Notes under the pieces: model-generated
What the model saw: the letters and a program-made list of their open reading frames with translations, nothing else
Database searches by the model: none
What the model was told of the DNA's origin: nothing
In this document: piece after piece, positions 1 to 64,000 of the stretch
Position numbering within the stretch: position 1 is the stretch's first letter
How the letters are laid out: each line of letters begins with the position of its first letter
Position numbers and translations under genes: made by a program
Assembly: GCF_008727875.1 (NCBI RefSeq)
Contig: NZ_VTWS01000003.1
Coordinates: 434,001-498,000, forward strand
Origin: Larkinella humicola
Lineage (GTDB): Bacteria > Bacteroidota > Bacteroidia > Cytophagales > Spirosomataceae
Length of the DNA: 64,000 bases
Direction: 5' to 3'

Positions 1-197
1 ACCGGAACTTCGAGGAACAACGCGCCGGTTGGGCCGGGCGACAGGCGGAACGTGGGTGAAAAACTGTCTAAAAATTCGGGTTTGGAAACCGCTCCCCAAT
101 TGGCCCCTGCCCGAAAGCCGACCTGAACCTGAGCCGATGCCGTTTGAATGAGAAAGAAGGTCAGCGCAGCGAGTGCTGCCAGTGTAAATCGTTTCAT
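1..197 (-). CDS. Outer-membrane beta-barrel (porin-like) protein, partial
   Basis: The N-terminal 65 codons of a gene that runs off the left edge. The start ATG is the complement of 195-197. Translation gives a clear Sec signal peptide (MKRFTLAALAALTFFLIQTA, then SAQ, likely cleaved after SAQ), followed by VQVGFRAGANWGAVS. That opening, a first beta-strand rich in Gly, Asn and aromatics right after the signal, is typical of the Bacteroidota PorT/OmpW-like outer-membrane beta-barrel family. No catalytic or binding residues can be judged because most of the protein is outside the window. It is divergent from the acyltransferase gene that follows, with about 240 nt between them. Assignment to the beta-barrel family is inference from the first strand only. 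Confidence 0.6.
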   Translation of the reverse strand, partial: MKRFTLAALAALTFFLIQTASAQVQVGFRAGANWGAVSKPEFLDSFSPTFRLSPGPTGALFLEVP

Positions 198-435
198 GGT
201 CGATCAAAAGATTGGTTGGTTGTTCGATGGCAAACCGGTCGCTTCCGTTCTGATCTTAAAAGGGCTGGTTGGTTTCGCAATCTGATGCTTGGACAGGCGT
301 CGGCGGCAATGGATTAATGACCCGGGGCATTTTGTTCAGAATTAGTTAAAATCATGGATCTTTTAGTACTTTATACCGAAAACATTGCCTTGCTTTTGTC
401 GCTTTAGTACCTATTCAACCCTGCCAACGCTTTGC

Positions 436-1254
436 ATGATGACGGAGAAAAAACCAACCCGCTACAGCTTTTTACCAAAACCGCTTGACAGGCTGGATTT
501 TTTGGGGGTTTTCGAAAGAGACCCATTCGGTAACTCGTTGTTTATCAAACGAATCATGATTGCCATCGTCGGCTGGATCACCTACTTTCGGTACACGGTT
601 TATAACAAGCTGACCATAGAGGGAACCGAGCATTTGAAGGATTTACCAATCAACAACGTGGTATTTCTTTCCAACCATCAGACGTATTTTGCCGATGTCA
701 TTGCGTTTTACCACATTTTCTGTAGCGTCAAATGGGGGTTTACCAACACGATTGTGCCGCCCGTGTATCTGTTCTGGCCCCGTGTCCGCAACTATTATGT
801 GGCCGCCAGCGAAACCATGAAAGGCGGTTTAGTACCGCGTATTTTTTCGTTGGGAGGAGCCATTCAGGTCGAGCGTTCCTGGCGGGCGAAGGGGCAGGAT
901 GTGAAACGGGAAGTCGATACGACAGCGAATGACCGGATTGCTGCCGCCCTCGAACACGGCTGGGTGATCAGTTTTCCGCAGGGCACCACAAGCCCCTACG
1001 CGCCGATCCGGAAAGGCACGGCGCACATTCTCAAAAACAACAATCCAATTGTAATTCCGGTGGTGATCAACGGTTTTCGGCGGGCCTTCGACAAGAAGGG
1101 GTTGCGGATTAAAAAGCGAAATACGCAGTTGAGTGTACGCTTCAAACCGCCCTTGCAATATAGCGAAGCGGAATCGGTTGACGCCCTGATCAATAAAGTG
1201 CGGGAAGCTATTGAGCAGGATATTCCGAAAGAGAAACTAACCTGGCTGTCGTAG
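436..1254 (+). CDS. 1-acyl-sn-glycerol-3-phosphate acyltransferase-type protein (PlsC family)
   Basis: A 272-residue PlsC-family acyltransferase, expected to move an acyl group onto a lysophospholipid or related acceptor at the inner membrane. I place the start at the ATG at 436 (another ATG follows at 439); the reading frame extends upstream to 385 but that stretch is not hydrophobic or family-like. A membrane-associated segment lies near residues 38-52. The catalytic block is SNHQTYFAD (about residues 79-87). The His-to-Asp spacing is five residues, not the textbook four (HX4D). The second block, FPQGTTSPYAPIRKGTAHI, matches the family F-P-E-G-T/R block with Gln in place of Glu. These departures suggest a side branch of the family, so the exact acceptor is uncertain. 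Confidence 0.85.
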   Translation: MMTEKKPTRYSFLPKPLDRLDFLGVFERDPFGNSLFIKRIMIAIVGWITYFRYTVYNKLTIEGTEHLKDLPINNVVFLSNHQTYFADVIAFYHIFCSVKWGFTNTIVPPVYLFWPRVRNYYVAASETMKGGLVPRIFSLGGAIQVERSWRAKGQDVKREVDTTANDRIAAALEHGWVISFPQGTTSPYAPIRKGTAHILKNNNPIVIPVVINGFRRAFDKKGLRIKKRNTQLSVRFKPPLQYSEAESVDALINKVREAIEQDIPKEKLTWLS

Positions 1255-1257
1255 ATC

Positions 1258-2673
1258 TTAGTCCAATATCCAGCGGAAAAGCAGGTAAAGGGTGAACGAC
1301 AGTGTAATGGAAACCGGCAGCGTCATCAGCCAGGCGAGGGCAATGTTCCGAACCGTTCCGCCCTGCAGGTTCTTGATCCCTTTGCTGGCCACCATACTCC
1401 CGGCAATCCCCGACGACAGCATGTGAGTCGTGCTGACCGGCGCTTTGTAAAGCGTTGCCAGAGCGATGGTGGTAGCGGCCACCAACTCCGCCGAGGCACC
1501 CTGAGCATACGTCAAATGTTGCTTCCCGATTTTTTCTCCAATCGTAACCACAATCCGCTTCCAGCCTACCATCGTACCCAAACCGAGCGATAGGGCGATC
1601 ATGAGAATGACCCAAAGCGGAGCATAATCCGTAAACCGGCGCAAGCCTACTTTTTCATTCAGGTTGGTCGTTAGCGTGTTGATGTCGGTTGCACTCAGGT
1701 CGACATCTTCGCTTTCGATCAACTTTTTGACGTTGTTGTTGATCAGCAGCAAGTCCCGGCGAATCTGCAACCGCTCTTCGGCTTTGAACTTCCCGTCGAC
1801 CAGCGGAAGGCTGATCACGCGCTGCAAATCAACAATTTCTGCTTTTGTGCCCGCCACCCGGCCCCGATCGGTGTCAGACAGCCCCGTGGTATCAATTTTG
1901 TTGACGATTTGTGAAATCTGGACCAGATTTCCGCGCATCGTGGTTGGTTCAATGGTGTTGTTGAGGGCAAAATAAGCGGGTGTAATCCCAATCAGAATCA
2001 GCATGATCAGCCCGACGCCTTTCTGTCCGTCGTTCGAACCGTGGAAAAAACTAACGCCCGTACAGGTAATGATCAGGATGGAACGAATCCAGGTGGGCGG
2101 GGGTGTATTTTTCTTGGGTTCTTTAAAAAGTTCTTTATTCCCCACCAACCGGCGCAACAGAAACATCAGGATGATGGCAAGGCTAAAACCGATCAGGGGA
2201 GACAGCAGCAGGGCTTTCCCGATTTTTTCGGCCTCCTCCCAGTTGACCCCTCCGGGCTCACCAGCGCGGCCCATCGTTGAAAAAGCCAGTCCAACCCCCA
2301 AAATCGAGCCAATGAGGGTGTGTGAACTCGAACTGGGCAGACCGAAATACCAGGTTCCCAGGTTCCAGATAATCGCACTAAATAAGAGCGCCAAAACCAT
2401 CGCAATGCTGTGGTACACATTCTGGTCGACCAGCAATTCGACGGGCAGGAGATTGACAATTCCCATGGCCACGCCGATACCGCCCAGCAACACACCCACA
2501 AAGTTGCAGATGCCCGACCAAACAACTGCAACGTTGGGTTTCAGGGAGTTCGTATAAATAACCGTAGCCACGGCATTGGCCGTATCGTGGAATCCATTGA
2601 CAAATTCAAAAGCGCAGGCAGCGAAGAGACAAAGTGCGAGGAGGATAAAAATATCCGTTTCTAATCCGAACAT
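1258..2673 (-). CDS. Inorganic phosphate transporter, PiT family
   Basis: A 471-residue inner-membrane permease that imports phosphate using an ion gradient. The N-terminal half carries the PiT signature GFHDTANAVATVIYTNSL near residues 27-44, and the C-terminal half carries the paired GSNDGQKGVGLIML signature; the inverted duplication of these repeats is characteristic of the family. About ten hydrophobic segments are visible. Between the halves (roughly residues 240-340) sits a charged, helical, non-membrane insert, as in many bacterial PiT proteins. It converges on the acyltransferase gene with only 3 nt between stop codons. No PhoU-like gene is adjacent. A good Bacteroidota promoter lies upstream (2731-2758). 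Confidence 0.95.
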   Translation of the reverse strand: MFGLETDIFILLALCLFAACAFEFVNGFHDTANAVATVIYTNSLKPNVAVVWSGICNFVGVLLGGIGVAMGIVNLLPVELLVDQNVYHSIAMVLALLFSAIIWNLGTWYFGLPSSSSHTLIGSILGVGLAFSTMGRAGEPGGVNWEEAEKIGKALLLSPLIGFSLAIILMFLLRRLVGNKELFKEPKKNTPPPTWIRSILIITCTGVSFFHGSNDGQKGVGLIMLILIGITPAYFALNNTIEPTTMRGNLVQISQIVNKIDTTGLSDTDRGRVAGTKAEIVDLQRVISLPLVDGKFKAEERLQIRRDLLLINNNVKKLIESEDVDLSATDINTLTTNLNEKVGLRRFTDYAPLWVILMIALSLGLGTMVGWKRIVVTIGEKIGKQHLTYAQGASAELVAATTIALATLYKAPVSTTHMLSSGIAGSMVASKGIKNLQGGTVRNIALAWLMTLPVSITLSFTLYLLFRWILD

Positions 2674-2730
2674 GCAGATACAAGTCTGTGAAACTGAGTC
2701 TTAGTAAAAACTCAACAAATCAATTTAGCT

Positions 2731-2758
2731 CAAAAGTACGGTAAACTTTTGACCACAA
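2731..2758 (-). promoter_or_regulatory. Promoter for the PiT transporter (Bacteroidota type)
   Basis: Reading the minus strand, a -7 box TACTTTTG (complement of 2731-2738) fits the Bacteroidota consensus TAnnTTTG. A TTG for the -33 element (complement of 2756-2758) lies 17 nt upstream of it. The -7 box is 57 nt before the transporter start codon. Boxes are seen directly; function is inferred from the known consensus of the Bacteroidota primary sigma factor. Confidence 0.5.
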
Positions 2759-2780
2759 TGTTACCTAAATGTTAAGCAAT

Positions 2781-2967
2781 AGACCTGCCAGGTTTTGAAA
2801 ACCTGGCAGGTCTGGCTAAAGTGATACCCTTCATTGAAATCGCAAAACCTGAAAGGTATGAATAAGTTAACGCAAACTGTGAGATTACTGACCCCAGAGG
2901 GGTCCGATGTTAATAGCAAATCGGTATTCTGAGAGTTCCAGGCGTGCCGCTGGCACTTAAGCAAGTG
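2781..2967. repeat. REP-like cluster of short hairpins
   Basis: This 318-nt gap between the divergently placed PiT gene and the rlmN 3' end has no credible gene. It holds four inverted repeats. The first has 16-bp perfect arms and a 1-nt loop: 2781-2796 pairs with 2798-2813 (core CCTGCCAGGTTTT). The second is GACCCC-aga-GGGGTC at 2890-2904. The third is GTGCC-gct-GGCAC at 2944-2956. The fourth is CACTT-aagc-AAGTG at 2954-2967. The second, followed by a TGTTAATAGCAA tract, resembles REP elements widespread between genes in Bacteroidota. These can act as terminators or mRNA stabilisers. Confidence 0.7.
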
Positions 2968-2991
2968 CATCATCTCATAGTTGGCGTTAAC

Positions 2992-4047
2992 TTACTGTTT
3001 ACCGGCCAATTGTCCGCAGGCGGCATCGATGTCTTTGCCCCGGCTCCGCCGAATGTTGACGATGACGCCCCGGTCTTCCAGAAAACCGGCGAACCGGTCG
3101 AGTGTCTGGGGGTCGGTATTTTTATAATCGGCTTCCGAAATCGGATTGTACTCGATGATGTTGACTTTGGCCGGTACTTTCTTCGTGAATTGCCACAGCT
3201 CCTTGGCGTCCTCCAGCGTATCGTTGACGTTGTTGAAAACGATGTATTCAAACGTAACCCGCGTACCGGTTTTCTGGTAGAAATGCGTCAGCGCTTCGGC
3301 CAGTGCGGGCAGCGAATTGCTCTCGTTGATGGGCATAATCTGGTTGCGCTTTTCGTCGTTGGCAGCATGAAGCGAAAGCGCCAGGTTGAATTTCACCTGA
3401 TCGTCCCCCAGTTTTTTAATCATTTTGGCAATTCCGGCGGTCGAAACTGTAATCCGTTTGGCCGCCATGCCCAGGCCGTTGGGCGACGTAATCCGCTCGA
3501 CCGACTCCAGCATGTTGGCATAATTGAGCAGTGGTTCGCCCATGCCCATGTAGACAATGTTGGTCAGACCGGTTCCGTAGGCTTCTTTCGCCTGCTGGTC
3601 GATGGCCACCACCTGATCCACCATTTCGCTGGCTTCCAGGTTGCGTTTGCGGTCCATGTAGCCCGTTGCGCAGAATTTGCAGGTCAGCGAACACCCCACC
3701 TGCGACGAAATGCAGGCCGTCATCCGGTCGTCTTCGCTTTTCCGCAACGACGGAATTAGCACGCCCTCTACCAGATTGCCGTCGAAAAGCCGGAACGACG
3801 ATTTGATGGTACCGTCGGCACTTTGCTGCTGTTTCGAGACCGCCAGCGCCCGCACTTCAAAATGTTCGGCCAGCAATTGCCGCGTTTTCAGCGACAGGTT
3901 GGTCATTTCCTCAAACGTGCGTACCGAATGTTTCCAGAGCCATTCCTGAATTTGTTTCGCCCGAAAACCCTGCTCGCCGTGGCTGGTCAGCCAGGTTTTC
4001 AGTTGGTCGTCACTGAGCTTGCGTATATCCTGCTTCGTCGTAATCAT
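2992..4047 (-). CDS. rlmN: 23S rRNA (adenine(2503)-C(2))-methyltransferase RlmN
   Basis: A 351-residue radical-SAM methyltransferase that adds a methyl group to C2 of A2503 in 23S rRNA (and to A37 of some tRNAs in other bacteria). The 4Fe-4S-binding Cys triad is CSLTCKFC (C119, C123, C126). The second functional Cys needed by this dual-cysteine mechanism is present near the C terminus (GKDIDAACGQ, C344). Length and motif order match RlmN rather than Cfr; a RlmN-like N-terminal accessory domain precedes the barrel. It overlaps the cvpA-like gene upstream by 4 nt, so the two are probably translated from one message. Confidence 0.95.
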   Translation of the reverse strand: MITTKQDIRKLSDDQLKTWLTSHGEQGFRAKQIQEWLWKHSVRTFEEMTNLSLKTRQLLAEHFEVRALAVSKQQQSADGTIKSSFRLFDGNLVEGVLIPSLRKSEDDRMTACISSQVGCSLTCKFCATGYMDRKRNLEASEMVDQVVAIDQQAKEAYGTGLTNIVYMGMGEPLLNYANMLESVERITSPNGLGMAAKRITVSTAGIAKMIKKLGDDQVKFNLALSLHAANDEKRNQIMPINESNSLPALAEALTHFYQKTGTRVTFEYIVFNNVNDTLEDAKELWQFTKKVPAKVNIIEYNPISEADYKNTDPQTLDRFAGFLEDRGVIVNIRRSRGKDIDAACGQLAGKQ

Positions 4048-4637
4048 CCTTTTTTATGCGGTCTTTCCACGCCGGAGTCTTCCGAATCGGTGTTGTCGTC
4101 GGACCAGTTGCGTGAGAATTCTTCCTTTTGTTTTCGAATCCAGTTCGTTCCTACGGGAATCCAGCCGGAGGTTACATCCATCACGATGGGTGCGATGGGT
4201 TTTACGACCGGATACAGATACGTTTCCTGCGTGTGTTTCACAGGCATACGGATTCCCATCCACGTTAACAACCAGAGCATTACACTAATTCCGAAAACCC
4301 AGGTAAAAATTCCGACGGCCGCTCCGGCTAAACTGTCGAACGTTCCCAGAAGCGTGTATTTAAGCGACTGGCGCAGGGAAAAACCGATGCGGTTGATCAG
4401 AAAAACAGTCGGAAAAAAAATAATGGAAAAGCCCAGCCACGGCAATAACCGCCGGGCCACTTCCATGCTGATGTACGGTGCCAGCAGGTCAATGCCGAAA
4501 CCCAGAAACTTGAATCCGACGATCATCGCCACGATAAACGCCACAATGGCCACAATTTCCACCAGCAAACCCTTTCGGTAGCCATTGAACGCGCCATAGA
4601 GCAACGTAATCAGAATGATGATGTCGAGAATTTTCAA
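4044..4637 (-). CDS. CvpA family membrane protein
   Basis: A 197-residue inner-membrane protein with an N-terminal hydrophobic hairpin (MKILDIIILITLLYGAFNGY then KGLLVEIVAIVAFIVAM) and two further membrane segments near residues 65-90 and 105-125, the usual CvpA (colicin V production) topology. The C-terminal 60 residues are polar and probably cytoplasmic. CvpA proteins are linked to envelope homeostasis; the exact role is unknown. The last 4 nt overlap the start of rlmN. The start ATG at 4637 is the first in frame and begins the first membrane helix directly. Confidence 0.85.
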   Translation of the reverse strand: MKILDIIILITLLYGAFNGYRKGLLVEIVAIVAFIVAMIVGFKFLGFGIDLLAPYISMEVARRLLPWLGFSIIFFPTVFLINRIGFSLRQSLKYTLLGTFDSLAGAAVGIFTWVFGISVMLWLLTWMGIRMPVKHTQETYLYPVVKPIAPIVMDVTSGWIPVGTNWIRKQKEEFSRNWSDDNTDSEDSGVERPHKKG

Positions 4638-4640
4638 TTG

Positions 4641-4789
4641 TTAAATGGTTGGATGGCTTTGATGGTTAAAGGGCTGAAAAATGGTTTTGATGGTTGAATG
4701 GGTGGAAAATGGTTAAATGGCTCGTCGTAGTTTTAACCATCCAACCATTTTTAACCATGATAACCATCAAAACCATTCACAACCATTTA
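4641..4789. repeat. Imperfect long inverted repeat, word family AATGGTTTTGATGGTT
   Basis: Fills the whole gap between the YqeY-type gene and the cvpA-like gene. The left arm (about 4641-4700) and right arm (about 4731-4789) are imperfect reverse complements, roughly three quarters identical by hand alignment with small gaps. Each arm is a degenerate tandem of ATGGTT-containing words about 8 nt long. The right arm contains the stop codon of the YqeY gene. The same words recur at 54.1 kb. Confidence 0.75.
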
Positions 4790-5242
4790 AGCAGTCAGCA
4801 AATTCTTTACCAACGCTGAAATGGCTTTCCCTTCGGCCTGACCCGCCAGTTCTTTGGTAGCCACGCCCATTACTTTTCCCAAATCCGACGGCCCGGTGGC
4901 ACCAACGCGGGCGATGATGTCCTGCACGCGGGTTTTCAGTTCGGTTTCCGAGAGCTGTTGGGGTAAATAATGTTCGATGATGGCGATTTCTGCCAGTTCG
5001 GCCTGCAAAAGATCGTCGCGGCCCTGCGTCCGGTAAATATCGGCCGAATCCCTCCGCTGTTTCACGGCTTTGGTCAGCAGTTTCAGTTCATCTTCGGGCT
5101 TGATGTCGCCCCCGGCCGAACCGTCTTTGGTTTCTTCCAGTAAAATCAGCGACTTAATCGCCCGCAAAGCCCGCAACCGATCCTGCTCCCGGGCTTTCAT
5201 AGCCTCCTTGATGTCAGCATCGATTTGTTGTTTCAGCGCCAT
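4787..5242 (-). CDS. GatB/YqeY domain-containing protein
   Basis: A 151-residue protein covering a single GatB/YqeY domain, the size usual for stand-alone YqeY. It opens with the family pattern of a helix containing IKEAMKAREQDRLRALRAIK and ends with the helical tail domain (GPSDLGKVMGVATKELAGQA), which in GatB contacts tRNA. Stand-alone members are not catalytic amidotransferases and their role is unproven; tRNA-related binding is a family-level guess. It is transcribed towards cvpA-rlmN, and a hairpin-forming gap separates them. A -7-like box TAACTTTG lies on the minus strand at 5310-5317 but I find no matching -33 element. Confidence 0.9.
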   Translation of the reverse strand: MALKQQIDADIKEAMKAREQDRLRALRAIKSLILLEETKDGSAGGDIKPEDELKLLTKAVKQRRDSADIYRTQGRDDLLQAELAEIAIIEHYLPQQLSETELKTRVQDIIARVGATGPSDLGKVMGVATKELAGQAEGKAISALVKNLLTA

Positions 5243-5262
5243 ATGTCAGTTAATAATTAAAA

Positions 5263-5365
5263 GTTATGAGTTAAGAGTTACTTTAACTCCGGAACCAATG
5301 ACTGTTTGGCAAAGTTACGAAAACAGGATGGGCTTGTTTGCACCTCATAACTCTTAACTGATAAC
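5263..5365. repeat. Inverted repeat in the yqeY/pdxJ divergent spacer
   Basis: GTTATGAGTTAAGAGTTA at 5263-5280 is matched 17 of 18 in reverse complement by 5348-5365, with a loop of about 67 nt that contains the probable promoter of the YqeY gene. The word GAGTTAAGA is the same as that used at 50.4, 51.7 and (one arm only) 41.5 kb. Unlike most other inverted repeats here it flanks a divergent promoter region rather than gene ends. Confidence 0.7.
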
Positions 5366-5378
5366 TCTTCCCTAAAAA

Positions 5379-6092
5379 ATGACTCGTTTGAGTGTTAATA
5401 TCAATAAAATTGCCACGCTACGGAATTCGCGGGGTGGCAATAATCCGAATGTGGTCAATGTGGCCCTCGATTGCGAACGGTTCGGAGCGCAGGGCATAAC
5501 GGTGCATCCACGCCCCGACGAACGGCACATCCGCTACAACGATGTGTTGCAGTTGAAAGAGGTAGTCACGACCGAATTTAATATTGAAGGCAATCCCGAC
5601 GAGCGGTTTATTGAACTGGTGACGCGCGTGCGGCCCGAGCAGGTGACGCTGGTTCCCGATGCGGTCGACGCCATTACGTCCAACGCGGGCTGGAATACGG
5701 TTTTGCACCGGGATTACCTGACGGATCTGGTCAAGCGGTTTAAAGACCTGGGAATCCGGGTTTCGATCTTCGTGGATGCCGATGAGCAGATGGTGCAGGG
5801 GGCTAAAGAAGTCGGCACCGACCGGATCGAATTGTATACCGAACCCTATGCGGCTCACTACGCCGAAAACCGGGAAGCCGCCATCGCTCCCTTTGTTCAG
5901 GCGGCCAAACTTGCCAACGAATTGGGATTGGGTCTCAACGCAGGTCACGACTTAAGTCTGGAAAACCTGCGGTATTTTCACCAGAACATCCCCGGTTTGC
6001 TCGAAGTATCCATTGGTCATGCGCTCATCAGCGACGCACTGTATCTGGGCCTAGAAAATACCATTCAATTGTATTTAAAAGAATTGGAATAA
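5379..6092 (+). CDS. pdxJ: Pyridoxine 5'-phosphate synthase
   Basis: A 237-residue TIM-barrel enzyme that condenses 1-deoxy-D-xylulose 5-phosphate with 3-amino-2-oxopropyl phosphate to give pyridoxine 5'-phosphate, the last ring-forming step of the DXP-dependent vitamin B6 route, in the cytosol. Recognisable blocks: [16 protein letters not shown] at the N terminus, the substrate-binding [10 protein letters not shown] near residues 45-54, ELYTEPYA near the middle, and [15 protein letters not shown] followed by [13 protein letters not shown] at the C terminus. Length is typical. A long hairpin (6094-6166) begins directly after the stop codon. No other B6 gene is adjacent. Confidence 0.96.
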
Positions 6093-6093
6093 A

Positions 6094-6166
6094 GAGGATA
6101 GACAAGAGAATAAAGACAAACTAAGCTGGCTACCAGCACTTTGTCTTCACTCTCTTGTCTATCCTC
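6094..6166. repeat. Long inverted repeat between pdxJ and the RidA gene
   Basis: The 27-nt arm 6094-6120 (begins GAGGATAGACAAGAGA) is matched 25 of 27 by the reverse complement of 6140-6166. The loop holds a second perfect hairpin, GCTGG-cta-CCAGC at 6125-6137. The whole lies between two genes on the same strand and ends 13 nt before the RidA start codon, so it would form in the leader of the RidA message if the two are cotranscribed. The word AGACAAGAGA recurs in the hairpin at 52.4 kb. Confidence 0.8.
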
Positions 6167-6179
6167 TATCCTCTACACC

Positions 6180-6563
6180 ATGATTTCATCCGTCGAAACC
6201 CCCAACGCTCCGCTTCCTGCCGGGCATTATGCCCAGGCCACGGTCTGGAACGACCTGATTTTCGTATCCGGTCAATTGCCCATTCATCCCGTCACGAAGG
6301 AGAAATTCACCGGCCCGATCGACCTACAAACCCGGCAGGTGCTGGAAAATGTCAAAGCCATTCTGGAAGCCGCCGGGAGCGATCTGGCCCACGTCCTGAA
6401 AACGACGGTTTACATCGCCGACATTTCGCTCTGGGACCAGGTCAACGCGGTTTACGCGGATTTTTTCGGCGATCACAAACCCGCCCGCGCCGTGGTGCCA
6501 ACGAAAGAACTGCACTACGGTTTTCTGATTGAGATTGAAGCGGTGGCTGCGCGGATACCCTGA
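6180..6563 (+). CDS. RidA family protein (reactive enamine/imine deaminase)
   Basis: A 127-residue YjgF/YER057c/UK114-family protein. RidA hydrolyses reactive 2-aminoacrylate and related enamines that PLP enzymes release, protecting the cell. The start is the ATG at 6180, which gives the classic opening ISSVETPNAPLPAGHYAQA; frame upstream of it is only repeat sequence. The conserved block is PARAVVPTKELHYGFLIEIE: the Arg and C-terminal Glu expected in deaminase-competent members are present, while the usual LPKGA between them is LHYGF. The last seven codons lie inside a perfect inverted repeat (6541-6605). Sitting behind pdxJ fits a role next to PLP chemistry, but that is inference. Confidence 0.93.
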   Translation: MISSVETPNAPLPAGHYAQATVWNDLIFVSGQLPIHPVTKEKFTGPIDLQTRQVLENVKAILEAAGSDLAHVLKTTVYIADISLWDQVNAVYADFFGDHKPARAVVPTKELHYGFLIEIEAVAARIP

Positions 6564-6605
6564 CAGCGGTCGAAGACCCTGTCAGCGGTATCCGCGCAGC
6601 CACCG
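6541..6605. repeat. Nested hairpin that copies the last codons of the RidA gene in reverse
   Basis: CGGTGGCTGCGCGGATACC (6541-6559), which encodes the end of RidA, is repeated as a perfect 19-bp reverse complement at 6587-6605. Pairing continues inward with CTGACAG (6560-6566) against CTGTCAG (6579-6585) across a single bulged C, and the loop contains GGTC-gaa-GACC (6568-6578). About 30 bp of near-continuous stem results. The core CCTGTCAG with a nested GGTC/GACC hairpin also occurs at 43.5 kb. Confidence 0.85.
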
Positions 6606-6717
6606 CTGACAGGATCTCCGATCGAGCAGTAGTAAAGCTATAAAATCCACCGCTAACAGGGTTTCCGACCCAGCAGTAGTAAAGCTGTAAAATCCACCGC
6701 TGACAGGGTCTCCGACC
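6603..6717. repeat. 47-bp direct tandem repeat, about 2.4 copies
   Basis: Unit 1 is 6603-6649, unit 2 is 6650-6696, and a 21-nt partial third is 6697-6717. Units begin CCGCTGACAGG and include GCAGTAGTAAAGCT. Units 1 and 2 differ at a handful of positions. The third copy is followed by GCTGTCAGGGT, so an inverted CTGACAG/CTGTCAG core caps the array. It fills the gap between the convergent RidA and oxidoreductase genes. Confidence 0.85.
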
Positions 6718-6729
6718 GCTGTCAGGGTG

Positions 6730-8172
6730 TTACAACGAATAATTACCCCGGTATTGCCGTTTCACAAACTGGTTGGCGTAATCGAAGTTGGTAATTTTCA
6801 TGTTTACGCCGTCCCACAACAGCTTCTTACGGCCCGGGAAAGTGAAGCCTCCACCGGTTTTCGGTTCCCGGTACAAATAACTACGTGTCGCCAGGTTCCC
6901 CATCAGAACGGTTTCGGTCAGCGGGCCGGATTCATCGAACGACGAGCTCGTATAGGCCCCGTAGCCTTGCTTGCAGGCTTTGACCCATTGCTGCTGGTGG
7001 CCGTCGGTTTTGCCCTCGACCAGCGGTTTTTCGGCATCCGGCATTTTTTTGTCGCCAAATTTTTCTTCCGGAAACAAACGCGGATTGTTCCCAAACAGCT
7101 CGGCAACCAGAATGCCTTTGCTACCGATGAACATCATGCCGCCGTCGATGTTCGTAAACACTTTCTCGTACGGAATGCCGTCCGGTACTTGCGGACGAAT
7201 CCCGCCATCGTACCACGAAAACTTGATTTCTTTTACCTTCCTGTCGTCCGACGGAAAGGTCAGGTGAATCGCCGACGAGGGGGGACAAACATCGTCGTAA
7301 AACGCTTCTTTGAAGAAATCAGAATAGACCGAACCCACACTACACTCCACCGAAGTCGGGTATTTCAGTTTCAACGCCCGGAACGGTACATCCATGAAGT
7401 GGCAACCCATGTCGCCGAGTGCGCCCGTACCGAAGTCCCAATAGCCCCGCCAGCGGGTCGGCATGTAGGCTTCGTGGTAGTCGCGCGCAGGGGCCGTGCC
7501 GAGCCACAAATCCCAGTCGACCTCCGACGGAACCGGTTGCGACTCGCCTTTGTCTTTTGGCGACCGAACACCCTGCGGCCACACCGGGCGGTTGGTCCAG
7601 CAGTTGACGGTATGAACGTGCCCGATGGCCCCTTTCTGAATCCAGGTTTCTATCTTGCGTGTATCATCACCGCTGCTGCCCTGATTGCCCATTTGCGTCA
7701 CGACCTTGTATTTCCGGGCCGCTTCGGTCAGCATCCGGGCTTCGTAAATATCGTGCGTCAGCGGTTTTTCGCAATACACGTGTTTGCCCAACTGCATGGC
7801 GGCCATCGCAATCGGCGCGTGCATGTGGTCGGGTGTCGAGATAATCACGGCTTCGAAATTCTTCGCTTCCTTGTCGAATAATTGGCGGTAATCTTTGAAA
7901 TACGGGGCCTTGGGAAACTGGGCGCGGAACTTCTTTGCCTGCCGGTCGTCGACATCACACAGCGCGACCATGTTGTCCGAGCCGTTGTTATAGGCCATCC
8001 GAATGTTTACATCCGCTTTACCACCACAACCCACGGCCGCGATGTTGAGCTTATCGCTGGGAGCCGTAAAGCCGGAACCGCCCAGCACGTGACGGGGTAC
8101 AATCGTAAAACCGGCGGCAGCCAGGGCACTGCCCTGAATGAATTTCCGGCGGGAAAGGGAGGTAAATTTCAT
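6730..8172 (-). CDS. Gfo/Idh/MocA family oxidoreductase, Tat-exported
   Basis: A 480-residue NAD(P)-dependent oxidoreductase of the sugar/inositol dehydrogenase superfamily. The N terminus has a twin-arginine signal (LSRRKFIQGSALAAAGFTIV) so the folded cofactor-loaded enzyme probably works in the periplasm. A Rossmann domain follows (KLNIAAVGCGGKADVN), then the catalytic-site CEKPLTHDIYEARML with the family E-K-P motif. The longer C-terminal half, with TRWRGYWDFGTGALGDMGCH, is the alpha/beta substrate domain. Exported members in Bacteroidota act on glycans or sugar derivatives, but no linked glycoside hydrolase or SusCD pair is here to suggest a substrate. It converges on the RidA gene. Confidence 0.92.
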   Translation of the reverse strand: MKFTSLSRRKFIQGSALAAAGFTIVPRHVLGGSGFTAPSDKLNIAAVGCGGKADVNIRMAYNNGSDNMVALCDVDDRQAKKFRAQFPKAPYFKDYRQLFDKEAKNFEAVIISTPDHMHAPIAMAAMQLGKHVYCEKPLTHDIYEARMLTEAARKYKVVTQMGNQGSSGDDTRKIETWIQKGAIGHVHTVNCWTNRPVWPQGVRSPKDKGESQPVPSEVDWDLWLGTAPARDYHEAYMPTRWRGYWDFGTGALGDMGCHFMDVPFRALKLKYPTSVECSVGSVYSDFFKEAFYDDVCPPSSAIHLTFPSDDRKVKEIKFSWYDGGIRPQVPDGIPYEKVFTNIDGGMMFIGSKGILVAELFGNNPRLFPEEKFGDKKMPDAEKPLVEGKTDGHQQQWVKACKQGYGAYTSSSFDESGPLTETVLMGNLATRSYLYREPKTGGGFTFPGRKKLLWDGVNMKITNFDYANQFVKRQYRGNYSL

Positions 8173-8217
8173 ACGGGTTTAGGTTTAGGGAGTGAAACAG
8201 GGAGAACGACCGAGCCG

Positions 8218-8514
8218 TTAGCTCAGTTTTTGACCAATTTTCATGGCCAGACCCATATCGCCCTGGACCTTGAGTTTACCGAACATAAACGCGGTCATGG
8301 GGTTCAGATCACCGGTGCCTAATTTTTGTAAATCACTCAGTGACACCTTAATGGTGCAATCTGCGTCGGTGTCTTCGTTGGAAACAACGGCCGGCACCTG
8401 TCGGCCATCGATGTAGATAACACCCTGATCGGTAGCCAGTTTAACGGTGGCATCTAACCCACTGTCGGTACCTAGGCGTTGACGGATTTGATCCGTAAAT
8501 TCCTGTAAATTCAT
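8218..8514 (-). CDS. SCP2 sterol-binding domain-containing protein
   Basis: A 98-residue single-domain protein. I use the ATG at 8514 (MNLQEFTDQIRQRLGTDSGL), because the upstream in-frame extension runs through a terminator-like hairpin. The pattern DADCTIKVSLSDLQKLGTGD followed by MTAFMFGKLKVQGDMGLAMK is the SCP2/sterol-transfer core that closes a hydrophobic tunnel. In bacteria such proteins are thought to bind lipids or acyl-CoA; the ligand is unknown. There is no membrane segment or signal peptide, so it is probably cytosolic. It follows no obvious operon partner; the Gfo/Idh/MocA gene lies 45 nt downstream on the same strand. Confidence 0.88.
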   Translation of the reverse strand: MNLQEFTDQIRQRLGTDSGLDATVKLATDQGVIYIDGRQVPAVVSNEDTDADCTIKVSLSDLQKLGTGDLNPMTAFMFGKLKVQGDMGLAMKIGQKLS

Positions 8515-8546
8515 GCGTGTGGTTCGTTTATGACTCGAAATAGGAC

Positions 8547-8573
8547 AAAAACCGCTAAAACTAGGCGGTTTTT
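8547..8573. terminator. Bidirectional terminator-like hairpin in the SCP2 leader
   Basis: AAAAACCGC (8547-8555) pairs with GCGGTTTTT (8565-8573) around a 9-nt loop; both strands have a run of T after the stem. It lies 33 nt upstream of the SCP2 start. No gene ends here on either strand, so a leader attenuator or terminator of an antisense RNA are both possible. The rest of the 430-nt gap up to the sigma-factor gene shows nothing I can support as a gene. Confidence 0.45.
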
Positions 8574-8945
8574 TTGGTAAAAGTGTAAAGAATACCGAAA
8601 AATTTAGTAAGTTCAAACCCGTTAACCACGCCCTGAACTAATCTGATTTTCTCTGTACTGATGGAACGATCCTCCACAGCAACGGTTTACTTAACGGTAA
8701 TCCCATTTTCTGCATTTCTGACAATTCTGTGTATATTTACCCTCTCAATCTGTACGATCAGAATAGATAATACCCTCCCCGTGTCTTCACAGACGGCAGG
8801 TATTACTTTGGTCTGCCGGGAGATTCTCACTAACGCCAGAGCGCAAATCCGTGACCAGAGCATTCGAAGTTTGTTGACGAGCCAGTGGAGTTCTGCGTCT
8901 GATAACTAAGAACAATCAGGCTGCTTAAAAAAAACGTGTATTAGG

Positions 8946-9488
8946 ATGCAAGCTGAACAAACCCTTCTCCGACAACTGCGGAACGCCGACCCGACTGCCT
9001 TCAGGCGGGTCTACGATCGGTACGTTCAACGGATTTATTATTTCACAGTAAGCTTTCTAAAATCACCGGAAACCGCTCAACAGATTGTGCGTGACGTCTT
9101 TACTACGCTTTGGGAACGACGCAGTACGCTTGATGAAGACATCCCCCTGAACGGTTATTTGTTTACCATGACCTACGGACTCGTGCTTTCGACTTTTCGC
9201 GAACGGCACAGCCAATGCCAGCCGCAGGAAATTCTCCAGCGATTGACCACGCAGTCCGGCACCGATACCGAGGAGCAAGTGCTGTATCAGGAACTGGAAT
9301 TACTGTATCAACAGGCCGTTGGGCAACTTCCCCCGCGTCGGCGTGAAATCTACTTGCTCAGCCGACACGAAGGATATACGTCGCAGCAAATCGCGGATCG
9401 CATGAACCTCTCCACCCGAACAATCGAAGATCATCTGGCCCAGGCTTACGACACGCTGGGCAGTTATTTTCAACGACATACCTACTAA
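8946..9488 (+). CDS. ECF-type RNA polymerase sigma factor
   Basis: A 180-residue group-IV sigma factor. Region 2 (about residues 8-80) includes FRRVYDRYVQRIYYF and a degenerate AQQIVRDVFTTLWERR, which corresponds to the usual DLVQEVFLKLWE core-binding segment. Region 4 (about 120-172) carries the helix-turn-helix YTSQQIADRMNLSTRTIEDH that reads the -35 element. Regions 1.1 and 3 are absent, as expected for ECF. The FecR-type membrane partner follows after a hairpin-filled 85-nt gap. In Bacteroidota such pairs usually control a SusC/SusD transport locus, but none is adjacent here. Directing transcription of a distant target is inferred. Confidence 0.93.
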   Translation: MQAEQTLLRQLRNADPTAFRRVYDRYVQRIYYFTVSFLKSPETAQQIVRDVFTTLWERRSTLDEDIPLNGYLFTMTYGLVLSTFRERHSQCQPQEILQRLTTQSGTDTEEQVLYQELELLYQQAVGQLPPRRREIYLLSRHEGYTSQQIADRMNLSTRTIEDHLAQAYDTLGSYFQRHTY

Positions 9489-9562
9489 ATGAGTGAATGA
9501 GCGAATGAGTGAATAGATCAAAGATCCTGCTTTTTATTCACTCATTCGCTCATTCACTCATT
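9488..9562. repeat. Perfect 28-bp inverted repeat between the sigma factor and FecR genes
   Basis: Arm 9488-9515 (AATGAGTGAATGAGCGAATG and on) is the exact reverse complement of 9535-9562. The arm is a degenerate tandem of the 8-mer GAGTGAAT. The loop holds GATC-aaa-GATC. The left arm begins on the last base of the sigma-factor stop codon and the right arm ends 11 nt before the FecR start. It could limit read-through so that less anti-sigma than sigma message is made; that is a guess. Confidence 0.85.
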
Positions 9563-9573
9563 CTATCATTAGA

Positions 9574-10353
9574 ATGGAGGAATTGCTGGTTAAATACGTC
9601 CGGAATGAATGCAGCCCTGAAGAAGAGCAGTGGGTCATTGGCTGGTTGCAGAACCCGGACAACGAATCACGCTTGCGCGGATTGATGCGGAAACAATGGA
9701 GCAATCCGTCGGTTTCCGGGGTCGAATCGCCCGACTGGCAGCAGATGTGGATGGGTATTGCCCGACAAACCAAAGACTTGCCCATAGAATCCGAGCCTCC
9801 TTTATACCGCACAGTTTGGCGTCAGATTGCCCGCATTGCGATCTGGATTGGGTGTATTATTGCTTTTGGACTTGGCATCCGGTTCCTGCGGGAAGCCCAG
9901 TTGCCCGCCGATGTCATCTACCAATCCGGAGCCGATCAATCCATGCGGGTGGAATTAACAGATCATTCGTCCGTCATCCTCAATAAAAACTCAACCTTAA
10001 CGGTTTCTTCCGACTGGTCAGGCCCGAACCGCAGCATCTGGCTCGATGGCGAAGCGATTGTTGACGTGGCAGAACAGCCCATCGGTTTCCGTTTGCTGAT
10101 TCATACTGCCGACCACGTGGTGACTGAAGCACAAAAAGCCCGAATTTTCGTAGCACGAAAAGACAAAAAAGTGCGGGTCGTGGTGGAACAAGGCCTGGCT
10201 AACTTCGTCATTCACTATTCAGGCATGCTGGGCGAAATGAAGAAATATACCCTGCAACGGGGCGGTATGGCCGAGTACGACGAAAAATCAACCCAACTGA
10301 TCAGACGCCAGGTTAATCCGCTGACCTACACCTCCTGGGCACAGCCTCACTAA
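9574..10353 (+). CDS. FecR-type anti-sigma/signal-transfer membrane protein
   Basis: A 259-residue partner of the upstream sigma factor. The cytoplasmic N-terminal part (about 1-84) would hold the sigma factor. One membrane segment follows (IARIAIWIGCIIAFGLGIRF, residues 85-104). The periplasmic FecR domain (about 112-215) contains the typical runs VIYQSGADQSMRVELTDHSS, ILNKNSTLTV, IWLDGEAIVDV and VVVEQGLANFVI. Bacteroidota FecR proteins commonly run to 320-390 residues with a C-terminal DUF4974 domain that contacts the TonB receptor's signalling domain; this one ends early and lacks it. Either it uses a different input or it is a shortened form. Confidence 0.88.
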   Translation: MEELLVKYVRNECSPEEEQWVIGWLQNPDNESRLRGLMRKQWSNPSVSGVESPDWQQMWMGIARQTKDLPIESEPPLYRTVWRQIARIAIWIGCIIAFGLGIRFLREAQLPADVIYQSGADQSMRVELTDHSSVILNKNSTLTVSSDWSGPNRSIWLDGEAIVDVAEQPIGFRLLIHTADHVVTEAQKARIFVARKDKKVRVVVEQGLANFVIHYSGMLGEMKKYTLQRGGMAEYDEKSTQLIRRQVNPLTYTSWAQPH

Positions 10354-10374
10354 GTGAATGATCGAATAATTGCT

Positions 10375-10800
10375 CTACATCCCCGTCTGCGGCTCCACAA
10401 CCGGCACGACCGTCAGTAGCCGCTGCGTCGAACGCTGCTGAATTCCGGACGACTTTAATTGAAAAGCTTTTTCGATCGTTTCATCACCGTTGGTGATCTG
10501 GAACGTATAAGCTCCGTCGGCCATTTCACTCATGTCAAACCGCTGGCGGTATTTATCCAGATTTCTGGGCATGGTTTGCGCAAAGAGGACCCGGTTGTTC
10601 TGATCGCGCAACCGGACAATGATTTTACTTTTGGGATCATTTTTCTGAATAGTCACCCACAACTTCAGCGGGTTAGCCGATGGATAGGTGGCGGCTACAA
10701 AGGGCTTGTCTCCGGTAGTTGCCTGGGCGAAGGAGGACGGGCCGACCAGGAGAAAGGCACCCAACAGAAGGGCACCAAGGGGGCGAATGAGCTTTTTCAT
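10375..10800 (-). CDS. Hypothetical secreted protein
   Basis: 141 residues from the ATG at 10800. The first 26 residues are a good Sec signal (MKKLIRPLGALLLGAFLLVG, cleavage near SFAQA). The mature part is about 115 residues, beta-rich, with PLKLWVTIQKNDPKSKIIVR and DGAYTFQITNGDETIEKAFQ, which looks like a small immunoglobulin-like sandwich similar to short secreted Bacteroidota proteins of unknown role. No catalytic motif, lipobox or sorting tail is visible. It converges with the FecR gene, 21 nt between stop codons. I do not recognise a named family. Confidence 0.7.
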   Translation of the reverse strand: MKKLIRPLGALLLGAFLLVGPSSFAQATTGDKPFVAATYPSANPLKLWVTIQKNDPKSKIIVRLRDQNNRVLFAQTMPRNLDKYRQRFDMSEMADGAYTFQITNGDETIEKAFQLKSSGIQQRSTQRLLTVVPVVEPQTGM

Positions 10801-10943
10801 GTGTGTTCGTATTTGTTGCTTACTGTTCAATTGCAGACCAAAGACAACACCACACACAGGCTGGCACCGACGGCCGGGAAAAACGGCAGAAAAAAAGGAT
10901 GAGTGGTTGTAAGTCGGGAAGAACTGCCGAAAAGGCCCTGAAC

Positions 10944-12164
10944 TTACTTGATTACCGGCACTTCAAAGCTCGAAACAGCCGTACGGTGATCCGGGGAAGC
11001 CCCCACCATAAACCGGTCTTTCAAACGCAGGAAAGGTTTCTCAAAGTACATATAAGAAAGGTACGATAACAGAATCGTGAGCAAGAGTATCAATGCATAC
11101 GCCTGCAAATTGAACAGGAAAGAATGGAGGAGCCCGGGGTTGGCACGTCGACCGGCAAGCAGATTAAGCACCAGGGTTATCGCAACCGGATGGTAGATGT
11201 ACAGCCCGTACGAAATGCTTCCCATGAACTTCATCAACGGGTTTTCGAACTGCACAATGGATTGCGGATTAGACGCCAGATTAATCAATAAAAAACAAAA
11301 GAATATAGCGTAAAATTCATAATTAATTCCCGGTACCCGGAAACCGGTTGCTATAAAAGCAATTAAAAATAAATACATGATAATCTGAACTGACTTTCGA
11401 TGTAAAACTTTTAAAACGAAATGATTTTTATAAACGAAATAAGCGCCTAATCCACCAATGGCCATGCAGCCAATTCTGAATTGTGCCATAAACATCGATA
11501 TAAAAAACAAAGCCGGATGGGTTTGCTCTTTAGCAATGTGATACGGATTAAGAACAAACCGGAAATAGAAAAAAATGCCCGCCAAAACCAGGCCGACCGC
11601 TCCGATTATAACCAGTGTTCTTTTGAAATGACGGCTCAATACTAGCCAGGGCCAGAACAAATAAAACTGCTCCTCGACCCCGATCGACCAGACGTGCCCG
11701 GAGAGCGGCATGGGCTCGTAAAGACCTACGACGAGGTTGGGCAGAACGAGTAAATAGAGTGTTAGTTTTTCGTAAAAGTGATGAAAAGTGGTTTCTGACC
11801 AGATTGGCATCTGAAGAAGGCCAATAGCAGGAAAAACAAAGAAGCTGAGCAGAACGATCAGGAAATACAGCGGCCAGATGCGAAGCATCCGTCGCAGATA
11901 GAATTTGGCAATATCGACCGTACCGGTTTTCTGCTTTTCAGCCAGTAATAAATATGTAATTAAAAAACCACTCAGGACGAAGAATAAAGCAACACCAAAT
12001 TTACCAAGTTGGTAAATGACCGGCCGGTCATTCAAATTATCAATACGAAGAAAAAAGACCGATTTGTATTCTTCAATATGATGAATAATGACAGCCGATG
12101 CAGCAATAAAACGAATACCATTAAACCCTTTAAAGTAAATGGAATCGGTCTTAGCAGGAAGCAT
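10944..12164 (-). CDS. Membrane acyltransferase (acyltransferase 3 family)
   Basis: A 406-residue integral membrane O-acyltransferase of the OafA/NodX type, which transfers acetyl or other acyl groups from the cytosol to extracytoplasmic polysaccharide or lipid. Signature pieces: GFNGIRFIAASAVIIHHIEE at the N terminus (R/H catalytic region), GKFGVALFFVLSGFLITYLL, FYLRRMLRIWPLYFLIVL, and SIGVEEQFYLFWPWLVL. About ten membrane segments. No SGNH domain is fused. Its coding sequence is visibly more A/T rich than its neighbours, particularly 11,270-12,250, so horizontal acquisition is possible. No polysaccharide cluster surrounds it. Confidence 0.92.
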   Translation of the reverse strand: MLPAKTDSIYFKGFNGIRFIAASAVIIHHIEEYKSVFFLRIDNLNDRPVIYQLGKFGVALFFVLSGFLITYLLLAEKQKTGTVDIAKFYLRRMLRIWPLYFLIVLLSFFVFPAIGLLQMPIWSETTFHHFYEKLTLYLLVLPNLVVGLYEPMPLSGHVWSIGVEEQFYLFWPWLVLSRHFKRTLVIIGAVGLVLAGIFFYFRFVLNPYHIAKEQTHPALFFISMFMAQFRIGCMAIGGLGAYFVYKNHFVLKVLHRKSVQIIMYLFLIAFIATGFRVPGINYEFYAIFFCFLLINLASNPQSIVQFENPLMKFMGSISYGLYIYHPVAITLVLNLLAGRRANPGLLHSFLFNLQAYALILLLTILLSYLSYMYFEKPFLRLKDRFMVGASPDHRTAVSSFEVPVIK

Positions 12165-12255
12165 AATAGGAACAGAGTAGAGCGTATATTACATAGAATA
12201 TCCAGTTAATCGTAAATATATTATTTATATAGATAATTTATAGAATACAACGGTA

Positions 12256-13491
12256 TTAATCTTCAATGTAGTTTAAATCCTTGCCATATGTTTCATCTAA
12301 TGTCACCAAAGACCAGAAACTAATCATAAAACAAAGCAATCCAACCAGGGCGGCTGCACCAATCACACCAACCGAAAGTTTGAGCGATTGAAAGAGTGGA
12401 ATCGTTACTAATGTGGTAGCCCGGACGTTGTTTGCAATGGAGGTTGTGGCGGTGGCGCGCAGGTTGGTACCAAAATGTTCGGCCGAAACGGTTAAAAACA
12501 GGGCGATATAACCAATCGAGAATCCCAGCCCTACGCAAACGGCATAAAACAGCGGGACGGACGAAATACCGCCAAAGAGATAAATGCCTACAAACACGAG
12601 ATTCATCGTCATCAACGCCCCAATGGCCCGTCGGCGGGACCGAAACCACTGGCTCAATGCCCCGCTGATCAAATCGCCTACCGCCATACCGATATACGTG
12701 AACATGACGGTTCGACCCGGCGTGATGGGCTCGGCAATGCCCAGGGCTTTCCCGAACTCGTTGCTGAAGGTGGCCAGGATGCCGATTACAAAGTAGGTCG
12801 GAACGGCCAGCCCCATACACCGCAGGTAGGTCAGAAAGCGTTTTTGGTTGGAGAACAGCGACCAGAAATTACCGCGCCGGACGGTTTGCTCCTTGATTTT
12901 GAGAAACATTCCCGACTCGAAAACCGACACGCGCAACAGCAACAACAGCAGGCCCAGGCCACCCCCGATGAAATACGTTGTCCGCCAGTCGAACAGCACG
13001 ACGGTGAAATATGCCACCACGGCCCCAAAAAGACCCACACCCGCGATCAGTGAGGTGCCGTAGCCCCGGAGTTCTTTCGGTAGGATTTCGGAAACGAGCG
13101 TAATGCCCGCGCCCAATTCGCCGGCCAGCCCCAGCCCGGCCACAAACCGCAAAACCGCATACGTATCCGCGTCCTGCACAAAACCGCAGGCAATGTTGGC
13201 GAGTGAATAGGTAATGATGGACCCGAAGAGCACCGAAAGCCGCCCCCGCTTATCGCCCAGAATACCCCAGAAAACACCGCCCAGCAACAACCCGGCCTGC
13301 TGCCAGTTCAAAACCGTTCCCCCGATGACCGACACCTGTTTTTCGTCGAGCCCCAAATCTTTCAGACTCGGCACGCGAACGATGTTGAACAGCAACAGAT
13401 CGTAGACATCCACGAAATAGCCCAGAGCGGCCACAATAACCGGCAATGTAAACAGCGGGCGGTAGGTTACGGAAGGCGAAGAAGAAGCCAT
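12256..13491 (-). CDS. MFS transporter (first of two tandem paralogues)
   Basis: A 411-residue, 12-helix major facilitator permease. It shows the MFS loop 2-3 motif GDKRGRLSVLFGS and the family-wide block GLAGELGAGITLVSEILPKE in the helix 4-5 region. It opens with RPLFTLPVIVAALGYFVDVY and shares long identical stretches with the next gene (for example DLLLF.IVRVPSLKDLGL and PTYFVIGILATFSNEFG), so the two arose by tandem duplication. The substrate is unknown; the fold resembles the metabolite:H+ symporter group. It is separated from its paralogue by a long hairpin. Confidence 0.9.
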   Translation of the reverse strand: MASSSPSVTYRPLFTLPVIVAALGYFVDVYDLLLFNIVRVPSLKDLGLDEKQVSVIGGTVLNWQQAGLLLGGVFWGILGDKRGRLSVLFGSIITYSLANIACGFVQDADTYAVLRFVAGLGLAGELGAGITLVSEILPKELRGYGTSLIAGVGLFGAVVAYFTVVLFDWRTTYFIGGGLGLLLLLLRVSVFESGMFLKIKEQTVRRGNFWSLFSNQKRFLTYLRCMGLAVPTYFVIGILATFSNEFGKALGIAEPITPGRTVMFTYIGMAVGDLISGALSQWFRSRRRAIGALMTMNLVFVGIYLFGGISSVPLFYAVCVGLGFSIGYIALFLTVSAEHFGTNLRATATTSIANNVRATTLVTIPLFQSLKLSVGVIGAAALVGLLCFMISFWSLVTLDETYGKDLNYIED

Positions 13492-13527
13492 GCCAGAGGA
13501 AGAAGGAGAATGGTTTAATTTTAAATG

Positions 13528-13625
13528 AATGATGAATGTAAAATGAGCAACGCTAAATGTAAAAGTAGGCTGGGTGCTTCTGAACCCCTTTTACATTTAG
13601 CGTTACTCATTTTACATTCATCATT
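13528..13625. repeat. 38-nt inverted repeat between the two MFS genes
   Basis: Arm 13528-13565 matches the reverse complement of 13588-13625 at 37 of 38 positions. Arms carry words such as GATGAATGTAAAATGAG and AACGCTAAATGT. The loop is 22 nt and itself can pair GGGT with ACCC. Both flanking genes are on the minus strand; the element lies 16 nt past the end of the upstream gene and 36 nt before the start of the downstream one. Confidence 0.85.
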
Positions 13626-13641
13626 TTTAACAACGTGTCCC

Positions 13642-14907
13642 TTACTCCTCCAGGTAATTAAGATCTTTCCCGTGCGTTTCGGGAATGGTGAGGATGGAGT
13701 AAAAGCCGATCGCAAAGCTGATGATTCCCACAGCGACGCCCGCATTGACGATGTCGAGGGACGGTTTGAGATACGCGTACAGGCTGGTCATCAGAATAAC
13801 CGTTCCGCGCACCATGTTCGGCACGGTGGTAGCAGCTGTGGCCCGGAGATTCGTACCAAATTGCTCGGCTCCGATGGTGACAAACATGGCCCAGTAGCCG
13901 ATGCCGAAGCCCATCGCCAGAAAATACATGTAAAGCCCCATGACGGTTTTCGGTGCCACATACACGTAAATCAGGCTGACAATCAGAGTGAAGCCCATCA
14001 ACAGTGAAACCGCCTGCTTGCGCGATTTGAGGCCCTGACTGATGACACCACTCGCCAGGTCACCAATGGCCAGGCCAATGTAACACCACATGATGGTCAG
14101 ACCCGGTTTAACCGGTTCGGCGATGCCAAACGCCAGACCAAATTCGTTGCTGAACGTCGCGAGAATACCGATCACAAACCAGGTTGGCAGTCCGATGCCG
14201 ATGCATTTCATGTATTTTGAAAACCGCTCCCAGTTGGTAAAAAATGCGAAGAAATTGCCTTTTTGAACGTGCTTCTGTTCAGACACCTGCGTAAACATAC
14301 CGGACTCGATGACTCCGATCCGGAGCAGGAGCAGACCGATTCCCATGGCACCACCGATCAGAAAGGCGTTTTGCCAGTTGAACAGCTCGACGGTGAAATA
14401 CGCGACGACCGCGCCGAACAACCCAACCCCGGCCACCAGCGACGTGCCGATGGCGCGCAGTTGTTTGGGCAACACTTCGGAAACGAGTGTGATGCCCGCG
14501 CCCAGTTCGCCGGCCAGCCCGACACCCGCCACAAACCGCATGGCCGCGTAATAATCGGTCGGGTCCATAAACGTCACGCGGTCGATAAAACCGCAGGCAA
14601 TGTTGGCAATGGAATACGTAATGATGGAACCGAAAAGTACTGAAAGCCGTCCGCGTTTGTCGCCCAGAACGCCCCAGAGAATGCCGCCGATGAGCAATCC
14701 GCCCATTTGCCAGTTCAGAATGTTGGCCCCAACGCGGGAAATCTGCTCGTCGTTCAACCCCAGATCTTTGAGGCTCGGAACGCGGACAATGCCAAATAGC
14801 AACAAATCGTAAATGTCGACAAAGTAGCCCAGTGCAGCGACAATGACCGGAAGGCCAAACAGGGATTTGTACGATACCTTTGGCGGGGGAGGAACTGTAG
14901 AATGCAT
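13642..14907 (-). CDS. MFS transporter (second tandem paralogue)
   Basis: A 421-residue, 12-helix major facilitator permease, clearly paralogous to the 12256-13491 gene: same loop GDKRGRLSVLFGS, same GLAGELGAGITLVSEVLPKQ, same C-terminal KDLNYLEE (KDLNYIED in the paralogue). Differences concentrate in the helix 6-7 loop and helices 9-11, where substrate specificity could have drifted. It is upstream of its copy on the same strand, and an upstream promoter may serve both. No catabolic enzymes next to the pair indicate the transported compound. Confidence 0.9.
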   Translation of the reverse strand: MHSTVPPPPKVSYKSLFGLPVIVAALGYFVDIYDLLLFGIVRVPSLKDLGLNDEQISRVGANILNWQMGGLLIGGILWGVLGDKRGRLSVLFGSIITYSIANIACGFIDRVTFMDPTDYYAAMRFVAGVGLAGELGAGITLVSEVLPKQLRAIGTSLVAGVGLFGAVVAYFTVELFNWQNAFLIGGAMGIGLLLLRIGVIESGMFTQVSEQKHVQKGNFFAFFTNWERFSKYMKCIGIGLPTWFVIGILATFSNEFGLAFGIAEPVKPGLTIMWCYIGLAIGDLASGVISQGLKSRKQAVSLLMGFTLIVSLIYVYVAPKTVMGLYMYFLAMGFGIGYWAMFVTIGAEQFGTNLRATAATTVPNMVRGTVILMTSLYAYLKPSLDIVNAGVAVGIISFAIGFYSILTIPETHGKDLNYLEE

Positions 14908-15008
14908 TCGTTTGGTAAAAGGATGTTAGGAAAATAGAATGAATGGCAAGTTACCGATTTAGCCACATTTGACCAACTTATCCGCAAAGGTAGTGCCAGA
15001 CCGGTGGT

Positions 15009-15899
15009 TTAAATCGGTTGATACGGAGTCAGTTGCGCTTCACGGTGGACGATCACCTGCATGGCGGTTGCCAGGGTCCAAACTTTCAGCGCGACTCTTG
15101 AAAAGATGAAGAGTTGCTGAACCATGAACAGCAGGATAATCGGGAGCCAGCCGCTGGTGACAATCCAGGACTCGATCAGGAAGTAGATAGCAAAACAACC
15201 CGCTCCTATACTCATCAGGAGCAGATAATAACCAAAAATTGTTCGAAAATGGGCTAAAACAAACCGCAATGCCTGACGGAACGCCAGAAATGCGCGAGTG
15301 TCGTCCTGACGAAAAAGCAGAATTCTGGCGTAATCTCCCAGGCAAAGCACCAGCAACGCGAAGAAGGCAAATACAAAAAAGCAGGCCATCAGGAGATAAA
15401 TCATACTTTGCTCATTCAGCAGATCGCTCAGGCTGTAGGCCAGCAAGCCGGCGAAAAACATACCGACAAAGGCCAACGCCAGCAGGATGCCGGCGATGCC
15501 GAGAAATAACCGAAAAAACCGCCCGAAGCATTCAACACAGGCCGATAGAAACCAGCTCAGCCGGAACGCCTGCCGGAGGTGTTCGGCCGAGGGTGCTACG
15601 TACAGCAGCATACCGCCCGAAAAAAACACACTGAGAATCAGATACAAAACGCCCAGCCAACTCCCGACAGCCAGCAACGGGCCGATAGCCGATTCGCTGT
15701 TTTGCATGAAATCGCTGTAAACCGTATAGTCGAAGCTATTCAGTAATTTCAAATACGCCAGGGAAGAACCGGCTTCACTTCGGAGCGTTGCATAGGCCGA
15801 GAGTAAGACCAGCAAACCCACTAGAAAATGAACAAAATACACCCACAAAACCATACGCCACGAACGAACGACGACGTGTAAGGCACTAATAATCAGCAT
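15009..15899 (-). CDS. Unknown polytopic membrane protein
   Basis: 296 residues with about seven hydrophobic segments (roughly residues 12-38, 78-105, 115-155, 165-190, 225-245, 250-275). No signal peptide; no conserved charged residues within helices that would suggest a transporter; the C terminus is short and polar. The charged loop CLGDYARILLFRQDDTRAFL with following AFRQALRFVLAHFRTIFGYY resembles the cytosolic connectors of the widespread DUF975/YciC-like integral membrane proteins, but I cannot assign it with confidence. It lies between the MFS pair and the M1 peptidase on the same strand, 59 nt from the latter. Confidence 0.75.
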   Translation of the reverse strand: MLIISALHVVVRSWRMVLWVYFVHFLVGLLVLLSAYATLRSEAGSSLAYLKLLNSFDYTVYSDFMQNSESAIGPLLAVGSWLGVLYLILSVFFSGGMLLYVAPSAEHLRQAFRLSWFLSACVECFGRFFRLFLGIAGILLALAFVGMFFAGLLAYSLSDLLNEQSMIYLLMACFFVFAFFALLVLCLGDYARILLFRQDDTRAFLAFRQALRFVLAHFRTIFGYYLLLMSIGAGCFAIYFLIESWIVTSGWLPIILLFMVQQLFIFSRVALKVWTLATAMQVIVHREAQLTPYQPI

Positions 15900-15958
15900 T
15901 TCGGTTCAAAAACAATACATAAAAAGACTAGGGTCGCGTTCATTAGTCCGTGTTAAAA

Positions 15959-17944
15959 TCAAACCAGCCACGCCAGCCACTGCATCCAGTTTTGCGCCCA
16001 GAACATCAATTTAGCCGCGTATTTAGCGGCCGGGCTGGCGGGTGGACGGGTCGTAAAGCTGTTGTTGTTCAGGTTACTATCGATGTAGATCTTCTGCTGC
16101 GGATCGACTTTCGCCCAGTCGGCGCGGGTCGGCTGCGTCAGCGTAAAGGTGTGGGAGCGGGCCTTGCCATCCCAGTGCAGAAGTTCTTCTTGGCCGTTCT
16201 CGAAATGCACCAGCACCTCTACCGGCAATTGTGCGTCGCCTTTTCGGTATACCGTGATGGCGGATCGGTACGAACTTCCCTGCTTCGTGCTGCGTACGGC
16301 GTGCAATTCGTAGTCACAAACCTGATTGCCGTAGAGTACCTGATCGAAAAACCAGCTCATATCCGGCCCAAACCGGTTGCCCAGCCGTTTGCCAACGACC
16401 TCATTCACGATGGCGATGAAGTTGTCGGCATTGGGGTGTTTGAATTGCCACCGGTTAAAATACGTCCGCATGATTTCGTCCATCACCGGGCGGCCCACCA
16501 GCCCGTCGAGCGTCCGCATCCAGGTGGCGGGTTTGAAGTAGGTCAGTTCGCCGTAATAGTCGTCGGGCAGTTGCCAGACATTACCAAACGAAGGGGCAAT
16601 CGCCGGATGGTCGAGGTGAACATAGGAGGTGCGTGACAACTCCAGGTTGCCCATCTGGTAGCCGAACAGATCGATCACTGACGATTTCGGGCCGTAGGTT
16701 TCGTCCATGATCCGGCCTTCGTAATACTGGTTGAAGCCCTCGTCCATCCAGGCTTCTTCAAACTCGTTGGTCGCCAGCAGTTGCATAAAGTACTGATGGC
16801 CAAACTCATGGATGGTTACCTGCTCCGGCAGCCGCATCCCGGCGGGCATTCCCCAGCTTGTTCCGGCGGTGATAAAGGTGGGGTATTCCATTCCCGACGC
16901 GCCCAGCGCCCACACGGGCGGGTCCACGATGGTGAGCGTGGTAAACGGATACCGCCCCAGGTTTTTATCGAAATAGGCCAGCGCAACTTTGGCCGCATCG
17001 ATGTGCCGCTTTGCCTGGCCGGCGTGTTCGGGCTGCATCAGGGCGCGAATCGAAACGTGCCGCCAGCGGTCGTCAAACACGTCAAAATCCGGGCAAGCCG
17101 TCCAGGCGAAATCAACCACATCTTCGGCGTACCAACGCTGGGTTTTGGTCCCATTCGGATTTCGTCGCTCACTTTTCAACTGACCCGTCGCACCAACGCG
17201 GAAGGTTGCCGGTGTGGTCATGGCGACGTCGTAGACCCCAAAATCGGCGTAGAACTCCGAATGGGCGTGAAATTGATGGCAATTCCATTGGCCTTGTGTG
17301 GCGTAGCGGGTTCCGGCCGGTTCATACACCCCGATTTTGGGAAACCACTGCCCGATCAGAAAAAAATCGCGGCTGTAGCCGGTGCGGGCAAAAATTTTAG
17401 GCAATTTGGCCCGAAACGCAATGTCGAGTGTGATGCTCTCGCCGGGCGCAACCGGTTTGCTGAGTGGTACGCGGATGACGGTTCTGTCGTCGGCATTCGC
17501 ATCGTCGGGCTGGATAAACCGGTAATTACCCGTCAGATTTTCGGCTTTACCCGAGGCTCCGGCGCGGGTTTTGATCGACACAATATCGATCGATCCGAAG
17601 GACTCCGGGTCGTTTTTATCAATAAATTCACCCCGCAACTGCCCCCCCGATTCCCGCATGAAGGTGGATTGCAGGTTCCGGAAAGCATTCAGATACAAAT
17701 GAAACTGCAGGTCACGAACGAATTCGTTCGACGGGTTTTTCCAGACCAGCGTCTCTTTGCCCTCCAGCCGCTTCGTGGCCGTGTTGAGCTCGACCTGAAT
17801 CTGGTAATTCGCAATTCGCGGACTGAGTGGCACCGCAGAAACGGTTTTCTGCGCGTACACACTCCGGCCAAACCAGAAAATACTGACAACGATTACAAAA
17901 TAGTTCATGCCCCGTTTGAATCCGGTTTCAACGAATTGACTCAC
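15959..17944 (-). CDS. M1 family zinc metallopeptidase, secreted
   Basis: A 661-residue gluzincin aminopeptidase-like protein. The zinc site is HEFGH (H379, H383) with the third ligand E402 in AWMDEGFNQYYEG, the exact HEXXH-X18-E spacing. The upstream exopeptidase motif is in GASGMEYPTF, in place of the common GAMEN. A signal peptide is present; if translation begins at the internal ATG (17908) it opens MNYFVIVVSIFWFGRSVYAQ, which is a cleaner signal than the longer form from 17944. The N-terminal beta domain (about 40-270) and catalytic domain are complete; there is no sorting tail. It follows the DUF2911 gene by 11 nt and is probably cotranscribed. Confidence 0.93.
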   Translation of the reverse strand: MSQFVETGFKRGMNYFVIVVSIFWFGRSVYAQKTVSAVPLSPRIANYQIQVELNTATKRLEGKETLVWKNPSNEFVRDLQFHLYLNAFRNLQSTFMRESGGQLRGEFIDKNDPESFGSIDIVSIKTRAGASGKAENLTGNYRFIQPDDANADDRTVIRVPLSKPVAPGESITLDIAFRAKLPKIFARTGYSRDFFLIGQWFPKIGVYEPAGTRYATQGQWNCHQFHAHSEFYADFGVYDVAMTTPATFRVGATGQLKSERRNPNGTKTQRWYAEDVVDFAWTACPDFDVFDDRWRHVSIRALMQPEHAGQAKRHIDAAKVALAYFDKNLGRYPFTTLTIVDPPVWALGASGMEYPTFITAGTSWGMPAGMRLPEQVTIHEFGHQYFMQLLATNEFEEAWMDEGFNQYYEGRIMDETYGPKSSVIDLFGYQMGNLELSRTSYVHLDHPAIAPSFGNVWQLPDDYYGELTYFKPATWMRTLDGLVGRPVMDEIMRTYFNRWQFKHPNADNFIAIVNEVVGKRLGNRFGPDMSWFFDQVLYGNQVCDYELHAVRSTKQGSSYRSAITVYRKGDAQLPVEVLVHFENGQEELLHWDGKARSHTFTLTQPTRADWAKVDPQQKIYIDSNLNNNSFTTRPPASPAAKYAAKLMFWAQNWMQWLAWLV

Positions 17945-17955
17945 TCAATCAGATA

Positions 17956-18492
17956 TTATTGATTTTCGCGGAGCCGAATCGGCACAATGGCTTCGGTTTG
18001 ATCCCAGGCCAGCAGCATGTCGCTCCCGCCCGCCTGGGGCGCAAAACTGATGTAGAACTGTTCGGCCACCGCATTCCGTTTCCGGGCCGCCACCGGCACC
18101 CGCAAAACATCTTTGGTCTGGTCGTAACTGGTTCCCCACTGCCCGGTTTCCCGGTTGAAAATAACCATCCAACTGCCTTCCGACGGGATGGTCCAGAGCG
18201 AATATTCGCCTTCATCCAGCGGTTGTCCGGCCACGGTAACGTTCTGATCGATCGTGATGATCGTCGCTTCGTTTGCTCCCGTCCGCCATACTTCGCCATA
18301 GGGAACCAAACCGCCGAAAATTTTGCGTCCTTTTTTATACGGCTGGCAATATTCCACTTTTACCTGAACGCCATTCTGGTCACTGGTCGCAACCGCTTCC
18401 GGGCTGGACGACTTGGTAAACGACCGCAGGCCAAAAAAACCGATGAGTACCAAAACCGCAAGGCCGCCGACGATCCATAAGACTTTTTTCAT
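17956..18492 (-). CDS. DUF2911 domain-containing membrane-anchored protein
   Basis: 178 residues. An N-terminal anchor (VLWIVGGLAVLVLIGFFGLR) is followed by a DUF2911 domain with the family pattern VKVEYCQPYKKGRKIFGGLV, PYGEVWRTGANEATIITI, GEYSLWTIPSEGSWMVIFN and TGQWGTSYDQTKD. The domain's function is not established; members are common in Bacteroidota as exported proteins. It precedes the M1 peptidase by 11 nt on the same strand, suggesting an operon and an extracytoplasmic role. Confidence 0.9.
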   Translation of the reverse strand: MKKVLWIVGGLAVLVLIGFFGLRSFTKSSSPEAVATSDQNGVQVKVEYCQPYKKGRKIFGGLVPYGEVWRTGANEATIITIDQNVTVAGQPLDEGEYSLWTIPSEGSWMVIFNRETGQWGTSYDQTKDVLRVPVAARKRNAVAEQFYISFAPQAGGSDMLLAWDQTEAIVPIRLRENQ

Positions 18493-18590
18493 AAAACAGG
18501 GATTTTGTTTAGCTAGCAGGAAAGTTATGAAAATTTGTTTGGTTGCGGGTTTCTAACTTATTATAACTTGCAGATAAACCGGCATGTCAT

Positions 18591-19832
18591 TTGTGCGAAT
18601 GCCCACGCGAACCGCTTGTCAAGTGGCAGCAAATAAACCCATACCGTTTGAAACCGAACAAATACCTTCTCTTTCTGATGACAACCATCGTTGCGTATGG
18701 GCTGTTCGAATTTTATCGCCCAAAACCCATCGACTGGAATCCCACCTACACGAACAAGGACAAAATTCCGTTCGGCACCCGGGTGTTGTTCGACCTGTTG
18801 CCGGACGTGCTGAACCAGCAACCCGTAAAAAGCCTGCGCCTACCGGTGTACAACCACCTCTCGGATAGTACCTTACCCGTCCGTAGCAACTATGTCTTCA
18901 TTTGTCATACGGTGAAATTGAGCAGTTTTGATCGGAAAAAGCTGCTGGAGTATGCCAATCGGGGCAATACGGTTTTTATTTCGGCCTACGAATTCCCGGA
19001 TTCACTGGCGATGCGGCTCGGTTTTCGCGCCGATCTGAAAACGCCTACCCTGCGCGATACGACCTTAGGCATGAATTTCACCAATCCGGAGCTGAAAAAC
19101 CGGGTCGATTATCACTTCCGGCACGACGACGGGCGGAATTTTCTGGTCACCACGAAAGCCGCTCAAACGACGGTTTTGGGCCGAAATGCCCGAAACGAGC
19201 CTATTTTCCTCAAAATTCAATACGGCAAAGGTGCTTTTTTTATCCACAACCTGCCGCTGGCGTTTACCAATTTCTACCTCCTCGATCCGTCTACGGAAGA
19301 TTATGCTTACAAAGCCCTGTCGTATCTGCCCGCCCAGCCGACCTTCTGGGACGAATACCAGAAACTGGGGCGTTTCGATGAGGACGAGCAGTCGCTGCTG
19401 CGGTATATTCTGACGCAGCCGCCGTTGACCTGGGCCTATTATCTCACGGTCGTGGGTTTGCTGCTGTACGTTATTTTTGCGGGAAAACGCACCCAGCGCG
19501 TTATTCCGCTGGTCGAACCGTTGAAGAATACCTCGCTGGCGTTTGTGCAGAACGTGGGTCGTTTGTATTTCCAGCGCGCCGACCACGGGAATCTGGCCCA
19601 GAAGAAGATTCAGTATTTTCTGGCCTATGTTCGGGAACAGTTTGGATTGAATACTGCATTTCCTGACGAAGAATTCAAGCTGGCCCTGGCGCGGAAAAGT
19701 GGCGTTTCGGAGCCGGATGTTCAGGCCTTATTCCGCCAAATTGCTTTTTCGCAACAGCAGATGATGAGTGAATACGATTTGATTCGATTGAATGAGTTGA
19801 TAGAAAATTTTTATGTACAGGCGAAAGCGTAA
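18591..19832 (+). CDS. DUF4350 domain-containing membrane protein
   Basis: 413 residues. The frame has no ATG before codon 30 (18678); between the upstream stop at 18564 and there the best start is TTG at 18591, which keeps the first membrane helix (KYLLFLMTTIVAYGLFEFY) intact. The DUF4350 domain (about 60-240) includes RGNTVFISAYEFPDSLAMRL and KGAFFIHNLPLAFTNFYLLD. A second membrane helix (WAYYLTVVGLLLYVIFAGKR) and a cytosolic helical tail follow, as is usual. DUF4350 proteins nearly always neighbour MoxR and DUF58 genes, as here (15 nt to MoxR). The system is thought to assemble or activate envelope complexes, but its exact task is unproven. Confidence 0.88.
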   Translation: MCECPREPLVKWQQINPYRLKPNKYLLFLMTTIVAYGLFEFYRPKPIDWNPTYTNKDKIPFGTRVLFDLLPDVLNQQPVKSLRLPVYNHLSDSTLPVRSNYVFICHTVKLSSFDRKKLLEYANRGNTVFISAYEFPDSLAMRLGFRADLKTPTLRDTTLGMNFTNPELKNRVDYHFRHDDGRNFLVTTKAAQTTVLGRNARNEPIFLKIQYGKGAFFIHNLPLAFTNFYLLDPSTEDYAYKALSYLPAQPTFWDEYQKLGRFDEDEQSLLRYILTQPPLTWAYYLTVVGLLLYVIFAGKRTQRVIPLVEPLKNTSLAFVQNVGRLYFQRADHGNLAQKKIQYFLAYVREQFGLNTAFPDEEFKLALARKSGVSEPDVQALFRQIAFSQQQMMSEYDLIRLNELIENFYVQAKA

Positions 19833-19847
19833 CTGCGAATTCACACC

Positions 19848-20822
19848 ATGTCTCCCTACGAAAACCGCTTAGATTTAACCGAACTCAAAACCGCCGTCGA
19901 TGCGATTCGGGCCGAAATTGGCAAGGTCATCGTCGGGCAACACCAAACCATCGATCTGCTCCTGACGGCTTTGCTCGCCGACGGCCACGTGCTGATCGAA
20001 GGCGTTCCGGGCGTAGCCAAAACGCTGATTGCCAAACTGCTGGCCAAAACCATTTCGGTCGATTTCAGCCGGATTCAGTTTACGCCCGACCTGATGCCGT
20101 CCGACGTTTTGGGAACGTCCATTTTCAACCCCAAAACCACCGATTTTGAATACCGCCGGGGGCCGATTTTCTCTAACATCGTGCTGATCGACGAAATCAA
20201 CCGCGCCCCGGCCAAAACCCAGGCGGCTTTGTTTGAGGTGATGGAAGAGCGGCAGGCCACCAACGACGGCATCACGTATCTGCTGGCCGACCCGTTTCTG
20301 GTGCTGGCGACCCAGAATCCCGTCGAGCAGGAAGGCACCTACCGGCTGCCCGAAGCCCAGCTCGACCGGTTTCTGTTCAAAGTCGTCGTCGGGTATCCCA
20401 ACGTGCTGGAGGAAGTGAACATCCTGAAAGGCCACCACGAACGCCGGAATCTGGCCGACGCGGTCGAAGCGGTTCAGGCGTCTCTCACGGCGGATCAGTT
20501 GCAGGCGTTACGGGCTCAGGTTCACCGGGTTCACATTGAGGATAAGTTGTTTGAATACATTGCTCAGATCGTGCAGAGTACACGCACGCACAAATCACTG
20601 TTTCTGGGTGCCTCGCCCCGGGCTTCGGTGGCGCTCCTGAACAGTTCCAAAGCCCTCGCCACCCTCCGGGGCCGCGATTTCGTCACGCCCGAAGACGTGC
20701 AGGAACTGGCCGCGCCGGTGTTGCGCCACCGCGTGTTGCTCACCCCCGAACGCGAAATGGAAGGCGGCACAGCGGATGAAGTGATTGGTCAGGTGGTGCA
20801 GAAGATTGAGGTGCCGCGATGA
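19848..20822 (+). CDS. MoxR family AAA+ ATPase
   Basis: A 324-residue cytosolic AAA+ chaperone-like ATPase. Walker A is EGVPGVAKT (about residues 57-65); Walker B is IVLIDEINRAPAKTQAAL; sensor 1 region is VLATQNPVEQEGTY; a C-terminal lid domain contains the sensor-2 region SPRASVALLNSSKALA. MoxR ATPases remodel or load cofactors into von Willebrand-type or membrane partner complexes. The last 4 nt overlap the DUF58 start (ATGA), a sign of translational coupling, and the DUF4350 gene precedes it. Confidence 0.95.
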   Translation: MSPYENRLDLTELKTAVDAIRAEIGKVIVGQHQTIDLLLTALLADGHVLIEGVPGVAKTLIAKLLAKTISVDFSRIQFTPDLMPSDVLGTSIFNPKTTDFEYRRGPIFSNIVLIDEINRAPAKTQAALFEVMEERQATNDGITYLLADPFLVLATQNPVEQEGTYRLPEAQLDRFLFKVVVGYPNVLEEVNILKGHHERRNLADAVEAVQASLTADQLQALRAQVHRVHIEDKLFEYIAQIVQSTRTHKSLFLGASPRASVALLNSSKALATLRGRDFVTPEDVQELAAPVLRHRVLLTPEREMEGGTADEVIGQVVQKIEVPR

Positions 20823-22159
20823 CCCTTTTCCGCGCACTCTACGTTTCTACCCGCGTCTGGCTGTTGCTGATCGCGTTCGTGTTGCTGTTCATTCTGGCGT
20901 ACGTGTTTCCGGTCCTGTTCCCGTTTGTCAAACTGCTGCTGGCGGTTCTGGTGGCGCTGTGCCTGCTGGACGGCATTCTGCTGTTCCGAAATTCAACCAA
21001 ACGGGCGGCTTTTTTTGCCCGACGCGAACTCCCCGACCGGCTCTCGAACGGTGACGAAAACCCGGTGACCCTTTACCTCGAAAACCGCTATTCCTTTCCG
21101 GCACAGGTCGAAATCATCGATGAAATCCCGTTCCAGTTTCAGAAGCGGGATGTGCTGTTTACAGCCACGCTGAAGCCCAACGAAACCAAAACGTTACGCT
21201 ACGAACTAAGGCCGACCAAACGCGGGGAATATAATTTCGGCGCCGTGAACGTCTACGCAATGACACCCCTGCGGCTGCTGAAACGGCGCTACCAGTTTTC
21301 GCAGAACAAGATGGTGGCGGTTTTTCCGTCGTTTCTGCAAATGCGGCAGTATGAATTGCTGGCCATTTCGAACCGGTTGAGCGAGGTCGGCATCAAAAAA
21401 GTCCGCCGGATCGGGCACAGCATGGAATTTGAACAGGTACGGGCCTATAGCCGGGGTGACGACGTCCGGACCATCAACTGGAAAGCCACCGCCCGCCGGA
21501 GCGACCTGATGGTGAACGCCTTCCGGGACGAAAAATCGCAGGCCATTTATTGCCTCATCGACAAAGGCCGCGTCATGAAATCGCCGTTTGAAGGACTTAG
21601 TTTGCTCGATTACGCCATTAATGCGACACTCGTTTTGAGCAACATTGCCCTGCTCAAACAGGACCGCGCCGGGCTGCTGACGTTCTCGGAACAAATCGGA
21701 CAACTGGTGACCGCCGAGCGACGACCGGGCCACATGCAGAAAATCCTGGAAGTGTTATACCGGCAGAAAACCCGGTTTCTGGAATCGGATTACGAAGCCT
21801 TGTACACCAACCTGCGCCGACACATCCGCCAGCGGAGTTTATTACTGTTATTTACTAATTTTGAGACGGTTAATGCCCTGCGCCGGCAACTACCGTATCT
21901 GCGCCGGATGGCCAAAGACCACCTGCTGATCGTTGTTTTTTTTGAAAATACCGAATTGAAAACGTTATTGAGCAGCCCGGCCAGTTCGACGGAAGAAATC
22001 TACCAGAAAACCATTGCCGAGAAGTTTTATTACGAGAAAAAGTTGATCGTCAAAGAATTACAACAATACGGCATTCAGGCCATTTTGACCGCCCCGCAGA
22101 ACCTGACCGCCAACACCGTCAATAAATACCTGGAACTGAAAGCCCGGGGCATGATTTAG
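20819..22159 (+). CDS. DUF58 domain-containing protein
   Basis: 446 residues with two N-terminal membrane helices (residues 9-50) and a cytosolic or periplasmic DUF58 domain carrying the diagnostic block EFEQVRAYSRGDDVRTINWK followed by ATARRSDLMVN, then a vWA-like region (YCLIDKGRVM, about 250) with a degenerate metal site. DUF58 proteins are the usual partners of MoxR ATPases. Coupled to moxR by an ATGA overlap, and 5 nt from the M20 peptidase gene. Role inferred from family: scaffold for the MoxR-driven assembly step. Confidence 0.93.
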   Translation: MTLFRALYVSTRVWLLLIAFVLLFILAYVFPVLFPFVKLLLAVLVALCLLDGILLFRNSTKRAAFFARRELPDRLSNGDENPVTLYLENRYSFPAQVEIIDEIPFQFQKRDVLFTATLKPNETKTLRYELRPTKRGEYNFGAVNVYAMTPLRLLKRRYQFSQNKMVAVFPSFLQMRQYELLAISNRLSEVGIKKVRRIGHSMEFEQVRAYSRGDDVRTINWKATARRSDLMVNAFRDEKSQAIYCLIDKGRVMKSPFEGLSLLDYAINATLVLSNIALLKQDRAGLLTFSEQIGQLVTAERRPGHMQKILEVLYRQKTRFLESDYEALYTNLRRHIRQRSLLLLFTNFETVNALRRQLPYLRRMAKDHLLIVVFFENTELKTLLSSPASSTEEIYQKTIAEKFYYEKKLIVKELQQYGIQAILTAPQNLTANTVNKYLELKARGMI

Positions 22160-22164
22160 AAAAA

Positions 22165-23625
22165 ATGAAACGACTCCGCTGGCTCCTGATTGGATTGGCT
22201 GTCCTGCTGCTTGTTCTGCTGGTCAATACCCTCCGCTTTTCCTCCAAGCAACTGAGCGATGTTCCACCCGCAGCATCCGTTTCTGTCGGCGATTCGGCCG
22301 TGAACCGGCTGGTGGCGGCACTGCGGCTGCGGACGGTTTCCTATTCCGATGAGTCGCTGACGGACACCACACAGTTTGACCAATTCCTCAGCCTGCTGCA
22401 GCAATCCTTCCCCCGGATTCATCAGCAACTGAAGCGCGAGACGTTTAACCAGTACGGGTTACTGTACGAATGGAAAGGCAAAAATCCGGCGTTGAAACCG
22501 GTATTGCTGACAGGACATTACGATGTCGTTCCGGTGATTCAGGGCACCCAGAAAATGTGGAAACGACCGCCGTTCGACGGATTGCTGGAAGGCGGTTTTC
22601 TGTATGGCCGGGGCACGCTGGACGACAAAAGCAGCGTCATGGCGCAACTCGAAGCCGTCGAAGGGCTGCTCGCTACCGGTTTTCAGCCTGAGCGGACGAT
22701 CATGCTGGCCTACGGACAGGACGAAGAAGTTACCGGTTTTCGGGGTGCCCAAACCATGGCCGCCGAACTGGAACGGCGGAAAATCACGCTGGAATACGTG
22801 CTGGACGAGGGTGGTGTGATTAAAACCGACGGTATTCCGGGCCTGCCCAGACCGGTCGCGCTCATCGGAATTGGCGAAAAAGGCTACGCCAGCATCGAGT
22901 TGACGACCGTTAGCAAGGGCGGGCATTCGTCGATGCCGCCGAAACAGACCAGCATCGGGCTGGTGGCCGAAGCGGTGAGCAAACTGGAAAAGAACCCGTT
23001 TCCGGCGCGGCTGGACGCGGGACTGGATCAGATGTTTACGTACATCGGTCCCGAAATGCCGTTCGGACAGCGGATCGTGTTTGCCAACCAGTGGTTGTTT
23101 GCGCCCCTCATCACCCGCATCATGGCGCAGTCGAATTCTGGCAATGCAACGCTACGAACCACTACCGCGCCCACGATTTTTCAGGCCGGCGTCAAAGACA
23201 ATGTGCTGCCAATTGAAGCCACGGCGACGATTAACTTCCGGATTCTACCCGGCGAAACGGTGGAGACCGTTGCCGAACGCGTAAAGGAAGTCATTGATGA
23301 TGAGCGGATTCAGGTCAATGTGCTGAAAAAATTCATCAGCCAGCCTTCACCGGTTTCGAATCCGAATGCGCTCGGATTCGAACGGATTCACCGCACCATC
23401 AAGGGCGTTTATCCCGAAACCATCGTCACGCCGTATTTAACGCTGGGCGGCACAGACTCCCGGTTTTACGCCCGCGTTTGTCCGCAAATCTACCGGTTTT
23501 CGCCCACGCCCATGAACGACGAAGACACCCAGCGGGTTCACGGCACCAACGAACGGATTAGCCTGAAAGACTACCGGAACATGATCCGGTTTTACGCCAC
23601 GCTGATCAGGAACAGCCAGAATTGA
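22165..23625 (+). CDS. M20 family metallopeptidase (carboxypeptidase S-like)
   Basis: A 486-residue di-zinc peptidase of the M20 clan with an N-terminal membrane helix (LRWLLIGLAVLLLVLLVNTL), so the catalytic part probably faces the periplasm. Metal and catalytic residues sit in GHYDVVPV, GRGTLDDKSSVMA and GQDEEVTGFRGAQ (catalytic Glu pair); the C-terminal metal His is likely in RVHGTNERI. The dimerisation (lid) domain lies at roughly 230-360. It follows DUF58 by 5 nt, so it is probably in the same message. Substrate unknown; closest in plan to carboxypeptidase S/PM20D1, which act on N-acyl amino acids or peptides. Confidence 0.93.
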   Translation: MKRLRWLLIGLAVLLLVLLVNTLRFSSKQLSDVPPAASVSVGDSAVNRLVAALRLRTVSYSDESLTDTTQFDQFLSLLQQSFPRIHQQLKRETFNQYGLLYEWKGKNPALKPVLLTGHYDVVPVIQGTQKMWKRPPFDGLLEGGFLYGRGTLDDKSSVMAQLEAVEGLLATGFQPERTIMLAYGQDEEVTGFRGAQTMAAELERRKITLEYVLDEGGVIKTDGIPGLPRPVALIGIGEKGYASIELTTVSKGGHSSMPPKQTSIGLVAEAVSKLEKNPFPARLDAGLDQMFTYIGPEMPFGQRIVFANQWLFAPLITRIMAQSNSGNATLRTTTAPTIFQAGVKDNVLPIEATATINFRILPGETVETVAERVKEVIDDERIQVNVLKKFISQPSPVSNPNALGFERIHRTIKGVYPETIVTPYLTLGGTDSRFYARVCPQIYRFSPTPMNDEDTQRVHGTNERISLKDYRNMIRFYATLIRNSQN

Positions 23626-23747
23626 TGGGTGGTTTACAGCTTTTCGGGTACTGGCTCTTTGTTACCATTTTATAAAAAGATAGGATTATTTGTAACTTTA
23701 TCAGGTAATCAGCCAAACCCTTTCCTGAAAACCGGAATCCTGTCTGT

Positions 23748-26582
23748 ATGGAAACTTTACCAGCGAATCGCCACAGGGTATCTTATTCAGCCAGAAACAA
23801 GGGTTTTAAAGGCTTTTTCCTCGCCCTTTGTCTTCTGTTGCCTGCGACCTCTCTCCTCTTGGCGCAATCCTTTTCGGTTCAACCTGATCAGCACGGTTTT
23901 TATCAGCTTCAGAAAAACGCGAATTCGCAGACCTCGGCGGCCCGAAAAGCGCAGACGGTGACGGTATCCATTGCGAATGATTCCCGACGATCGGGTGATG
24001 CGGCCGTTCTTTCGGTGTCACTCGGCCCCGAAATCAACCTCAACAATGGGAGCAATTTTACGCTGATCGTTAGAACATCCCCTGAACTTACGAACCAGTC
24101 GGATGTTATTTACATTTCAAACAAGCTTGTCGATCGATCTTCCCGAACCATGCAGATCCCGGTTGGCGGTCTGAATGCCAACACGGATTATTACTTCACG
24201 CTCCTTTATTCCAGCGAATGCACGGGTGAAACCATCGCCGAAGTTCATTACAAAACGGGTGCGGCTCTGCAAAAGCCCAAAAGAATACTATTGATACTCG
24301 ACAAGCAGTACGAAAACGATTTGCAAATTGAACAGGCGCTGTCGGTTTACAAAGCCGACGTGAACCGGGCCGACCCCAATCTCGTTTTTGAACGGTTTTA
24401 TCTTTCTACGGATCCGGCCGAAAAAGGGAAACTCTACGAACAGATCAAAAGCTGGTACTTCGATGCCACGACTCCGCTCCATTACCTGTTTTTTATCGGA
24501 CAGAATGCCAGCACCTACATTCGATCGTATCATCTGAACCCCAAAACCAATCAGGCGGGGCCAGGCGACGTGTTCAGTTTACCCAGCATTGGGGTGTATG
24601 CCAAAATCCTGACCCAGGATTACCCGTTCGATCCCCAGCAAAACGCTTTTATAAACCGGCGATACAGGTGTCAGGACGTTGGAGCCGATCCGATTCCGAA
24701 TGATATTTCGTCTACCTATGCTCAATCATCTATTGTCGATATTTCGTACGGCGCTATTGTACCTACGCGTCCGGAAGAAGGGAAAGCCTACCTATTGCGG
24801 TATTTTGAAAAACTGCACCGATACAAAACGGGGCAAATTAAGTTTGATAAAAAAGCGCTGCTGGCCGATACGTTCTACCACGACGGGAGTTATCCGAAAA
24901 AAGTTGAAGAATTGACGGGGCGCTGGACCAACAACGATACGATCAACGTTCCCCGGAAATATGGTCCTAATTTTCACGGGGATGACCCGATCTGGCGAGC
25001 CGATTACCTTAAGAAGTTAGGCAGCAACTCATACGAAATAGCCACTTTTTACGGGCATGGCTCCCCCGGTTTGCATTATTTTGGAATAACGCCGACCGAA
25101 ATTCAGAATTTGGGTAAACTCAACACGCTTCTTTTTGACTTTCTGGCCTGTTCGGTGGGCGGTATCGATGTCCGGGATTATATGGCTGGTACGTACCTGG
25201 ATAAAGGAAACACCCTTTTTGTCAATGCCTATTCGGTGACCATATTTGCGTCTACCCAAGAAAATGAATCGCCATTACTGGAAAAATTCAAGGAAAAACG
25301 TCCTTTTCACGCCTTTGCCCGGGGAGCGTACGTCAGCGATGCATTCCGGCATGGCTTCACGTTCAATGACGCCCAATACCCGCTTGGCGACCCTCTCCTA
25401 CTCCTCGATCCGCCCTGTACGAATGCCGAACCGCTCGTGATTTCAGCCGCCGGTTCGCTGTCGCTTTGCTCCGGTGATACGGTTTCGCTCCGTGTTCCCG
25501 AGACCTTCACTGACTTCCGCTGGTTCCGCAACGGGCAGGAAATCACTACGGCCAAAAGCCAGAAACTGGTGGTGAGTCAGAGCGGTAGTTACACGGCAAA
25601 AGCCAAACAGTGCGGCCAGGAGGTGAGCAGTGAAGGCATTACCATCACCGAAAAACCGGGGCCGGTTATCCCGGTTTTGACGGTCGAAACGTTCCCGGAT
25701 CGCTACCGGCTGCGGGTAACGCCCGCAGGAGCTTTTACCGGTGGTTTCAGTTGGTTCATTAACGGCGAACGCTGGCAGGAAACCACGCAGGACACGGCCC
25801 GACCGGTTTTACTGGCCGACTATTCCGTTCGCGTTGTAAAAGACGGCTGTTCAGCCCTGTCAAAACCGGTTTCGGTTCGGATTGAAAAACCGGCGCTATC
25901 CGTCACTGCCCCCGTCCCCCTTTGCACGGGCGACAGCGTCGCGCTGAAAGCGCCCGATAATTTCAGTTCGTATACGTGGCTGACCAAAGACGGCCCGTCG
26001 GTGACAACCACCAGCAGCACCCGGTTCATCAAGCAGAGCGCTTCCGTGGCGGTGACGCCCAAACGGGGCAATCTGGAAGGGCCGACCTCCGATTATGTCA
26101 CCATGAACTTCTCCCCCAAACCGACCAAGCCAACCCTGACCCTGGAAAGCAACGGTTTCCGGTCGAGCAGTACGACGGGCAATCAGTGGTACCGAAACGG
26201 TCAACCCCTGCCGGATTCGACGCGCCAGGTTCTGCGCAATCCGGGTGCCGGAACCTATACCGTCCGCGTGACCGGACAAGGTGGCTGCTTCAACGACTCG
26301 GACCCGATGATCATCACGGCGGTGGAGCCAACGCCGGGAACCTTGAAAGTGTACCCGAATCCCGGCAACGGAACGTTCTGGGTGGAGTGGCCCGACGCGT
26401 TCCGGTCGGGGGATCTGGAGGTGGTGGATAACCTGGGCCGCCAAGTCTACAGCCGTTCCTACGCCAGCAAACCGGTGGGGCCGGTGCCGGTCAGGCTGAA
26501 AACCGCTCCGGGTCTGTACCTGTTGCGGCTTTCGAATGCCGGACAAATTCATACGGTCAAGGTAGTGATTGAAACCGATTGA
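23748..26582 (+). CDS. C25 (gingipain-family) cysteine peptidase with T9SS sorting tail
   Basis: A 944-residue secreted protease. A long N-terminal signal (hydrophobic FFLALCLLLPATSLLLAQ at residues 22-40) leads to a prodomain-like region and a Peptidase_C25 domain (about 175-560). The catalytic dyad is H437 in YGHGSPG and C468 in FLACSVGG, the gingipain arrangement. After it come Ig/PKD-like repeats (about 565-860) with FRWFRNGQEITTAKSQ, FSWFINGERWQE and YTWLTKDG. The last 80 residues (from LKVYPNPGNGTFWVEW) form the type IX secretion sorting domain. It is probably exported across the outer membrane and anchored or released. The propeller kinase gene starts 25 nt after its stop. Confidence 0.94.
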   Translation: METLPANRHRVSYSARNKGFKGFFLALCLLLPATSLLLAQSFSVQPDQHGFYQLQKNANSQTSAARKAQTVTVSIANDSRRSGDAAVLSVSLGPEINLNNGSNFTLIVRTSPELTNQSDVIYISNKLVDRSSRTMQIPVGGLNANTDYYFTLLYSSECTGETIAEVHYKTGAALQKPKRILLILDKQYENDLQIEQALSVYKADVNRADPNLVFERFYLSTDPAEKGKLYEQIKSWYFDATTPLHYLFFIGQNASTYIRSYHLNPKTNQAGPGDVFSLPSIGVYAKILTQDYPFDPQQNAFINRRYRCQDVGADPIPNDISSTYAQSSIVDISYGAIVPTRPEEGKAYLLRYFEKLHRYKTGQIKFDKKALLADTFYHDGSYPKKVEELTGRWTNNDTINVPRKYGPNFHGDDPIWRADYLKKLGSNSYEIATFYGHGSPGLHYFGITPTEIQNLGKLNTLLFDFLACSVGGIDVRDYMAGTYLDKGNTLFVNAYSVTIFASTQENESPLLEKFKEKRPFHAFARGAYVSDAFRHGFTFNDAQYPLGDPLLLLDPPCTNAEPLVISAAGSLSLCSGDTVSLRVPETFTDFRWFRNGQEITTAKSQKLVVSQSGSYTAKAKQCGQEVSSEGITITEKPGPVIPVLTVETFPDRYRLRVTPAGAFTGGFSWFINGERWQETTQDTARPVLLADYSVRVVKDGCSALSKPVSVRIEKPALSVTAPVPLCTGDSVALKAPDNFSSYTWLTKDGPSVTTTSSTRFIKQSASVAVTPKRGNLEGPTSDYVTMNFSPKPTKPTLTLESNGFRSSSTTGNQWYRNGQPLPDSTRQVLRNPGAGTYTVRVTGQGGCFNDSDPMIITAVEPTPGTLKVYPNPGNGTFWVEWPDAFRSGDLEVVDNLGRQVYSRSYASKPVGPVPVRLKTAPGLYLLRLSNAGQIHTVKVVIETD

Positions 26583-26607
26583 TGGAGCTAGCCCCAAACC
26601 CGCTGCC

Positions 26608-29600
26608 ATGACCCGTCTGTGGTGTATCGCCCTGCTGTTCATTTGCTCGTTGAGCGTCTGGAGCCACGCCCAGACGGCCCGCCAGCTCCGCTTCGAACAC
26701 CTGGGCATCAACCAGGGGCTGGCCAATAATGTGGTGTATGCCCTGCTTCAGGACCGCGAGGGGTATGTGTGGTTTGCGACCGACAATGGACTCAGCAAAT
26801 ACGACGGCTACACGGTTACTACCTACAAAAAGATCCCCGGAGATACCACATCGCTCGCGGGCAATTCCGTGATCCAGTTGATGGAAGACCGGGAAGGCTT
26901 CCTCTGGCTCGGCATGATGGGGCAGGGAATTTGCAAATTTGATAAACAGACTGAAATCTTTACCTGCTACGGCCCTACCCCCCAAACCCTGAAACAAGGC
27001 ACGATAAACACCATTGTAGAAGATCGGGAGGGCGATCTGTGGGTAGCGAACGGCACGCCCGAACTACGGAAATTCGACAAAAAAACCGGCACTTATTCCC
27101 GCTTCAATTATGCGACCTTGCTGGCCGAAAAGTCTTCCACCGGGATAGTCCCGGAAGTCAATACACTCTATCGCGACAAAACCGGAACGCTGTGGGTGGG
27201 CAGTCAACAGGGGCTGCACCGGATGACTCTCAACCCGACAGAAACCGGAAAAACCACTCCAGTTAGCTTTACAACCTACCGGCACGACCCTGCCAATTCC
27301 CGCAGCCTGAGCCACGATGAGGTGCGGGAAATGTATGAAGACCAGGCAGGTATGTTGTGGATCAGCACCGAGAACGGCCTGAACCGGTTTGACCGGAAAA
27401 GCGGGACGTTCAGGCATTACCCGTACACATCAGATCCATCGCCGGCCATCAATGCCACCATCAACCGAAAGTTCAGGCACTTTGCCGAAGATCAGCAGGG
27501 GAACCTTTGGATTGGCACCAACACGCAGGGTTTGTTTCAGCTCAATTCCGAACGCACGCACTTCACGCAGGTGCAGCACGACCCGGAAAATCCAGCGAGC
27601 CTGCGTGGGTCTTTCGTCAACGCCCTCCTGGTGGATCGATCCGGTTTGTTGTGGGTCAGCATTTGGGGCGAGGGCGTTGACCGGGCTCATCCCCGCCAGC
27701 AGCCGTTCCAGCATTACCGACCGCTTCCCGCTCCGGTTTCGTCCTTGAGCAATAAGTACGTCGATGCCATTCTGGAAGACCGCTCCGGCATCGTCTGGCT
27801 GGCCACCGGGGCCGGACTGGACCGGCTGGACCAACGAACGGGCCGTTTTAAGACGTATCGATTCACCCCCAACCAGCCAAAGGGACAGCCGAATCGCCAT
27901 GTCAATGCCCTGCTCGAAGACCGCGACGGCAACCTGTGGGTGGGTAGCCAGGGCGACCTGGCGCTGTTCAACCGGCAAACGGAAACGTTCATCCCGTTTA
28001 CGCAGGACACCCTCCGCTATCCGGGACTCGGCGGCAATGGCGCGATCTTCACCCTGTACGAAGACCGCCAGGGCCTGCTTTGGCTGGGTACCAACAACGG
28101 GATCAAAAGCTTCGACCGAAAAACGGGCCACGTAACCCACTATGCCTATGATCCGAAAAACGCGAAGGGAATCAGCGATGCCTGGGCGATTTCGATCCGC
28201 GAAGACCAGCGGGGAAACCTCTGGATTGGGACGGGCAGCGTAGCCCTCAATCGGCTGGACCGGAAAACCGGGCGGTTTACCCACTATCGCCCGGATCGTC
28301 GCAAACCGGGTAGCCTGCCGTCGGATGCCGTTCCCAGCATCTTTCAGGATTCAAAGGGAAATCTGTGGCTGGGAACCTCTGGGGGAGGGTTGTGCCGATT
28401 TGAGTATGACAGGGAAACATTTCAGGTCCTTACGCAGGCCGACGGGCTGGCCGATCATTCTATTTTTTCCATTCAGGAAGACAATCAGGGGCATTTGTGG
28501 CTGGGAACGTCCAAGGGCCTCTCCCGGTTTTCGTTTGCCGACAAGACGTTTATCAATTATGATGTCAGTGACGGTTTGCCCGGCGACGGCTTCAAAAAGG
28601 CCCATTGCAAGGGGAAAAGCGGTGTGCTGTACTTCGGTGGTGAGAATGGATTCGTTGCGTTCGATCCCCGGCAGCTAACCACCAACCGCCACGTTCCGCC
28701 GGTGGTGATTACGCAGGCCAAATTGTTCGACAAACCCATCGCCGGTCAAATAGAAGCCCGAACCCTGCACCTGAACTACGATGAAAACTTTTTCTCCTTT
28801 GAATTTGCGGCCCTGAATTATGTAAATCCTTCCAAAAATCAATACGCCTACCACCTGGCAGGTCTGGAAAAAGACTGGGTGTACAGTGGCTCGCGACGGT
28901 ATGTGAGCTATACCAACCTGGATCCCGGAACGTACGTTTTCCGGGTCAAGGGATCGAACAACGATGGAGTCTGGAACGAAAAAGGAACGTCGATCCGGGT
29001 CATCATTCATCCACCGTGGTGGCAAACGACCGGGTTTCGGCTGGTGGCCATCCTGAGCCTCCTCCTGCTGGCCGGTAGCGCCGTCCGGCTTTACACGCAG
29101 ATGAAACTGAGCCGGCAACGGCACGAGATGAAACAGGTTTTGCAGGCGCAGGAGGGCGAACGTCAGCGGCTGGCGGCCGATTTGCACGATGACCTGGGAT
29201 CGACGCTGGCCGCCATCAAGGTGCAACTCGAAATCGTTCACGAACCCGACGATGCCCTGCTGCAGCCGATCAGGCTGATGGAAAAAGCAATTCGCGACCT
29301 TCGGCACATTTCCCACAACCTGATGCCCCCCGAGTTTGCCCGGCTCGGCCTGACCGAAGCCCTGCACGAAACCGTAAACCGGGTCGAAGCCAATTCCGGG
29401 ATTTACTTTCTGTTCATCTCGTTTGGCCCGGAACGCCGGCTCGACAATGAAATGGAGCTGACCATTTACCGGATTGCGGTTGAACTCATTCAGAATGCCA
29501 TCCGGCACGCCCGGGCAAAGCAGATAACCGTTCAGTTGCTTTTTTACCCACAACAGGTATCTTTATTGGTCGAAGACGACGGCCGGGGATATGCGACAGC

Positions 29601-29733
29601 CGGGCGCAACAAACCCGCCGGAATCGGGCTGCGCAATATTCGCTCCCGGGTCACGTATCTGAAGTCGAAATTACTGGTCGATTCCGGCGAACGCGGAACA
29701 ACCATCATTCTGGAGGTGCCTATTGATTCGTAA
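26608..29733 (+). CDS. Two-component-propeller sensor histidine kinase
   Basis: 1041 residues from the ATG at 26608 (a TTG 39 nt upstream overlaps the protease gene and is less likely). Signal peptide MTRLWCIALLFICSLSVWSH; then about a dozen propeller repeats of the pattern ED..G.LWIGT..GL..FD, making the two seven-bladed periplasmic propellers, and a Y_Y_Y domain (about 715-805). One membrane helix (about 815-835) leads to a HisKA_3 dimerisation domain with phosphoacceptor H860 in ADLHDDLGSTLAAIK and a compact HATPase_c. This is the NarX/DegS-type kinase that pairs with a LuxR regulator, present next door (4 nt). It probably senses a glycan or peptide outside the cell. Confidence 0.94.
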   Translation: MTRLWCIALLFICSLSVWSHAQTARQLRFEHLGINQGLANNVVYALLQDREGYVWFATDNGLSKYDGYTVTTYKKIPGDTTSLAGNSVIQLMEDREGFLWLGMMGQGICKFDKQTEIFTCYGPTPQTLKQGTINTIVEDREGDLWVANGTPELRKFDKKTGTYSRFNYATLLAEKSSTGIVPEVNTLYRDKTGTLWVGSQQGLHRMTLNPTETGKTTPVSFTTYRHDPANSRSLSHDEVREMYEDQAGMLWISTENGLNRFDRKSGTFRHYPYTSDPSPAINATINRKFRHFAEDQQGNLWIGTNTQGLFQLNSERTHFTQVQHDPENPASLRGSFVNALLVDRSGLLWVSIWGEGVDRAHPRQQPFQHYRPLPAPVSSLSNKYVDAILEDRSGIVWLATGAGLDRLDQRTGRFKTYRFTPNQPKGQPNRHVNALLEDRDGNLWVGSQGDLALFNRQTETFIPFTQDTLRYPGLGGNGAIFTLYEDRQGLLWLGTNNGIKSFDRKTGHVTHYAYDPKNAKGISDAWAISIREDQRGNLWIGTGSVALNRLDRKTGRFTHYRPDRRKPGSLPSDAVPSIFQDSKGNLWLGTSGGGLCRFEYDRETFQVLTQADGLADHSIFSIQEDNQGHLWLGTSKGLSRFSFADKTFINYDVSDGLPGDGFKKAHCKGKSGVLYFGGENGFVAFDPRQLTTNRHVPPVVITQAKLFDKPIAGQIEARTLHLNYDENFFSFEFAALNYVNPSKNQYAYHLAGLEKDWVYSGSRRYVSYTNLDPGTYVFRVKGSNNDGVWNEKGTSIRVIIHPPWWQTTGFRLVAILSLLLLAGSAVRLYTQMKLSRQRHEMKQVLQAQEGERQRLAADLHDDLGSTLAAIKVQLEIVHEPDDALLQPIRLMEKAIRDLRHISHNLMPPEFARLGLTEALHETVNRVEANSGIYFLFISFGPERRLDNEMELTIYRIAVELIQNAIRHARAKQITVQLLFYPQQVSLLVEDDGRGYATAGRNKPAGIGLRNIRSRVTYLKSKLLVDSGERGTTIILEVPIDS

Positions 29734-29737
29734 ATGC

Positions 29738-30382
29738 ATGGATTCTGCTGTTAAACCGATCACCATTCTGATTGCCGACGACCATCAGGTGTTTAACGAC
29801 GGCCTGTACAGCCTGCTCCGGTCGGTTGGCTCCCGCTATCAGGTGGTCGATCAGGTCTATACTGGAACGGACATCCTGCCGGCCATTCAGAACGTACACC
29901 CTGATCTGGTCCTGCTGGACATCAACCTGCCTAACCGAAATGGGCTAAACAGGGCCCGCGAGGTCGTTCAGGCGTTTCCACTGGTTCGGGTCATCATCAT
30001 TTCGATGTACAGCTACCAGACGTTTGTCGACGAACTGAAAGCCATCGGTGTGGCCGGTTATCTCCTGAAAAGTGCTTCCCAACAGGAACTGTTCACCTGC
30101 CTGCAAAACGTCGTCGATGGTATTCCGTACTTCGATCCGAAATCGGGCAGCAAGGCCGGAACGCTGCACCCCGAAGATGATCTTCTGAAACGGTTTAAAC
30201 TATCGCCCCGCGAGCTGGAAATTATCGCCCTCCTGAAACAGGGATTCGACACGCCCGAAATCGCCAAACGGCTTTTGCTGTTGACCGAAACCGTTAAAAT
30301 CCACCGCAAGAACATCTATTACAAGCTGGCAGTCAACAACCTGGCCGAATTGATTCAGTTCGCTGAAGAACAGGGTCTGTGA
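29738..30382 (+). CDS. LuxR/NarL-type response regulator
   Basis: 214 residues from the ATG at 29738. The receiver domain has the acidic pair D14/D15 (LIADDHQVF), phosphoacceptor D61 (LVLLDINLPNRNGL) and K111 (YLLKSAS). The C-terminal LuxR helix-turn-helix (LSPRELEIIALLKQGFDTPE, then ETVKIHRKNIYYKL) binds DNA after phosphorylation. It is the cognate partner of the HisKA_3 kinase just upstream. The target genes are not evident from the sequence; autoregulation or control of the C25 protease are reasonable guesses. Confidence 0.95.
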   Translation: MDSAVKPITILIADDHQVFNDGLYSLLRSVGSRYQVVDQVYTGTDILPAIQNVHPDLVLLDINLPNRNGLNRAREVVQAFPLVRVIIISMYSYQTFVDELKAIGVAGYLLKSASQQELFTCLQNVVDGIPYFDPKSGSKAGTLHPEDDLLKRFKLSPRELEIIALLKQGFDTPEIAKRLLLLTETVKIHRKNIYYKLAVNNLAELIQFAEEQGL

Positions 30383-30483
30383 GCATTTATAGGCTGTTGT
30401 TGAAAGTCATTTCTCGGAAAACCGTGTTCAGTGAATCTGCCGAATTCACAAGAAGCAGGATGTAGAAACCAAAAGGGCTGGTC

Positions 30484-30906
30484 TTACGTCCGTGGACTGA
30501 CCGATGCTTTCATACCACGTCCCCAGAAAACGAAAAGAACGAGGCCTAGCATGACAAAGTTGAACGGCGTGTTCGCAGCCTCTCCACGGGAAAAATGAAA
30601 GACAATGGCACTCACCTGGAGCGCAGCGCATCCCAATGCAGCCACTACCGTCAACCCAGGCTTGATACCGGTCAGCGCAAGCAGAATGAGGCCGATGCCA
30701 CCACCCAGATCGAACATACCCGTCACACGAAGCAGATCCGGGTATTCTCCCGCCCAGGGCCACATCCCGGCGATTGTAGAAACGGGCGCAACCAGCTTGA
30801 AAATTCCCGTGCCGATGAAGAGGAGTGCAAGCATTGCCTGAACAATCCACAAGGCAATGGGAAGGATTTTTAATTTTTTAGGTTGACTGGTCATACGGCT
30901 TAACAT
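30484..30906 (-). CDS. DoxX family membrane protein
   Basis: A 140-residue (136 from the alternative ATG at 30894) four-helix membrane protein of the DoxX family: IALWIVQAMLALLFIGTGIF, LVAPVSTIAGMWPWAG, FDLGGGIGLILLALTGIKP and LGLVLFVFWGRGM. DoxX-like proteins are associated with redox or quinone stress. It diverges from an HxlR-type regulator with 72 nt between start codons, an arrangement often seen when an HxlR protein controls a DoxX or oxidoreductase gene. The exact biochemical activity is unproven. Confidence 0.88.
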   Translation of the reverse strand: MLSRMTSQPKKLKILPIALWIVQAMLALLFIGTGIFKLVAPVSTIAGMWPWAGEYPDLLRVTGMFDLGGGIGLILLALTGIKPGLTVVAALGCAALQVSAIVFHFSRGEAANTPFNFVMLGLVLFVFWGRGMKASVSPRT

Positions 30907-30933
30907 GCAGTTGGTTCGTTAGGCAAAGGTGCC

Positions 30934-30973
30934 TACTTTTGCTTTCAAAAAGTAAGCAGTTACCTTAACGTAA
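30934..30973. promoter_or_regulatory. Promoter and candidate HxlR operators between DoxX and HxlR genes
   Basis: On the plus strand TACTTTTG (30934-30941) fits the -7 consensus, with TTG at 30911-30913 twenty nt upstream. Overlapping it is a dyad TACTTTT-N7-AAAAGTA (30934-30954), which has the TACT-N7-AGTA layout reported for HxlR/YodB-type operators. A second shorter dyad TTAC-N6-GTAA lies at 30960-30973, just before the HxlR start. Dyads are seen directly; binding by the adjacent regulator is inference. Confidence 0.5.
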
Positions 30974-30978
30974 GCGGT

Positions 30979-31335
30979 ATGATTTTAACGGAAGGCAAAA
31001 CGAAGCACATTGAATGTCTGGAGCAGATGCTCCCGATCCGGGATGCGCTGGATGTTATTAGCGGCAAATGGAAAATGTTGATTTTGACCTCCATTATGCA
31101 TGGCAACCGGCGGTTCAAGGAAATAGAGACAAGCATTCCCAAAATCAATCCCAAGGTTCTTTCCAAAGAATTGAAAGACATGGAAGAACACCAGTTGATC
31201 AAACGCATCGTTCATGACGAGTATCCGGTTTTAATCGAATACATCGCCACGGATTATTCACGCACGCTAAAAAGTGTCATGATGGAACTGCATGCCTGGG
31301 GTGTCAATCACCGGAAGAAAATCCTCGGACAATGA
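30979..31335 (+). CDS. HxlR family winged-helix transcriptional regulator
   Basis: 118 residues with the family's characteristic features: CLEQMLPIRDALDVISGKWK, where the N-terminal Cys is the redox or thiol sensor in many HxlR/YodB proteins, followed by the winged-helix core MHGNRRFKEIETSIPKINPK and a wing region (EEHQLIKRIVHDEYPVLIEY). Such proteins repress neighbouring detoxification genes and release DNA when the Cys is modified. The divergently transcribed DoxX gene is the obvious target, and dyads in the shared spacer support this. Confidence 0.93.
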   Translation: MILTEGKTKHIECLEQMLPIRDALDVISGKWKMLILTSIMHGNRRFKEIETSIPKINPKVLSKELKDMEEHQLIKRIVHDEYPVLIEYIATDYSRTLKSVMMELHAWGVNHRKKILGQ

Positions 31336-31441
31336 TTAAAATGAAAGAGGCCACCCCTTCTGAGACAGCCTCTGCAAACTTTCAACGCAACCTCCGGTTA
31401 CGCCAGGCAGATCATACCAAACTACCTGAGCTTCAACCCGC

Positions 31442-33046
31442 TCATTTCCCCTGCGAAACCGCCCCCATCAACTTCCCTTCCAAAACCGGGCGGGGGTCTT
31501 TGGTGTTTGACAAAACCGCCAGGCTTTTCTGGAATTCAAGCCGCAGATCGTCGCCCGAAAACCGGCAGATCACGTTCTCATAATGGGCCGTTTCGATAAA
31601 CCGCCATGTCATCGTAAACGTGTTTTCGTCGCTCCAGGCACCACTCCCGGCCAGTTTCGTTTTGGTCTCCTTCGGAACTGCCGTCGGAACGAGTTTCAGC
31701 GGAACGGTCGATAAATCGGTGTCACCTTCTTTCCAGTTTCCCAAACCGCAAACCACCCGGTGTTCGCCCTGGTCGTCGTGCAGCGTGCAGACGCAGGAAC
31801 CGTTCTGAAAAGCCAGCGAAACCCGTTTGATGTTCAACGAATTGTCGGCCATCTGATACGGTTTTCCCGTCACCCGCGCCACCGTCGGCGAAGTGGCTTG
31901 TCCGGCGGGCAGCGGCAACGCCAGTGCGGCTAATTTCTGCTTGAGCGAAACCGCCGGTTTTGCCGCGATGGCCTCCGGCTGAATGCCGGGCAGAATGTGC
32001 TTCCAGACCTGATCCAGAATGCCTTGCATGTCACTCGTCTCGCTCGTAATGGCAATCACCGTGTCTTTTTCCGGCATCACAATGCAATATTGACCGTAGG
32101 CACCATCCCCCCGGTACGCGCCATTGCGGCACCGCCAGAACTGGTAGCCGTAGCCTTGCAGCCAGTCGTTTTCTTCCTTCGGGCGTGATCCGCCTTTCGA
32201 TTGAATCTGGAATTTAGTGGCGTCTTCGATCCAGGCTTCGGGCAAAATCCGCTTGCCGTTCCAGAGGCCTTTTTTCAGGTATAGCTGACCGAATTTCGCA
32301 ATGTCCTCGGTGCGCACGCGCAGCCCCCAACCGCCAGTCGCGATGCCTTTCGGATCGGTTTCCCAATCGGCTCCTTCGATGCCCAGCGGATCGAAAAGCC
32401 GGGGTTTCAGGTAAGCCAGCAACGGCAGACCCGTCACTTTCTGAATAATCGCCGACAGCATGTAGGTGGCTCCACTATTATAGACGAAAAACGTACCGGG
32501 CTCGTGCTCGACCGGCTGCGCCAGAAACGCTTTCACCCAGTTCTTGTCCGGGTCGGCCCGAAGGGAACCCGTCGAGTCCTTGTCGTGGCCCGTTGCCATC
32601 GTCAGCAAGTCTTTCACCCGCATGGCAGCCAGATTGGCGCTGACCGTAGCCGGAACCTCGTTCGGAAAAAATGAAACCACCTTATCCTCGACCGTCAACC
32701 GCTTTTCGGCCACCGCCAGGCCAATCGCCGACGATGTAAAGCTTTTGCTGAGCGAATACAACGTATGTTTGAGATCGGGAGCGTAGGGCGCCCACCAGCC
32801 TTCCGCCACGACCTGACCATGTCGCACCACCATCAGGCTGTGCAGATTGAGTTTCCCCGCTTCAACAGCATTGACAAAATCCAGCAAACCCGCCGACGAC
32901 ACGCCCTGTGCTTCGGGCAGGCTGCGGGGCAGCCGGAACGAACGCAGCGGAGCCGCCCGGAGCGTCGTCGGCAGGGAGCCGATCAGACCCAGGCCCGCAA
33001 CGCCCAGACCCAGTTGGTGGAGGAAAATTCGACGATTTAAGGTCAT
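31442..33046 (-). CDS. Serine hydrolase (beta-lactamase/class C family), Tat or Sec exported
   Basis: A 534-residue penicillin-binding-protein-like hydrolase. The N-terminal signal NRRIFLHQLGLGVAGLGLIG has paired arginines, so Tat export is likely. The serine motif is S98-L-S-K101 in HTLYSLSKSFTSSAIGLA. A Tyr-containing second motif is in FFVYNSGATYML, and GAYRGDGAYGQYCIVMPEKD may correspond to the third motif region. A C-terminal beta-rich domain of about 130 residues follows the catalytic domain. The family includes esterases, D-aminopeptidases and class C beta-lactamases, so substrate is unassigned. It is divergent from the sorbosone-dehydrogenase-like gene. Confidence 0.92.
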   Translation of the reverse strand: MTLNRRIFLHQLGLGVAGLGLIGSLPTTLRAAPLRSFRLPRSLPEAQGVSSAGLLDFVNAVEAGKLNLHSLMVVRHGQVVAEGWWAPYAPDLKHTLYSLSKSFTSSAIGLAVAEKRLTVEDKVVSFFPNEVPATVSANLAAMRVKDLLTMATGHDKDSTGSLRADPDKNWVKAFLAQPVEHEPGTFFVYNSGATYMLSAIIQKVTGLPLLAYLKPRLFDPLGIEGADWETDPKGIATGGWGLRVRTEDIAKFGQLYLKKGLWNGKRILPEAWIEDATKFQIQSKGGSRPKEENDWLQGYGYQFWRCRNGAYRGDGAYGQYCIVMPEKDTVIAITSETSDMQGILDQVWKHILPGIQPEAIAAKPAVSLKQKLAALALPLPAGQATSPTVARVTGKPYQMADNSLNIKRVSLAFQNGSCVCTLHDDQGEHRVVCGLGNWKEGDTDLSTVPLKLVPTAVPKETKTKLAGSGAWSDENTFTMTWRFIETAHYENVICRFSGDDLRLEFQKSLAVLSNTKDPRPVLEGKLMGAVSQGK

Positions 33047-33081
33047 GTTTTTAGGAATAGTATGATTTTATCCAGTGATTC

Positions 33082-33105
33082 TGCCAAAATACACAGAAAT
33101 TGGCA
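33082..33105. promoter_or_regulatory. Dyad in the divergent serine hydrolase/sorbosone dehydrogenase spacer
   Basis: TGCCAA (33082-33087) and TTGGCA (33100-33105) form a perfect 6-bp dyad separated by 12 nt. It lies between two divergently transcribed start codons (33046 and 33149), the place expected for a shared operator. No regulator gene is adjacent, so this is only a candidate. Confidence 0.3.
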
Positions 33106-33148
33106 ATCTTTAGACTCACGGTTCCCCATTTAACGACTAAACCCTTTC

Positions 33149-34426
33149 ATGAAAAAAACATTTATCCGGACCATCTGTCTGGTTAGCGCCCTGGCAGGCT
33201 TTCATCCGGTCTGGGCCACCGGCGACACGCCCGCTTCTTCGACGCCAAAAAGCAAAACCGTCGAGCCTTCGGCGATCAAACTACCGGCTGGTTTTTCGGC
33301 TTCCATCCTGACCACGGATCTGGGCGCGGCCCGGCACATGGCCGTGAGCAAAAACGGCGACATTTACGTCAAATTGGGAAAACTGAAAGATGGCAAAGGC
33401 ATTTACCGACTGCGGGATACCAACAAAGACGGCGTAATCGATGAACAAACCGGTTTTGGCGACTATCCCGGCACGGGCATTTTCATCAAGGACGATTACC
33501 TGTACGCGTCGTCCAACAGTGGCGTTTATCGCTATCAGTTGAATGAAAAAGGCGAGGTGATGCAGCCGGATCAGCCAGAAAAAATTGTGGAAGGTCTGCG
33601 GCTGAAAGAACGCGATCAGTCCAAATCGATTGCGGTCGATAACCAGTCGATGATTTATGTCAACGTGGCCTCCGACAACGATGCCTGCCGCGAAGCCGGA
33701 ACCGGTAAAGGCCTGATGCCATGCCCGTTGCTGGATTCAGCCGCCGGCATCTGGCAGTTTAAAACCAACCGACTCAACCAATCCTACAGCGACGGTGTCC
33801 GGTTTGCAACGGGTTTGAAAAACACCGTCGGCCTGGATTGGAACACCAAAACCAACTCGTTGTTCGTCGTACAGCACGGTCGCGGCAAGTTCCACGATTT
33901 CTATCCGGAATATTATACGCCCAAGCACAGCGCAGAATTACCGGCCGAAACCATGTATGAAGTGAAAAAGGGATCGGATGGCGGCTGGCCGTATGTGTAT
34001 TACGACCACATTCAGAAGAAGAAAATTCTGGCACCCGAATACGGCGGTGATGGTAAAAAAACCGGTGGCGAAAAAGCTATGAACCCGGTTGTGGCCTTCC
34101 CGGCGCATTTGGCTCCGAACGGTTTGCTGTTTTACACCGGCACGATGTTTCCCGAAAAATACCGCAATGGCGCGTTCGTGGCGTTTCACAGCCAGTCGGC
34201 GGAACTACAAAAAGGCTACTTGGTGGCGTTTGTGCCGTTTAAAAACGGAAAACCATCAGGAGCCTGGGAAGTTTTTGCCGACAATTTTGCCGGTATCGAC
34301 TTAGCAAAACCAACCGGCCCCGTCCAACACCGCCCCTGCGGACTGGCGCAGGGACCTGACGGCTCTCTGTACGTCTCCGACGATCTGGGCGGAACGATTT
34401 TCCGAATTGCGTACAAGAAGAAATAA
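33149..34426 (+). CDS. Sorbosone/glucose dehydrogenase-like PQQ beta-propeller protein
   Basis: 425 residues with a Sec signal (FIRTICLVSALAGFHPVWAT). The rest is a six-bladed propeller of the GSDH (soluble glucose/sorbosone dehydrogenase) family: FSASILTTDLGAARHMAVSK, GIYRLRDTNKDGVID, FATGLKNTVGLDWNTKTNSL, GSDGGWPYVYYDHIQ and HRPCGLAQGPDGSLYVSDD. Many Bacteroidota members carry PQQ-site residues but the substrate is unknown; the protein is periplasmic. No PQQ biosynthesis genes are near. It converges with the luciferase-like monooxygenase, with an extraordinary hairpin between the ends. Confidence 0.9.
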   Translation: MKKTFIRTICLVSALAGFHPVWATGDTPASSTPKSKTVEPSAIKLPAGFSASILTTDLGAARHMAVSKNGDIYVKLGKLKDGKGIYRLRDTNKDGVIDEQTGFGDYPGTGIFIKDDYLYASSNSGVYRYQLNEKGEVMQPDQPEKIVEGLRLKERDQSKSIAVDNQSMIYVNVASDNDACREAGTGKGLMPCPLLDSAAGIWQFKTNRLNQSYSDGVRFATGLKNTVGLDWNTKTNSLFVVQHGRGKFHDFYPEYYTPKHSAELPAETMYEVKKGSDGGWPYVYYDHIQKKKILAPEYGGDGKKTGGEKAMNPVVAFPAHLAPNGLLFYTGTMFPEKYRNGAFVAFHSQSAELQKGYLVAFVPFKNGKPSGAWEVFADNFAGIDLAKPTGPVQHRPCGLAQGPDGSLYVSDDLGGTIFRIAYKKK

Positions 34427-34432
34427 AGAGTT

Positions 34433-34528
34433 GGTATACGGTTTTCAGTTTACGGTATTCGGTGGCTGACGCATTCTTGTTGCAGCTTGCGTCAGCCACC
34501 GAATACCGTAAACTGAAAACCGTATACC
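34433..34528. terminator. 41-bp perfect inverted repeat, probable bidirectional terminator
   Basis: Arm 34433-34473 is the exact reverse complement of 34488-34528, with a 14-nt loop. It contains the words GGTATACGG, TTTTCAGTTTACGG and TATTCGGTGGCTGACGCA. It occupies almost all of the gap between the convergent sorbosone-dehydrogenase-like gene (stop at 34426) and the monooxygenase gene (stop at 34534). This is the longest perfect stem in the window. Confidence 0.85.
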
Positions 34529-34533
34529 GAAAC

Positions 34534-35544
34534 TCAAACCGCCACAGTTTTCAGCTCAAACACCTCCGCCAGCAGCCGATACGACTCCAGCCTCTCTTCA
34601 AATTCGGAGGCCACGTTAACCAGCATCACTTCATCTACGGCGTATTGATCGGCGTATTTCAGCAGTTGTGCTTTCACTTCTTCGGAATTGCCCATAATCA
34701 TCCGCTGCCGGTTGTGCTGAATGCGCGCTTCCTCGCCCGGCGAATACGTGACGGTTTTCAGATCGTTGTAGTCGAACGGGTCCACTTTGCCCCGGGTTTC
34801 GTATTGCAAAAACCGGTAGTCGATCATGGCCTGTTGCCGGTGTACGGTTTCGGGATCGTTGGAACAGAAGACGAAAAACGCGACGTTGGTCTGCGGTTCT
34901 TCCAGGTTCTCGGACGGCTGAAACCGCGCCCGGTACTGCTGCATGGCTTCCGGCCCGCCGTGTGGGTTGATGAAATGGGCGAAAGAAAATCCCATGCCGA
35001 AATGAGCCGCCAGCAAGCCGCTGTGACCGCTGGAACTTAACATCCACTGCTCCGGCACCGACGGCGGAATCGGCATGGCCCGCACCTTGGCCTGAACGCT
35101 GCCCGGCGCGTACCGATCGTTTAAATAATTCTGCAAATCAAACAGTTGCTGCACCAGATCCTGTTCGCTGAAGGTGTTGGTCGGGTTCAAAATGCTGGCC
35201 GTAACCCGGTCTCCACCCGGTGCGCGGCCCATGCCAAGGTCGATACGGCCGGGGAAAAGCGTTTCCAGCATCCGGAAATTCTCGGCTATTTTCAATGCAC
35301 TGTAATGCGGAATCATCACCCCGCCCGAGCCCACGCGGATGGATTGCGTTTGGCCGGCGAGGTGGGCAATCAGAATTTCCGGCGTTGTTCCGGCCAGCGA
35401 GGTCACATTATGGTGTTCGGATACCCAAAACCGGGTGTATCCCAGTTCGTCCGTTAGTTGGGCGAGCGCCACGGTTTCCAGCAAGGCTTCCCGCGCGTTG
35501 CTCCCTTTGCGAATGGGTGACTGATCTAAAACACTTAACTTCAT
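34534..35544 (-). CDS. LLM class flavin-dependent oxidoreductase
   Basis: A 336-residue bacterial-luciferase-like monooxygenase of the MsnO8-like group. It begins LSVLDQSPIRKGSNAREALL and has the family run YTRFWVSEHHNVTSLAGTTP with the conserved His pair, then IRVGSGGVMIPHYSALKIAE and FPGRIDLGMGRAPGGD. FMN-dependent oxidation of an unknown substrate in the cytosol. A perfect 14-bp palindrome 32 nt upstream of its start is a likely operator. The 3' end faces the sorbosone-dehydrogenase-like gene. Confidence 0.93.
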   Translation of the reverse strand: MKLSVLDQSPIRKGSNAREALLETVALAQLTDELGYTRFWVSEHHNVTSLAGTTPEILIAHLAGQTQSIRVGSGGVMIPHYSALKIAENFRMLETLFPGRIDLGMGRAPGGDRVTASILNPTNTFSEQDLVQQLFDLQNYLNDRYAPGSVQAKVRAMPIPPSVPEQWMLSSSGHSGLLAAHFGMGFSFAHFINPHGGPEAMQQYRARFQPSENLEEPQTNVAFFVFCSNDPETVHRQQAMIDYRFLQYETRGKVDPFDYNDLKTVTYSPGEEARIQHNRQRMIMGNSEEVKAQLLKYADQYAVDEVMLVNVASEFEERLESYRLLAEVFELKTVAV

Positions 35545-35575
35545 TTTTACGTCCGGTTAGCAAGCATAAGTTCTA

Positions 35576-35589
35576 TTGTTCTAGAACAA
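35576..35589. promoter_or_regulatory. Perfect 14-bp palindrome upstream of the monooxygenase gene
   Basis: TTGTTCTAGAACAA reads the same on both strands at 35576-35589, 32 nt before the monooxygenase start codon at 35544 and on the far side from the hydrolase start. The size and symmetry match MarR- or HxlR-type operators. No such regulator gene is adjacent, so the binder is not known. Confidence 0.5.
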
Positions 35590-35741
35590 CAAACGAACAA
35601 AGAAAGGTGCCCTATCTGTCATAAACCTTATCGATTCGGCAGAGATTGAAGCCAGGACGGTGTTTCGAGGAAACGGTCTTGTTTTTACGAATGCATTCTG
35701 TTAAATCGACTTACTATTCCTGTATTCCTTCCCGGTTAATC

Positions 35742-36842
35742 ATGAAATCAATTTTACTTCTTGCTTTTTTCTGCCTTACACTGAGCGCCTTGGCGCAATC
35801 GTCCTCACAGGCTCGCGTCGATACCGGCACCATCGACGGTGCCCGCTACCGGATCGACTTTCCCGCCAACTGGGGCCAGACCGGTTCGTCCAAACGCCTG
35901 TTGATGTACGCGCACGGCTACGAAACGATCGGCAACAAACGGGGCAACCTGAGTGGCGGATGGATGGCCCCTTTCCTGAAAAAAGGCTTTGCCGTAGCCC
36001 AGTCGGCCTACCGGCGGCAGGGCTGGGCCGTTTCAGAAGGCGTGGACGACACGGAAGCCCTGCGGCAGCATTTTGTCAAAAAATACGGACAGCCCGACAG
36101 TACATTCGTTACCGGCCATTCGATGGGTGGCATGATCACACTGGCGACCATCGAGAAATTCCCGCAGCATTACCAGGGTGCCATGCCCTTTTGCCCCATC
36201 TCCGGCCATTTGTACCAATCGTTGCAGAGACACCTTTTTGCGGTTCTGGTCACCTTCGACGGCCTTTTTCCCAACACGCTGGCACTGGAGAAGCTGGCAA
36301 CAGGAACCGGCGTTCCCACAGCACCGGATGCGATCCGGCAAAAATTACAGGCCGACTCGCTGACCGGCCAGCAATTTGCCCGCCGGTTTTCCATCAAATA
36401 CAAAGACCTGCCGGGCGTCCTCTCGTTTTTTCAGGAAATCTACCGCGACATCAGCCAGCAGGCCGGTGGCAATCCGTTCGACAATACGAACCTGTTGTAC
36501 AGCGGTTTTCCCGACGACGCGCTCGTCAACCGCCGGGCCACCCGGCTGACGGCCCAACCCAAAGCCCGAACGTTCCTGGGGCCTTACACCACGTTTAGCG
36601 GCAAAATCAGCGACCCGGTTTTGCTGGTTCACACGACCTACGACGAGCTGATTCCACCCGAAGAAGCCACGGCCTACGACGCCATTGCCCGGCAAGCGGG
36701 CAACGACCGGCTTTTTATCATGAAATTCACCGACGGACAGGGCCATTGCCGGTTTACCCCCGGCCAGACCGAAGCGGTTTTCGATCAACTGCGAAGCTGG
36801 GTGAAGGCGGGGCAACGGCCGGTGGCGGGGGAAGTAAAATAA
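35742..36842 (+). CDS. Secreted alpha/beta hydrolase
   Basis: 366 residues from the ATG at 35742, which opens directly on a Sec signal (MKSILLLAFFCLTLSALAQS). The nucleophile elbow is TGHSMGGMI, the catalytic Asp region YDELIPPEEA and the His probably in GQGHCRF. The oxyanion region is MYAHGYETIG. This is an esterase/peptidase-type member (prolyl-oligopeptidase-like) with no lid of recognisable kind; substrate unknown. It is followed by a strong intrinsic terminator. Confidence 0.88.
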   Translation: MKSILLLAFFCLTLSALAQSSSQARVDTGTIDGARYRIDFPANWGQTGSSKRLLMYAHGYETIGNKRGNLSGGWMAPFLKKGFAVAQSAYRRQGWAVSEGVDDTEALRQHFVKKYGQPDSTFVTGHSMGGMITLATIEKFPQHYQGAMPFCPISGHLYQSLQRHLFAVLVTFDGLFPNTLALEKLATGTGVPTAPDAIRQKLQADSLTGQQFARRFSIKYKDLPGVLSFFQEIYRDISQQAGGNPFDNTNLLYSGFPDDALVNRRATRLTAQPKARTFLGPYTTFSGKISDPVLLVHTTYDELIPPEEATAYDAIARQAGNDRLFIMKFTDGQGHCRFTPGQTEAVFDQLRSWVKAGQRPVAGEVK

Positions 36843-36877
36843 TATGAACTCGTAAGATCTGTCTTCAGTAGTATCAG

Positions 36878-36990
36878 CCCACGGTTTTAACCGTGGGTTT
36901 AAAGAGTATTTTTACATCCTGAAACCGTTTCAACGGTTTCCTCATTGGCTTTCCACAACAGCTCACGGTTAAAACCGTGAGCTGTTTTTT
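36878..36990 (+). terminator. Triple hairpin of the ACCGT family ending in an intrinsic terminator
   Basis: Three hairpins follow the hydrolase. CCCACGGTT-tt-AACCGTGGG at 36878-36897; GAAACCGTT-tc-AACGGTTTC at 36921-36940; and ACAGCTCACGGTT-aa-AACCGTGAGCTGT at 36958-36985, the last followed at once by a T run, i.e. an intrinsic terminator on the plus strand. The first and third share the ACGGTT/AACCGT core and look like copies of one REP element. Confidence 0.8.
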
Positions 36991-37038
36991 CACTCTTTAT
37001 TCCCCCAATAACCCAACAAAACCTTTTTTTCAAACAAA

Positions 37039-37083
37039 AACTAACAGATTAGTTGTAAAACTAAATCATTAGTCATACATTTG
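37039..37083 (+). promoter_or_regulatory. Promoter overlapped by BlaI-type operators
   Basis: Four half-sites alternate at equal spacing: AACTAA-caga-TTAGTT (37039-37054), then gtaa, then ACTAA-atca-TTAGT within 37060-37073. The middle pair also forms TTAGTT-gtaa-AACTAA. The -7 box TACATTTG (37076-37083) fits TAnnTTTG, and TTG at 37053-37055 lies 20 nt before it as the -33 element, inside the operator. The BlaI gene starts 29 nt downstream at 37113. Sequence arrangement is seen; autorepression by BlaI is inferred. Confidence 0.65.
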
Positions 37084-37112
37084 GTTTAAGATTGTTATCA
37101 ACCTGATGTCGT

Positions 37113-37484
37113 ATGCAAGTTCGCGAATTGACCAATGCCGAGGAAGAAATCATGAAGGTGTTGTGGAAACTGGAAAAAGGGTTTGTCAAGGATGTTTTGG
37201 CCGAACTCCCGGAGCCCAAACCCGCCTACAACACCGTCTCGACCATCATCCGCATTCTCGAAAAAAAGGGACTGGTGGGCTACCGGGCCTACGGCAAAAC
37301 GCACGAATACTACCCGCTGATCACGGAAGAGGAGTATAAACGCTTCGAAATGGAGCAGCTCATGTCCGGTTATTTCGACAATTCGCTGAAAAAGCTGGTG
37401 TCGTTTTTCGTCAAAGACCGCAACCTGAGCCTGAAAGAAGCCAACGAAATTATTGACCTTCTAAACCGCCAAAAAGAATCATGA
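37113..37484 (+). CDS. BlaI/MecI/CopY family repressor
   Basis: A 123-residue winged-helix repressor with the family opening RELTNAEEEIMKVLWKLEKG, recognition region PAYNTVSTIIRILEKKGLVG and wing AYGKTHEYYPLITEEE. The C-terminal helices (about 80-120) form the dimer and the segment where MecI-class proteins are cut by the partner peptidase. It overlaps the M56 gene by 4 nt (ATGA), so stoichiometry is probably coupled. Its operator lies just upstream. Confidence 0.95.
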   Translation: MQVRELTNAEEEIMKVLWKLEKGFVKDVLAELPEPKPAYNTVSTIIRILEKKGLVGYRAYGKTHEYYPLITEEEYKRFEMEQLMSGYFDNSLKKLVSFFVKDRNLSLKEANEIIDLLNRQKES

Positions 37485-39454
37485 ACGCGGCCCTCGAATA
37501 CCTGCTGAAAGCCAATCTGTTTCTGATCCTGTTTTACGCCTGTTACTGGATCTGGCTCCGAAAGCACACGTTTTTCCGGCTCAACCGGGCCTACCTGATC
37601 GTCGCGGTGTTGCTTTCACTCACCCTGCCGCTGGTGGAGCTGCCCGCCGACGCAGCCGAAACCCTTCCCGTTCCGGTGGTCGCGTTTTCGTTGCCGGTCG
37701 TTATCCAAACGGCGGAACAGCCAACCGGGCCGGATTGGGAAACCATCGCCTACTGGGTATACGGGCTGGTCGCCGGAGCGCTGTTCCTGCGGTTGCTGGT
37801 GCAGATAACGGGCGTAGGGCGGCTGATCAAACGCTCGGAACAGCACGATCTGGACGAATACACGCTGGTGTTGCCCGCCGATGAGCGCGTTCCAACGTTC
37901 TCGTTCTTCCGCTATCTCGTACTGTGCCGCCGGGATGCGCAAACGGCTAACACGCCGATTGTGGCCCACGAACTGGTTCACATCCGGCAAAGACACAGTT
38001 TCGATGTGCTCCTGCTGGAAATTGTCCAGCTTTTCTTCTGGATGAACCCGGTTCTGATTCTCTACAAACAGACCCTTCAGCAAGTCCACGAGTTTCTGGC
38101 CGACGCCCAGGCGGAAGACAAACACGAATACGCCACTTTCCTCATCGACTACGCCTTTGGCGTTCAACCCAATACGCTGACCAACGGTTTTTTCAAACCG
38201 TCGTTGCTCAAAGAGCGCATCAAAATGCTGCAACGCCGGGCCACCAGCCGCTGGGCACTGGGAAAATACATGCTGGTGTTGCCGCTTTTGCTGAGTTTAC
38301 TGGCGATGACAGCCGCCCGCGAACAACTTACGGAACTGGTGACTCCGGTTTCGGATGAAAAAGGAACCGTTTCGGGAAAAGTTATCGATAACGATGGACA
38401 GCCGCTGCCGGGTGCGACGCTCATCGTCCGCAACACAACGAGTGGTGCACAAACCGACCTACAAGGCCGCTACGAGTTAAAAAATGTTCCGTCGGATGCC
38501 AAAATCGTGGCCAGTTTCGTCGGCTATGTATCGCAGGTGAAGGACGTAGCCGGCAAAAAGACGCTTGATTTTGCGCTGCAGACTAAAGTTGACTCGTTGC
38601 GACCGGTCGTAGTGGTGGGATATGGGTCTTCTACAAAACCGGCAAATCCGGCTCCCGCCAAACCGGAAGCGAATACCTTATCTGGAAAAGTCGAAAGCTT
38701 TTCCGCAATAGAACAAAATCCGGAGTTTCCGGGTGGTTTACCGGCTTTGGGAGCATACCTCTCCAAAAACATCCGGTATCCGGCAGAAGCCCGGCAGAAT
38801 GGTACCCAGGGAACGGTTTTCGTGCAATTCACCGTCAATTTGAACGGCGACATTCAGGGCCTTCGGGTGAAAAAAGGCATCGGTTCGGGCTGCGACGAAG
38901 AAGCCGTTCGGGTAGTCAGTCAGATGCCGCGCTGGACACCGGGCATGCAAAGCGGAAAACCGGTTATGACCCAGTACGTTCTACCCATTCAGTTTACGTT
39001 GGAAAAAGACGACAAGCGAAGCGGTCGGTTGATGAACAACAAAGCGAATTCTCCGAATGTCATCCTCAGCGGTTCTGCCCTTTCTGACCCGGACAAAAAG
39101 CCGCTGTTTGTCGTTGATGGTGAAAAAATGGCAAAAACCGAAAGCCTCAACGCTTCTGTTAAAACGGCTGATATCCAATCCATTAACGTCCTGAAAGGTG
39201 AATCAGCGACCACCTTGTATGGCGATGAAGGTAAGAACGGGGTAATTCAGGTGAAAACCAAACAGGCCGCAATGGGCGAACAGATTCAGCAGGCTGGCCG
39301 GATCGATTACGACGGAAAACCGCCGGTTTATATGCTGGATGATAAAACAATCACGCGGGAAGACTTCCAAAAGCTGAACCCCAAGAGTTTGCAAAGTGTC
39401 GAGGTCGATCATACCAAATCCACTTACACCATCAAGGCCACTACCAAAAACTAA
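37481..39454 (+). CDS. M56 (BlaR1-type) peptidase fused to CarboxypepD-reg and TonB-C domains
   Basis: 657 residues. The N-terminal third has four membrane helices and an M56 zinc site HELVH in IVAHELVHIRQRHS, with downstream EFLADAQA supplying further ligands, like BlaR1. A membrane helix near residues 265-285 leads outside the cytoplasm. Then come a CarboxypepD_reg-like beta domain (GTVSGKVIDNDGQPLPGATL, about 300-370), a TonB C-terminal domain (NPEFPGGLPALGAYLSKNIR and EEAVRVVSQMPRWTPG, about 410-510) and a segment resembling the plug of SusC receptors (ESATTLYGDEGKNGVIQVKT). There is no penicillin-binding sensor domain. It presumably cuts or inactivates BlaI on an envelope signal. Confidence 0.92.
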   Translation: MNAALEYLLKANLFLILFYACYWIWLRKHTFFRLNRAYLIVAVLLSLTLPLVELPADAAETLPVPVVAFSLPVVIQTAEQPTGPDWETIAYWVYGLVAGALFLRLLVQITGVGRLIKRSEQHDLDEYTLVLPADERVPTFSFFRYLVLCRRDAQTANTPIVAHELVHIRQRHSFDVLLLEIVQLFFWMNPVLILYKQTLQQVHEFLADAQAEDKHEYATFLIDYAFGVQPNTLTNGFFKPSLLKERIKMLQRRATSRWALGKYMLVLPLLLSLLAMTAAREQLTELVTPVSDEKGTVSGKVIDNDGQPLPGATLIVRNTTSGAQTDLQGRYELKNVPSDAKIVASFVGYVSQVKDVAGKKTLDFALQTKVDSLRPVVVVGYGSSTKPANPAPAKPEANTLSGKVESFSAIEQNPEFPGGLPALGAYLSKNIRYPAEARQNGTQGTVFVQFTVNLNGDIQGLRVKKGIGSGCDEEAVRVVSQMPRWTPGMQSGKPVMTQYVLPIQFTLEKDDKRSGRLMNNKANSPNVILSGSALSDPDKKPLFVVDGEKMAKTESLNASVKTADIQSINVLKGESATTLYGDEGKNGVIQVKTKQAAMGEQIQQAGRIDYDGKPPVYMLDDKTITREDFQKLNPKSLQSVEVDHTKSTYTIKATTKN

Positions 39455-39461
39455 ACCCCTT

Positions 39462-40373
39462 ATGAAGCTTTCCACAACCGTGTCTGCCCGGCTCCGCTTC
39501 TGCCAGCGCCGGATGGACAACCGACTCATTGCCTACACGTTCGGGCCGAAACCGTCGGCTTTTGTAACGCCCTTCTTCCAATCGTCCACCCTAAAACAAC
39601 GCATTCTCATGCTCCAGAAATCCGAAACCAGCCGCTGGGCAGTCGTCAAATACGGCTTTGTAGCCCTGATCACCTTTTCCTTGTTTGTATTTGTGGCAGC
39701 TTGTGAGGACCGTGCGAAGCAGGACGTGGTCAACGACAAAGAAATAACGGTTTCCGGACAGATTCTGGCTAGTGACGGACAACCCATTCCGGGCGCTAAC
39801 GTTGTTTTGAAAGGGGCATCAAAGGGCACAACAACGGACGTGAATGGTCGGTATAAAATTCAGGTCCCTGCCAATGGAGCCTTGCTGGTCGGTTTTGTTG
39901 GGCACAAAAGCCAGGAAATTGCAGTCGGCGGAAAAACCGTTGTGAATGCCCGGCTGGTTGAAGGTTCTGACGAAACAGCGGGGCGGTTTTCGGGCCAGTC
40001 CACAGATTCAGACCGGACCGCTGAAAAACTGACAGCGGTGCAGGATAAGGAGCACGTTTTCACCGTGGTTGAAAAGCATCCTGAATTTCCGGGTGGGATG
40101 GTTGGGTTGACCCGTTTTATCAACGAAAACCTGCGTTACCCGGAAGCCGCCCAAAAAGCACACGTGAGTGGAAAGGTCTTTCTTTCGTTTGTTATCAACA
40201 CGGACGGCAGTTTTCAGGACATTCAGGTCCTGAAAGGCTTTGGTTTTGGTGCCGACGAAGAAGCGATTCGGGTGCTCAAAGCCATGCCGCGCTGGAAGCC
40301 AGCCACCCAGGATGGAAAACTGGTGCGGGTGAAATACAACCTGCCGATTAAATTTGAGTTGGAAGAAAAATAA
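39462..40373 (+). CDS. Truncated M56-type paralogue lacking the peptidase domain
   Basis: 303 residues from the ATG at 39462. Its N terminus (LIAYTFGPKPSAFVTPFFQS, then LKQRILMLQKSETSRWAVVK) matches the stretch of the preceding gene just after that protein's zinc site (LIDYAFGVQPNTLTNGFFKP and LKERIKMLQRRATSRWALGK). All four N-terminal helices and the HEXXH site are gone. Retained are one membrane helix (FVALITFSLFVFVAAC), a CarboxypepD_reg-like domain (VSGQILASDGQPIPGANVVL) and a TonB-C domain (HPEFPGGMVGLTRFINENLR). It sits 7 nt from its paralogue and is probably cotranscribed, so it may still work as a periplasmic partner. Confidence 0.85.
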   Translation: MKLSTTVSARLRFCQRRMDNRLIAYTFGPKPSAFVTPFFQSSTLKQRILMLQKSETSRWAVVKYGFVALITFSLFVFVAACEDRAKQDVVNDKEITVSGQILASDGQPIPGANVVLKGASKGTTTDVNGRYKIQVPANGALLVGFVGHKSQEIAVGGKTVVNARLVEGSDETAGRFSGQSTDSDRTAEKLTAVQDKEHVFTVVEKHPEFPGGMVGLTRFINENLRYPEAAQKAHVSGKVFLSFVINTDGSFQDIQVLKGFGFGADEEAIRVLKAMPRWKPATQDGKLVRVKYNLPIKFELEEK

Positions 40374-40377
40374 AACA

Positions 40378-40410
40378 AGAAGCCCCGGTACGCAACGTGC
40401 CGGGGCTTCT
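40378..40410. terminator. Strong bidirectional intrinsic terminator
   Basis: AGAAGCCCCGG (40378-40388) pairs perfectly with CCGGGGCTTCT (40400-40410) around an 11-nt loop. The stem is G/C rich with T on the outside of both strands. It lies between the convergent ends of the truncated M56 paralogue (40373) and the hypothetical gene (40417). Confidence 0.9.
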
Positions 40411-40416
40411 TTGAAA

Positions 40417-40887
40417 TTACTTCTTTCTGTTTTTAGGGAACAGTTCCATGAATTGATCATAAAACTGTTCGTACTCATCCGGGGCTTTTCGTTTTTCCCA
40501 GCCCACGGCAAACTCGGTTTTGGCCCTCTTCCAGGTCACGGTCACCGCCGGATTCTCCGGTTTTTCCAGTTTGGTGGTTTTGATCTTACACGTCTGCTCC
40601 AGGTTCGCGAACACCTTCTGGGTGGTATCCTTTTTCTGCTGGCCCAATTGCGTAAATCCACCCTCGGAACCTTCCCGGTAATACATCAACCCGTTGTCCA
40701 GCAGCCGGTATTCGGGCCGGTCGGTATCGTTGCCAATCGTTACCACAATCTGACGGCCGGTGAACCGATTTGGAAACGTTGACCCCGCCGGTGCCGGTGT
40801 TTGAGCCGTAGCCAGACTAATTTCAAGCAGATACGTCAGACAAAAAACAAAGAACAATCTCACAGGTCGCAAACTCATCAAACACAT
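40417..40887 (-). CDS. Hypothetical secreted protein
   Basis: 156 residues (153 from a second ATG at 40878) with a signal peptide (RLFFVFCLTYLLEISLATAQ). The mature part includes FTGRQIVVTIGNDTDRPEYR, an ATQK-type polar middle and NPAVTVTWKRAKTEFAVGWE, and ends in a basic tail (FPKNRKK). The pattern is that of a small beta-rich periplasmic protein; I do not recognise a family. It converges with the M56 pair across a strong terminator. Confidence 0.7.
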   Translation of the reverse strand: MCLMSLRPVRLFFVFCLTYLLEISLATAQTPAPAGSTFPNRFTGRQIVVTIGNDTDRPEYRLLDNGLMYYREGSEGGFTQLGQQKKDTTQKVFANLEQTCKIKTTKLEKPENPAVTVTWKRAKTEFAVGWEKRKAPDEYEQFYDQFMELFPKNRKK

Positions 40888-40986
40888 TCAATTTGGATTA
40901 ACATTCTCTTTCTTAACTGCCTAAACGACAAAAAATTGCCTGTTTTTTTGTCGCCTGGTATTTACATTTCCCCGAAAGCGAACCGA

Positions 40987-41499
40987 TCAAGGTTCTGTCG
41001 GCTTACCGTACGTTTCTTCCTGCAAACTGACCGACTTGCCAAAAATGCCGTTTTTGATGGTCACAATCAGCAAGTTATCGTGATCACCCGATTCAATTTT
41101 TGTTTTGGTCGGTTTGGTCCCGAGCCCTTGCGCGATCTCCAGAATCGTGTTGCTGTGGCCGACCACCAGGCTATTTTTACCCTTCGTTTGCTGGATCAGT
41201 TCTACCACCGCACCAACCGGTTTTGCCGGATACGAGTCGATGGGCAGGTTAAGTCGCTGCGAAAGGGGCCGGGCCGTTTCCTGCGTCCGGCGGTAGGGCG
41301 TGGTCAGAATCTGGCTAATCCGCTCGTCCTCCAGCCGGTCGGCCAGAGCCTGAGCGCGTTCCAGCCCAACGGCGGTCAAACCGCTGCTGTCGGCCTCGTT
41401 GACCTTCTCCGCGTGCCGAACAATGTAAACTGTAGACGTCGAACAGCCCGTCAGGCCAAGCACCAGAAACAAAACCGGGAGCAGTTTATCGATCCTCAT
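40987..41499 (-). CDS. Histidine phosphatase (SixA/PGM-like) lipoprotein
   Basis: 170 residues. The N terminus is a lipoprotein signal (KLLPVLFLVLGLTGC, lipobox LTGC with the Cys at residue 19), so the protein is membrane-anchored outside the cytoplasm. The phosphoglycerate-mutase-like core has VYIVRHAEK (catalytic His), GLERAQALADRLEDERISQI, TPYRRTQETARPLSQRLN and SLVVGHSNTILEIAQGL (second catalytic His). Branch closest to SixA-like small phosphatases; substrate unknown. It lies 32 nt downstream of the amidohydrolase gene on the same strand. Confidence 0.9.
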   Translation of the reverse strand: MRIDKLLPVLFLVLGLTGCSTSTVYIVRHAEKVNEADSSGLTAVGLERAQALADRLEDERISQILTTPYRRTQETARPLSQRLNLPIDSYPAKPVGAVVELIQQTKGKNSLVVGHSNTILEIAQGLGTKPTKTKIESGDHDNLLIVTIKNGIFGKSVSLQEETYGKPTEP

Positions 41500-41512
41500 C
41501 GCAGCGTCGTAA

Positions 41513-41544
41513 AACTCTTAACTTTTAATTCTTAACTCTTCACC
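41513..41544. repeat. Single-arm repeat of the AACTCTTAAC word
   Basis: AACTCTTAACTTTTAATTCT and following TAACTCTTCACC at 41513-41544 carry the same word (reverse complement GAGTTAAGA) as the inverted repeats at 5.3, 50.4 and 51.7 kb. No partner arm is evident nearby. It includes the stop codon of the amidohydrolase gene (41532-41534). It may be a half-element that never formed or lost its hairpin. Confidence 0.55.
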
Positions 41545-42731
41545 TTCAACTCCTCCAGCGCCAGCCAGCTCATTAACCCGGCCCCGATTTCCAGGGCTGA
41601 TTCGTCGATGTCAAACGTGGGCGTATGAACGCCGGAAATGATGCCCCGCTCTTCGTTGCGCGTTCCGAGTCGGTAAAAACACGAATCGACCACTTGGGAA
41701 TAAAACGCAAAATCTTCGCCCGCCATCCACAAATCGAGGTTCACGATGTTTTCAGCACCCATGTATTCCGTGGCCGCCGAGCGCATGCGCCGGGTCAGTT
41801 CGGGGTGGTTTTTCAGGAACGGATAACCGCGTACCACCGTAAATTCGCACACGGCTCCCATCGCTTCGGCCATGCCTTCGGCCATTTTTTTCATCCGGCG
41901 CAGGCCGTCTTCCCGCCATTCTTCGTCCATGCAGCGAAACGTGCCTTCGATTTTCACTTCGTTGGGAATCACGTTCGTGACGCCGTCGGCAATAAACCGC
42001 CCGAACGACAACACCGAGGGGTTGGCCGGTTTGCGGTTGCGACTGATGATCTGCTGCAAAGCCACGATGATGTGCGAAGCGATCAACACCGGGTCGATGA
42101 GCTGGTCGGGCATGGCTCCGTGGCCGCCTTTCCCAATAACCGTCAGGTACAATTCGTCGGTGCTGGCCATGTACATGCCTTCCCGAAAGCCGATTTTCCC
42201 GACCGGCACATTCGGGGCCACGTGCTGGCCGAGCATGCTGGCCGGAGCCGGGTTTTCCAGCACGCCGTCTTTGATCATCAACGACGCGCCACCGGGGGCT
42301 TTTTCCTCCGCCGGTTGAAAAACCAGTTTCACCGTTCCCTCAAACTGGTCGCGGAGTTGCTGCAAAATCCGGGCGGTTCCCAACAATGACGACGTGTGAA
42401 CATCGTGCCCACAGGCGTGCATGACGCCCTCGACGGTCGATTTGTAGGAAACATCGTTGGCTTCGTGAATCGGCAGCGCGTCCATATCGGCCCGCAGCCC
42501 CACGACCCGGCTTTCGGATGAACGGCCCGCCTGTCCTTCGATGAGCGCGACCAAACCGGTGTTGGCAACGCCTTCCTGCGGAGTCAGGCCAATGGCTTTG
42601 AGTTGTTCGGCAACGAATTGAGCGGTTTTGAACTCATTGAACGACAACTCCGGGTTGGCGTGCAGGTGACGGCGGTTGGCAATCAAGTCGGCCGCATAGT
42701 CCCGCGCTAGTGTTTTGATTTGTTCTTTCAT
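41532..42731 (-). CDS. M20 family amidohydrolase (N-acyl amino acid hydrolase)
   Basis: A 399-residue cytosolic zinc amidohydrolase of the IAA-amino acid/hippurate hydrolase branch: HLHANPELSFNEFKTAQFV, VVGLRADMDALPIHEANDV, metal-binding MHACGHDVHTSSLLGTARIL, and GGHGAMPDQLIDPVLIASHI. The late metal site is LWMAGEDFAFYSQ. It removes acyl groups from N-acyl amino acids, probably for scavenging. RDD protein gene is upstream (36 nt between) and the phosphatase gene downstream on the same strand. Distinct from the membrane M20 protein at 22.2 kb. Confidence 0.93.
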   Translation of the reverse strand: MKEQIKTLARDYAADLIANRRHLHANPELSFNEFKTAQFVAEQLKAIGLTPQEGVANTGLVALIEGQAGRSSESRVVGLRADMDALPIHEANDVSYKSTVEGVMHACGHDVHTSSLLGTARILQQLRDQFEGTVKLVFQPAEEKAPGGASLMIKDGVLENPAPASMLGQHVAPNVPVGKIGFREGMYMASTDELYLTVIGKGGHGAMPDQLIDPVLIASHIIVALQQIISRNRKPANPSVLSFGRFIADGVTNVIPNEVKIEGTFRCMDEEWREDGLRRMKKMAEGMAEAMGAVCEFTVVRGYPFLKNHPELTRRMRSAATEYMGAENIVNLDLWMAGEDFAFYSQVVDSCFYRLGTRNEERGIISGVHTPTFDIDESALEIGAGLMSWLALEELKVKS

Positions 42732-42767
42732 ATGGGTAGATCCCTGCGGAACCGGGCCGCGCAGGCT

Positions 42768-43466
42768 TTAAGAGGCTAAAAACTGGTAATCATTGATCAG
42801 TGTCCGAAGGAACGTGGTATCGTCCAGTTCCGACCGAACCCCAATCACTTGCTTGACTTTATCAGCCGCTAAACCGCTGATTTCGGGATTATTCATTCGC
42901 AACGCTTCCCGGACAATGTTCAAATCCCGGTCGGAAAGCTGGGCTACTTCCGGAAACCGCACCTGATAATCGTCGGGTAAGGCCCGGTAGGTAATCTGCG
43001 CCAGCGTAACGGGGCGGGTCAGTTTCACCACCGTGGTGCCAGCGGCAATGTCGCCAATTCGCTGGCCCCGGCCGTTGGCCGCAATGGTAATGACGGCCAC
43101 CATACCGCCAAAAAACATCGGCGATTCGATGATCCGGAGCAGCCAGCGGAGCAGATAAGCCCCCAAACCGGGTTGTGATCCGTCGAGCATCACGACGCGA
43201 ATTTTCATTGCTATTTTGCCGAGGCTTTGTCCATTCAGAAACGTTTCGCACAGCAGATCATACAGCATGAATGGCAACAGCAAAAACAGGCCCGTCCAGA
43301 AAGGGCTCCGAAAAGCGCCGGGGAGTAGTTTGGTCAGCACAAAATACAGAATCAGCCATCCCAGCAGAATCAGGTAATCGAGCAACAACGCCAGAATCCG
43401 GTCGCCCAAACTGGCGGGTTCGTATTCCAGCGTAACGTTTTGGGAAGTCTGAATCGAAACGGTCAT
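42768..43466 (-). CDS. RDD family membrane protein
   Basis: 232 residues; the RDD block is YEPASLGDRILALLLDYLIL (the R and D residues that name the family), followed by helices near 25-50, 60-90 and 115-130 and NGQSLGKIAMKIRVVMLDGS. After the membrane part comes a 100-residue cytosolic tail. RDD proteins are often beside SpoIIM, DUF4129 and MoxR genes in Bacteroidota and fit the second block of that system here. Its function is unknown; ion or small-molecule transport is suggested for relatives. Confidence 0.9.
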   Translation of the reverse strand: MTVSIQTSQNVTLEYEPASLGDRILALLLDYLILLGWLILYFVLTKLLPGAFRSPFWTGLFLLLPFMLYDLLCETFLNGQSLGKIAMKIRVVMLDGSQPGLGAYLLRWLLRIIESPMFFGGMVAVITIAANGRGQRIGDIAAGTTVVKLTRPVTLAQITYRALPDDYQVRFPEVAQLSDRDLNIVREALRMNNPEISGLAADKVKQVIGVRSELDDTTFLRTLINDYQFLAS

Positions 43467-43500
43467 AATAATCTGGTTTTCCTGGCAAGACTTTCGACCA

Positions 43501-43572
43501 TTTGATTTGTTTCCAGGCTGACCCTGTCAGGGTCTTTGACCACTAACAGGGTCAGCCTGGAAACAAATCAAA
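43501..43572. repeat. 27-bp perfect inverted repeat with nested core
   Basis: Arm 43501-43527 (TTTGATTTGTTTCCAGGCTG and on) is the exact reverse complement of 43546-43572. The loop contains GGTC-ttt-GACC (43531-43541). The inner sequence CCCTGT..GGTC..GACC..ACAGGG is the same core as the repeat behind the RidA gene at 6.56-6.6 kb. The right arm includes the end of the glycosyltransferase gene (43568-43572). Confidence 0.85.
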
Positions 43573-44752
43573 GATGATTAAAAATTGTCTCTGCAAAATA
43601 AACGTTCGAATTGCGATCGGCTAACTTTTGCAGATTTGTTTTCGAATACGGTGGTGCTTCCGTCAAAATCCGTTCCAGAAGAGCCCGAATCGCATCCGGC
43701 GAGGTGGCATCCGTCACGGCCCCCAGTTGCTCGGTTTGCACCAGATGACCCAGATAACCGTAATCCGACGCCAACACCGGTTTTCCGGAAACCGCAGCCC
43801 GCACCACGACCGACGCCATGCCGATGTGGTTCTGGTATAACGCCAAAACGTAGTCCGACAACTCGAAATACACCTGAATTTCCCGCCCTTTTATTTCGTC
43901 AAACACCCGCACAATCTGCATGTCGCTCCCGACCTCAGTCATGCTGCGTTCGACTTTTTCCCGAAAACCGGGTTGAATCGGCCCGGCCAGCACCAGACAC
44001 AATGCCCGTTGCTGCGCCGGTTTCAGGAGTTTCAGGGCATCGAGCAGCGGCTCAATGCCTTTGCGGTCGTCCAGGTGCCCGAAAAGCAGCAGAATCCGGC
44101 GGTTGGGTGAAATCTGGAGTTTCATTCGCAGGTGTTCGACCTCGGCGGGCGTAATGGCATGCGATTCGACCGGATCGGCCAGCGGCCAGATTTTGACGTG
44201 CGGACTCAACGCCCGCAAGCCCTCCACCGCCGAATGATCCAGGCAAAACAGATTGGTCAAGCCTTTCCGGTTCAGAACCCCGTTTAAGGTTACTTTTTTT
44301 CGAATTCCGTTCAGCCGGGCTTTGATGCCGGGCCGGGTTTTGTAATGAAAATCCGGCCGAAAATAAATACCGGAAACGGCAAAGGGCGCCGACCGTCCGA
44401 GCCAGGTTGCCAGCATAAACAGATCGAAATACATCAGCAACACGTGCGATGGCTGATGCGTCTGCCCGTATTTCAACACCAGATTCCATTCCTTGAACGA
44501 ACGGGTCGCCATCGACGCTCCGTGTACGGTTTCAATGTCTTCCTCCGAAATGGGTACGAACCGGATGTTTTCGATACCCGGTTTGGCTTCGAGCAAGGCC
44601 TCAAATTGCTTCCCGAACGATTGCTGGGTCACGACGATCAGTTCACCTTCGGGGCGGTTTTGCACCCAGTAGGCGATCAGATGCGTCAGGTAATCAGCGT
44701 GGTGGCCGTCGATGATCGTATCAAAAAGCAGGATTTTTTTCGCTCTGTTCAC
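43568..44752 (-). CDS. GT-B glycosyltransferase
   Basis: A 394-residue glycosyltransferase with GTG start (complement of 44750-44752), directly abutting the previous gene's stop. The N-terminal half begins KKILLFDTIIDGHHADYLTH and the C-terminal Rossmann half has LLLFGHLDDRKGIEPLLDAL followed by YFELSDYVLALYQNHIGMAS and AVSGKPVLASDYGYLGHLVQ, the donor-binding pattern of the GT4-like clan. There is no signal peptide, so it acts in the cytosol on the inner membrane or a soluble acceptor. It is coupled to another GT4 enzyme; both are probably involved in surface polysaccharide. Confidence 0.88.
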   Translation of the reverse strand: MNRAKKILLFDTIIDGHHADYLTHLIAYWVQNRPEGELIVVTQQSFGKQFEALLEAKPGIENIRFVPISEEDIETVHGASMATRSFKEWNLVLKYGQTHQPSHVLLMYFDLFMLATWLGRSAPFAVSGIYFRPDFHYKTRPGIKARLNGIRKKVTLNGVLNRKGLTNLFCLDHSAVEGLRALSPHVKIWPLADPVESHAITPAEVEHLRMKLQISPNRRILLLFGHLDDRKGIEPLLDALKLLKPAQQRALCLVLAGPIQPGFREKVERSMTEVGSDMQIVRVFDEIKGREIQVYFELSDYVLALYQNHIGMASVVVRAAVSGKPVLASDYGYLGHLVQTEQLGAVTDATSPDAIRALLERILTEAPPYSKTNLQKLADRNSNVYFAETIFNHL

Positions 44753-45853
44753 TTATGCAATACGTTGGTAAACCTGAAGTGTTTGACTCGCCGTTTTTTC
44801 CAGCGAAAAATGCTGCCCCCGCTCGCGTCCTTTCCGGACCAGGGACTGGCGCAGTGACTCGTCCAGAATGATTTTTTCGATTTGTTGTTGCATATCCAAC
44901 GCCGATTCCGGGTCGAAATACAGCGCGGCCTCCCGCGCCACTTCCGGGAAACAGGACGCCCGACTCAACACCACCGGGCAACCGGCCGCAAAAGCTTCCA
45001 GAATCGGAATGCCGAAGCCTTCGTAGAGCGACGGATAGACAAACGCCAGTGCGTTCTGGTACAGGCGATACAGCGTAAAATCGTCGATGTTGCGTTGGCT
45101 GATCCGGTTTGTCAGGTCCAGTTGCTGAATCCACTGCGTCTCTTCCGGACTGAACGAACCGCCCCCGGCACAGATCAGTTGGACATGACGGTGTTTTTTG
45201 AGCGTCGGCGCAACTGCTTTTAGAAAAGGAATGAAATTTTTGTAATCGTTGCGGGCACCGACATACAGCAAATACGCTTCCGGCACCTCGATCTGAACGG
45301 TTTCGGGGACTTTCAGCGTCTGAAAAGCCGTTGCGTGGTAAACGACGGTGATCTTCTCCGGTTTGATGTTAAACAGCTCGATCAGATCGGTTTTGGTGTT
45401 TTCCGACACCGCAATGATCTGGGCGCTCCGGTCGAACAACCTTTGTTTCAGGTCTTTCGACGCGTTATCGATGTGGCCGAATTCAGCCCCAAACTTGTCT
45501 TTAATGGCATCGTGGTACGTCAACACCACCGGTTTTTTCGTGTGCTTCAGAAAGTACGGGTGAAAAAAAGTAGGGTGAAAAACGTCGTAGTTATTCTGCA
45601 TCAACCGGGTCACGCTCCACAACCGGTTCACCTGCGAAAAGAGCATATTGGTGGGCATAAAACCCAGGAAATACGAAAATGACTGCACCCGAAACGCGTC
45701 ACTTTCCAGCAGGTAGGCATTGTTGGAAAACAAAAGCGACAACTGGGTTTCAACGCCTTTTTCTCGCAGCGATACCATCAGATCGTAAAAATACCGGGAC
45801 ACTCCGCCATACCGCACCCCTGTAAAGGCCTGATGGTCAAACAATACTTTCAT
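44753..45853 (-). CDS. Glycosyltransferase family 4 protein
   Basis: 366 residues with a classical GT4 domain layout. N-terminal acceptor side: MKVLFDHQAFTGVRYGGVSR. C-terminal donor side: YLLYVGARNDYKNFIPFLKA, then ALAFVYPSLYEGFGIPILEA with the E-X7-E motif and GCPVVLSRASCFPEVAREAA. It transfers a sugar from a nucleotide donor to an unknown acceptor. It is the first gene of a two-gene minus-strand operon with the other glycosyltransferase; no gap between them. It diverges from SpoIIM. Confidence 0.93.
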   Translation of the reverse strand: MKVLFDHQAFTGVRYGGVSRYFYDLMVSLREKGVETQLSLLFSNNAYLLESDAFRVQSFSYFLGFMPTNMLFSQVNRLWSVTRLMQNNYDVFHPTFFHPYFLKHTKKPVVLTYHDAIKDKFGAEFGHIDNASKDLKQRLFDRSAQIIAVSENTKTDLIELFNIKPEKITVVYHATAFQTLKVPETVQIEVPEAYLLYVGARNDYKNFIPFLKAVAPTLKKHRHVQLICAGGGSFSPEETQWIQQLDLTNRISQRNIDDFTLYRLYQNALAFVYPSLYEGFGIPILEAFAAGCPVVLSRASCFPEVAREAALYFDPESALDMQQQIEKIILDESLRQSLVRKGRERGQHFSLEKTASQTLQVYQRIA

Positions 45854-46027
45854 AAAATAGCCAAATACACCCAGAAACTACAAACTTACGGAGAAACCCT
45901 TTGACAACGGCTATTTGTTGCCGAAATCGACCGTATTGTCCCCGTTCGTATGAGCGGCTTTGAAATATGGCATTTGATTTGCAACTTATCCGACCCAATG
46001 GGTTTCGGCCCATAACCCGTTTTTTTC

Positions 46028-47011
46028 ATGCGCGAAGCGGCTTTTATCAAACAGAATACGGAAAAGTGGAAGGAGATCGAGAGCGAACCGGTAACCGCCA
46101 ACGACCGCTCCAACCCCGACGTGCTGACCGACCACTTCATCGAACTGACCGATGACCTGTCGTATGCCCGGACGTTCTACCCCACGTCGCCCGTCACCCG
46201 GTATCTCAACGGTCTGGCGGCCACGATGCACCGGCGGCTGATGGGCAACAAACGGGAGGACCGCAGCCGTTTTGTCCAGTTCTGGGCGGTAGAATTGCCG
46301 TTGCTGTTCCGGAAATCACACCGGCTTTTGCTGGTGTCGTTCGTCATTTTTCTGGTAGCGGCTGCACTGGGCTGGGTGTCGGCGGCCAACGACGAGTTGT
46401 TTGTCCGGCTGATTCTGGGCGACGATTACGTCAATATGACGCTCGAAAACATCCGGAAAGGCGATCCGCTGGCGGTTTACAAAGGCAGTGGACAGGCCGA
46501 TATGTTCATGGGCATCACCGTCAACAACATCCGGGTTTCGTTCATCGCGTTCATTCTGGGTTTGTTTGCGTCCTTCGGAACGATTGCTGTCATGTTTCAG
46601 AACGGCGTGATGCTGGGCGCTTTTCAGTATTTTTTCTACGAACGCGGTTTGCTGCTTCCGTCTGTCCTAACGATCTGGATTCACGGAACGCTGGAAATTT
46701 CGGCCATCGTCATTGCGGGCAGCGCGGGTCTGACGCTCGGCAACAGTTTGTTGTTTCCGGGCACCTGGTCACGGCTGGAGTCGTTCAAACACGGAGCCAA
46801 ACAGGGGCTCAAAATTGTGATCGGGCTCGTACCGGTTTTCATCACGGCGGGTTTTCTGGAGAGTTTCGTCACGCGGTTACCCCTGCATCCGGTGGTCAGT
46901 TCGGCTATTATTCTGGCATCGGCTGCGTTCATTATCTGGTATTTTATCCTGTATCCGATTCAACTGGAAAAGAGAATTACTGAGGATGGGAACGCGGATC
47001 GAACGGATTGA
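46028..47011 (+). CDS. Stage II sporulation protein M (SpoIIM)-like membrane protein
   Basis: 327 residues with a helical N-terminal cytosolic region and five or six hydrophobic segments from about residue 95. The SpoIIM pattern is visible in FIAFILGLFASFGTIAVMFQ, MLGAFQYFFYERGLLLPSVL and IWIHGTLEISAIVIAGSAGL. The organism is a Gram-negative type with no other spore genes, so this is not a sporulation function; in Bacteroidota these proteins go with RDD, DUF4129, MoxR and DUF58. The last nine codons lie in a hairpin arm (46984-47082). Confidence 0.9.
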   Translation: MREAAFIKQNTEKWKEIESEPVTANDRSNPDVLTDHFIELTDDLSYARTFYPTSPVTRYLNGLAATMHRRLMGNKREDRSRFVQFWAVELPLLFRKSHRLLLVSFVIFLVAAALGWVSAANDELFVRLILGDDYVNMTLENIRKGDPLAVYKGSGQADMFMGITVNNIRVSFIAFILGLFASFGTIAVMFQNGVMLGAFQYFFYERGLLLPSVLTIWIHGTLEISAIVIAGSAGLTLGNSLLFPGTWSRLESFKHGAKQGLKIVIGLVPVFITAGFLESFVTRLPLHPVVSSAIILASAAFIIWYFILYPIQLEKRITEDGNADRTD

Positions 47012-47082
47012 AACAGATTTTATCCGTGGAAATCTGTTTCAATCCGTTCAATCGCAACGGCGACCCGGCCGCGTTCCCATCC
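46984..47082. repeat. Two-step inverted repeat at the SpoIIM gene end
   Basis: The inner stem is perfect over 20 bp (47001-47020 with 47030-47049; GAACGGATTGAAACAGATTT). The outer stem is perfect over 14 bp (46984-46997, GGATGGGAACGCGG, with 47069-47082). A 19-nt bulge lies on the right side. The left arms encode the end of SpoIIM and contain its stop codon. Confidence 0.85.
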
Positions 47083-47101
47083 GTCAAATAAATAATAACT
47101 C

Positions 47102-47983
47102 ATGAATCTCTACCAAACGCGCGATTTCGGCGAAAAAATCAACGCCACGATTCAATATGCCGTCAAGCAAATCCGCAGTCTTAGCACGGCGCTGCTCTAC
47201 ATTGCCGGGGCTCCGGCGCTGATCGCGGGGATTGCGTCGGGTATGGCATCGGCGTCGATGCTGTCGACCCAACCAACCGGCGTCAATGCGCCCCGCATGA
47301 ACGACTGGATGATTCAGCAGTTGTCGAGCCCTTATTACCTGGTGGCCATTGTGTTTGCGTTGTTCATCCCGCTGCTGGTTAATCTCACCGTTTATGGCCA
47401 TTTGAAAGTCTACAACCGAAATCCGGGCGAACCCGTCAGCGTTGAAGCGGTTTGGGCGGAGGTTCAAAATGCGTTCGGGCGGGCTGTCGTTACCTGGCTG
47501 GTGGTTGGCATCCTCGTCATTGCGGCCACGCTTTTTTTCCTGATTCCGGGTATTTATCTGGGCGTTGTCTTTTCGTTAGCACTCGCTGTGGTGGTTCTGG
47601 AAGACGGTTCGGCCAGCACGTTTATGGGGCGGTGTTTCGAACTGATCCGCGACCACTGGTGGTCGACCTTCGGGCTGATCATCATCATCAGTTTTATCGC
47701 CTATATTCTCAGTTTTGCATTCAATGTGCCCGCAGCCGGTGTCAGCATGATGGTCGCCCTGAAACTCGTCCCCAGCATGCCGGTTTACGTGACGATTCTG
47801 ACCAGCATCCTCAGTACGATCGGCAGTGTGGTGGTCTCGTCGCTCATCGCCCTGGGCATCGCTTTTCAGTATTTTAACCTGGTTGAATTGCGGGATGGCC
47901 GCAGCATTCTGTCGGCCATCGACAGCATCGGATCGTCTACGCCCCCACCCATTCCCCGTTCCAGCGATGAAGGTGATTATTAA
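47102..47983 (+). CDS. Multi-pass membrane protein of the SpoIIM/DUF4129 cluster
   Basis: 293 residues with about six membrane helices, including ALLYIAGAPALIAGIASGMA, YYLVAIVFALFIPLLVNLTV, TWLVVGILVIAATLFFLIPG and a final VVVSSLIALGIAFQYFNLVE. The tail (SSTPPPIPRSSDEGDY) is Pro/Ser rich and cytosolic. It resembles the membrane domain seen in glycerophosphodiesterase-type proteins and YciC/DUF975 proteins, but no enzymatic domain is attached. It overlaps the DUF4129 gene by 17 nt, so the two are probably cotranscribed. Confidence 0.8.
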   Translation: MNLYQTRDFGEKINATIQYAVKQIRSLSTALLYIAGAPALIAGIASGMASASMLSTQPTGVNAPRMNDWMIQQLSSPYYLVAIVFALFIPLLVNLTVYGHLKVYNRNPGEPVSVEAVWAEVQNAFGRAVVTWLVVGILVIAATLFFLIPGIYLGVVFSLALAVVVLEDGSASTFMGRCFELIRDHWWSTFGLIIIISFIAYILSFAFNVPAAGVSMMVALKLVPSMPVYVTILTSILSTIGSVVVSSLIALGIAFQYFNLVELRDGRSILSAIDSIGSSTPPPIPRSSDEGDY

Positions 47984-48716
47984 CCGTAGGGCGAAAAACC
48001 GCCTGGCCGGTTTATTGCTCCTGGCGACCCTGACCGGTTTTCCGGCGATAGCGCAACTGCCCGTTCCCCAGGCCAAAGACACGGCGCAGGCACAACCGGC
48101 TCCCGACGACCGCAGTTCGATCCGGATGCGAAAACCGTCGACCGCCAAACTGAACGACTATCGCAACGACCGCGATTACCAGTATGGCCAGGACTTTAAA
48201 CCCCGCAACAACCTGTGGTCTAAATTCTGGAGCTGGTTCTGGCAAAAAGTGGGCGAATTTTTGACGAGCAAATCCTACCAGAATTTCTGGCAATATGTGT
48301 TTCTGGCGGCTGCTGCGGGTCTGGTAGTCTGGCTGGTCATCAAAGCCGAAATCATGGGATTCATTTTTAGTAAAAAATCACAGGGAGCTGCGCTGGCTTA
48401 CGAAACGCTGACTGAAAACATTCACGAAATCGACTTTGAGCAACAGATCAACGCGGCTATCGACCAGCGAAATTACCGGCTGGCGGTTCGGTTGCTGTAT
48501 TTGCAAACGCTGAAACACCTGAGCAACCACAACCTGATCGACTGGAAACCGAATAAGACCAACCGCAGCTACGTTTACGAACTGGCACAGTCGCCCCTGC
48601 AACCGGCGTTCGAAACCCTGACGACGCAGTTTGAATACATCTGGTACGGCGATTTCCCGATTACCGAAGAGCGGTTTAAACCGTTGCAGGAATCGTTTGA
48701 ACGGTTTAACCGGTAA
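47967..48716 (+). CDS. DUF4129 domain-containing protein
   Basis: 249 residues from the ATG at 47967. A signal or anchor (LAGLLLLATLTGFPAIAQL) is followed by a polar region, one membrane helix (YVFLAAAAGLVVWLVIKAEI) and a C-terminal DUF4129 domain (about 160-249: YETLTENIHEIDFEQQINAA, YRLAVRLLYLQTLKHLSNHN, IDWKPNKTNRSYVYEL). Normally placed next to DUF4350 and MoxR. It closes the second block of that system here and is transcribed towards the SDR gene, which is on the opposite strand with no gap. Confidence 0.9.
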   Translation: MKVIINRRAKNRLAGLLLLATLTGFPAIAQLPVPQAKDTAQAQPAPDDRSSIRMRKPSTAKLNDYRNDRDYQYGQDFKPRNNLWSKFWSWFWQKVGEFLTSKSYQNFWQYVFLAAAAGLVVWLVIKAEIMGFIFSKKSQGAALAYETLTENIHEIDFEQQINAAIDQRNYRLAVRLLYLQTLKHLSNHNLIDWKPNKTNRSYVYELAQSPLQPAFETLTTQFEYIWYGDFPITEERFKPLQESFERFNR

Positions 48717-49505
48717 TTACAAACCGCCGGTTTTTCCCCCATCCACCGGCACATTGATTCCGTTGATCGAAGCCGCTGCGGGTGTGCAGAGAAAGGCCAC
48801 GGCTGCCGCTACTTCTTCCGCTTCCGCAAACCGTCGGCTGGGAATTTCGGCCTGCATTTGGGCTTCAATTTCAGCCCGTGATTGATTCTGCGCGCCCGCC
48901 CGCATGGTCAGCACGGCATCCAGTCGGGCCGTACGCGTATAACCCGGCAACACGTTGTTAACCGTGATTCCAAATTGAGCGATTTCCAGCGACAGGGTTT
49001 TGGCCCACTGCGCTACCGCTCCGCGAATGGTGTTGGAAACGCCCAGGCCCACAATAGGTTGTTTCACCGATGTGGAAATAATGTTGACAATCCGGCCGTA
49101 CCCCGCCCGCTTCATCGCCGGCACGACGGCCTGCACCAGAATCTGATTATTCAGAAGGTGAGCGGCAAACGTTTTGGTAAACTCCTCCGGTTTGGCGTCG
49201 ATCAGCGGGCCACCCGCCGGGCCACCGGTATTATTGATCAGAATGTGAACCTCCGGAAAGTCAGTCAGATAAGCATCGATGGCGGTTTTCACTTCTTCCG
49301 GACTGGCAAAATCAGCTACCTGATACCGGTGTTGCTGCCCCTGCTGTGTGTCTAATGAGCCGATGGCTTCTTTCAGTTTCTCTTCATTGCGAGCCAGCAG
49401 CGTAACATTCGCGCCCAATAGCGCCAGTTCAACGGCGGTCGCATAGCCAATTCCCTGCGTGCTTCCACAGACAATAGCGGTTTTTCCGGTAAGCGAAAGA
49501 TTCAT
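48717..49505 (-). CDS. SDR family protein with substituted catalytic residues
   Basis: 262 residues with a normal NAD(P) fold: cofactor loop CGSTQGIGYA, DFASPEEVKT, and NNTGGP. The expected catalytic YxxxK is absent: after NIIS (S144) the aligned positions are S157 and R161 (VSNTIRGAV) instead of Tyr and Lys. The rest of the C-terminal region, including VNNVLPGYTRTARLDAVL, is conserved. Such members are found as a reductase-like subgroup and may bind ligand without normal oxidoreductase chemistry. Not linked to fatty-acid genes here. Confidence 0.9.
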   Translation of the reverse strand: MNLSLTGKTAIVCGSTQGIGYATAVELALLGANVTLLARNEEKLKEAIGSLDTQQGQQHRYQVADFASPEEVKTAIDAYLTDFPEVHILINNTGGPAGGPLIDAKPEEFTKTFAAHLLNNQILVQAVVPAMKRAGYGRIVNIISTSVKQPIVGLGVSNTIRGAVAQWAKTLSLEIAQFGITVNNVLPGYTRTARLDAVLTMRAGAQNQSRAEIEAQMQAEIPSRRFAEAEEVAAAVAFLCTPAAASINGINVPVDGGKTGGL

Positions 49506-49603
49506 CGTAAAGTCGGTTTAGTCCGGGCCGTTTTTAGCGGCTACAACCCGTTCATTCGTGTAAATTGCTAAATAACGGCATTGCGGCAATATTTTTACTA
49601 ATT

Positions 49604-49619
49604 TACCAATCAATTGGTA
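49604..49619. promoter_or_regulatory. Candidate operator in the SDR/LemA divergent spacer
   Basis: TACCAAT-ca-ATTGGTA forms a perfect 7-bp dyad with a 2-nt centre (49604-49619), 99 nt upstream of the SDR start and 165 nt upstream of LemA. The remaining part of the 278-nt spacer has no other structure I can support. Confidence 0.3.
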
Positions 49620-49783
49620 CCCGTAATCAGTTATTCACCCGAATCACCTGCCCCCCATCCATGCGGGTTTCCAATCATCAACCCCGGCGGAGGGATTACG
49701 GTCGAAAGCGTCCGACCGTGTAATTTATTGGGGTATGGATCCGGTTTTAACGAACTTTGCTAACAAATTAATCGATAAAAAAC

Positions 49784-50365
49784 ATGTCTAAAGGTCTTAT
49801 TATTGGCATCGTCCTGGTTCTGATTTTTGGTTTTTTCGGATGCAGTACATATAACGGTATCGTCGGAAAAGACGCGAATGTGGGTGAAAAATGGGCTCAG
49901 GTCCAAACACAATACCAACGCCGGGCCGACCTGGTTCCGAACCTGGTGAACACCGTAAAAGGAGCCGCCAATTTTGAAAAAAGTACGTTAACAGCGGTCA
50001 TGGAAGCCCGTTCGAAAGCCACCAGCGTTCAACTGACCGCCGACCAACTGACGCCCGAGAATGTTCAGAAATTTCAGGCGGCTCAGGATCAGTTAGGCGG
50101 TACGCTGTCGCGTCTGCTGGCCGTGTCCGAAAACTATCCGCAGTTGAGAGCCACGCAGAATTTCTCCGAACTCCAGTCGCAACTGGAAGGCACCGAAAAC
50201 CGCATTAGTGTAGCGCGGAATGACTTCAACGCGGCCGTCAAAGACTACAACGTTTCGGTCCGCACATTCCCGGCCAATATTTTCGCCGGTATTTTCGGTT
50301 TCTCAGTGAAAGGTTTCTTCGAAGCGTCACAAGCCGCCCAGAATGCCCCAGCCGTTCAATTTTAA
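49784..50365 (+). CDS. LemA family protein
   Basis: 193 residues. An N-terminal helix/lipoprotein-like signal (LIIGIVLVLIFGFFGC; Cys at residue 20) anchors it in the membrane. The LemA core is VGEKWAQVQTQYQRRADLVP, NLVNTVKGAANFEKSTLTAV and DYNVSVRTFPANIFAGIFGF. Mostly long helices. LemA proteins occur beside TPM-domain genes, as here; their role is unknown beyond a link to envelope. It is followed by a hairpin in the GAGTTAAGA family. Confidence 0.95.
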   Translation: MSKGLIIGIVLVLIFGFFGCSTYNGIVGKDANVGEKWAQVQTQYQRRADLVPNLVNTVKGAANFEKSTLTAVMEARSKATSVQLTADQLTPENVQKFQAAQDQLGGTLSRLLAVSENYPQLRATQNFSELQSQLEGTENRISVARNDFNAAVKDYNVSVRTFPANIFAGIFGFSVKGFFEASQAAQNAPAVQF

Positions 50366-50457
50366 GTTAAGAATTAAAAGTTAAGAGTTAAAAATAGACT
50401 GCCTCATTAAACATTTGGCAGATCAACATTTTTAACTCTTAACTCTTAACTTTTAAT
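50366..50457. repeat. 30-nt inverted repeat after lemA-type gene
   Basis: Arm 50366-50395 (GTTAAGAATTAAAAGTTAAG and on) matches the reverse complement of 50428-50457 at 29 of 30 positions. The left arm begins on the first base after the LemA stop codon. The word GAGTTAA is shared with the elements at 5.3, 41.5 and 51.7 kb. Confidence 0.85.
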
Positions 50458-50470
50458 TCATAACTCCTTT

Positions 50471-50905
50471 ATGTCCGCAATCAATCTTTTCACGTCCGAC
50501 GAACAGCAGCAGATCATTCAGGCGATTCGGTCGGCTGAACTGGAAACGTCGGGCGAAATTCGGGTCCATCTCGAGCTGCATTGTCCGACACCCGACGTCA
50601 TCGAACGGGCGGTGCAGGTTTTCCGGCAACTGAGCATGGACCGAACCGCCCAGCGCAACGGCGTTTTATTTTATCTGGCGACGGAAGACCACAAGTTCGC
50701 CGTGTTGGGTGATGAAGGGATCGACAAGGTAGTACCCAACGACTTCTGGGAAACCACCAAAGATATTATGCGTGAAAATTTTCGCGCCGGTCGGTTTACG
50801 CAAGGATTCTGTCTGGGAATTGAACGGGCAGGACAGCAGTTACGACAGTATTTTCCTCGTCTGGATAATGACTCTAACGAGCTTTCCGACGAAATTTCAC
50901 ACTAA
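50471..50905 (+). CDS. TPM-domain protein, cytosolic
   Basis: A 144-residue protein consisting of one TPM domain: FTSDEQQQIIQAIRSAELET, SGEIRVHLELHCP, GVLFYLATEDHKFAVLGDEG and KVVPNDFWETTKDIMRENFR. There is no signal peptide or membrane segment, unlike its neighbour. It stops 1 nt before the next gene, which starts at once. Family function is unknown; TPM domains have been linked to thylakoid phosphatase activity in plants and to envelope quality control in bacteria. It forms an operon with LemA and the larger TPM gene. Confidence 0.9.
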   Translation: MSAINLFTSDEQQQIIQAIRSAELETSGEIRVHLELHCPTPDVIERAVQVFRQLSMDRTAQRNGVLFYLATEDHKFAVLGDEGIDKVVPNDFWETTKDIMRENFRAGRFTQGFCLGIERAGQQLRQYFPRLDNDSNELSDEISH

Positions 50906-51715
50906 ATGAAACTTCCTTTCGTCACATATCGCTTTGCAATACCGGTTCGAATTCTGTTGATTCTTCTGCTGGCCGTGGTTTCTTTCCGGACCTACGCCCA
51001 GGATGATGTCATTCCGCCCCGACCCAATCCACCGCGTCTGGTCAATGATTTTGTGGGAATTCTGAAAGCAGACGAACGGGCGAGACTGGAGGAAAAGCTA
51101 CGGGTTTACAACGACTCGACATCCACTCAGATCGTCATTGTGATTGCCAAAACCACCGAACCCTACCCGATTGGCGACTACAGTTTTCAGATCGGCCGCA
51201 AGTGGGGAGTGGGGCAGAAGGGGCAGAACAACGGCCTGGTAATGACCTGGGTACCATCAACCCGCAAGGTATTTATTGCCACGGGTTACGGCCTGGAAGG
51301 AGCGATTCCGGATGCCATCGCCAAGCGGATTGTCAGCCAGATCATTGTCCCGCGTTTCAAAAGCGAACAGTGGTACGCCGGTTTGGACGAAGCGACCGAC
51401 GAAATCATTCGCCGGGCCAGTGGCGAATACAAAGCCGATCCTGCGGACGACGGCGGGGGCGGTGACGGCATCCTCTTCTTCATCATCATTTTCGTCGTGA
51501 TCATCGTCATCATCTGGATCAGCCGGAACCGGGGCGGGGGTGGTAGCAACCGAAACCGGGGCGGGGGTTTCTTTCCGGTCCCTTTCCCAACTTCCACGTT
51601 CTCCGGCTGGGGCAGTTCGTCCGGCAATTGGGGTGGCGGAGGTGGTGGCGGCAGCAGTTTCGGGGGCTTCGGGGGCGGCAGCTTCGGCGGGGGCGGTGCT
51701 GGCGGGGATTACTGA
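50906..51715 (+). CDS. TPM-domain protein with glycine-rich tail (YgcG-like)
   Basis: 269 residues. A signal peptide (RILLILLLAVVSFRTYAQ, about residues 15-33) precedes a TPM domain (about 45-165: PRLVNDFVGILKADERARLE, NNGLVMTWVPSTRKVFIATG). One membrane helix (GILFFIIIFVVIIVIIWISR, about 190-210) follows, and the tail is a glycine/serine-rich low-complexity stretch ending in repeated FGGGSFGG units. This is the YgcG pattern, with the domain in the periplasm and the tail in the cytosol. Directly joined to the smaller TPM gene and LemA. Confidence 0.92.
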   Translation: MKLPFVTYRFAIPVRILLILLLAVVSFRTYAQDDVIPPRPNPPRLVNDFVGILKADERARLEEKLRVYNDSTSTQIVIVIAKTTEPYPIGDYSFQIGRKWGVGQKGQNNGLVMTWVPSTRKVFIATGYGLEGAIPDAIAKRIVSQIIVPRFKSEQWYAGLDEATDEIIRRASGEYKADPADDGGGGDGILFFIIIFVVIIVIIWISRNRGGGGSNRNRGGGFFPVPFPTSTFSGWGSSSGNWGGGGGGGSSFGGFGGGSFGGGGAGGDY

Positions 51716-51727
51716 GTTAAGAATTAA

Positions 51728-51781
51728 GAGTGAAGAGTGAAGAGTTAAACTGTCTATCAGATAACTCTTCACTCTTCACTC
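51728..51781. repeat. 20-bp perfect inverted repeat of the GAAGAGT word
   Basis: Arm 51728-51747 (GAGTGAAGAGTGAAGAGTTA) is the exact reverse complement of 51762-51781. The arm is a tandem of the 7-mer GAAGAGT. It sits between the convergent TPM gene and the lipoprotein gene, and the right arm contains the stop and last codons of the lipoprotein. Confidence 0.85.
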
Positions 51782-52326
51782 TTCACTAACTTTCCATCAA
51801 TCAAAAACCGCTTCTGATCCAGCCACGCCAGTTGCTGAAATCCTTCCAGGTGGTAGCGTTTGACCGCGCCTTTCTCGCTTTCCAGCCAGACGTTCCGTTC
51901 CGATTCATAGAGGGAATTCTTGGTTCGTAAGGTCGCTTTGATCAGCCGGGGCTGGCGGGTGGCCGAATCCAGCTCGATGCGCAGAACCTGAACGGGGAGC
52001 TTTTCTCCCGGTTTCAGGACATATTCATATGTGAGCGAATCCGGGCGGTTTTTCAGATAACTGGACTGATAGGCCTGCTTGTTGATGTCGGCTTGCAGAA
52101 ACAAATCGAGTTCACGGCTCCAGTCAATGTCTTTTGTCGTTTGCTGCTCTTTCTCATCGCCAAAACCGGCCTGTTTCAAAACCGTCGGTTGCTGGCTTTT
52201 TAACTGATTGATCTGCTGTTCGATATACGATTTCAGATCGTAATACGTCCCGGCGGGGGCTTCTTTGGTAGGATTGCTGCAAGCGGCTAACGCCAGAATA
52301 AAAACAAGTCCGTAACTAAATTTCAT
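51769..52326 (-). CDS. Hypothetical lipoprotein
   Basis: 185 residues from the ATG at 52326 (a second ATG is at 52329, an earlier one at 52356). The signal is KFSYGLVFILALAAC with a lipobox LAAC, so it is probably anchored in a membrane. The mature part has YYDLKSYIEQQINQLKSQQP and a beta-rich second half (LPVQVLRIELDSATRQPRL, VWLESEKGAVKRYHLEGFQ). I do not recognise a family. The last codons lie in the hairpin arm 51762-51781. Confidence 0.8.
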   Translation of the reverse strand: MKFSYGLVFILALAACSNPTKEAPAGTYYDLKSYIEQQINQLKSQQPTVLKQAGFGDEKEQQTTKDIDWSRELDLFLQADINKQAYQSSYLKNRPDSLTYEYVLKPGEKLPVQVLRIELDSATRQPRLIKATLRTKNSLYESERNVWLESEKGAVKRYHLEGFQQLAWLDQKRFLIDGKLVKSEE

Positions 52327-52420
52327 CATCCTAAAAAATACCCCCTGACTTTCCAATCAGAGGGAGTGCAATGCTGTTTAGTTGGCGAACACCAACCAAA
52401 GCTGAAAAGTTTGTCGTTCA

Positions 52421-52507
52421 AGACAAGAGAAGTGAGACAAGAGAGTAAAGACCGCATTTGAATGATCTGTTATAAGTCTTTACTCTCTTGTCTCACTTCT
52501 CTTGTCT
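52421..52507. repeat. 32-bp perfect inverted repeat after gpmI
   Basis: Arm 52421-52452 (AGACAAGAGAAGTGAGACAA and on) is the exact reverse complement of 52476-52507. The right arm overlaps 2 nt of the gpmI stop codon. The words AGACAAGAGA and GTAAAGAC are shared with the element after pdxJ at 6.1 kb. It lies between two minus-strand genes and would form a terminator-like stem at the end of gpmI. Confidence 0.88.
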
Positions 52508-54041
52508 ATTCCGCTATCAAACTATGGCCCGTCATGACATCGGGTTGCGCGATGCCCATCAGGTGCAGAATCGTCGGGGCAATATCCGCCAGAACACCGT
52601 TGTTCAGTTTCGGATGAAAGCCGTTATCGACCAGAATACACGGAACCGGGTTGGTGGTGTGGGCCGTGTTGGGCGAACCATCTTCGTTGATCATATAATC
52701 CGCATTGCCGTGGTCAGCAATCACAATGGTCGTATAGCCGTGGGCCAGGGCCGTGGTGATCACCGCCTGAGCGCATTGATCGACGGTTTCGGCGGCTTTC
52801 ACAACGGCTGAGAACACACCTGTGTGACCCACCATATCGGTATTGGCGAAATTCAGGCAGACAAAATCCACCTGCTCCCGTTCCAGTTCCGGAATAATGG
52901 CGTCGCGGATGTCCCTGGCGCTCATCTCCGGTTGCAGGTCGTAGGTCGCAACTTTAGGCGATGGGCACAACAAACGGCTTTCGCCCTCGAAGACATCCTC
53001 CCGACCACCGGAGAAGAAGAACGTCACGTGTGGATACTTCTCGGTTTCGGCAATGCGAATCTGTTTTTTACCCGCTTTCGAAACTACTTCGCCGAGTGTA
53101 TTCGTCAGGTTGTCTTTGTCATAAATGACCTTCACACCCACAAATTCGTTGTCGTAATTGGTCAGCGTGACGTAGTACAGGTTCAGTTTTTTCATATCCT
53201 GCTCCGGATAATCCCGCTGACTAAGCGCCAGCGTAATTTCGCGGCCCCGATCGGTACGAAAATTGAAGCAAAGCACCACATCGCCATCCTGAATCGTCGC
53301 CAGCGGACTTCCGTCGGGATTCGTCACAATAATAGGCTTGATAAACTCGTCCGTTACGCCTTCTTCATACGATTTATGAATCGCCGACAATTCCCCGCCC
53401 ACTTCGCAGGTTTCGTTCCCAATGCCCTTCACCATCGCGTCGTAGGCCAGTTTGACCCGTTCCCAACGGTTATCCCGGTCCATTGCAAAATACCGTCCGG
53501 TGATGCTGGCAATCCGCCCTGTAGTCGTTTTCAGATGCGCTTCCAGATCGGCCAGAAAACCGTAGCCGCTTTTCGGGTCCGTATCGCGACCGTCGGTAAA
53601 GGCATGGATAAACACATCCGTCAGGCCTTGCTCGTGCGCTACTGTACACAGGCCTTTCAGGTGTTCGATGTGCGAGTGAACCCCGCCGTCGGATACCAGA
53701 CCAATAAAATGGACTTTTTTACCGTTGGTTTTGGCATAATTCAGCGCATCCAGCAAAACCGGCTCTTTGTCCAGTGTATGTTGCTCAACGGCCAAATTGA
53801 TTTTCACCAAATCCTGATACACAATTCGCCCCGCACCGAGGTTCATGTGTCCCACTTCAGAGTTGCCCATCTGACCCGCCGGTAAACCGACCGCCAGGCC
53901 CGAAGCTTCCAATTGACTGTGTGAATAATTCGTATACAGCGAGTCTACAAAGGGCGTATTGGCCGCATCAATCGCCGAAACATCGATCTTTCGGGCAATT
54001 CCCCAGCCGTCCAGAATCATTAATATGACTTTCTTATTCAT
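52506..54041 (-). CDS. gpmI: 2,3-bisphosphoglycerate-independent phosphoglycerate mutase
   Basis: A 511-residue manganese-dependent mutase that interconverts 3- and 2-phosphoglycerate in glycolysis/gluconeogenesis, in the cytosol. N-terminal ILMILDGWGI is the first metal site; the phosphorylated Ser is in MGNSEVGHMNLGAGRI (about residue 62). Later metal-binding blocks FHYTDGRDTDPKSG-like HAFTDGRDTDPKSGYGFLAD, ADHGNADYM and NTAHTTNPVP are intact. Length is normal for the family. Enolase, the next step, lies about 5.6 kb away on the same strand. The arms of a long hairpin overlap its stop codon. Confidence 0.97.
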   Translation of the reverse strand: MNKKVILMILDGWGIARKIDVSAIDAANTPFVDSLYTNYSHSQLEASGLAVGLPAGQMGNSEVGHMNLGAGRIVYQDLVKINLAVEQHTLDKEPVLLDALNYAKTNGKKVHFIGLVSDGGVHSHIEHLKGLCTVAHEQGLTDVFIHAFTDGRDTDPKSGYGFLADLEAHLKTTTGRIASITGRYFAMDRDNRWERVKLAYDAMVKGIGNETCEVGGELSAIHKSYEEGVTDEFIKPIIVTNPDGSPLATIQDGDVVLCFNFRTDRGREITLALSQRDYPEQDMKKLNLYYVTLTNYDNEFVGVKVIYDKDNLTNTLGEVVSKAGKKQIRIAETEKYPHVTFFFSGGREDVFEGESRLLCPSPKVATYDLQPEMSARDIRDAIIPELEREQVDFVCLNFANTDMVGHTGVFSAVVKAAETVDQCAQAVITTALAHGYTTIVIADHGNADYMINEDGSPNTAHTTNPVPCILVDNGFHPKLNNGVLADIAPTILHLMGIAQPDVMTGHSLIAE

Positions 54042-54088
54042 AGTTCGAAATTAACAACATTAGCGGCAAAAGACATTATTGAACGGTT

Positions 54089-54192
54089 AAAAATGGTTTT
54101 GATGGTTGAAATGGCTGAATGGCTAAAAAATGGTTCATTTGAGCAGTCTTGCCAATTTTCAACCATTCTTCAGCCATTCAAATCATTCAAAT
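54089..54192. repeat. Imperfect inverted repeat of the ATGGTT word family
   Basis: Left arm about 54089-54135 and right arm 54152-54192 are imperfect reverse complements; the best stretch (around TTGAAATGGCTGAA) pairs 16 of 21. Words TGGTTTTGATGGTTGAA are shared with the element at 4.64-4.79 kb. The right arm includes the stop codon of the 54183-57518 gene. Confidence 0.7.
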
Positions 54193-57100
54193 GTCCCTAA
54201 ACCGGCAATATAGTCTTTGCTGCCGTCGGTGACCCAGGCATCCAGTTGGGCCGGATCTTTCATTTGTTGCCCGCGCATCCGCGGAACGGCAACGTAACCG
54301 CACTGAACGTCAGTTAATGCAGACATATCACTCCACAATTTTTCGATCTGCGCCACCGGATAAATATCCTCCTGGCCGTGTCCCCAGCGGTATTTAACAT
54401 CTTTGGTGGTAACATACGTCGGAATGCGGTGAGCGACGCTCCGAACAGCTTTGGCGAGTTTGGCTTCGTCGCCGTCCTGCAAATCCTGCCGCGTCAGGCC
54501 GAACAGCGCCAGCAACGGATCGATCTGAATCCAGGTCGTCATTGAGTTGTAGTAACTCAGATTCAATTCGTCCTCCTCGCGGGGCTGCGCCAGTCCTTCC
54601 AGCAGCCGCAGGTTTCCGTTCACGCGTGCGAGCCCTCCCCCCCGATCCTCGATCCGGCGGGGAACCACCTCGAACGTTAGCATATTCCCCGACTCCAGGT
54701 GATGACCCACAACCGCCGGGTCCACGTTCATCCCCAGTGTATCGATGTTGTGCAAAACGATCGTTTCCACCTGCGGATGCTCGGCCAGCAGTTGCGCCAA
54801 AACCCCATTGCGGAGCAAATTGGACACTTCATACCAGTGACCCAGGGGCGAAAACCGCTGGGCCGCAATGTTATCGACGTAATCCGAGCCTTCGCCTTTC
54901 GATTTGGCCCAGCCAATCATCGTCTGTCGAACCGCATCGCGCACTTTCTGCTTGTTTTCGTCGAGCGTTTCCTGCGGCATTTCTTCCCACATAAACCGCA
55001 GATCGCGTTCCATTGGCACAAACCGCTGCCCAATCGAACGGCCCGGCGACAGATAGGTAGTGCCGGAATAGCCAAAATTGCCGGTTTCCGCCAATATCTT
55101 CCGAATCGGTTCGTGGGTCAGGTAGCTGGTGGCGACCAGATGCGGAATCAGACCGCCGTACGTCTCCGCCACTTTCCGGGTTTTCGCCAGATGGATTTCC
55201 AGAAAGCTCCGGTGCCGGCCTTCAATTTCCACAAACGGATTCAGGGCTTTGATCACCCCGGCGCCTTTCGTCCACCGACTGCCCACACCGGCTGCCAGAC
55301 TCAAAACCGCCACTTTTCCGGCGCGAATAGCCGCTTCCCCGGTTTTGACGGATGCCGTCAGTTCATCGAATTGAACGATGTCACCCGGTTGTACATCTTC
55401 AATGGTCGTCTCAGCCGCTAACCGATTGCGGGACAGACCAATGCGGCCTTTTTGTAAATCTTCCCGAATCTCCTCGTGTTGAATGTAATCGAAACCGTTT
55501 TCTTTCTTGATGCGTTCCGCTTTTTCGTTTTCGACACTCCGGTTGCTTTGCGACGTTGGATCGGAAACTTTGAACAAATTGCTAATTATGGTTCGCAGAA
55601 GCGGATAGGCGAGGTTATTTTTCTCACAATAGGTCGTAAACAGATCGATTTCCGCCCGCCGGATGTACGAAATCGAAGCGGGGTCTTTCCGAACCAGTTC
55701 CGACACGTGAATACCGTAATATTGCTCCGGCATCAGGGCTTCGGTTCCGGCCTGCAAAGTCGCCCAGGTTCCTTTGTAATTAATGCTCCAGTTATAGACT
55801 ACCGGTTCCATCGCAAACGGCAGCGAAGCCGACAATTCCGCTTTCGTTTTCCGCAGAATGTCCAGCACCTTCATTTTGTAGTCTTCGTACCCTACCGGAT
55901 TGACAAACATGCCCATGCCGCCCCCGGACATCCCGCCCAGCATCAAAAAACCGTAGTAGTCGTCGCCAAAGGCGGTTTTCGCTTTGGAAATGATTTGCTC
56001 GGTGAAATACGTGGAAGCCCACGGAATGATGGTTTTGATCGGGCCTTCCCAGTTTTTGGCGGTATTGGCCCCCAACTTCCGGATGTCGCCTTCTTTGATG
56101 GCCGCCAGAATATTATCGAAAACCTGGTTGGTTTGCTGCCGGGCGGTCCACTCGTTGTCGCCCCGGAGCAGGTATTTTTCAGTCACCATTTCCAGAATCG
56201 GGCCGACGTTGGAAGCCATCCCGCCGTGCATCAACACCAGCGATTTCATGATCTTCTCACCCATTTCCGGGTGAATTTCGTCACCCTGCAAGACCCGGTG
56301 ACGCGGTAATAAGGTTCCGCGACTGATGCCGGATTCGGGATCTCCTTCCTGCGCAAACGTACCCTGAATGGCTTTGATACCGGGCCAGACCCCGCCGGAA
56401 TCCTGCCAGCCTCCGCCCGAACCGCCAATCCATTCGCCCAGAATGGCCCGCGACGCCACCAGCCGTCGTTCGCTTTCTTCCAAACCGCCTTCCAGCTTCT
56501 TCGTCTGACCCGTCGCCCGCATGAGCAGACTGATGATCGAACCTAACAGGTTGGTCGAAACCGCAAACCGGGAGCCTTTCGGAATGTCGTTTACTTTGGT
56601 CACCAGCTCGATGCCCATACCCGGCGCCACCATCCGGGATAGAATATCCGGTAGCGACTGATTCGTGTTTTCGAACGAAGGCGGAATGAGACCCGAGGCA
56701 ATGACCCCGGCTTTTACCAGACTCAGGTAATCATTTCCGAAATTGAACAAATCGGCGAGATCGGCAATGTCTTTCGTGGTGTTTAAGTCGATGCTCGTCA
56801 GGCGTAGAACCGGGTCCGGTATCACGCGAACGTAGCAGTTCAGCGGGGGGCGAATGTCGGCATCACGGCCAAAAACGCCTAGATCAATTGATATATTGAC
56901 CACGCGGGCACCTTCCGGATAATCCATTCCGAGGAAGAAAATATCCGACCAACCGCTGTGGGTCAAGTCCATCCGTACGGACGTCTGTTCGTGCAGAATG
57001 GGATAAAAGAGCGAATTCTCCGGGCGTTTCAGCAAAGTCGGATGAATCCGGATCGGGTGTTCTTCGCGGTGGCCGACCCGAAACATCCACTGGTTTCCTT

Positions 57101-57518
57101 TGCTGGAACGTACGCTTTTCCGAACCTGCCCCGCCAGAATCTGGAACGATAGATGGTGGTAGCTTTCGGCCAGCGCGCTGAACAAAGCCGCATTGGGTCC
57201 CTGCTTATCCAGTTCGTGCAAAAAGGTAGCAATAGCCTGCTCGAACCGGCGGGCCAGCAAATCCTCAAAACCGGCGTACGGCACTTTCCCGGTTGTTGGC
57301 GTTTCGGGCGTTTCCATCAGGAAAAACCGGAAGCCCGCATACAGGAACAGAATGGCTCTTACTTTATCGTATAAACTCGGTGTCGATTTCCGAAATTCAT
57401 CGAGCTCCCGCAACAGGCCCAGCAACTCTTTCCCCGACAACCGGCGACTTATTTCGTAAAAAGAACGGTTGCGTTTGGCGGGATCTGTCGATGTAATCGT
57501 CTCTATAAAAACGTTCAT
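54183..57518 (-). CDS. GHMP kinase-like/UDPGP-type nucleotidyltransferase fusion
   Basis: 1111 residues. After an N-terminal helical region (1-180), residues about 185-545 resemble a GHMP sugar kinase: SGWSDIFFLGMDYPEGARVV (187-206), IPKGSRFAVSTNLLGSI (313-329), a GGSGGGWQDSGGVWPGIKAI block (365-384) similar to fucokinase, and LGGMSGGGMGMF (527-538). Residues about 735-1111 have the UDPGP nucleotidyltransferase pattern LSLAAGVGSRWTKGAGVIKA (739-758). In fucokinase/GDP-fucose pyrophosphorylase (FKP) the order is transferase then kinase; here it is reversed. It probably makes an activated sugar from a free sugar, but which one is unknown. The smaller transferase gene ends 4 nt upstream. Confidence 0.75.
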   Translation of the reverse strand: MNVFIETITSTDPAKRNRSFYEISRRLSGKELLGLLRELDEFRKSTPSLYDKVRAILFLYAGFRFFLMETPETPTTGKVPYAGFEDLLARRFEQAIATFLHELDKQGPNAALFSALAESYHHLSFQILAGQVRKSVRSSKGNQWMFRVGHREEHPIRIHPTLLKRPENSLFYPILHEQTSVRMDLTHSGWSDIFFLGMDYPEGARVVNISIDLGVFGRDADIRPPLNCYVRVIPDPVLRLTSIDLNTTKDIADLADLFNFGNDYLSLVKAGVIASGLIPPSFENTNQSLPDILSRMVAPGMGIELVTKVNDIPKGSRFAVSTNLLGSIISLLMRATGQTKKLEGGLEESERRLVASRAILGEWIGGSGGGWQDSGGVWPGIKAIQGTFAQEGDPESGISRGTLLPRHRVLQGDEIHPEMGEKIMKSLVLMHGGMASNVGPILEMVTEKYLLRGDNEWTARQQTNQVFDNILAAIKEGDIRKLGANTAKNWEGPIKTIIPWASTYFTEQIISKAKTAFGDDYYGFLMLGGMSGGGMGMFVNPVGYEDYKMKVLDILRKTKAELSASLPFAMEPVVYNWSINYKGTWATLQAGTEALMPEQYYGIHVSELVRKDPASISYIRRAEIDLFTTYCEKNNLAYPLLRTIISNLFKVSDPTSQSNRSVENEKAERIKKENGFDYIQHEEIREDLQKGRIGLSRNRLAAETTIEDVQPGDIVQFDELTASVKTGEAAIRAGKVAVLSLAAGVGSRWTKGAGVIKALNPFVEIEGRHRSFLEIHLAKTRKVAETYGGLIPHLVATSYLTHEPIRKILAETGNFGYSGTTYLSPGRSIGQRFVPMERDLRFMWEEMPQETLDENKQKVRDAVRQTMIGWAKSKGEGSDYVDNIAAQRFSPLGHWYEVSNLLRNGVLAQLLAEHPQVETIVLHNIDTLGMNVDPAVVGHHLESGNMLTFEVVPRRIEDRGGGLARVNGNLRLLEGLAQPREEDELNLSYYNSMTTWIQIDPLLALFGLTRQDLQDGDEAKLAKAVRSVAHRIPTYVTTKDVKYRWGHGQEDIYPVAQIEKLWSDMSALTDVQCGYVAVPRMRGQQMKDPAQLDAWVTDGSKDYIAGLGTFE

Positions 57519-57521
57519 ATA

Positions 57522-58472
57522 TCAGACAGTTCTGCTGTTTGCTTCAGCCAGTAATTCCACCATTGTCGACAGGATTTCGCTGTGGGCATCGCCCGCTAAT
57601 CCCAACGCAATCTGCGCGCGTAACAGCCCGTGTTTCCGGCTTAAATCGTAGCGATTCCCTTTTACTTCCAGCGCCAGATAGTTTTCGGTTTCGGCCAGTT
57701 CCTGAAGGGCAGGCGTCAACAGAATGTTGGTGCTGTTCTGGTCGATGTATTTCTGTAAAATGGAGAAAATAGCGGGGGTAAAGACGTGCATTCCGAAGAA
57801 GCACAGGTAATAGCCAGCCCGTAAACCCGGAGTCTGGAGTTCGAGTTCGGCCACACTCAGGGGTGGTTTTTCAATGATTTTCTCAATCTGATAGACTCCT
57901 GAACGGTTAGCAGCCTGCTTGCCCGTAAGCGTTCCGTAGCGGCCAATCTGGTGTTCGATGGTCGGATTAACGGCCGAAACCGAGCAGTTTTCCTGCGAAG
58001 CCAGTTCCAGCAATTGGGCCGCGCAGCTTTTCAATTTGAGATTGGAAACATAAAGATAATCTCCCAACAACAGCAGAAAGGGCTCATTGTTCACAAAATC
58101 CTTAGCACAATAGACGGCATGGCCATAGCCCAGCGGTTCCTGTTGCTCGGCAAACTGAACGCGATCCAGCAAATGATCGATTTTCTCGGCTTCTTTCTTC
58201 GCCCAGTCGACGCCCTTGAATGAATTGAAAAGATTATCCCGCAGGGAAGCAAAAGCTTTAAGATAGCGGTCGCCGTCGCCGGGCGCACAAACCACGCACA
58301 ATTCTTCAATTCCGCTGGCAAACGCTTCTTCAGCAATAATCTGGATCACCGGTTTGTGCAGGCCGTCGGTATCGATCACCGGAAGCATGGCTTTCTGAAT
58401 GGTATCCGCAACCGGATAGAGCCGTTCTCCACGGGCAGCCGCCGTAATCACCGCTTTTTTAATTCTCATCAT
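57522..58472 (-). CDS. Sugar-1-phosphate nucleotidyltransferase (GalU-like)
   Basis: A 316-residue nucleotidyltransferase. The N-terminal signature is ITAAARGERLYPVADTIQKA with K and MLPV following: the usual GxGTR is AxGER, so a Gly and the Thr are replaced while Arg and Pro are kept. Other pieces: LLLLGDYLYVSN (the acidic metal-site region), EQQEPLGYGHAVYCAKDF and a C-terminal LEVKGNRYDLSRKHGLLRAQ like GalU. It may make UDP- or similar sugar for its partner. The larger kinase/transferase gene follows immediately on the same strand. Confidence 0.87.
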   Translation of the reverse strand: MMRIKKAVITAAARGERLYPVADTIQKAMLPVIDTDGLHKPVIQIIAEEAFASGIEELCVVCAPGDGDRYLKAFASLRDNLFNSFKGVDWAKKEAEKIDHLLDRVQFAEQQEPLGYGHAVYCAKDFVNNEPFLLLLGDYLYVSNLKLKSCAAQLLELASQENCSVSAVNPTIEHQIGRYGTLTGKQAANRSGVYQIEKIIEKPPLSVAELELQTPGLRAGYYLCFFGMHVFTPAIFSILQKYIDQNSTNILLTPALQELAETENYLALEVKGNRYDLSRKHGLLRAQIALGLAGDAHSEILSTMVELLAEANSRTV

Positions 58473-58653
58473 TTACGAAGCTAATTTTAAGATGGTATAT
58501 CGTTGAGTAGTTATGGATGGCCATTCACAAACGGGTTCAATCTAAAGAAAATTAGCAGACTAAAAGCCATACGGTTTGTCAGACCTATTTTATTGAAATT
58601 TTTTCTTTATTTCATAAAACTATCCGTACCTCCGGGGGAGATTATCAAGTGCA

Positions 58654-59181
58654 TTATTTCTTTTTTGCTCCCGTTACAGATGGTTGCAGTGCGTGTTGCT
58701 CCACCAGGTAATTCAGCAAATTTTCGCAGCAACGGGACACAATCTGATAGACTTGTTCAAAAACTACAGCGTCTTCGTAATAAGGGTCGGGGACACTCAG
58801 CCCATTCGGCCCGGAATCCGGCTGGGGATCAAATTCGCGCAGTAGAACCGTGTTTTCTTCGCTGTAAAGTCCGGTACTCCGGTGGCTGAAATACTGAATG
58901 GCGTCATAATTCGCTTCGTCCATGGCCACGAGGTAATCGAACTGCGACAAATCCTCACCCGACAGCTTGCGGGCGCGGTGGGTCAGTTTAATGCCGTGTT
59001 CGAGCGCATTTTCACGGGTCCGGCGGTCGGGCAGGTCGCCAATGTGGTAGGAAGATGTGCCGGCTGAGTCGCATTGAATCGACGCTTCCAGGCCCCGTTC
59101 TTTGATCAACTGCTGAAATACGCCTTCCGCCACCGGCGACCGGCAAATGTTTCCCAGACAGACAAAGAGAACGTTAAGCAT
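58654..59181 (-). CDS. Low-molecular-weight protein tyrosine phosphatase
   Basis: 175 residues from the ATG at 59181, which opens directly on VLFVCLGNICRSPVAEGVFQ with the phosphate loop C-X5-R (CLGNICR). The catalytic acid is in VPDPYYEDAVVFEQVY (DPYY motif). The family dephosphorylates tyrosine in proteins, often kinases of polysaccharide export. It is downstream of the DivIC-type and enolase genes on the same strand. The 58473-58653 gap upstream of it on the nucleotidyltransferase side contains nothing I can support. Confidence 0.95.
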   Translation of the reverse strand: MLNVLFVCLGNICRSPVAEGVFQQLIKERGLEASIQCDSAGTSSYHIGDLPDRRTRENALEHGIKLTHRARKLSGEDLSQFDYLVAMDEANYDAIQYFSHRSTGLYSEENTVLLREFDPQPDSGPNGLSVPDPYYEDAVVFEQVYQIVSRCCENLLNYLVEQHALQPSVTGAKKK

Positions 59182-59242
59182 GATGATGGGTAATGGACAA
59201 TGGAGCATTGTCAATCGTCAATGGCCGATGGTCACTAAAGGT

Positions 59243-59554
59243 CTACTTTTCGATGGGTTCATTTTTCTCATTGACCAGCACATAAACATCCTCATTGGGC
59301 TTTTTCATGAGGTAGTTTTCGCGGGCGTATTTCTCCTGCAAACGGGGATTGCCCAGAATGGACTGGCGCTGAATTTCTACTTCCTCGATTTTTTCGTCGT
59401 AATAGACCAGATCCGTCTCCAGATCGCCCAGTTTCAGGCTGTTGCGAACTTGAGAAATGATGTCGTTGGCATCAAAAAACAGCATCCAGATCAACAATCC
59501 CACACCCGTTGCGAAATAGAAGTTTTTGACGACTCGGAGGATTTTGGTCAGCAT
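59243..59554 (-). CDS. FtsB/DivIC-type septum formation initiator protein
   Basis: 103 residues from the ATG at 59554. It has one membrane helix near the N terminus (YFATGVGLLIWMLFF) and then a coiled coil (LKLGDLETDLVYYDEKIEEV, EIQRQSILGN) with the family motif YARENYLMKKPNEDVYVLVN. This is the bitopic divisome protein DivIC/FtsB that forms a complex with FtsL and FtsQ. It sits between eno and the phosphatase gene; pairing with eno is common in Bacteroidota. Confidence 0.93.
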   Translation of the reverse strand: MLTKILRVVKNFYFATGVGLLIWMLFFDANDIISQVRNSLKLGDLETDLVYYDEKIEEVEIQRQSILGNPRLQEKYARENYLMKKPNEDVYVLVNEKNEPIEK

Positions 59555-59572
59555 GGGATTTTGAAATAAAGG

Positions 59573-59634
59573 CCCCAACCCCCTAAAGGGGCTTTCAGCA
59601 TCTGGCTTTTTTAGCGCCCTTTAGTGAGTTGGGG
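59573..59634. repeat. Inverted repeat between DivIC gene start and eno end
   Basis: CCCCAAC (59573-59579) pairs with GTTGGGG (59628-59634), and CTAAAGGG (59583-59590) with CCCTTTAG (59617-59624), with a 3/3 internal loop. The CCCCAACCCCCTAAAGGGG word is common between genes in Bacteroidota. Both flanking genes are on the minus strand; it lies just after the enolase stop codon and before the DivIC start. Confidence 0.8.
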
Positions 59635-59639
59635 TAGTA

Positions 59640-60935
<1,296 letters not shown>

Positions 60936-60989
60936 TTAATGTTCTGTAAACGAAAAGGAACAAGTGTGCAGAAAATTCCCTGACGGCTC

Positions 60990-61018
60990 TTTACTGACAC
61001 TGTTACCATTTACTGACA
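60990..61018. promoter_or_regulatory. Ten-bp direct repeat in the eno/kinase spacer
   Basis: TTTACTGACA occurs at 60990-60999 and again at 61009-61018, 19 nt apart start to start, close to two helical turns. It is within the 257-nt divergent spacer. The spacing is suitable for a dimeric regulator of either gene, but nothing else supports it. A minus-strand TTACTTTG (one mismatch to the -7 consensus) lies slightly further from eno. Confidence 0.2.
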
Positions 61019-61174
61019 ATTGGTTATAGCACGATTTTTGCCATACAAAGTAAGTGATTTTTTCGGTTTGTAGGGAATGCCCGATGAATTAAGCCATTCG
61101 GTATTACGCAATTATTACCCGACGATTTGACCATCCGACCCACGTGTTCGTGGTGTCTCAGCGGGAAATGAGGT

Positions 61175-64000
61175 ATGCAGATTTTTATGACGCCCCTACG
61201 GAACCCACGGGTCTTGCTGCTGGTGTTTTATTTGAGTAGCCAAACCCTGGTTGGTCTGGCTCAGAAAAACCGTGTCTACACGGCCCAGGCTGGCGTCATG
61301 GATCTTTCTTCCTACTCCTATGGTGCTTCAGAACCCGTATCTCTCGTGGGCGACTGGTTTTTTAAATGGAACCAATTTGTCGATTCAGCCCGCGTCGCCA
61401 CGAGCCAAACCCTGATACCGGTACCCGGAAACTGGCATTCGTATACCGGCAGTTCCACCTTGTTTCCGCAGGATTTGGGCCACTGCACCTACGGGTTGCG
61501 GATTATCCTTCCCGATTCAGGAAAAGTATGGTCGTTGCGCCTTCCGCCAATCCGAACCGCCTATACCCTTTACGTCAATGGTCAGTTGGTGGCCCAGACT
61601 GGCCAGGTGGCAACCGACCAGACCATGAAACCGGAGATCAACGCCAAAGTCGTCTCATTTCTGGTTCCGGGCAAAGAAGCATTCCTGTTGCTACACGTTT
61701 CCAACTATTATTTTGCCTACGGTGGCATCTGGAAAAGCCTGGAATTGGGCAACCCGGCGGTCATTTCACAAAGCCGGGAACGAAGCCTGCTGATTTCTTC
61801 CTTCATCGTCGGCGCTCTTTTAATCATTGGCCTGTACCACTTTGTGCTCTATGCGCTTCGCCGAAAAGACCGGGCGCCCTTGCTGTTTGGCATACTGTGT
61901 GTACTGGCTGCGTTTCGGGAGAATCTCAATTCGGAGAGTCTGTTTTTTCTGGTTTTTCCCGCAGCAGACTGGATACTGGCCAACAAAGCACTCTATAGTG
62001 CCTTTCCGGTTGGGATCATCGGCATCACGCTCTACCTGCAATGCCTGTTTCCGGGTGCCATTTCGGCCCTGGCCCGAAAAAGCATTTTCGCCTTGAACCT
62101 GGGTTTTCTGGCGCTGGTGTTGCTCACACCGCCCCCGGTCTACGCAGCCTGGGGAACCCTCATCAGCCCCCTCGCGACGGTTGAATGCGGTTATTTTTTC
62201 TGGATTGCCTTTCAGGCCACCCGACAAAAGAAAGAGGGCGGTTTTATCCTTTTTTGTGATATGATTCTGCTGACGGCCTGTGCGATCAACGACACTTTGT
62301 ATCAGGCCGGTCTCATTCATACCTATTTCCTGCTTTCCAGCGCCGTCGTCATTTTCACCCTTTGTCAGTCGTTGTTGCTGGCGATTCGTTTCTCTACGGC
62401 TTTTAAGCGGACCGAAGCGCTGACGGTGGAGTTGAAAACGGCGAACCAGCTCATCGAGCAAATGGCGGTGAAACGGCAGGAAGCCGACCGGCGCAAGGAG
62501 GTTGAGGAAGTAAAAAACCGGTTTTTCTCCAACATTACCCACGAATTCCGGACGCCCCTCACGTTGATTATCTCCCCCATCGAGCAACTGCTGCCCCCGC
62601 CGGGGAAAGGGTTTTCCGTTGAAAATTCCGTTCTCCAAAATACGCTGACGACCATCCACCGCAATGCGCGTCAATTGCTTCAACTGATCAATCAATTGCT
62701 GGATTTGTCAAAACTCGAATCCGGCAGTCTGACCATCCAGGAATCACAGGGCGATGTGGTTCATTTCCTGAACGATCTCGTTAATTCATTCCGGATAACT
62801 GCCGAAACCAAACGGATTCAGTTGACGTACCAACCGGGCCCTCTTCCAGACCAACTGCTGTTCGATGACGACAAATGGGGAAAAATCAGCTACAATCTGC
62901 TTTCGAACGCCTTGAAATATACGCCCGGCGGAGGCTCGGTGGAGGTCAAATTAAGTGCCGAGCCAATGCAGGCGGCTGGCTACCTCATCTTGCGGCTGTC
63001 GGTTTCCGACACCGGAATCGGTATTGCGTCAGACCAGATTCCCCATATTTTTGATCGCTTTTATCAGATCGACGACTCCCGAACGCGCTCTTTTGGCGGA
63101 ACCGGCATCGGGTTGGCTCTCGTAAAAGAATTGACAGATCTGCTCAATGGCACGGTCAGGGTGGAAAGTGAAGTCGGCAAAGGCACCACCGTGACCGTCG
63201 AGTGTCCCGTTCGTCTTCCCTTTGCCGAGCATCCAACGCTGAACCCACTCCCGTCTCAGACGCTGTGGCCGGAACTCCCCCCCCCGTTTGTTGCTCCATT
63301 ACCCGACAAAACCGCTTCCGTCAATGAAACACTCCCGCTCATTCTGGTCGTAGAAGATAACCCGGCCCTGCGCCACCTGATCGCAGCCGGACTTTCCAAT
63401 ACCTACCGGGTCATTACGGCGGCCAATGGGCAGGAAGGATGGCAATTCTGCCAGGCCGAATTGCCCGATCTGGTGCTGAGCGACATCATGATGCCCGAAA
63501 TGGACGGGCTTCAACTCTGTCGGCTTATCAAGCAAACCACCCAAACGGGCCACATTGCCGTCGTTCTGCTGACCGCCAAAACCGCTTCCGAAAGCAAACT
63601 GGAAGGTTTGTCGGTGGGTGCCAACGATTATTTAACCAAACCCTTCGATCAACGGGAATTGCAGCTCCGGGTGGCTAACCTGCTCCACTACCAATCGACG
63701 TTGCGCAAATTTTACAACCTCCAGTTCAGCAAACCCCAACCCATTGCGTTGCCGGCTTACGAAAACGCTTTTCTGAGTCAGCTCTACCAGGCCCTCGAAA
63801 AGCACATCGACGACGCCAAACTTTCGGTCGACGATCTTGCCCTGGAAGTGTCGATGAGTTCCCGAACCCTCAATCGCAAGCTGACGACCATGCTGGGCAT
63901 GACGGTCAGTGAGTTTATCCGCAATTACCGCCTTCGCAAAGCCGCAGATTTGTTAAAGGCTGGTTATCCGGTTTCAGAAACGGCCTATATGGTTGGTTTT
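61175..64000 (+). CDS. Hybrid 7TMR-DISM sensor kinase with receiver and AraC domains, partial
   Basis: 942 codons to the window edge, no stop yet. A signal (PRVLLLVFYLSSQTLVGLAQ, near 11-30) precedes an extracellular DISM beta domain (about 31-200), then seven membrane helices (about 203-403), and a coiled-coil linker (410-445). The kinase core has H456 in NRFFSNITHEFRTPLTLIIS and ATP-binding blocks SYNLLSNALKYTPGGG, DTGIGI and GGTGIGLALVKEL. A receiver follows with D770 in LVLSDIMMPEMDG, and an AraC-type helix-turn-helix (LSVDDLALEVSMSSRTLNRK) begins near residue 884. One molecule thus spans signal to DNA. Input unknown; the other end is outside the window. Confidence 0.93.
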   Translation, partial: MQIFMTPLRNPRVLLLVFYLSSQTLVGLAQKNRVYTAQAGVMDLSSYSYGASEPVSLVGDWFFKWNQFVDSARVATSQTLIPVPGNWHSYTGSSTLFPQDLGHCTYGLRIILPDSGKVWSLRLPPIRTAYTLYVNGQLVAQTGQVATDQTMKPEINAKVVSFLVPGKEAFLLLHVSNYYFAYGGIWKSLELGNPAVISQSRERSLLISSFIVGALLIIGLYHFVLYALRRKDRAPLLFGILCVLAAFRENLNSESLFFLVFPAADWILANKALYSAFPVGIIGITLYLQCLFPGAISALARKSIFALNLGFLALVLLTPPPVYAAWGTLISPLATVECGYFFWIAFQATRQKKEGGFILFCDMILLTACAINDTLYQAGLIHTYFLLSSAVVIFTLCQSLLLAIRFSTAFKRTEALTVELKTANQLIEQMAVKRQEADRRKEVEEVKNRFFSNITHEFRTPLTLIISPIEQLLPPPGKGFSVENSVLQNTLTTIHRNARQLLQLINQLLDLSKLESGSLTIQESQGDVVHFLNDLVNSFRITAETKRIQLTYQPGPLPDQLLFDDDKWGKISYNLLSNALKYTPGGGSVEVKLSAEPMQAAGYLILRLSVSDTGIGIASDQIPHIFDRFYQIDDSRTRSFGGTGIGLALVKELTDLLNGTVRVESEVGKGTTVTVECPVRLPFAEHPTLNPLPSQTLWPELPPPFVAPLPDKTASVNETLPLILVVEDNPALRHLIAAGLSNTYRVITAANGQEGWQFCQAELPDLVLSDIMMPEMDGLQLCRLIKQTTQTGHIAVVLLTAKTASESKLEGLSVGANDYLTKPFDQRELQLRVANLLHYQSTLRKFYNLQFSKPQPIALPAYENAFLSQLYQALEKHIDDAKLSVDDLALEVSMSSRTLNRKLTTMLGMTVSEFIRNYRLRKAADLLKAGYPVSETAYMVGF

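Follow-up and report, generated by a model that had tools for sequence, protein, structure and literature searches.

Background

Replication template switching has a published signature, homogenisation of the two arms of a quasipalindrome together with inversion of the spacer between them (PMC8604942, PMC8794818). Those papers report spacer inversions of 2–5 bp in the coding genes of yeast, and describe hairpins of rRNA or microRNA whose loops are mostly 4 nt long. The hairpins of Larkinella humicola described below are like them in both respects, arm homogenisation and spacer inversion between orthologues; they differ in having arms as long as 45 nt and loops of 13–41 nt, in lying at bacterial gene ends, and in that about one third of the recognisable loops are inverted between two sister species. 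The mechanism is already known, from yeast genes and rRNA; the scale, the turnover of words at fixed sites and the frequency of flips look unusual.

Three other systems are similar in part. Intrinsic (Rho-independent) terminators and E. coli gene-end inverted repeats (PMC6060812) likewise form a long stable RNA hairpin just past stop codons, whereas in L. humicola both loops and stems are longer and the T-run is mostly lacking. The GTAG- or CGTC-tagged REP elements with their RAYT transposases (PMC3733652) are likewise palindromes downstream of genes, concentrated between convergent or unidirectional ORFs, and Y1_Tnp genes are found in the L. humicola genome too; REPs, however, have a common family sequence and end tags, whereas most L. 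humicola hairpins consist of 7-mer arrays with different words at different sites. TAACTGA heptamer repeats (PMC4679880) likewise have a 7-base unit and are intergenic, occurring sporadically in Bacteroidetes and Cyanobacteria; they are direct repeats, mostly upstream of starts in the genome studied, whereas the L. humicola arrays are mirrored in a second arm past the stop.

Inverted repeats of the window

The window is the whole 64-kb stretch of L. humicola DNA to which the coordinates of Table 1 refer. All 12 inverted repeats on the main list of a first-pass annotation proved real, within about 20 nt of the positions given for them. Its three additional "looser" repeats fared unequally: the one at 4641 has a perfect core (Table 1), whereas at 54089 there is only a 10-bp ungapped stem and at 59573 no ungapped stem of at least 9 bp. 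The strong site at 36875 was missing from that annotation. Rfam and tRNA searches gave zero matches within the window.

Table 1. Inverted repeats in the window. Arms are ungapped; over the 12 main sites they range from 15 to 41 nt.
Position	Strand	Arms and loop	Words	Gene context	Sister genomes
2781..2813	.	15/15 bp perfect palindrome, loop 3
4680..4777	.	looser 41-nt repeat (78%) with 16-bp perfect core	ATGGTT-type	downstream of - gene at 4787
5262..5366	.	19-nt arms, 1 mismatch, 67 nt enclosed	AGTTAAG-type	divergent gap (a rarer case) between - gene and pdxJ (+)
6093..6167	.	17/17 bp perfect (93% over 28 nt)	AGACAAG-type	directly 3′ of pdxJ stop	loop in opposite orientation in G301
6539..6607	.	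21/21 bp perfect palindrome	within CCGCTGACAGGG-type repeat region extending to 6728
9488..9562	.	28/28 bp perfect	AATGAGTG-type 8-mer	3′ of sigma-70-like gene	loop in opposite orientation in G301
13528..13625	.	38-nt arms, 1 mismatch	AATGATG/AATGTAA-type		loop probably in opposite orientation in G301, under the strict cut of the loop test
34433..34528	.	41/41 bp perfect	GTTTACG-type with GGCTGACGCA	convergent gap	different hairpin in 6 of 7 examined; same-vocabulary hairpin in G300
36875..36984	.	21-nt arms, 1 mismatch, loop 68
43501..43572	.	27/27 bp perfect	inner part CCCTGTCAG-type	downstream of - gene
46997..47053	.	24-nt arms, 1 mismatch	GATTGAACGGATT-type	overlaps SpoIIM-domain gene end
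50365..50465	.	27-nt arms, 1 mismatch	AGTTAAG 7-mers	fills gap from LemA-gene stop to 5 nt short of next start
51726..51783	.	22/22 bp perfect	AGTGAAG 7-mers	convergent gap
52421..52507	.	32/32 bp perfect	AGACAAG 7-mers	adjoins 3′ end of phosphoglycerate mutase gene	hairpin absent in G297

Abundance and position at gene ends

Shuffled controls, proposed with the first-pass annotation as a check on whether chance gives similar counts, gave counts far from the real ones: 1,038 kb of the L. humicola genome holds 170 inverted repeats against 0.65 in shuffles (dinucleotide, each gap and each gene separately, 20 repeats), and 464 kb holds 85 against a shuffled mean of 0.2. Genes were called with our own simple caller, without annotation, and 162 of the 170 repeats lie between the called genes. 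Hairpins occupy 50 of 106 convergent gaps, 98 of 452 tandem gaps and few of the divergent ones (10/136), which bears out the gene-end position claimed earlier. In tandem gaps 42 of 48 hairpins are closer to the upstream stop (median 9 nt) than to the next start (median 47.5 nt). Extrapolated from 170 in 1.04 Mb to the full 7.86 Mb, and if our reading holds, this one genome would have about 1,300 such sites.

This location at 3′ ends is that of intrinsic terminators, and the elements fold as RNA with a large energy (median -49.6 kcal/mol, n=138). A T-run 3′ of the stem is uncommon: of 122 flanks, 17 had five T or more among 8 nt, and the mean was 2.7 T against a background of 1.9. Judged by position alone, the hairpins may stop transcription. 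Mutual exclusion between long hairpins and ordinary terminators was considered and rejected, being significant neither in convergent gaps (OR 0.48, p 0.21) nor in tandem gaps (OR 1.92, p 0.08).

Words in the arms

Autocorrelation of the arms gives a 7-nt unit in head-to-tail tandem, the arrangement of heptamer repeats (z 19.7 at 7 and 15.0 at 14). Among arms of at least 20 nt (n=113) the best period is 7 in 36 and no period is found in 70; where arms are periodic, the 5′ side is G-rich and C-poor in 51 of 54. Arm similarity between unrelated gaps has a median of 0.21 and reaches 0.6 in 1.7%. The first-pass annotation had called the words of individual elements unrelated, which is correct insofar as most 7-mer arms differ between sites, but overlooks recurring 7-mer and 8-mer vocabularies and dispersed palindromes.

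Comparison with sister genomes

In the orthologous gaps of five sister genomes the hairpin was often retained and its words replaced. Gaps shorter than 20 nt, neighbours less than 60% identical and orthologous gaps longer than 2 kb were excluded before counting. Site persistence in tandem gaps, L. humicola against the sister genome G301, gave 17/7/6/84 (OR 34); with related-word pairs removed, in non-divergent gaps, the OR was 5.8–26.7 over the five sisters (p 1e-5 to 0.06). Sister genomes show extra pairing conservation, so that the second outcome named with the first-pass annotation as refuting it was not observed either.

Loop orientations were read from genome assemblies. L. humicola and G301 both have a hairpin at 34 gaps, with a recognisable loop at 16 (10 in the same orientation, 6 inverted), no loop similarity at 11 and loops under 10 nt at 7. 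The 6 inversions among 16 hairpins compare with 0 among 95 hairpin-free controls (Fisher p 3.5e-6). Against G297, 7 L. humicola loops are the same and 2 inverted, and none of 6 is inverted between G301 and G297. Over all 15 genome pairs, loops were the same in 36, inverted in 13 and ambiguous in 2, once 57 pairs with loops shorter than 10 nt and 149 pairs with no loop similarity had been excluded. The 13 inverted pairs share gaps, coming from 10 in all, in one of which arm similarity is low; the loop-orientation n is small. Hairpin-free control gaps gave 810 same, 0 inverted, 9 ambiguous and 316 without similarity.

The clearest flips are a 13-nt loop reversed between 45 identical arm bases and another loop, of 17 nt, reversed exactly. 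Our guess from these alignments would place the change in L. humicola for gaps 202 and 205, because the other sister genomes agree with each other, and in G301 for gap 43. Flips are estimated at about 0.69 per site at a 4-fold divergence of 0.21, or about 3 for each substitution, with wide error. A second 420-kb block, in which the comparison covered 40 kb of G297 and short loci, held no further inversion at the cut-off used; 3 loops had the same orientation, 2 were word changes or unclear, and the others were short or dissimilar.

Between L. humicola and G301, 463 aligned pairs at 18 sites comprise 432 unchanged, 20 changed on one side, 9 mirrored and 2 changed on both sides and unpaired. Independent change would give about 0.3 mirrored changes where 9 were seen, and about 1.0 against 15 for G300. 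Homogenisation is not instant, since one-sided changes outnumber mirrored ones.

Evolution of the hairpins

Replication template switching is, in our view, the probable way in which these gene-end hairpins evolve; they most likely serve to terminate transcription or to mark mRNA 3′ boundaries. Once the polymerase arrives at a hairpin, the nascent strand would switch to the opposite arm, so that one arm is copied into the other, and a switch spanning the loop would turn the loop round; new words could be supplied by 7-nt slippage in the arms and by inserted palindromic elements. The position would be maintained since a hairpin is useful there, leaving its letters free to change. Both marks of the process are present, spacer inversion between orthologues and mirrored multi-base arm changes beyond chance, and we prefer template switching to selection for pairing alone because such selection would not flip loops.

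The first-pass annotation had argued that a process creating or preserving the match between the arms seems needed, and the restriction of loop inversion to hairpins and the excess of mirrored changes support this; among the options it offered (inverted copying, gene conversion, strong structural selection) inverted copying fits best, and structural use is also indicated by the gene-end position. It went too far in taking all words as unrelated, and for some sites a mobile element is conceivable.

Should template switching hold, these sites would be a natural assay of it in bacteria, and comparisons of strains could show how its rate depends on the length of arms and loops, on strand and on gene context; a terminator-like feature could hold its place despite turnover of its letters, and paired stem changes alone would not prove selection for pairing. 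A bolder version, which we hold to be doubtful, is a lineage with unusually active, perhaps enzymatically favoured, hairpin rewriting, in which arms are re-copied, loops flip at about three times the neutral rate of base change per site, words pass among a genome-wide stock of G-rich 7-mers and selection holds the position, gene ends thus forming a fast-turning "mirror script".

Alternatively, the repeats might be a family of small palindromes resembling REPs or MITEs that move, perhaps by Y1/RAYT transposases, and have inserted at gene ends, an apparent flip being a landing in the opposite orientation. Arms and loops are similar in 47 hairpin pairs of the L. humicola sample, the genome has 7 Y1_Tnp (PF01797) matches, and gap C14:403687 holds a CCCCTAAA-type element that G301 and G300 lack and that has GAAGT on both flanks (read by eye). 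The earlier statement that the repeats are not one mobile element therefore needs amending, since some of them are dispersed palindromes whose loops are shared, and one is insertion-like, with a 5-bp flanking duplication. However, such elements would account for part of the set and not for the 7-mer hairpins, most of whose arms differ from site to site and are seldom common to unrelated gaps; in gap 6093, moreover, the loop core is reversed while the bases beside the left arm read in the same direction as before, as expected of a local switch rather than of re-insertion. As an explanation of the whole, mobility is unlikely.

Ordinary compensatory evolution, in which strong RNA-pairing selection at terminators acts on arms that mutate singly until second mutations restore pairing, would agree with the gene-end position and the large folding energy, and the one-sided changes could be its intermediates. 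Loops, however, have no partner to compensate and yet are inverted whole, mirrored changes are about 30 times the expectation from independent change, and perfect arms of 30–50 pairs are beyond known terminator need; we judge this account quite unlikely.

A structure-specific or site-specific recombinase, as at invertible promoters, would explain loops inverted between unmoved flanks, but is very improbable, as the arms of inverted sites have no recognition sequence in common and also change in mirror, which invertases do not do. Equally far-fetched is an assembly artefact: congener assemblies are multi-contig (G296 excepted), and an assembler using short k-mers could fail to resolve loop orientation between long identical arms, but at the inverted gaps 43, 137, 205, 225 and 188 the arms are only 12–24 nt, shorter than the k-mers usual at the end of assembly, and departures from the rest are not confined to a single genome.

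Nucleases

We rejected the idea that a nuclease suppressing template switching has been lost, as the presence of xseA (ExoVII large subunit, TIGR00237) does not track hairpins. The model had no match in any of 9 genus genomes nor in G304, and matched 4 of 15 relatives. Fibrella (L152) and Spirosoma (L149) have xseA, yet are the hairpin-richest two of 80 named loci; it is absent in 27 of 40 named genomes, most of whose loci have few or no hairpins. An E. coli-type ExoI model matched none of the 15 genomes and, among controls, E. coli only. sbcD is present in the L. humicola genome and was above cut-off in 14 of 15.

Loop inversion and mirrored arm changes

We compared the spacers between hairpin arms in orthologous gaps of sister genomes. 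Against G301, one of the two nearest sisters, 10 loops had the same orientation, 6 were inverted, 11 were not similar and 7 were short; against the other, G297, the counts were 7, 2, 5 and 2. G301 and G297 themselves shared 6 loops in the same orientation and none inverted. Over all genome pairs there were 36 same, 13 inverted (from 10 gaps) and 2 ambiguous loops, at a similarity cut that 0.4% of unrelated loops reach. As a control the central 20 nt of hairpin-free gaps was used, and none was inverted, in 95 comparisons with G301 or 810 over all pairs. Treated as a two-state process, 6 inversions among 16 loops correspond to about 0.69 flips per site, or about 3 per 4-fold substitution, though the number is small.

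Eighteen sites gave 463 base pairs that could be followed from our genome to G301. Of these, 432 were unchanged, 20 had changed on one side and 9 were mirrored (both bases changed, pairing kept), where independent change predicts about 0.3; 2 had changed on both sides without pairing, and 3 had a one-sided gap. Across 222 base pairs compared with the more distant G300, 15 were mirrored (about 1.0 expected) and 17 one-sided.

One report describes template switching as homogenising arms and inverting spacers (PMC8604942); another states that RNA hairpins can arise and be preserved through it, and names loop inversion as its strongest mark (PMC8794818). Selection for pairing would not be expected to invert loops, and a site-specific invertase is made less likely by the absence of words common to the arms. 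The open-licence literature searched yielded no report of loops flipping in hairpins at the ends of bacterial genes.

Individual hairpins and gaps (window positions unless prefixed; C14 and C17, contigs of the Larkinella humicola genome, G000; L057, a locus)
Coordinates	Feature	Observation
5243-5387	Divergent-gap hairpin	G301 and G300 have this loop almost unaltered and not inverted; it is probably the pdxJ promoter region
13447-13641	Loop	Likely a further inversion, though below the cut
34427-34533	Gap, seven sisters	Mostly different hairpins; same vocabulary in G300; short GC-rich stems in G296
36875-36984	Additional strong inverted repeat	Absent from the first-pass list
52330-52505	Hairpin of own genome and G301	Entirely absent in G297, apparently by clean deletion; 85-nt gap remains
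C14:403687	Element	Absent from G301 and G300; GAAGT at both flanks (read by eye)
C14:417115	Inverted loop	45-nt arms identical; loop TTTCAATGCGACG versus CGTCGCGTTGAAA
C14:626238	Inverted loop	Exact reversal of 17-nt loop; two adjacent arm base pairs differ in mirror
L057:18543-18665	27-bp palindrome	About 0.4 kb from Y1_Tnp match G000:C17:417778-418119

Abundance and position

Inverted repeats scoring at least 14 numbered 85 in 464 kb (the window, C14:434001-498000, and 20 stretches), with 0.2 in shuffles, and 170 in a larger sample of 1,038 kb, with 0.65; 103 of the latter scored at least 20, a level absent across 20 shuffles. Extrapolation gives about 1,290 hairpins genome-wide (7.86 Mb, 20 contigs). 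Pairing is perfect across the scored arms in 113 of the 170, and 162 lie between called genes. Hairpins occur in 50/106 convergent, 98/452 tandem and 10/136 divergent gaps; in tandem gaps 42/48 are close to the upstream stop codon (median distance 9 nt). The first-pass annotation's placing of these repeats at gene ends is borne out. Its twelve main sites are all inverted repeats; among three looser ones, that at 4680 is real, 54089 is weak and 59573 lacks an ungapped stem of at least 9 bp.

Inverted repeats and REPs are placed downstream of genes in prior reports (PMC3733652, PMC6060812). That the hairpins lie at gene ends, and persist there even where their sequence is not the same, suggests a use at transcript ends; the T-run beside them is weak and exclusivity with ordinary terminators was not significant, which leaves such a use tentative.

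Persistence and word turnover

A 278-kb block was compared with five sisters. The two nearest, G301 and G297, are at similar 4-fold distances from our genome (0.213 and 0.206; hairpin-free gaps differ by 6.0% and 6.6%), and G300, G303 and G298 lie at 0.50-0.56. Tandem gaps compared with G301 had a hairpin in both genomes in 17 cases, ours only in 7, G301 only in 6 and neither in 84. Arm words in shared-hairpin gaps were often replaced, and the same-gap association remains when related-word pairs are dropped (non-divergent gaps).

Shared-hairpin gaps by arm words, and same-gap association without related-word pairs
Sister	Same/intermediate/different	OR	p
G301	15/6/6	6.9	0.005
G297	8/2/2	9.0	0.06
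G300	8/2/11	5.8	0.001
G303	5/3/4	5.8	0.03
G298	3/0/8	26.7	1e-5

Arm words

Taken together, arms of at least 20 nt repeat every 7 and 14 nt (z 19.7 and 15.0, respectively); the best period among 113 arms was 7 in 36, 8 in 4, 9 or 10 in 3 and none in 70. The vocabularies AGTTAAG/AGTGAAG, AATGATG/AATGTAA, GTTTACG/GTTTTCA and AGACAAG were seen repeatedly; 8-mer vocabularies (e.g., AATGAGTG) and the non-periodic palindromes CCCCTAAA and CTCCGGAG also recur. G exceeds C on the 5′ side in 51/54 periodic arms (p 2.9e-12) and 41/68 others (3 ties). Among 17 forward AGTTAAG-type arrays, a reverse partner lay within 150 nt downstream in 14 and upstream in none. In our genome one such pattern was counted 86 times on one strand and 89 times on the other (reversed control, 0), and 34/296 genomes of the phylum have it. 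Periodic 5′ arms have stop codons in all three frames in 23/54 cases (shuffled mean 11.3, s.d. 2.5); a 7-base unit carries a stop through every frame. The motif GGCTGACGCA, allowing one mismatch, had 38/136 occurrences in or near hairpins, which cover 2.6% of the 1.04-Mb sample.

Arm and loop similarity was common to 47 pairs of our hairpins, the best 25 being mainly of the CCCCTAAA and CTCCGGAG types plus one 8-mer type. They form a putative mobile subset, to which the element at C14:403687 belongs. Such a palindromic element sits within an older hairpin in the G301 counterpart of the 34427 gap. Our genome has 7 Y1_Tnp matches.

Spread across genomes

Per 100 kb, hairpins scoring at least 18 numbered 16 in the window and, among sisters, 21 in G301, 14 in G300, 11 each in G298 and G303, 5 in G299 and 1 each in G296 and G302. 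Among 80 named Bacteroidota loci (1.59 Mb) there were 33 hairpins, 58 loci having none; the richest were from Fibrella (7) and Spirosoma (3), with words similar to ours. Relatives of the window's phosphoglycerate mutase, among the matches listed, include Spirosoma oryzae (72%) and Fibrella forsythiae (70%). xseA, for the ExoVII large subunit, had no match in G304 or in the nine genomes of the genus examined.
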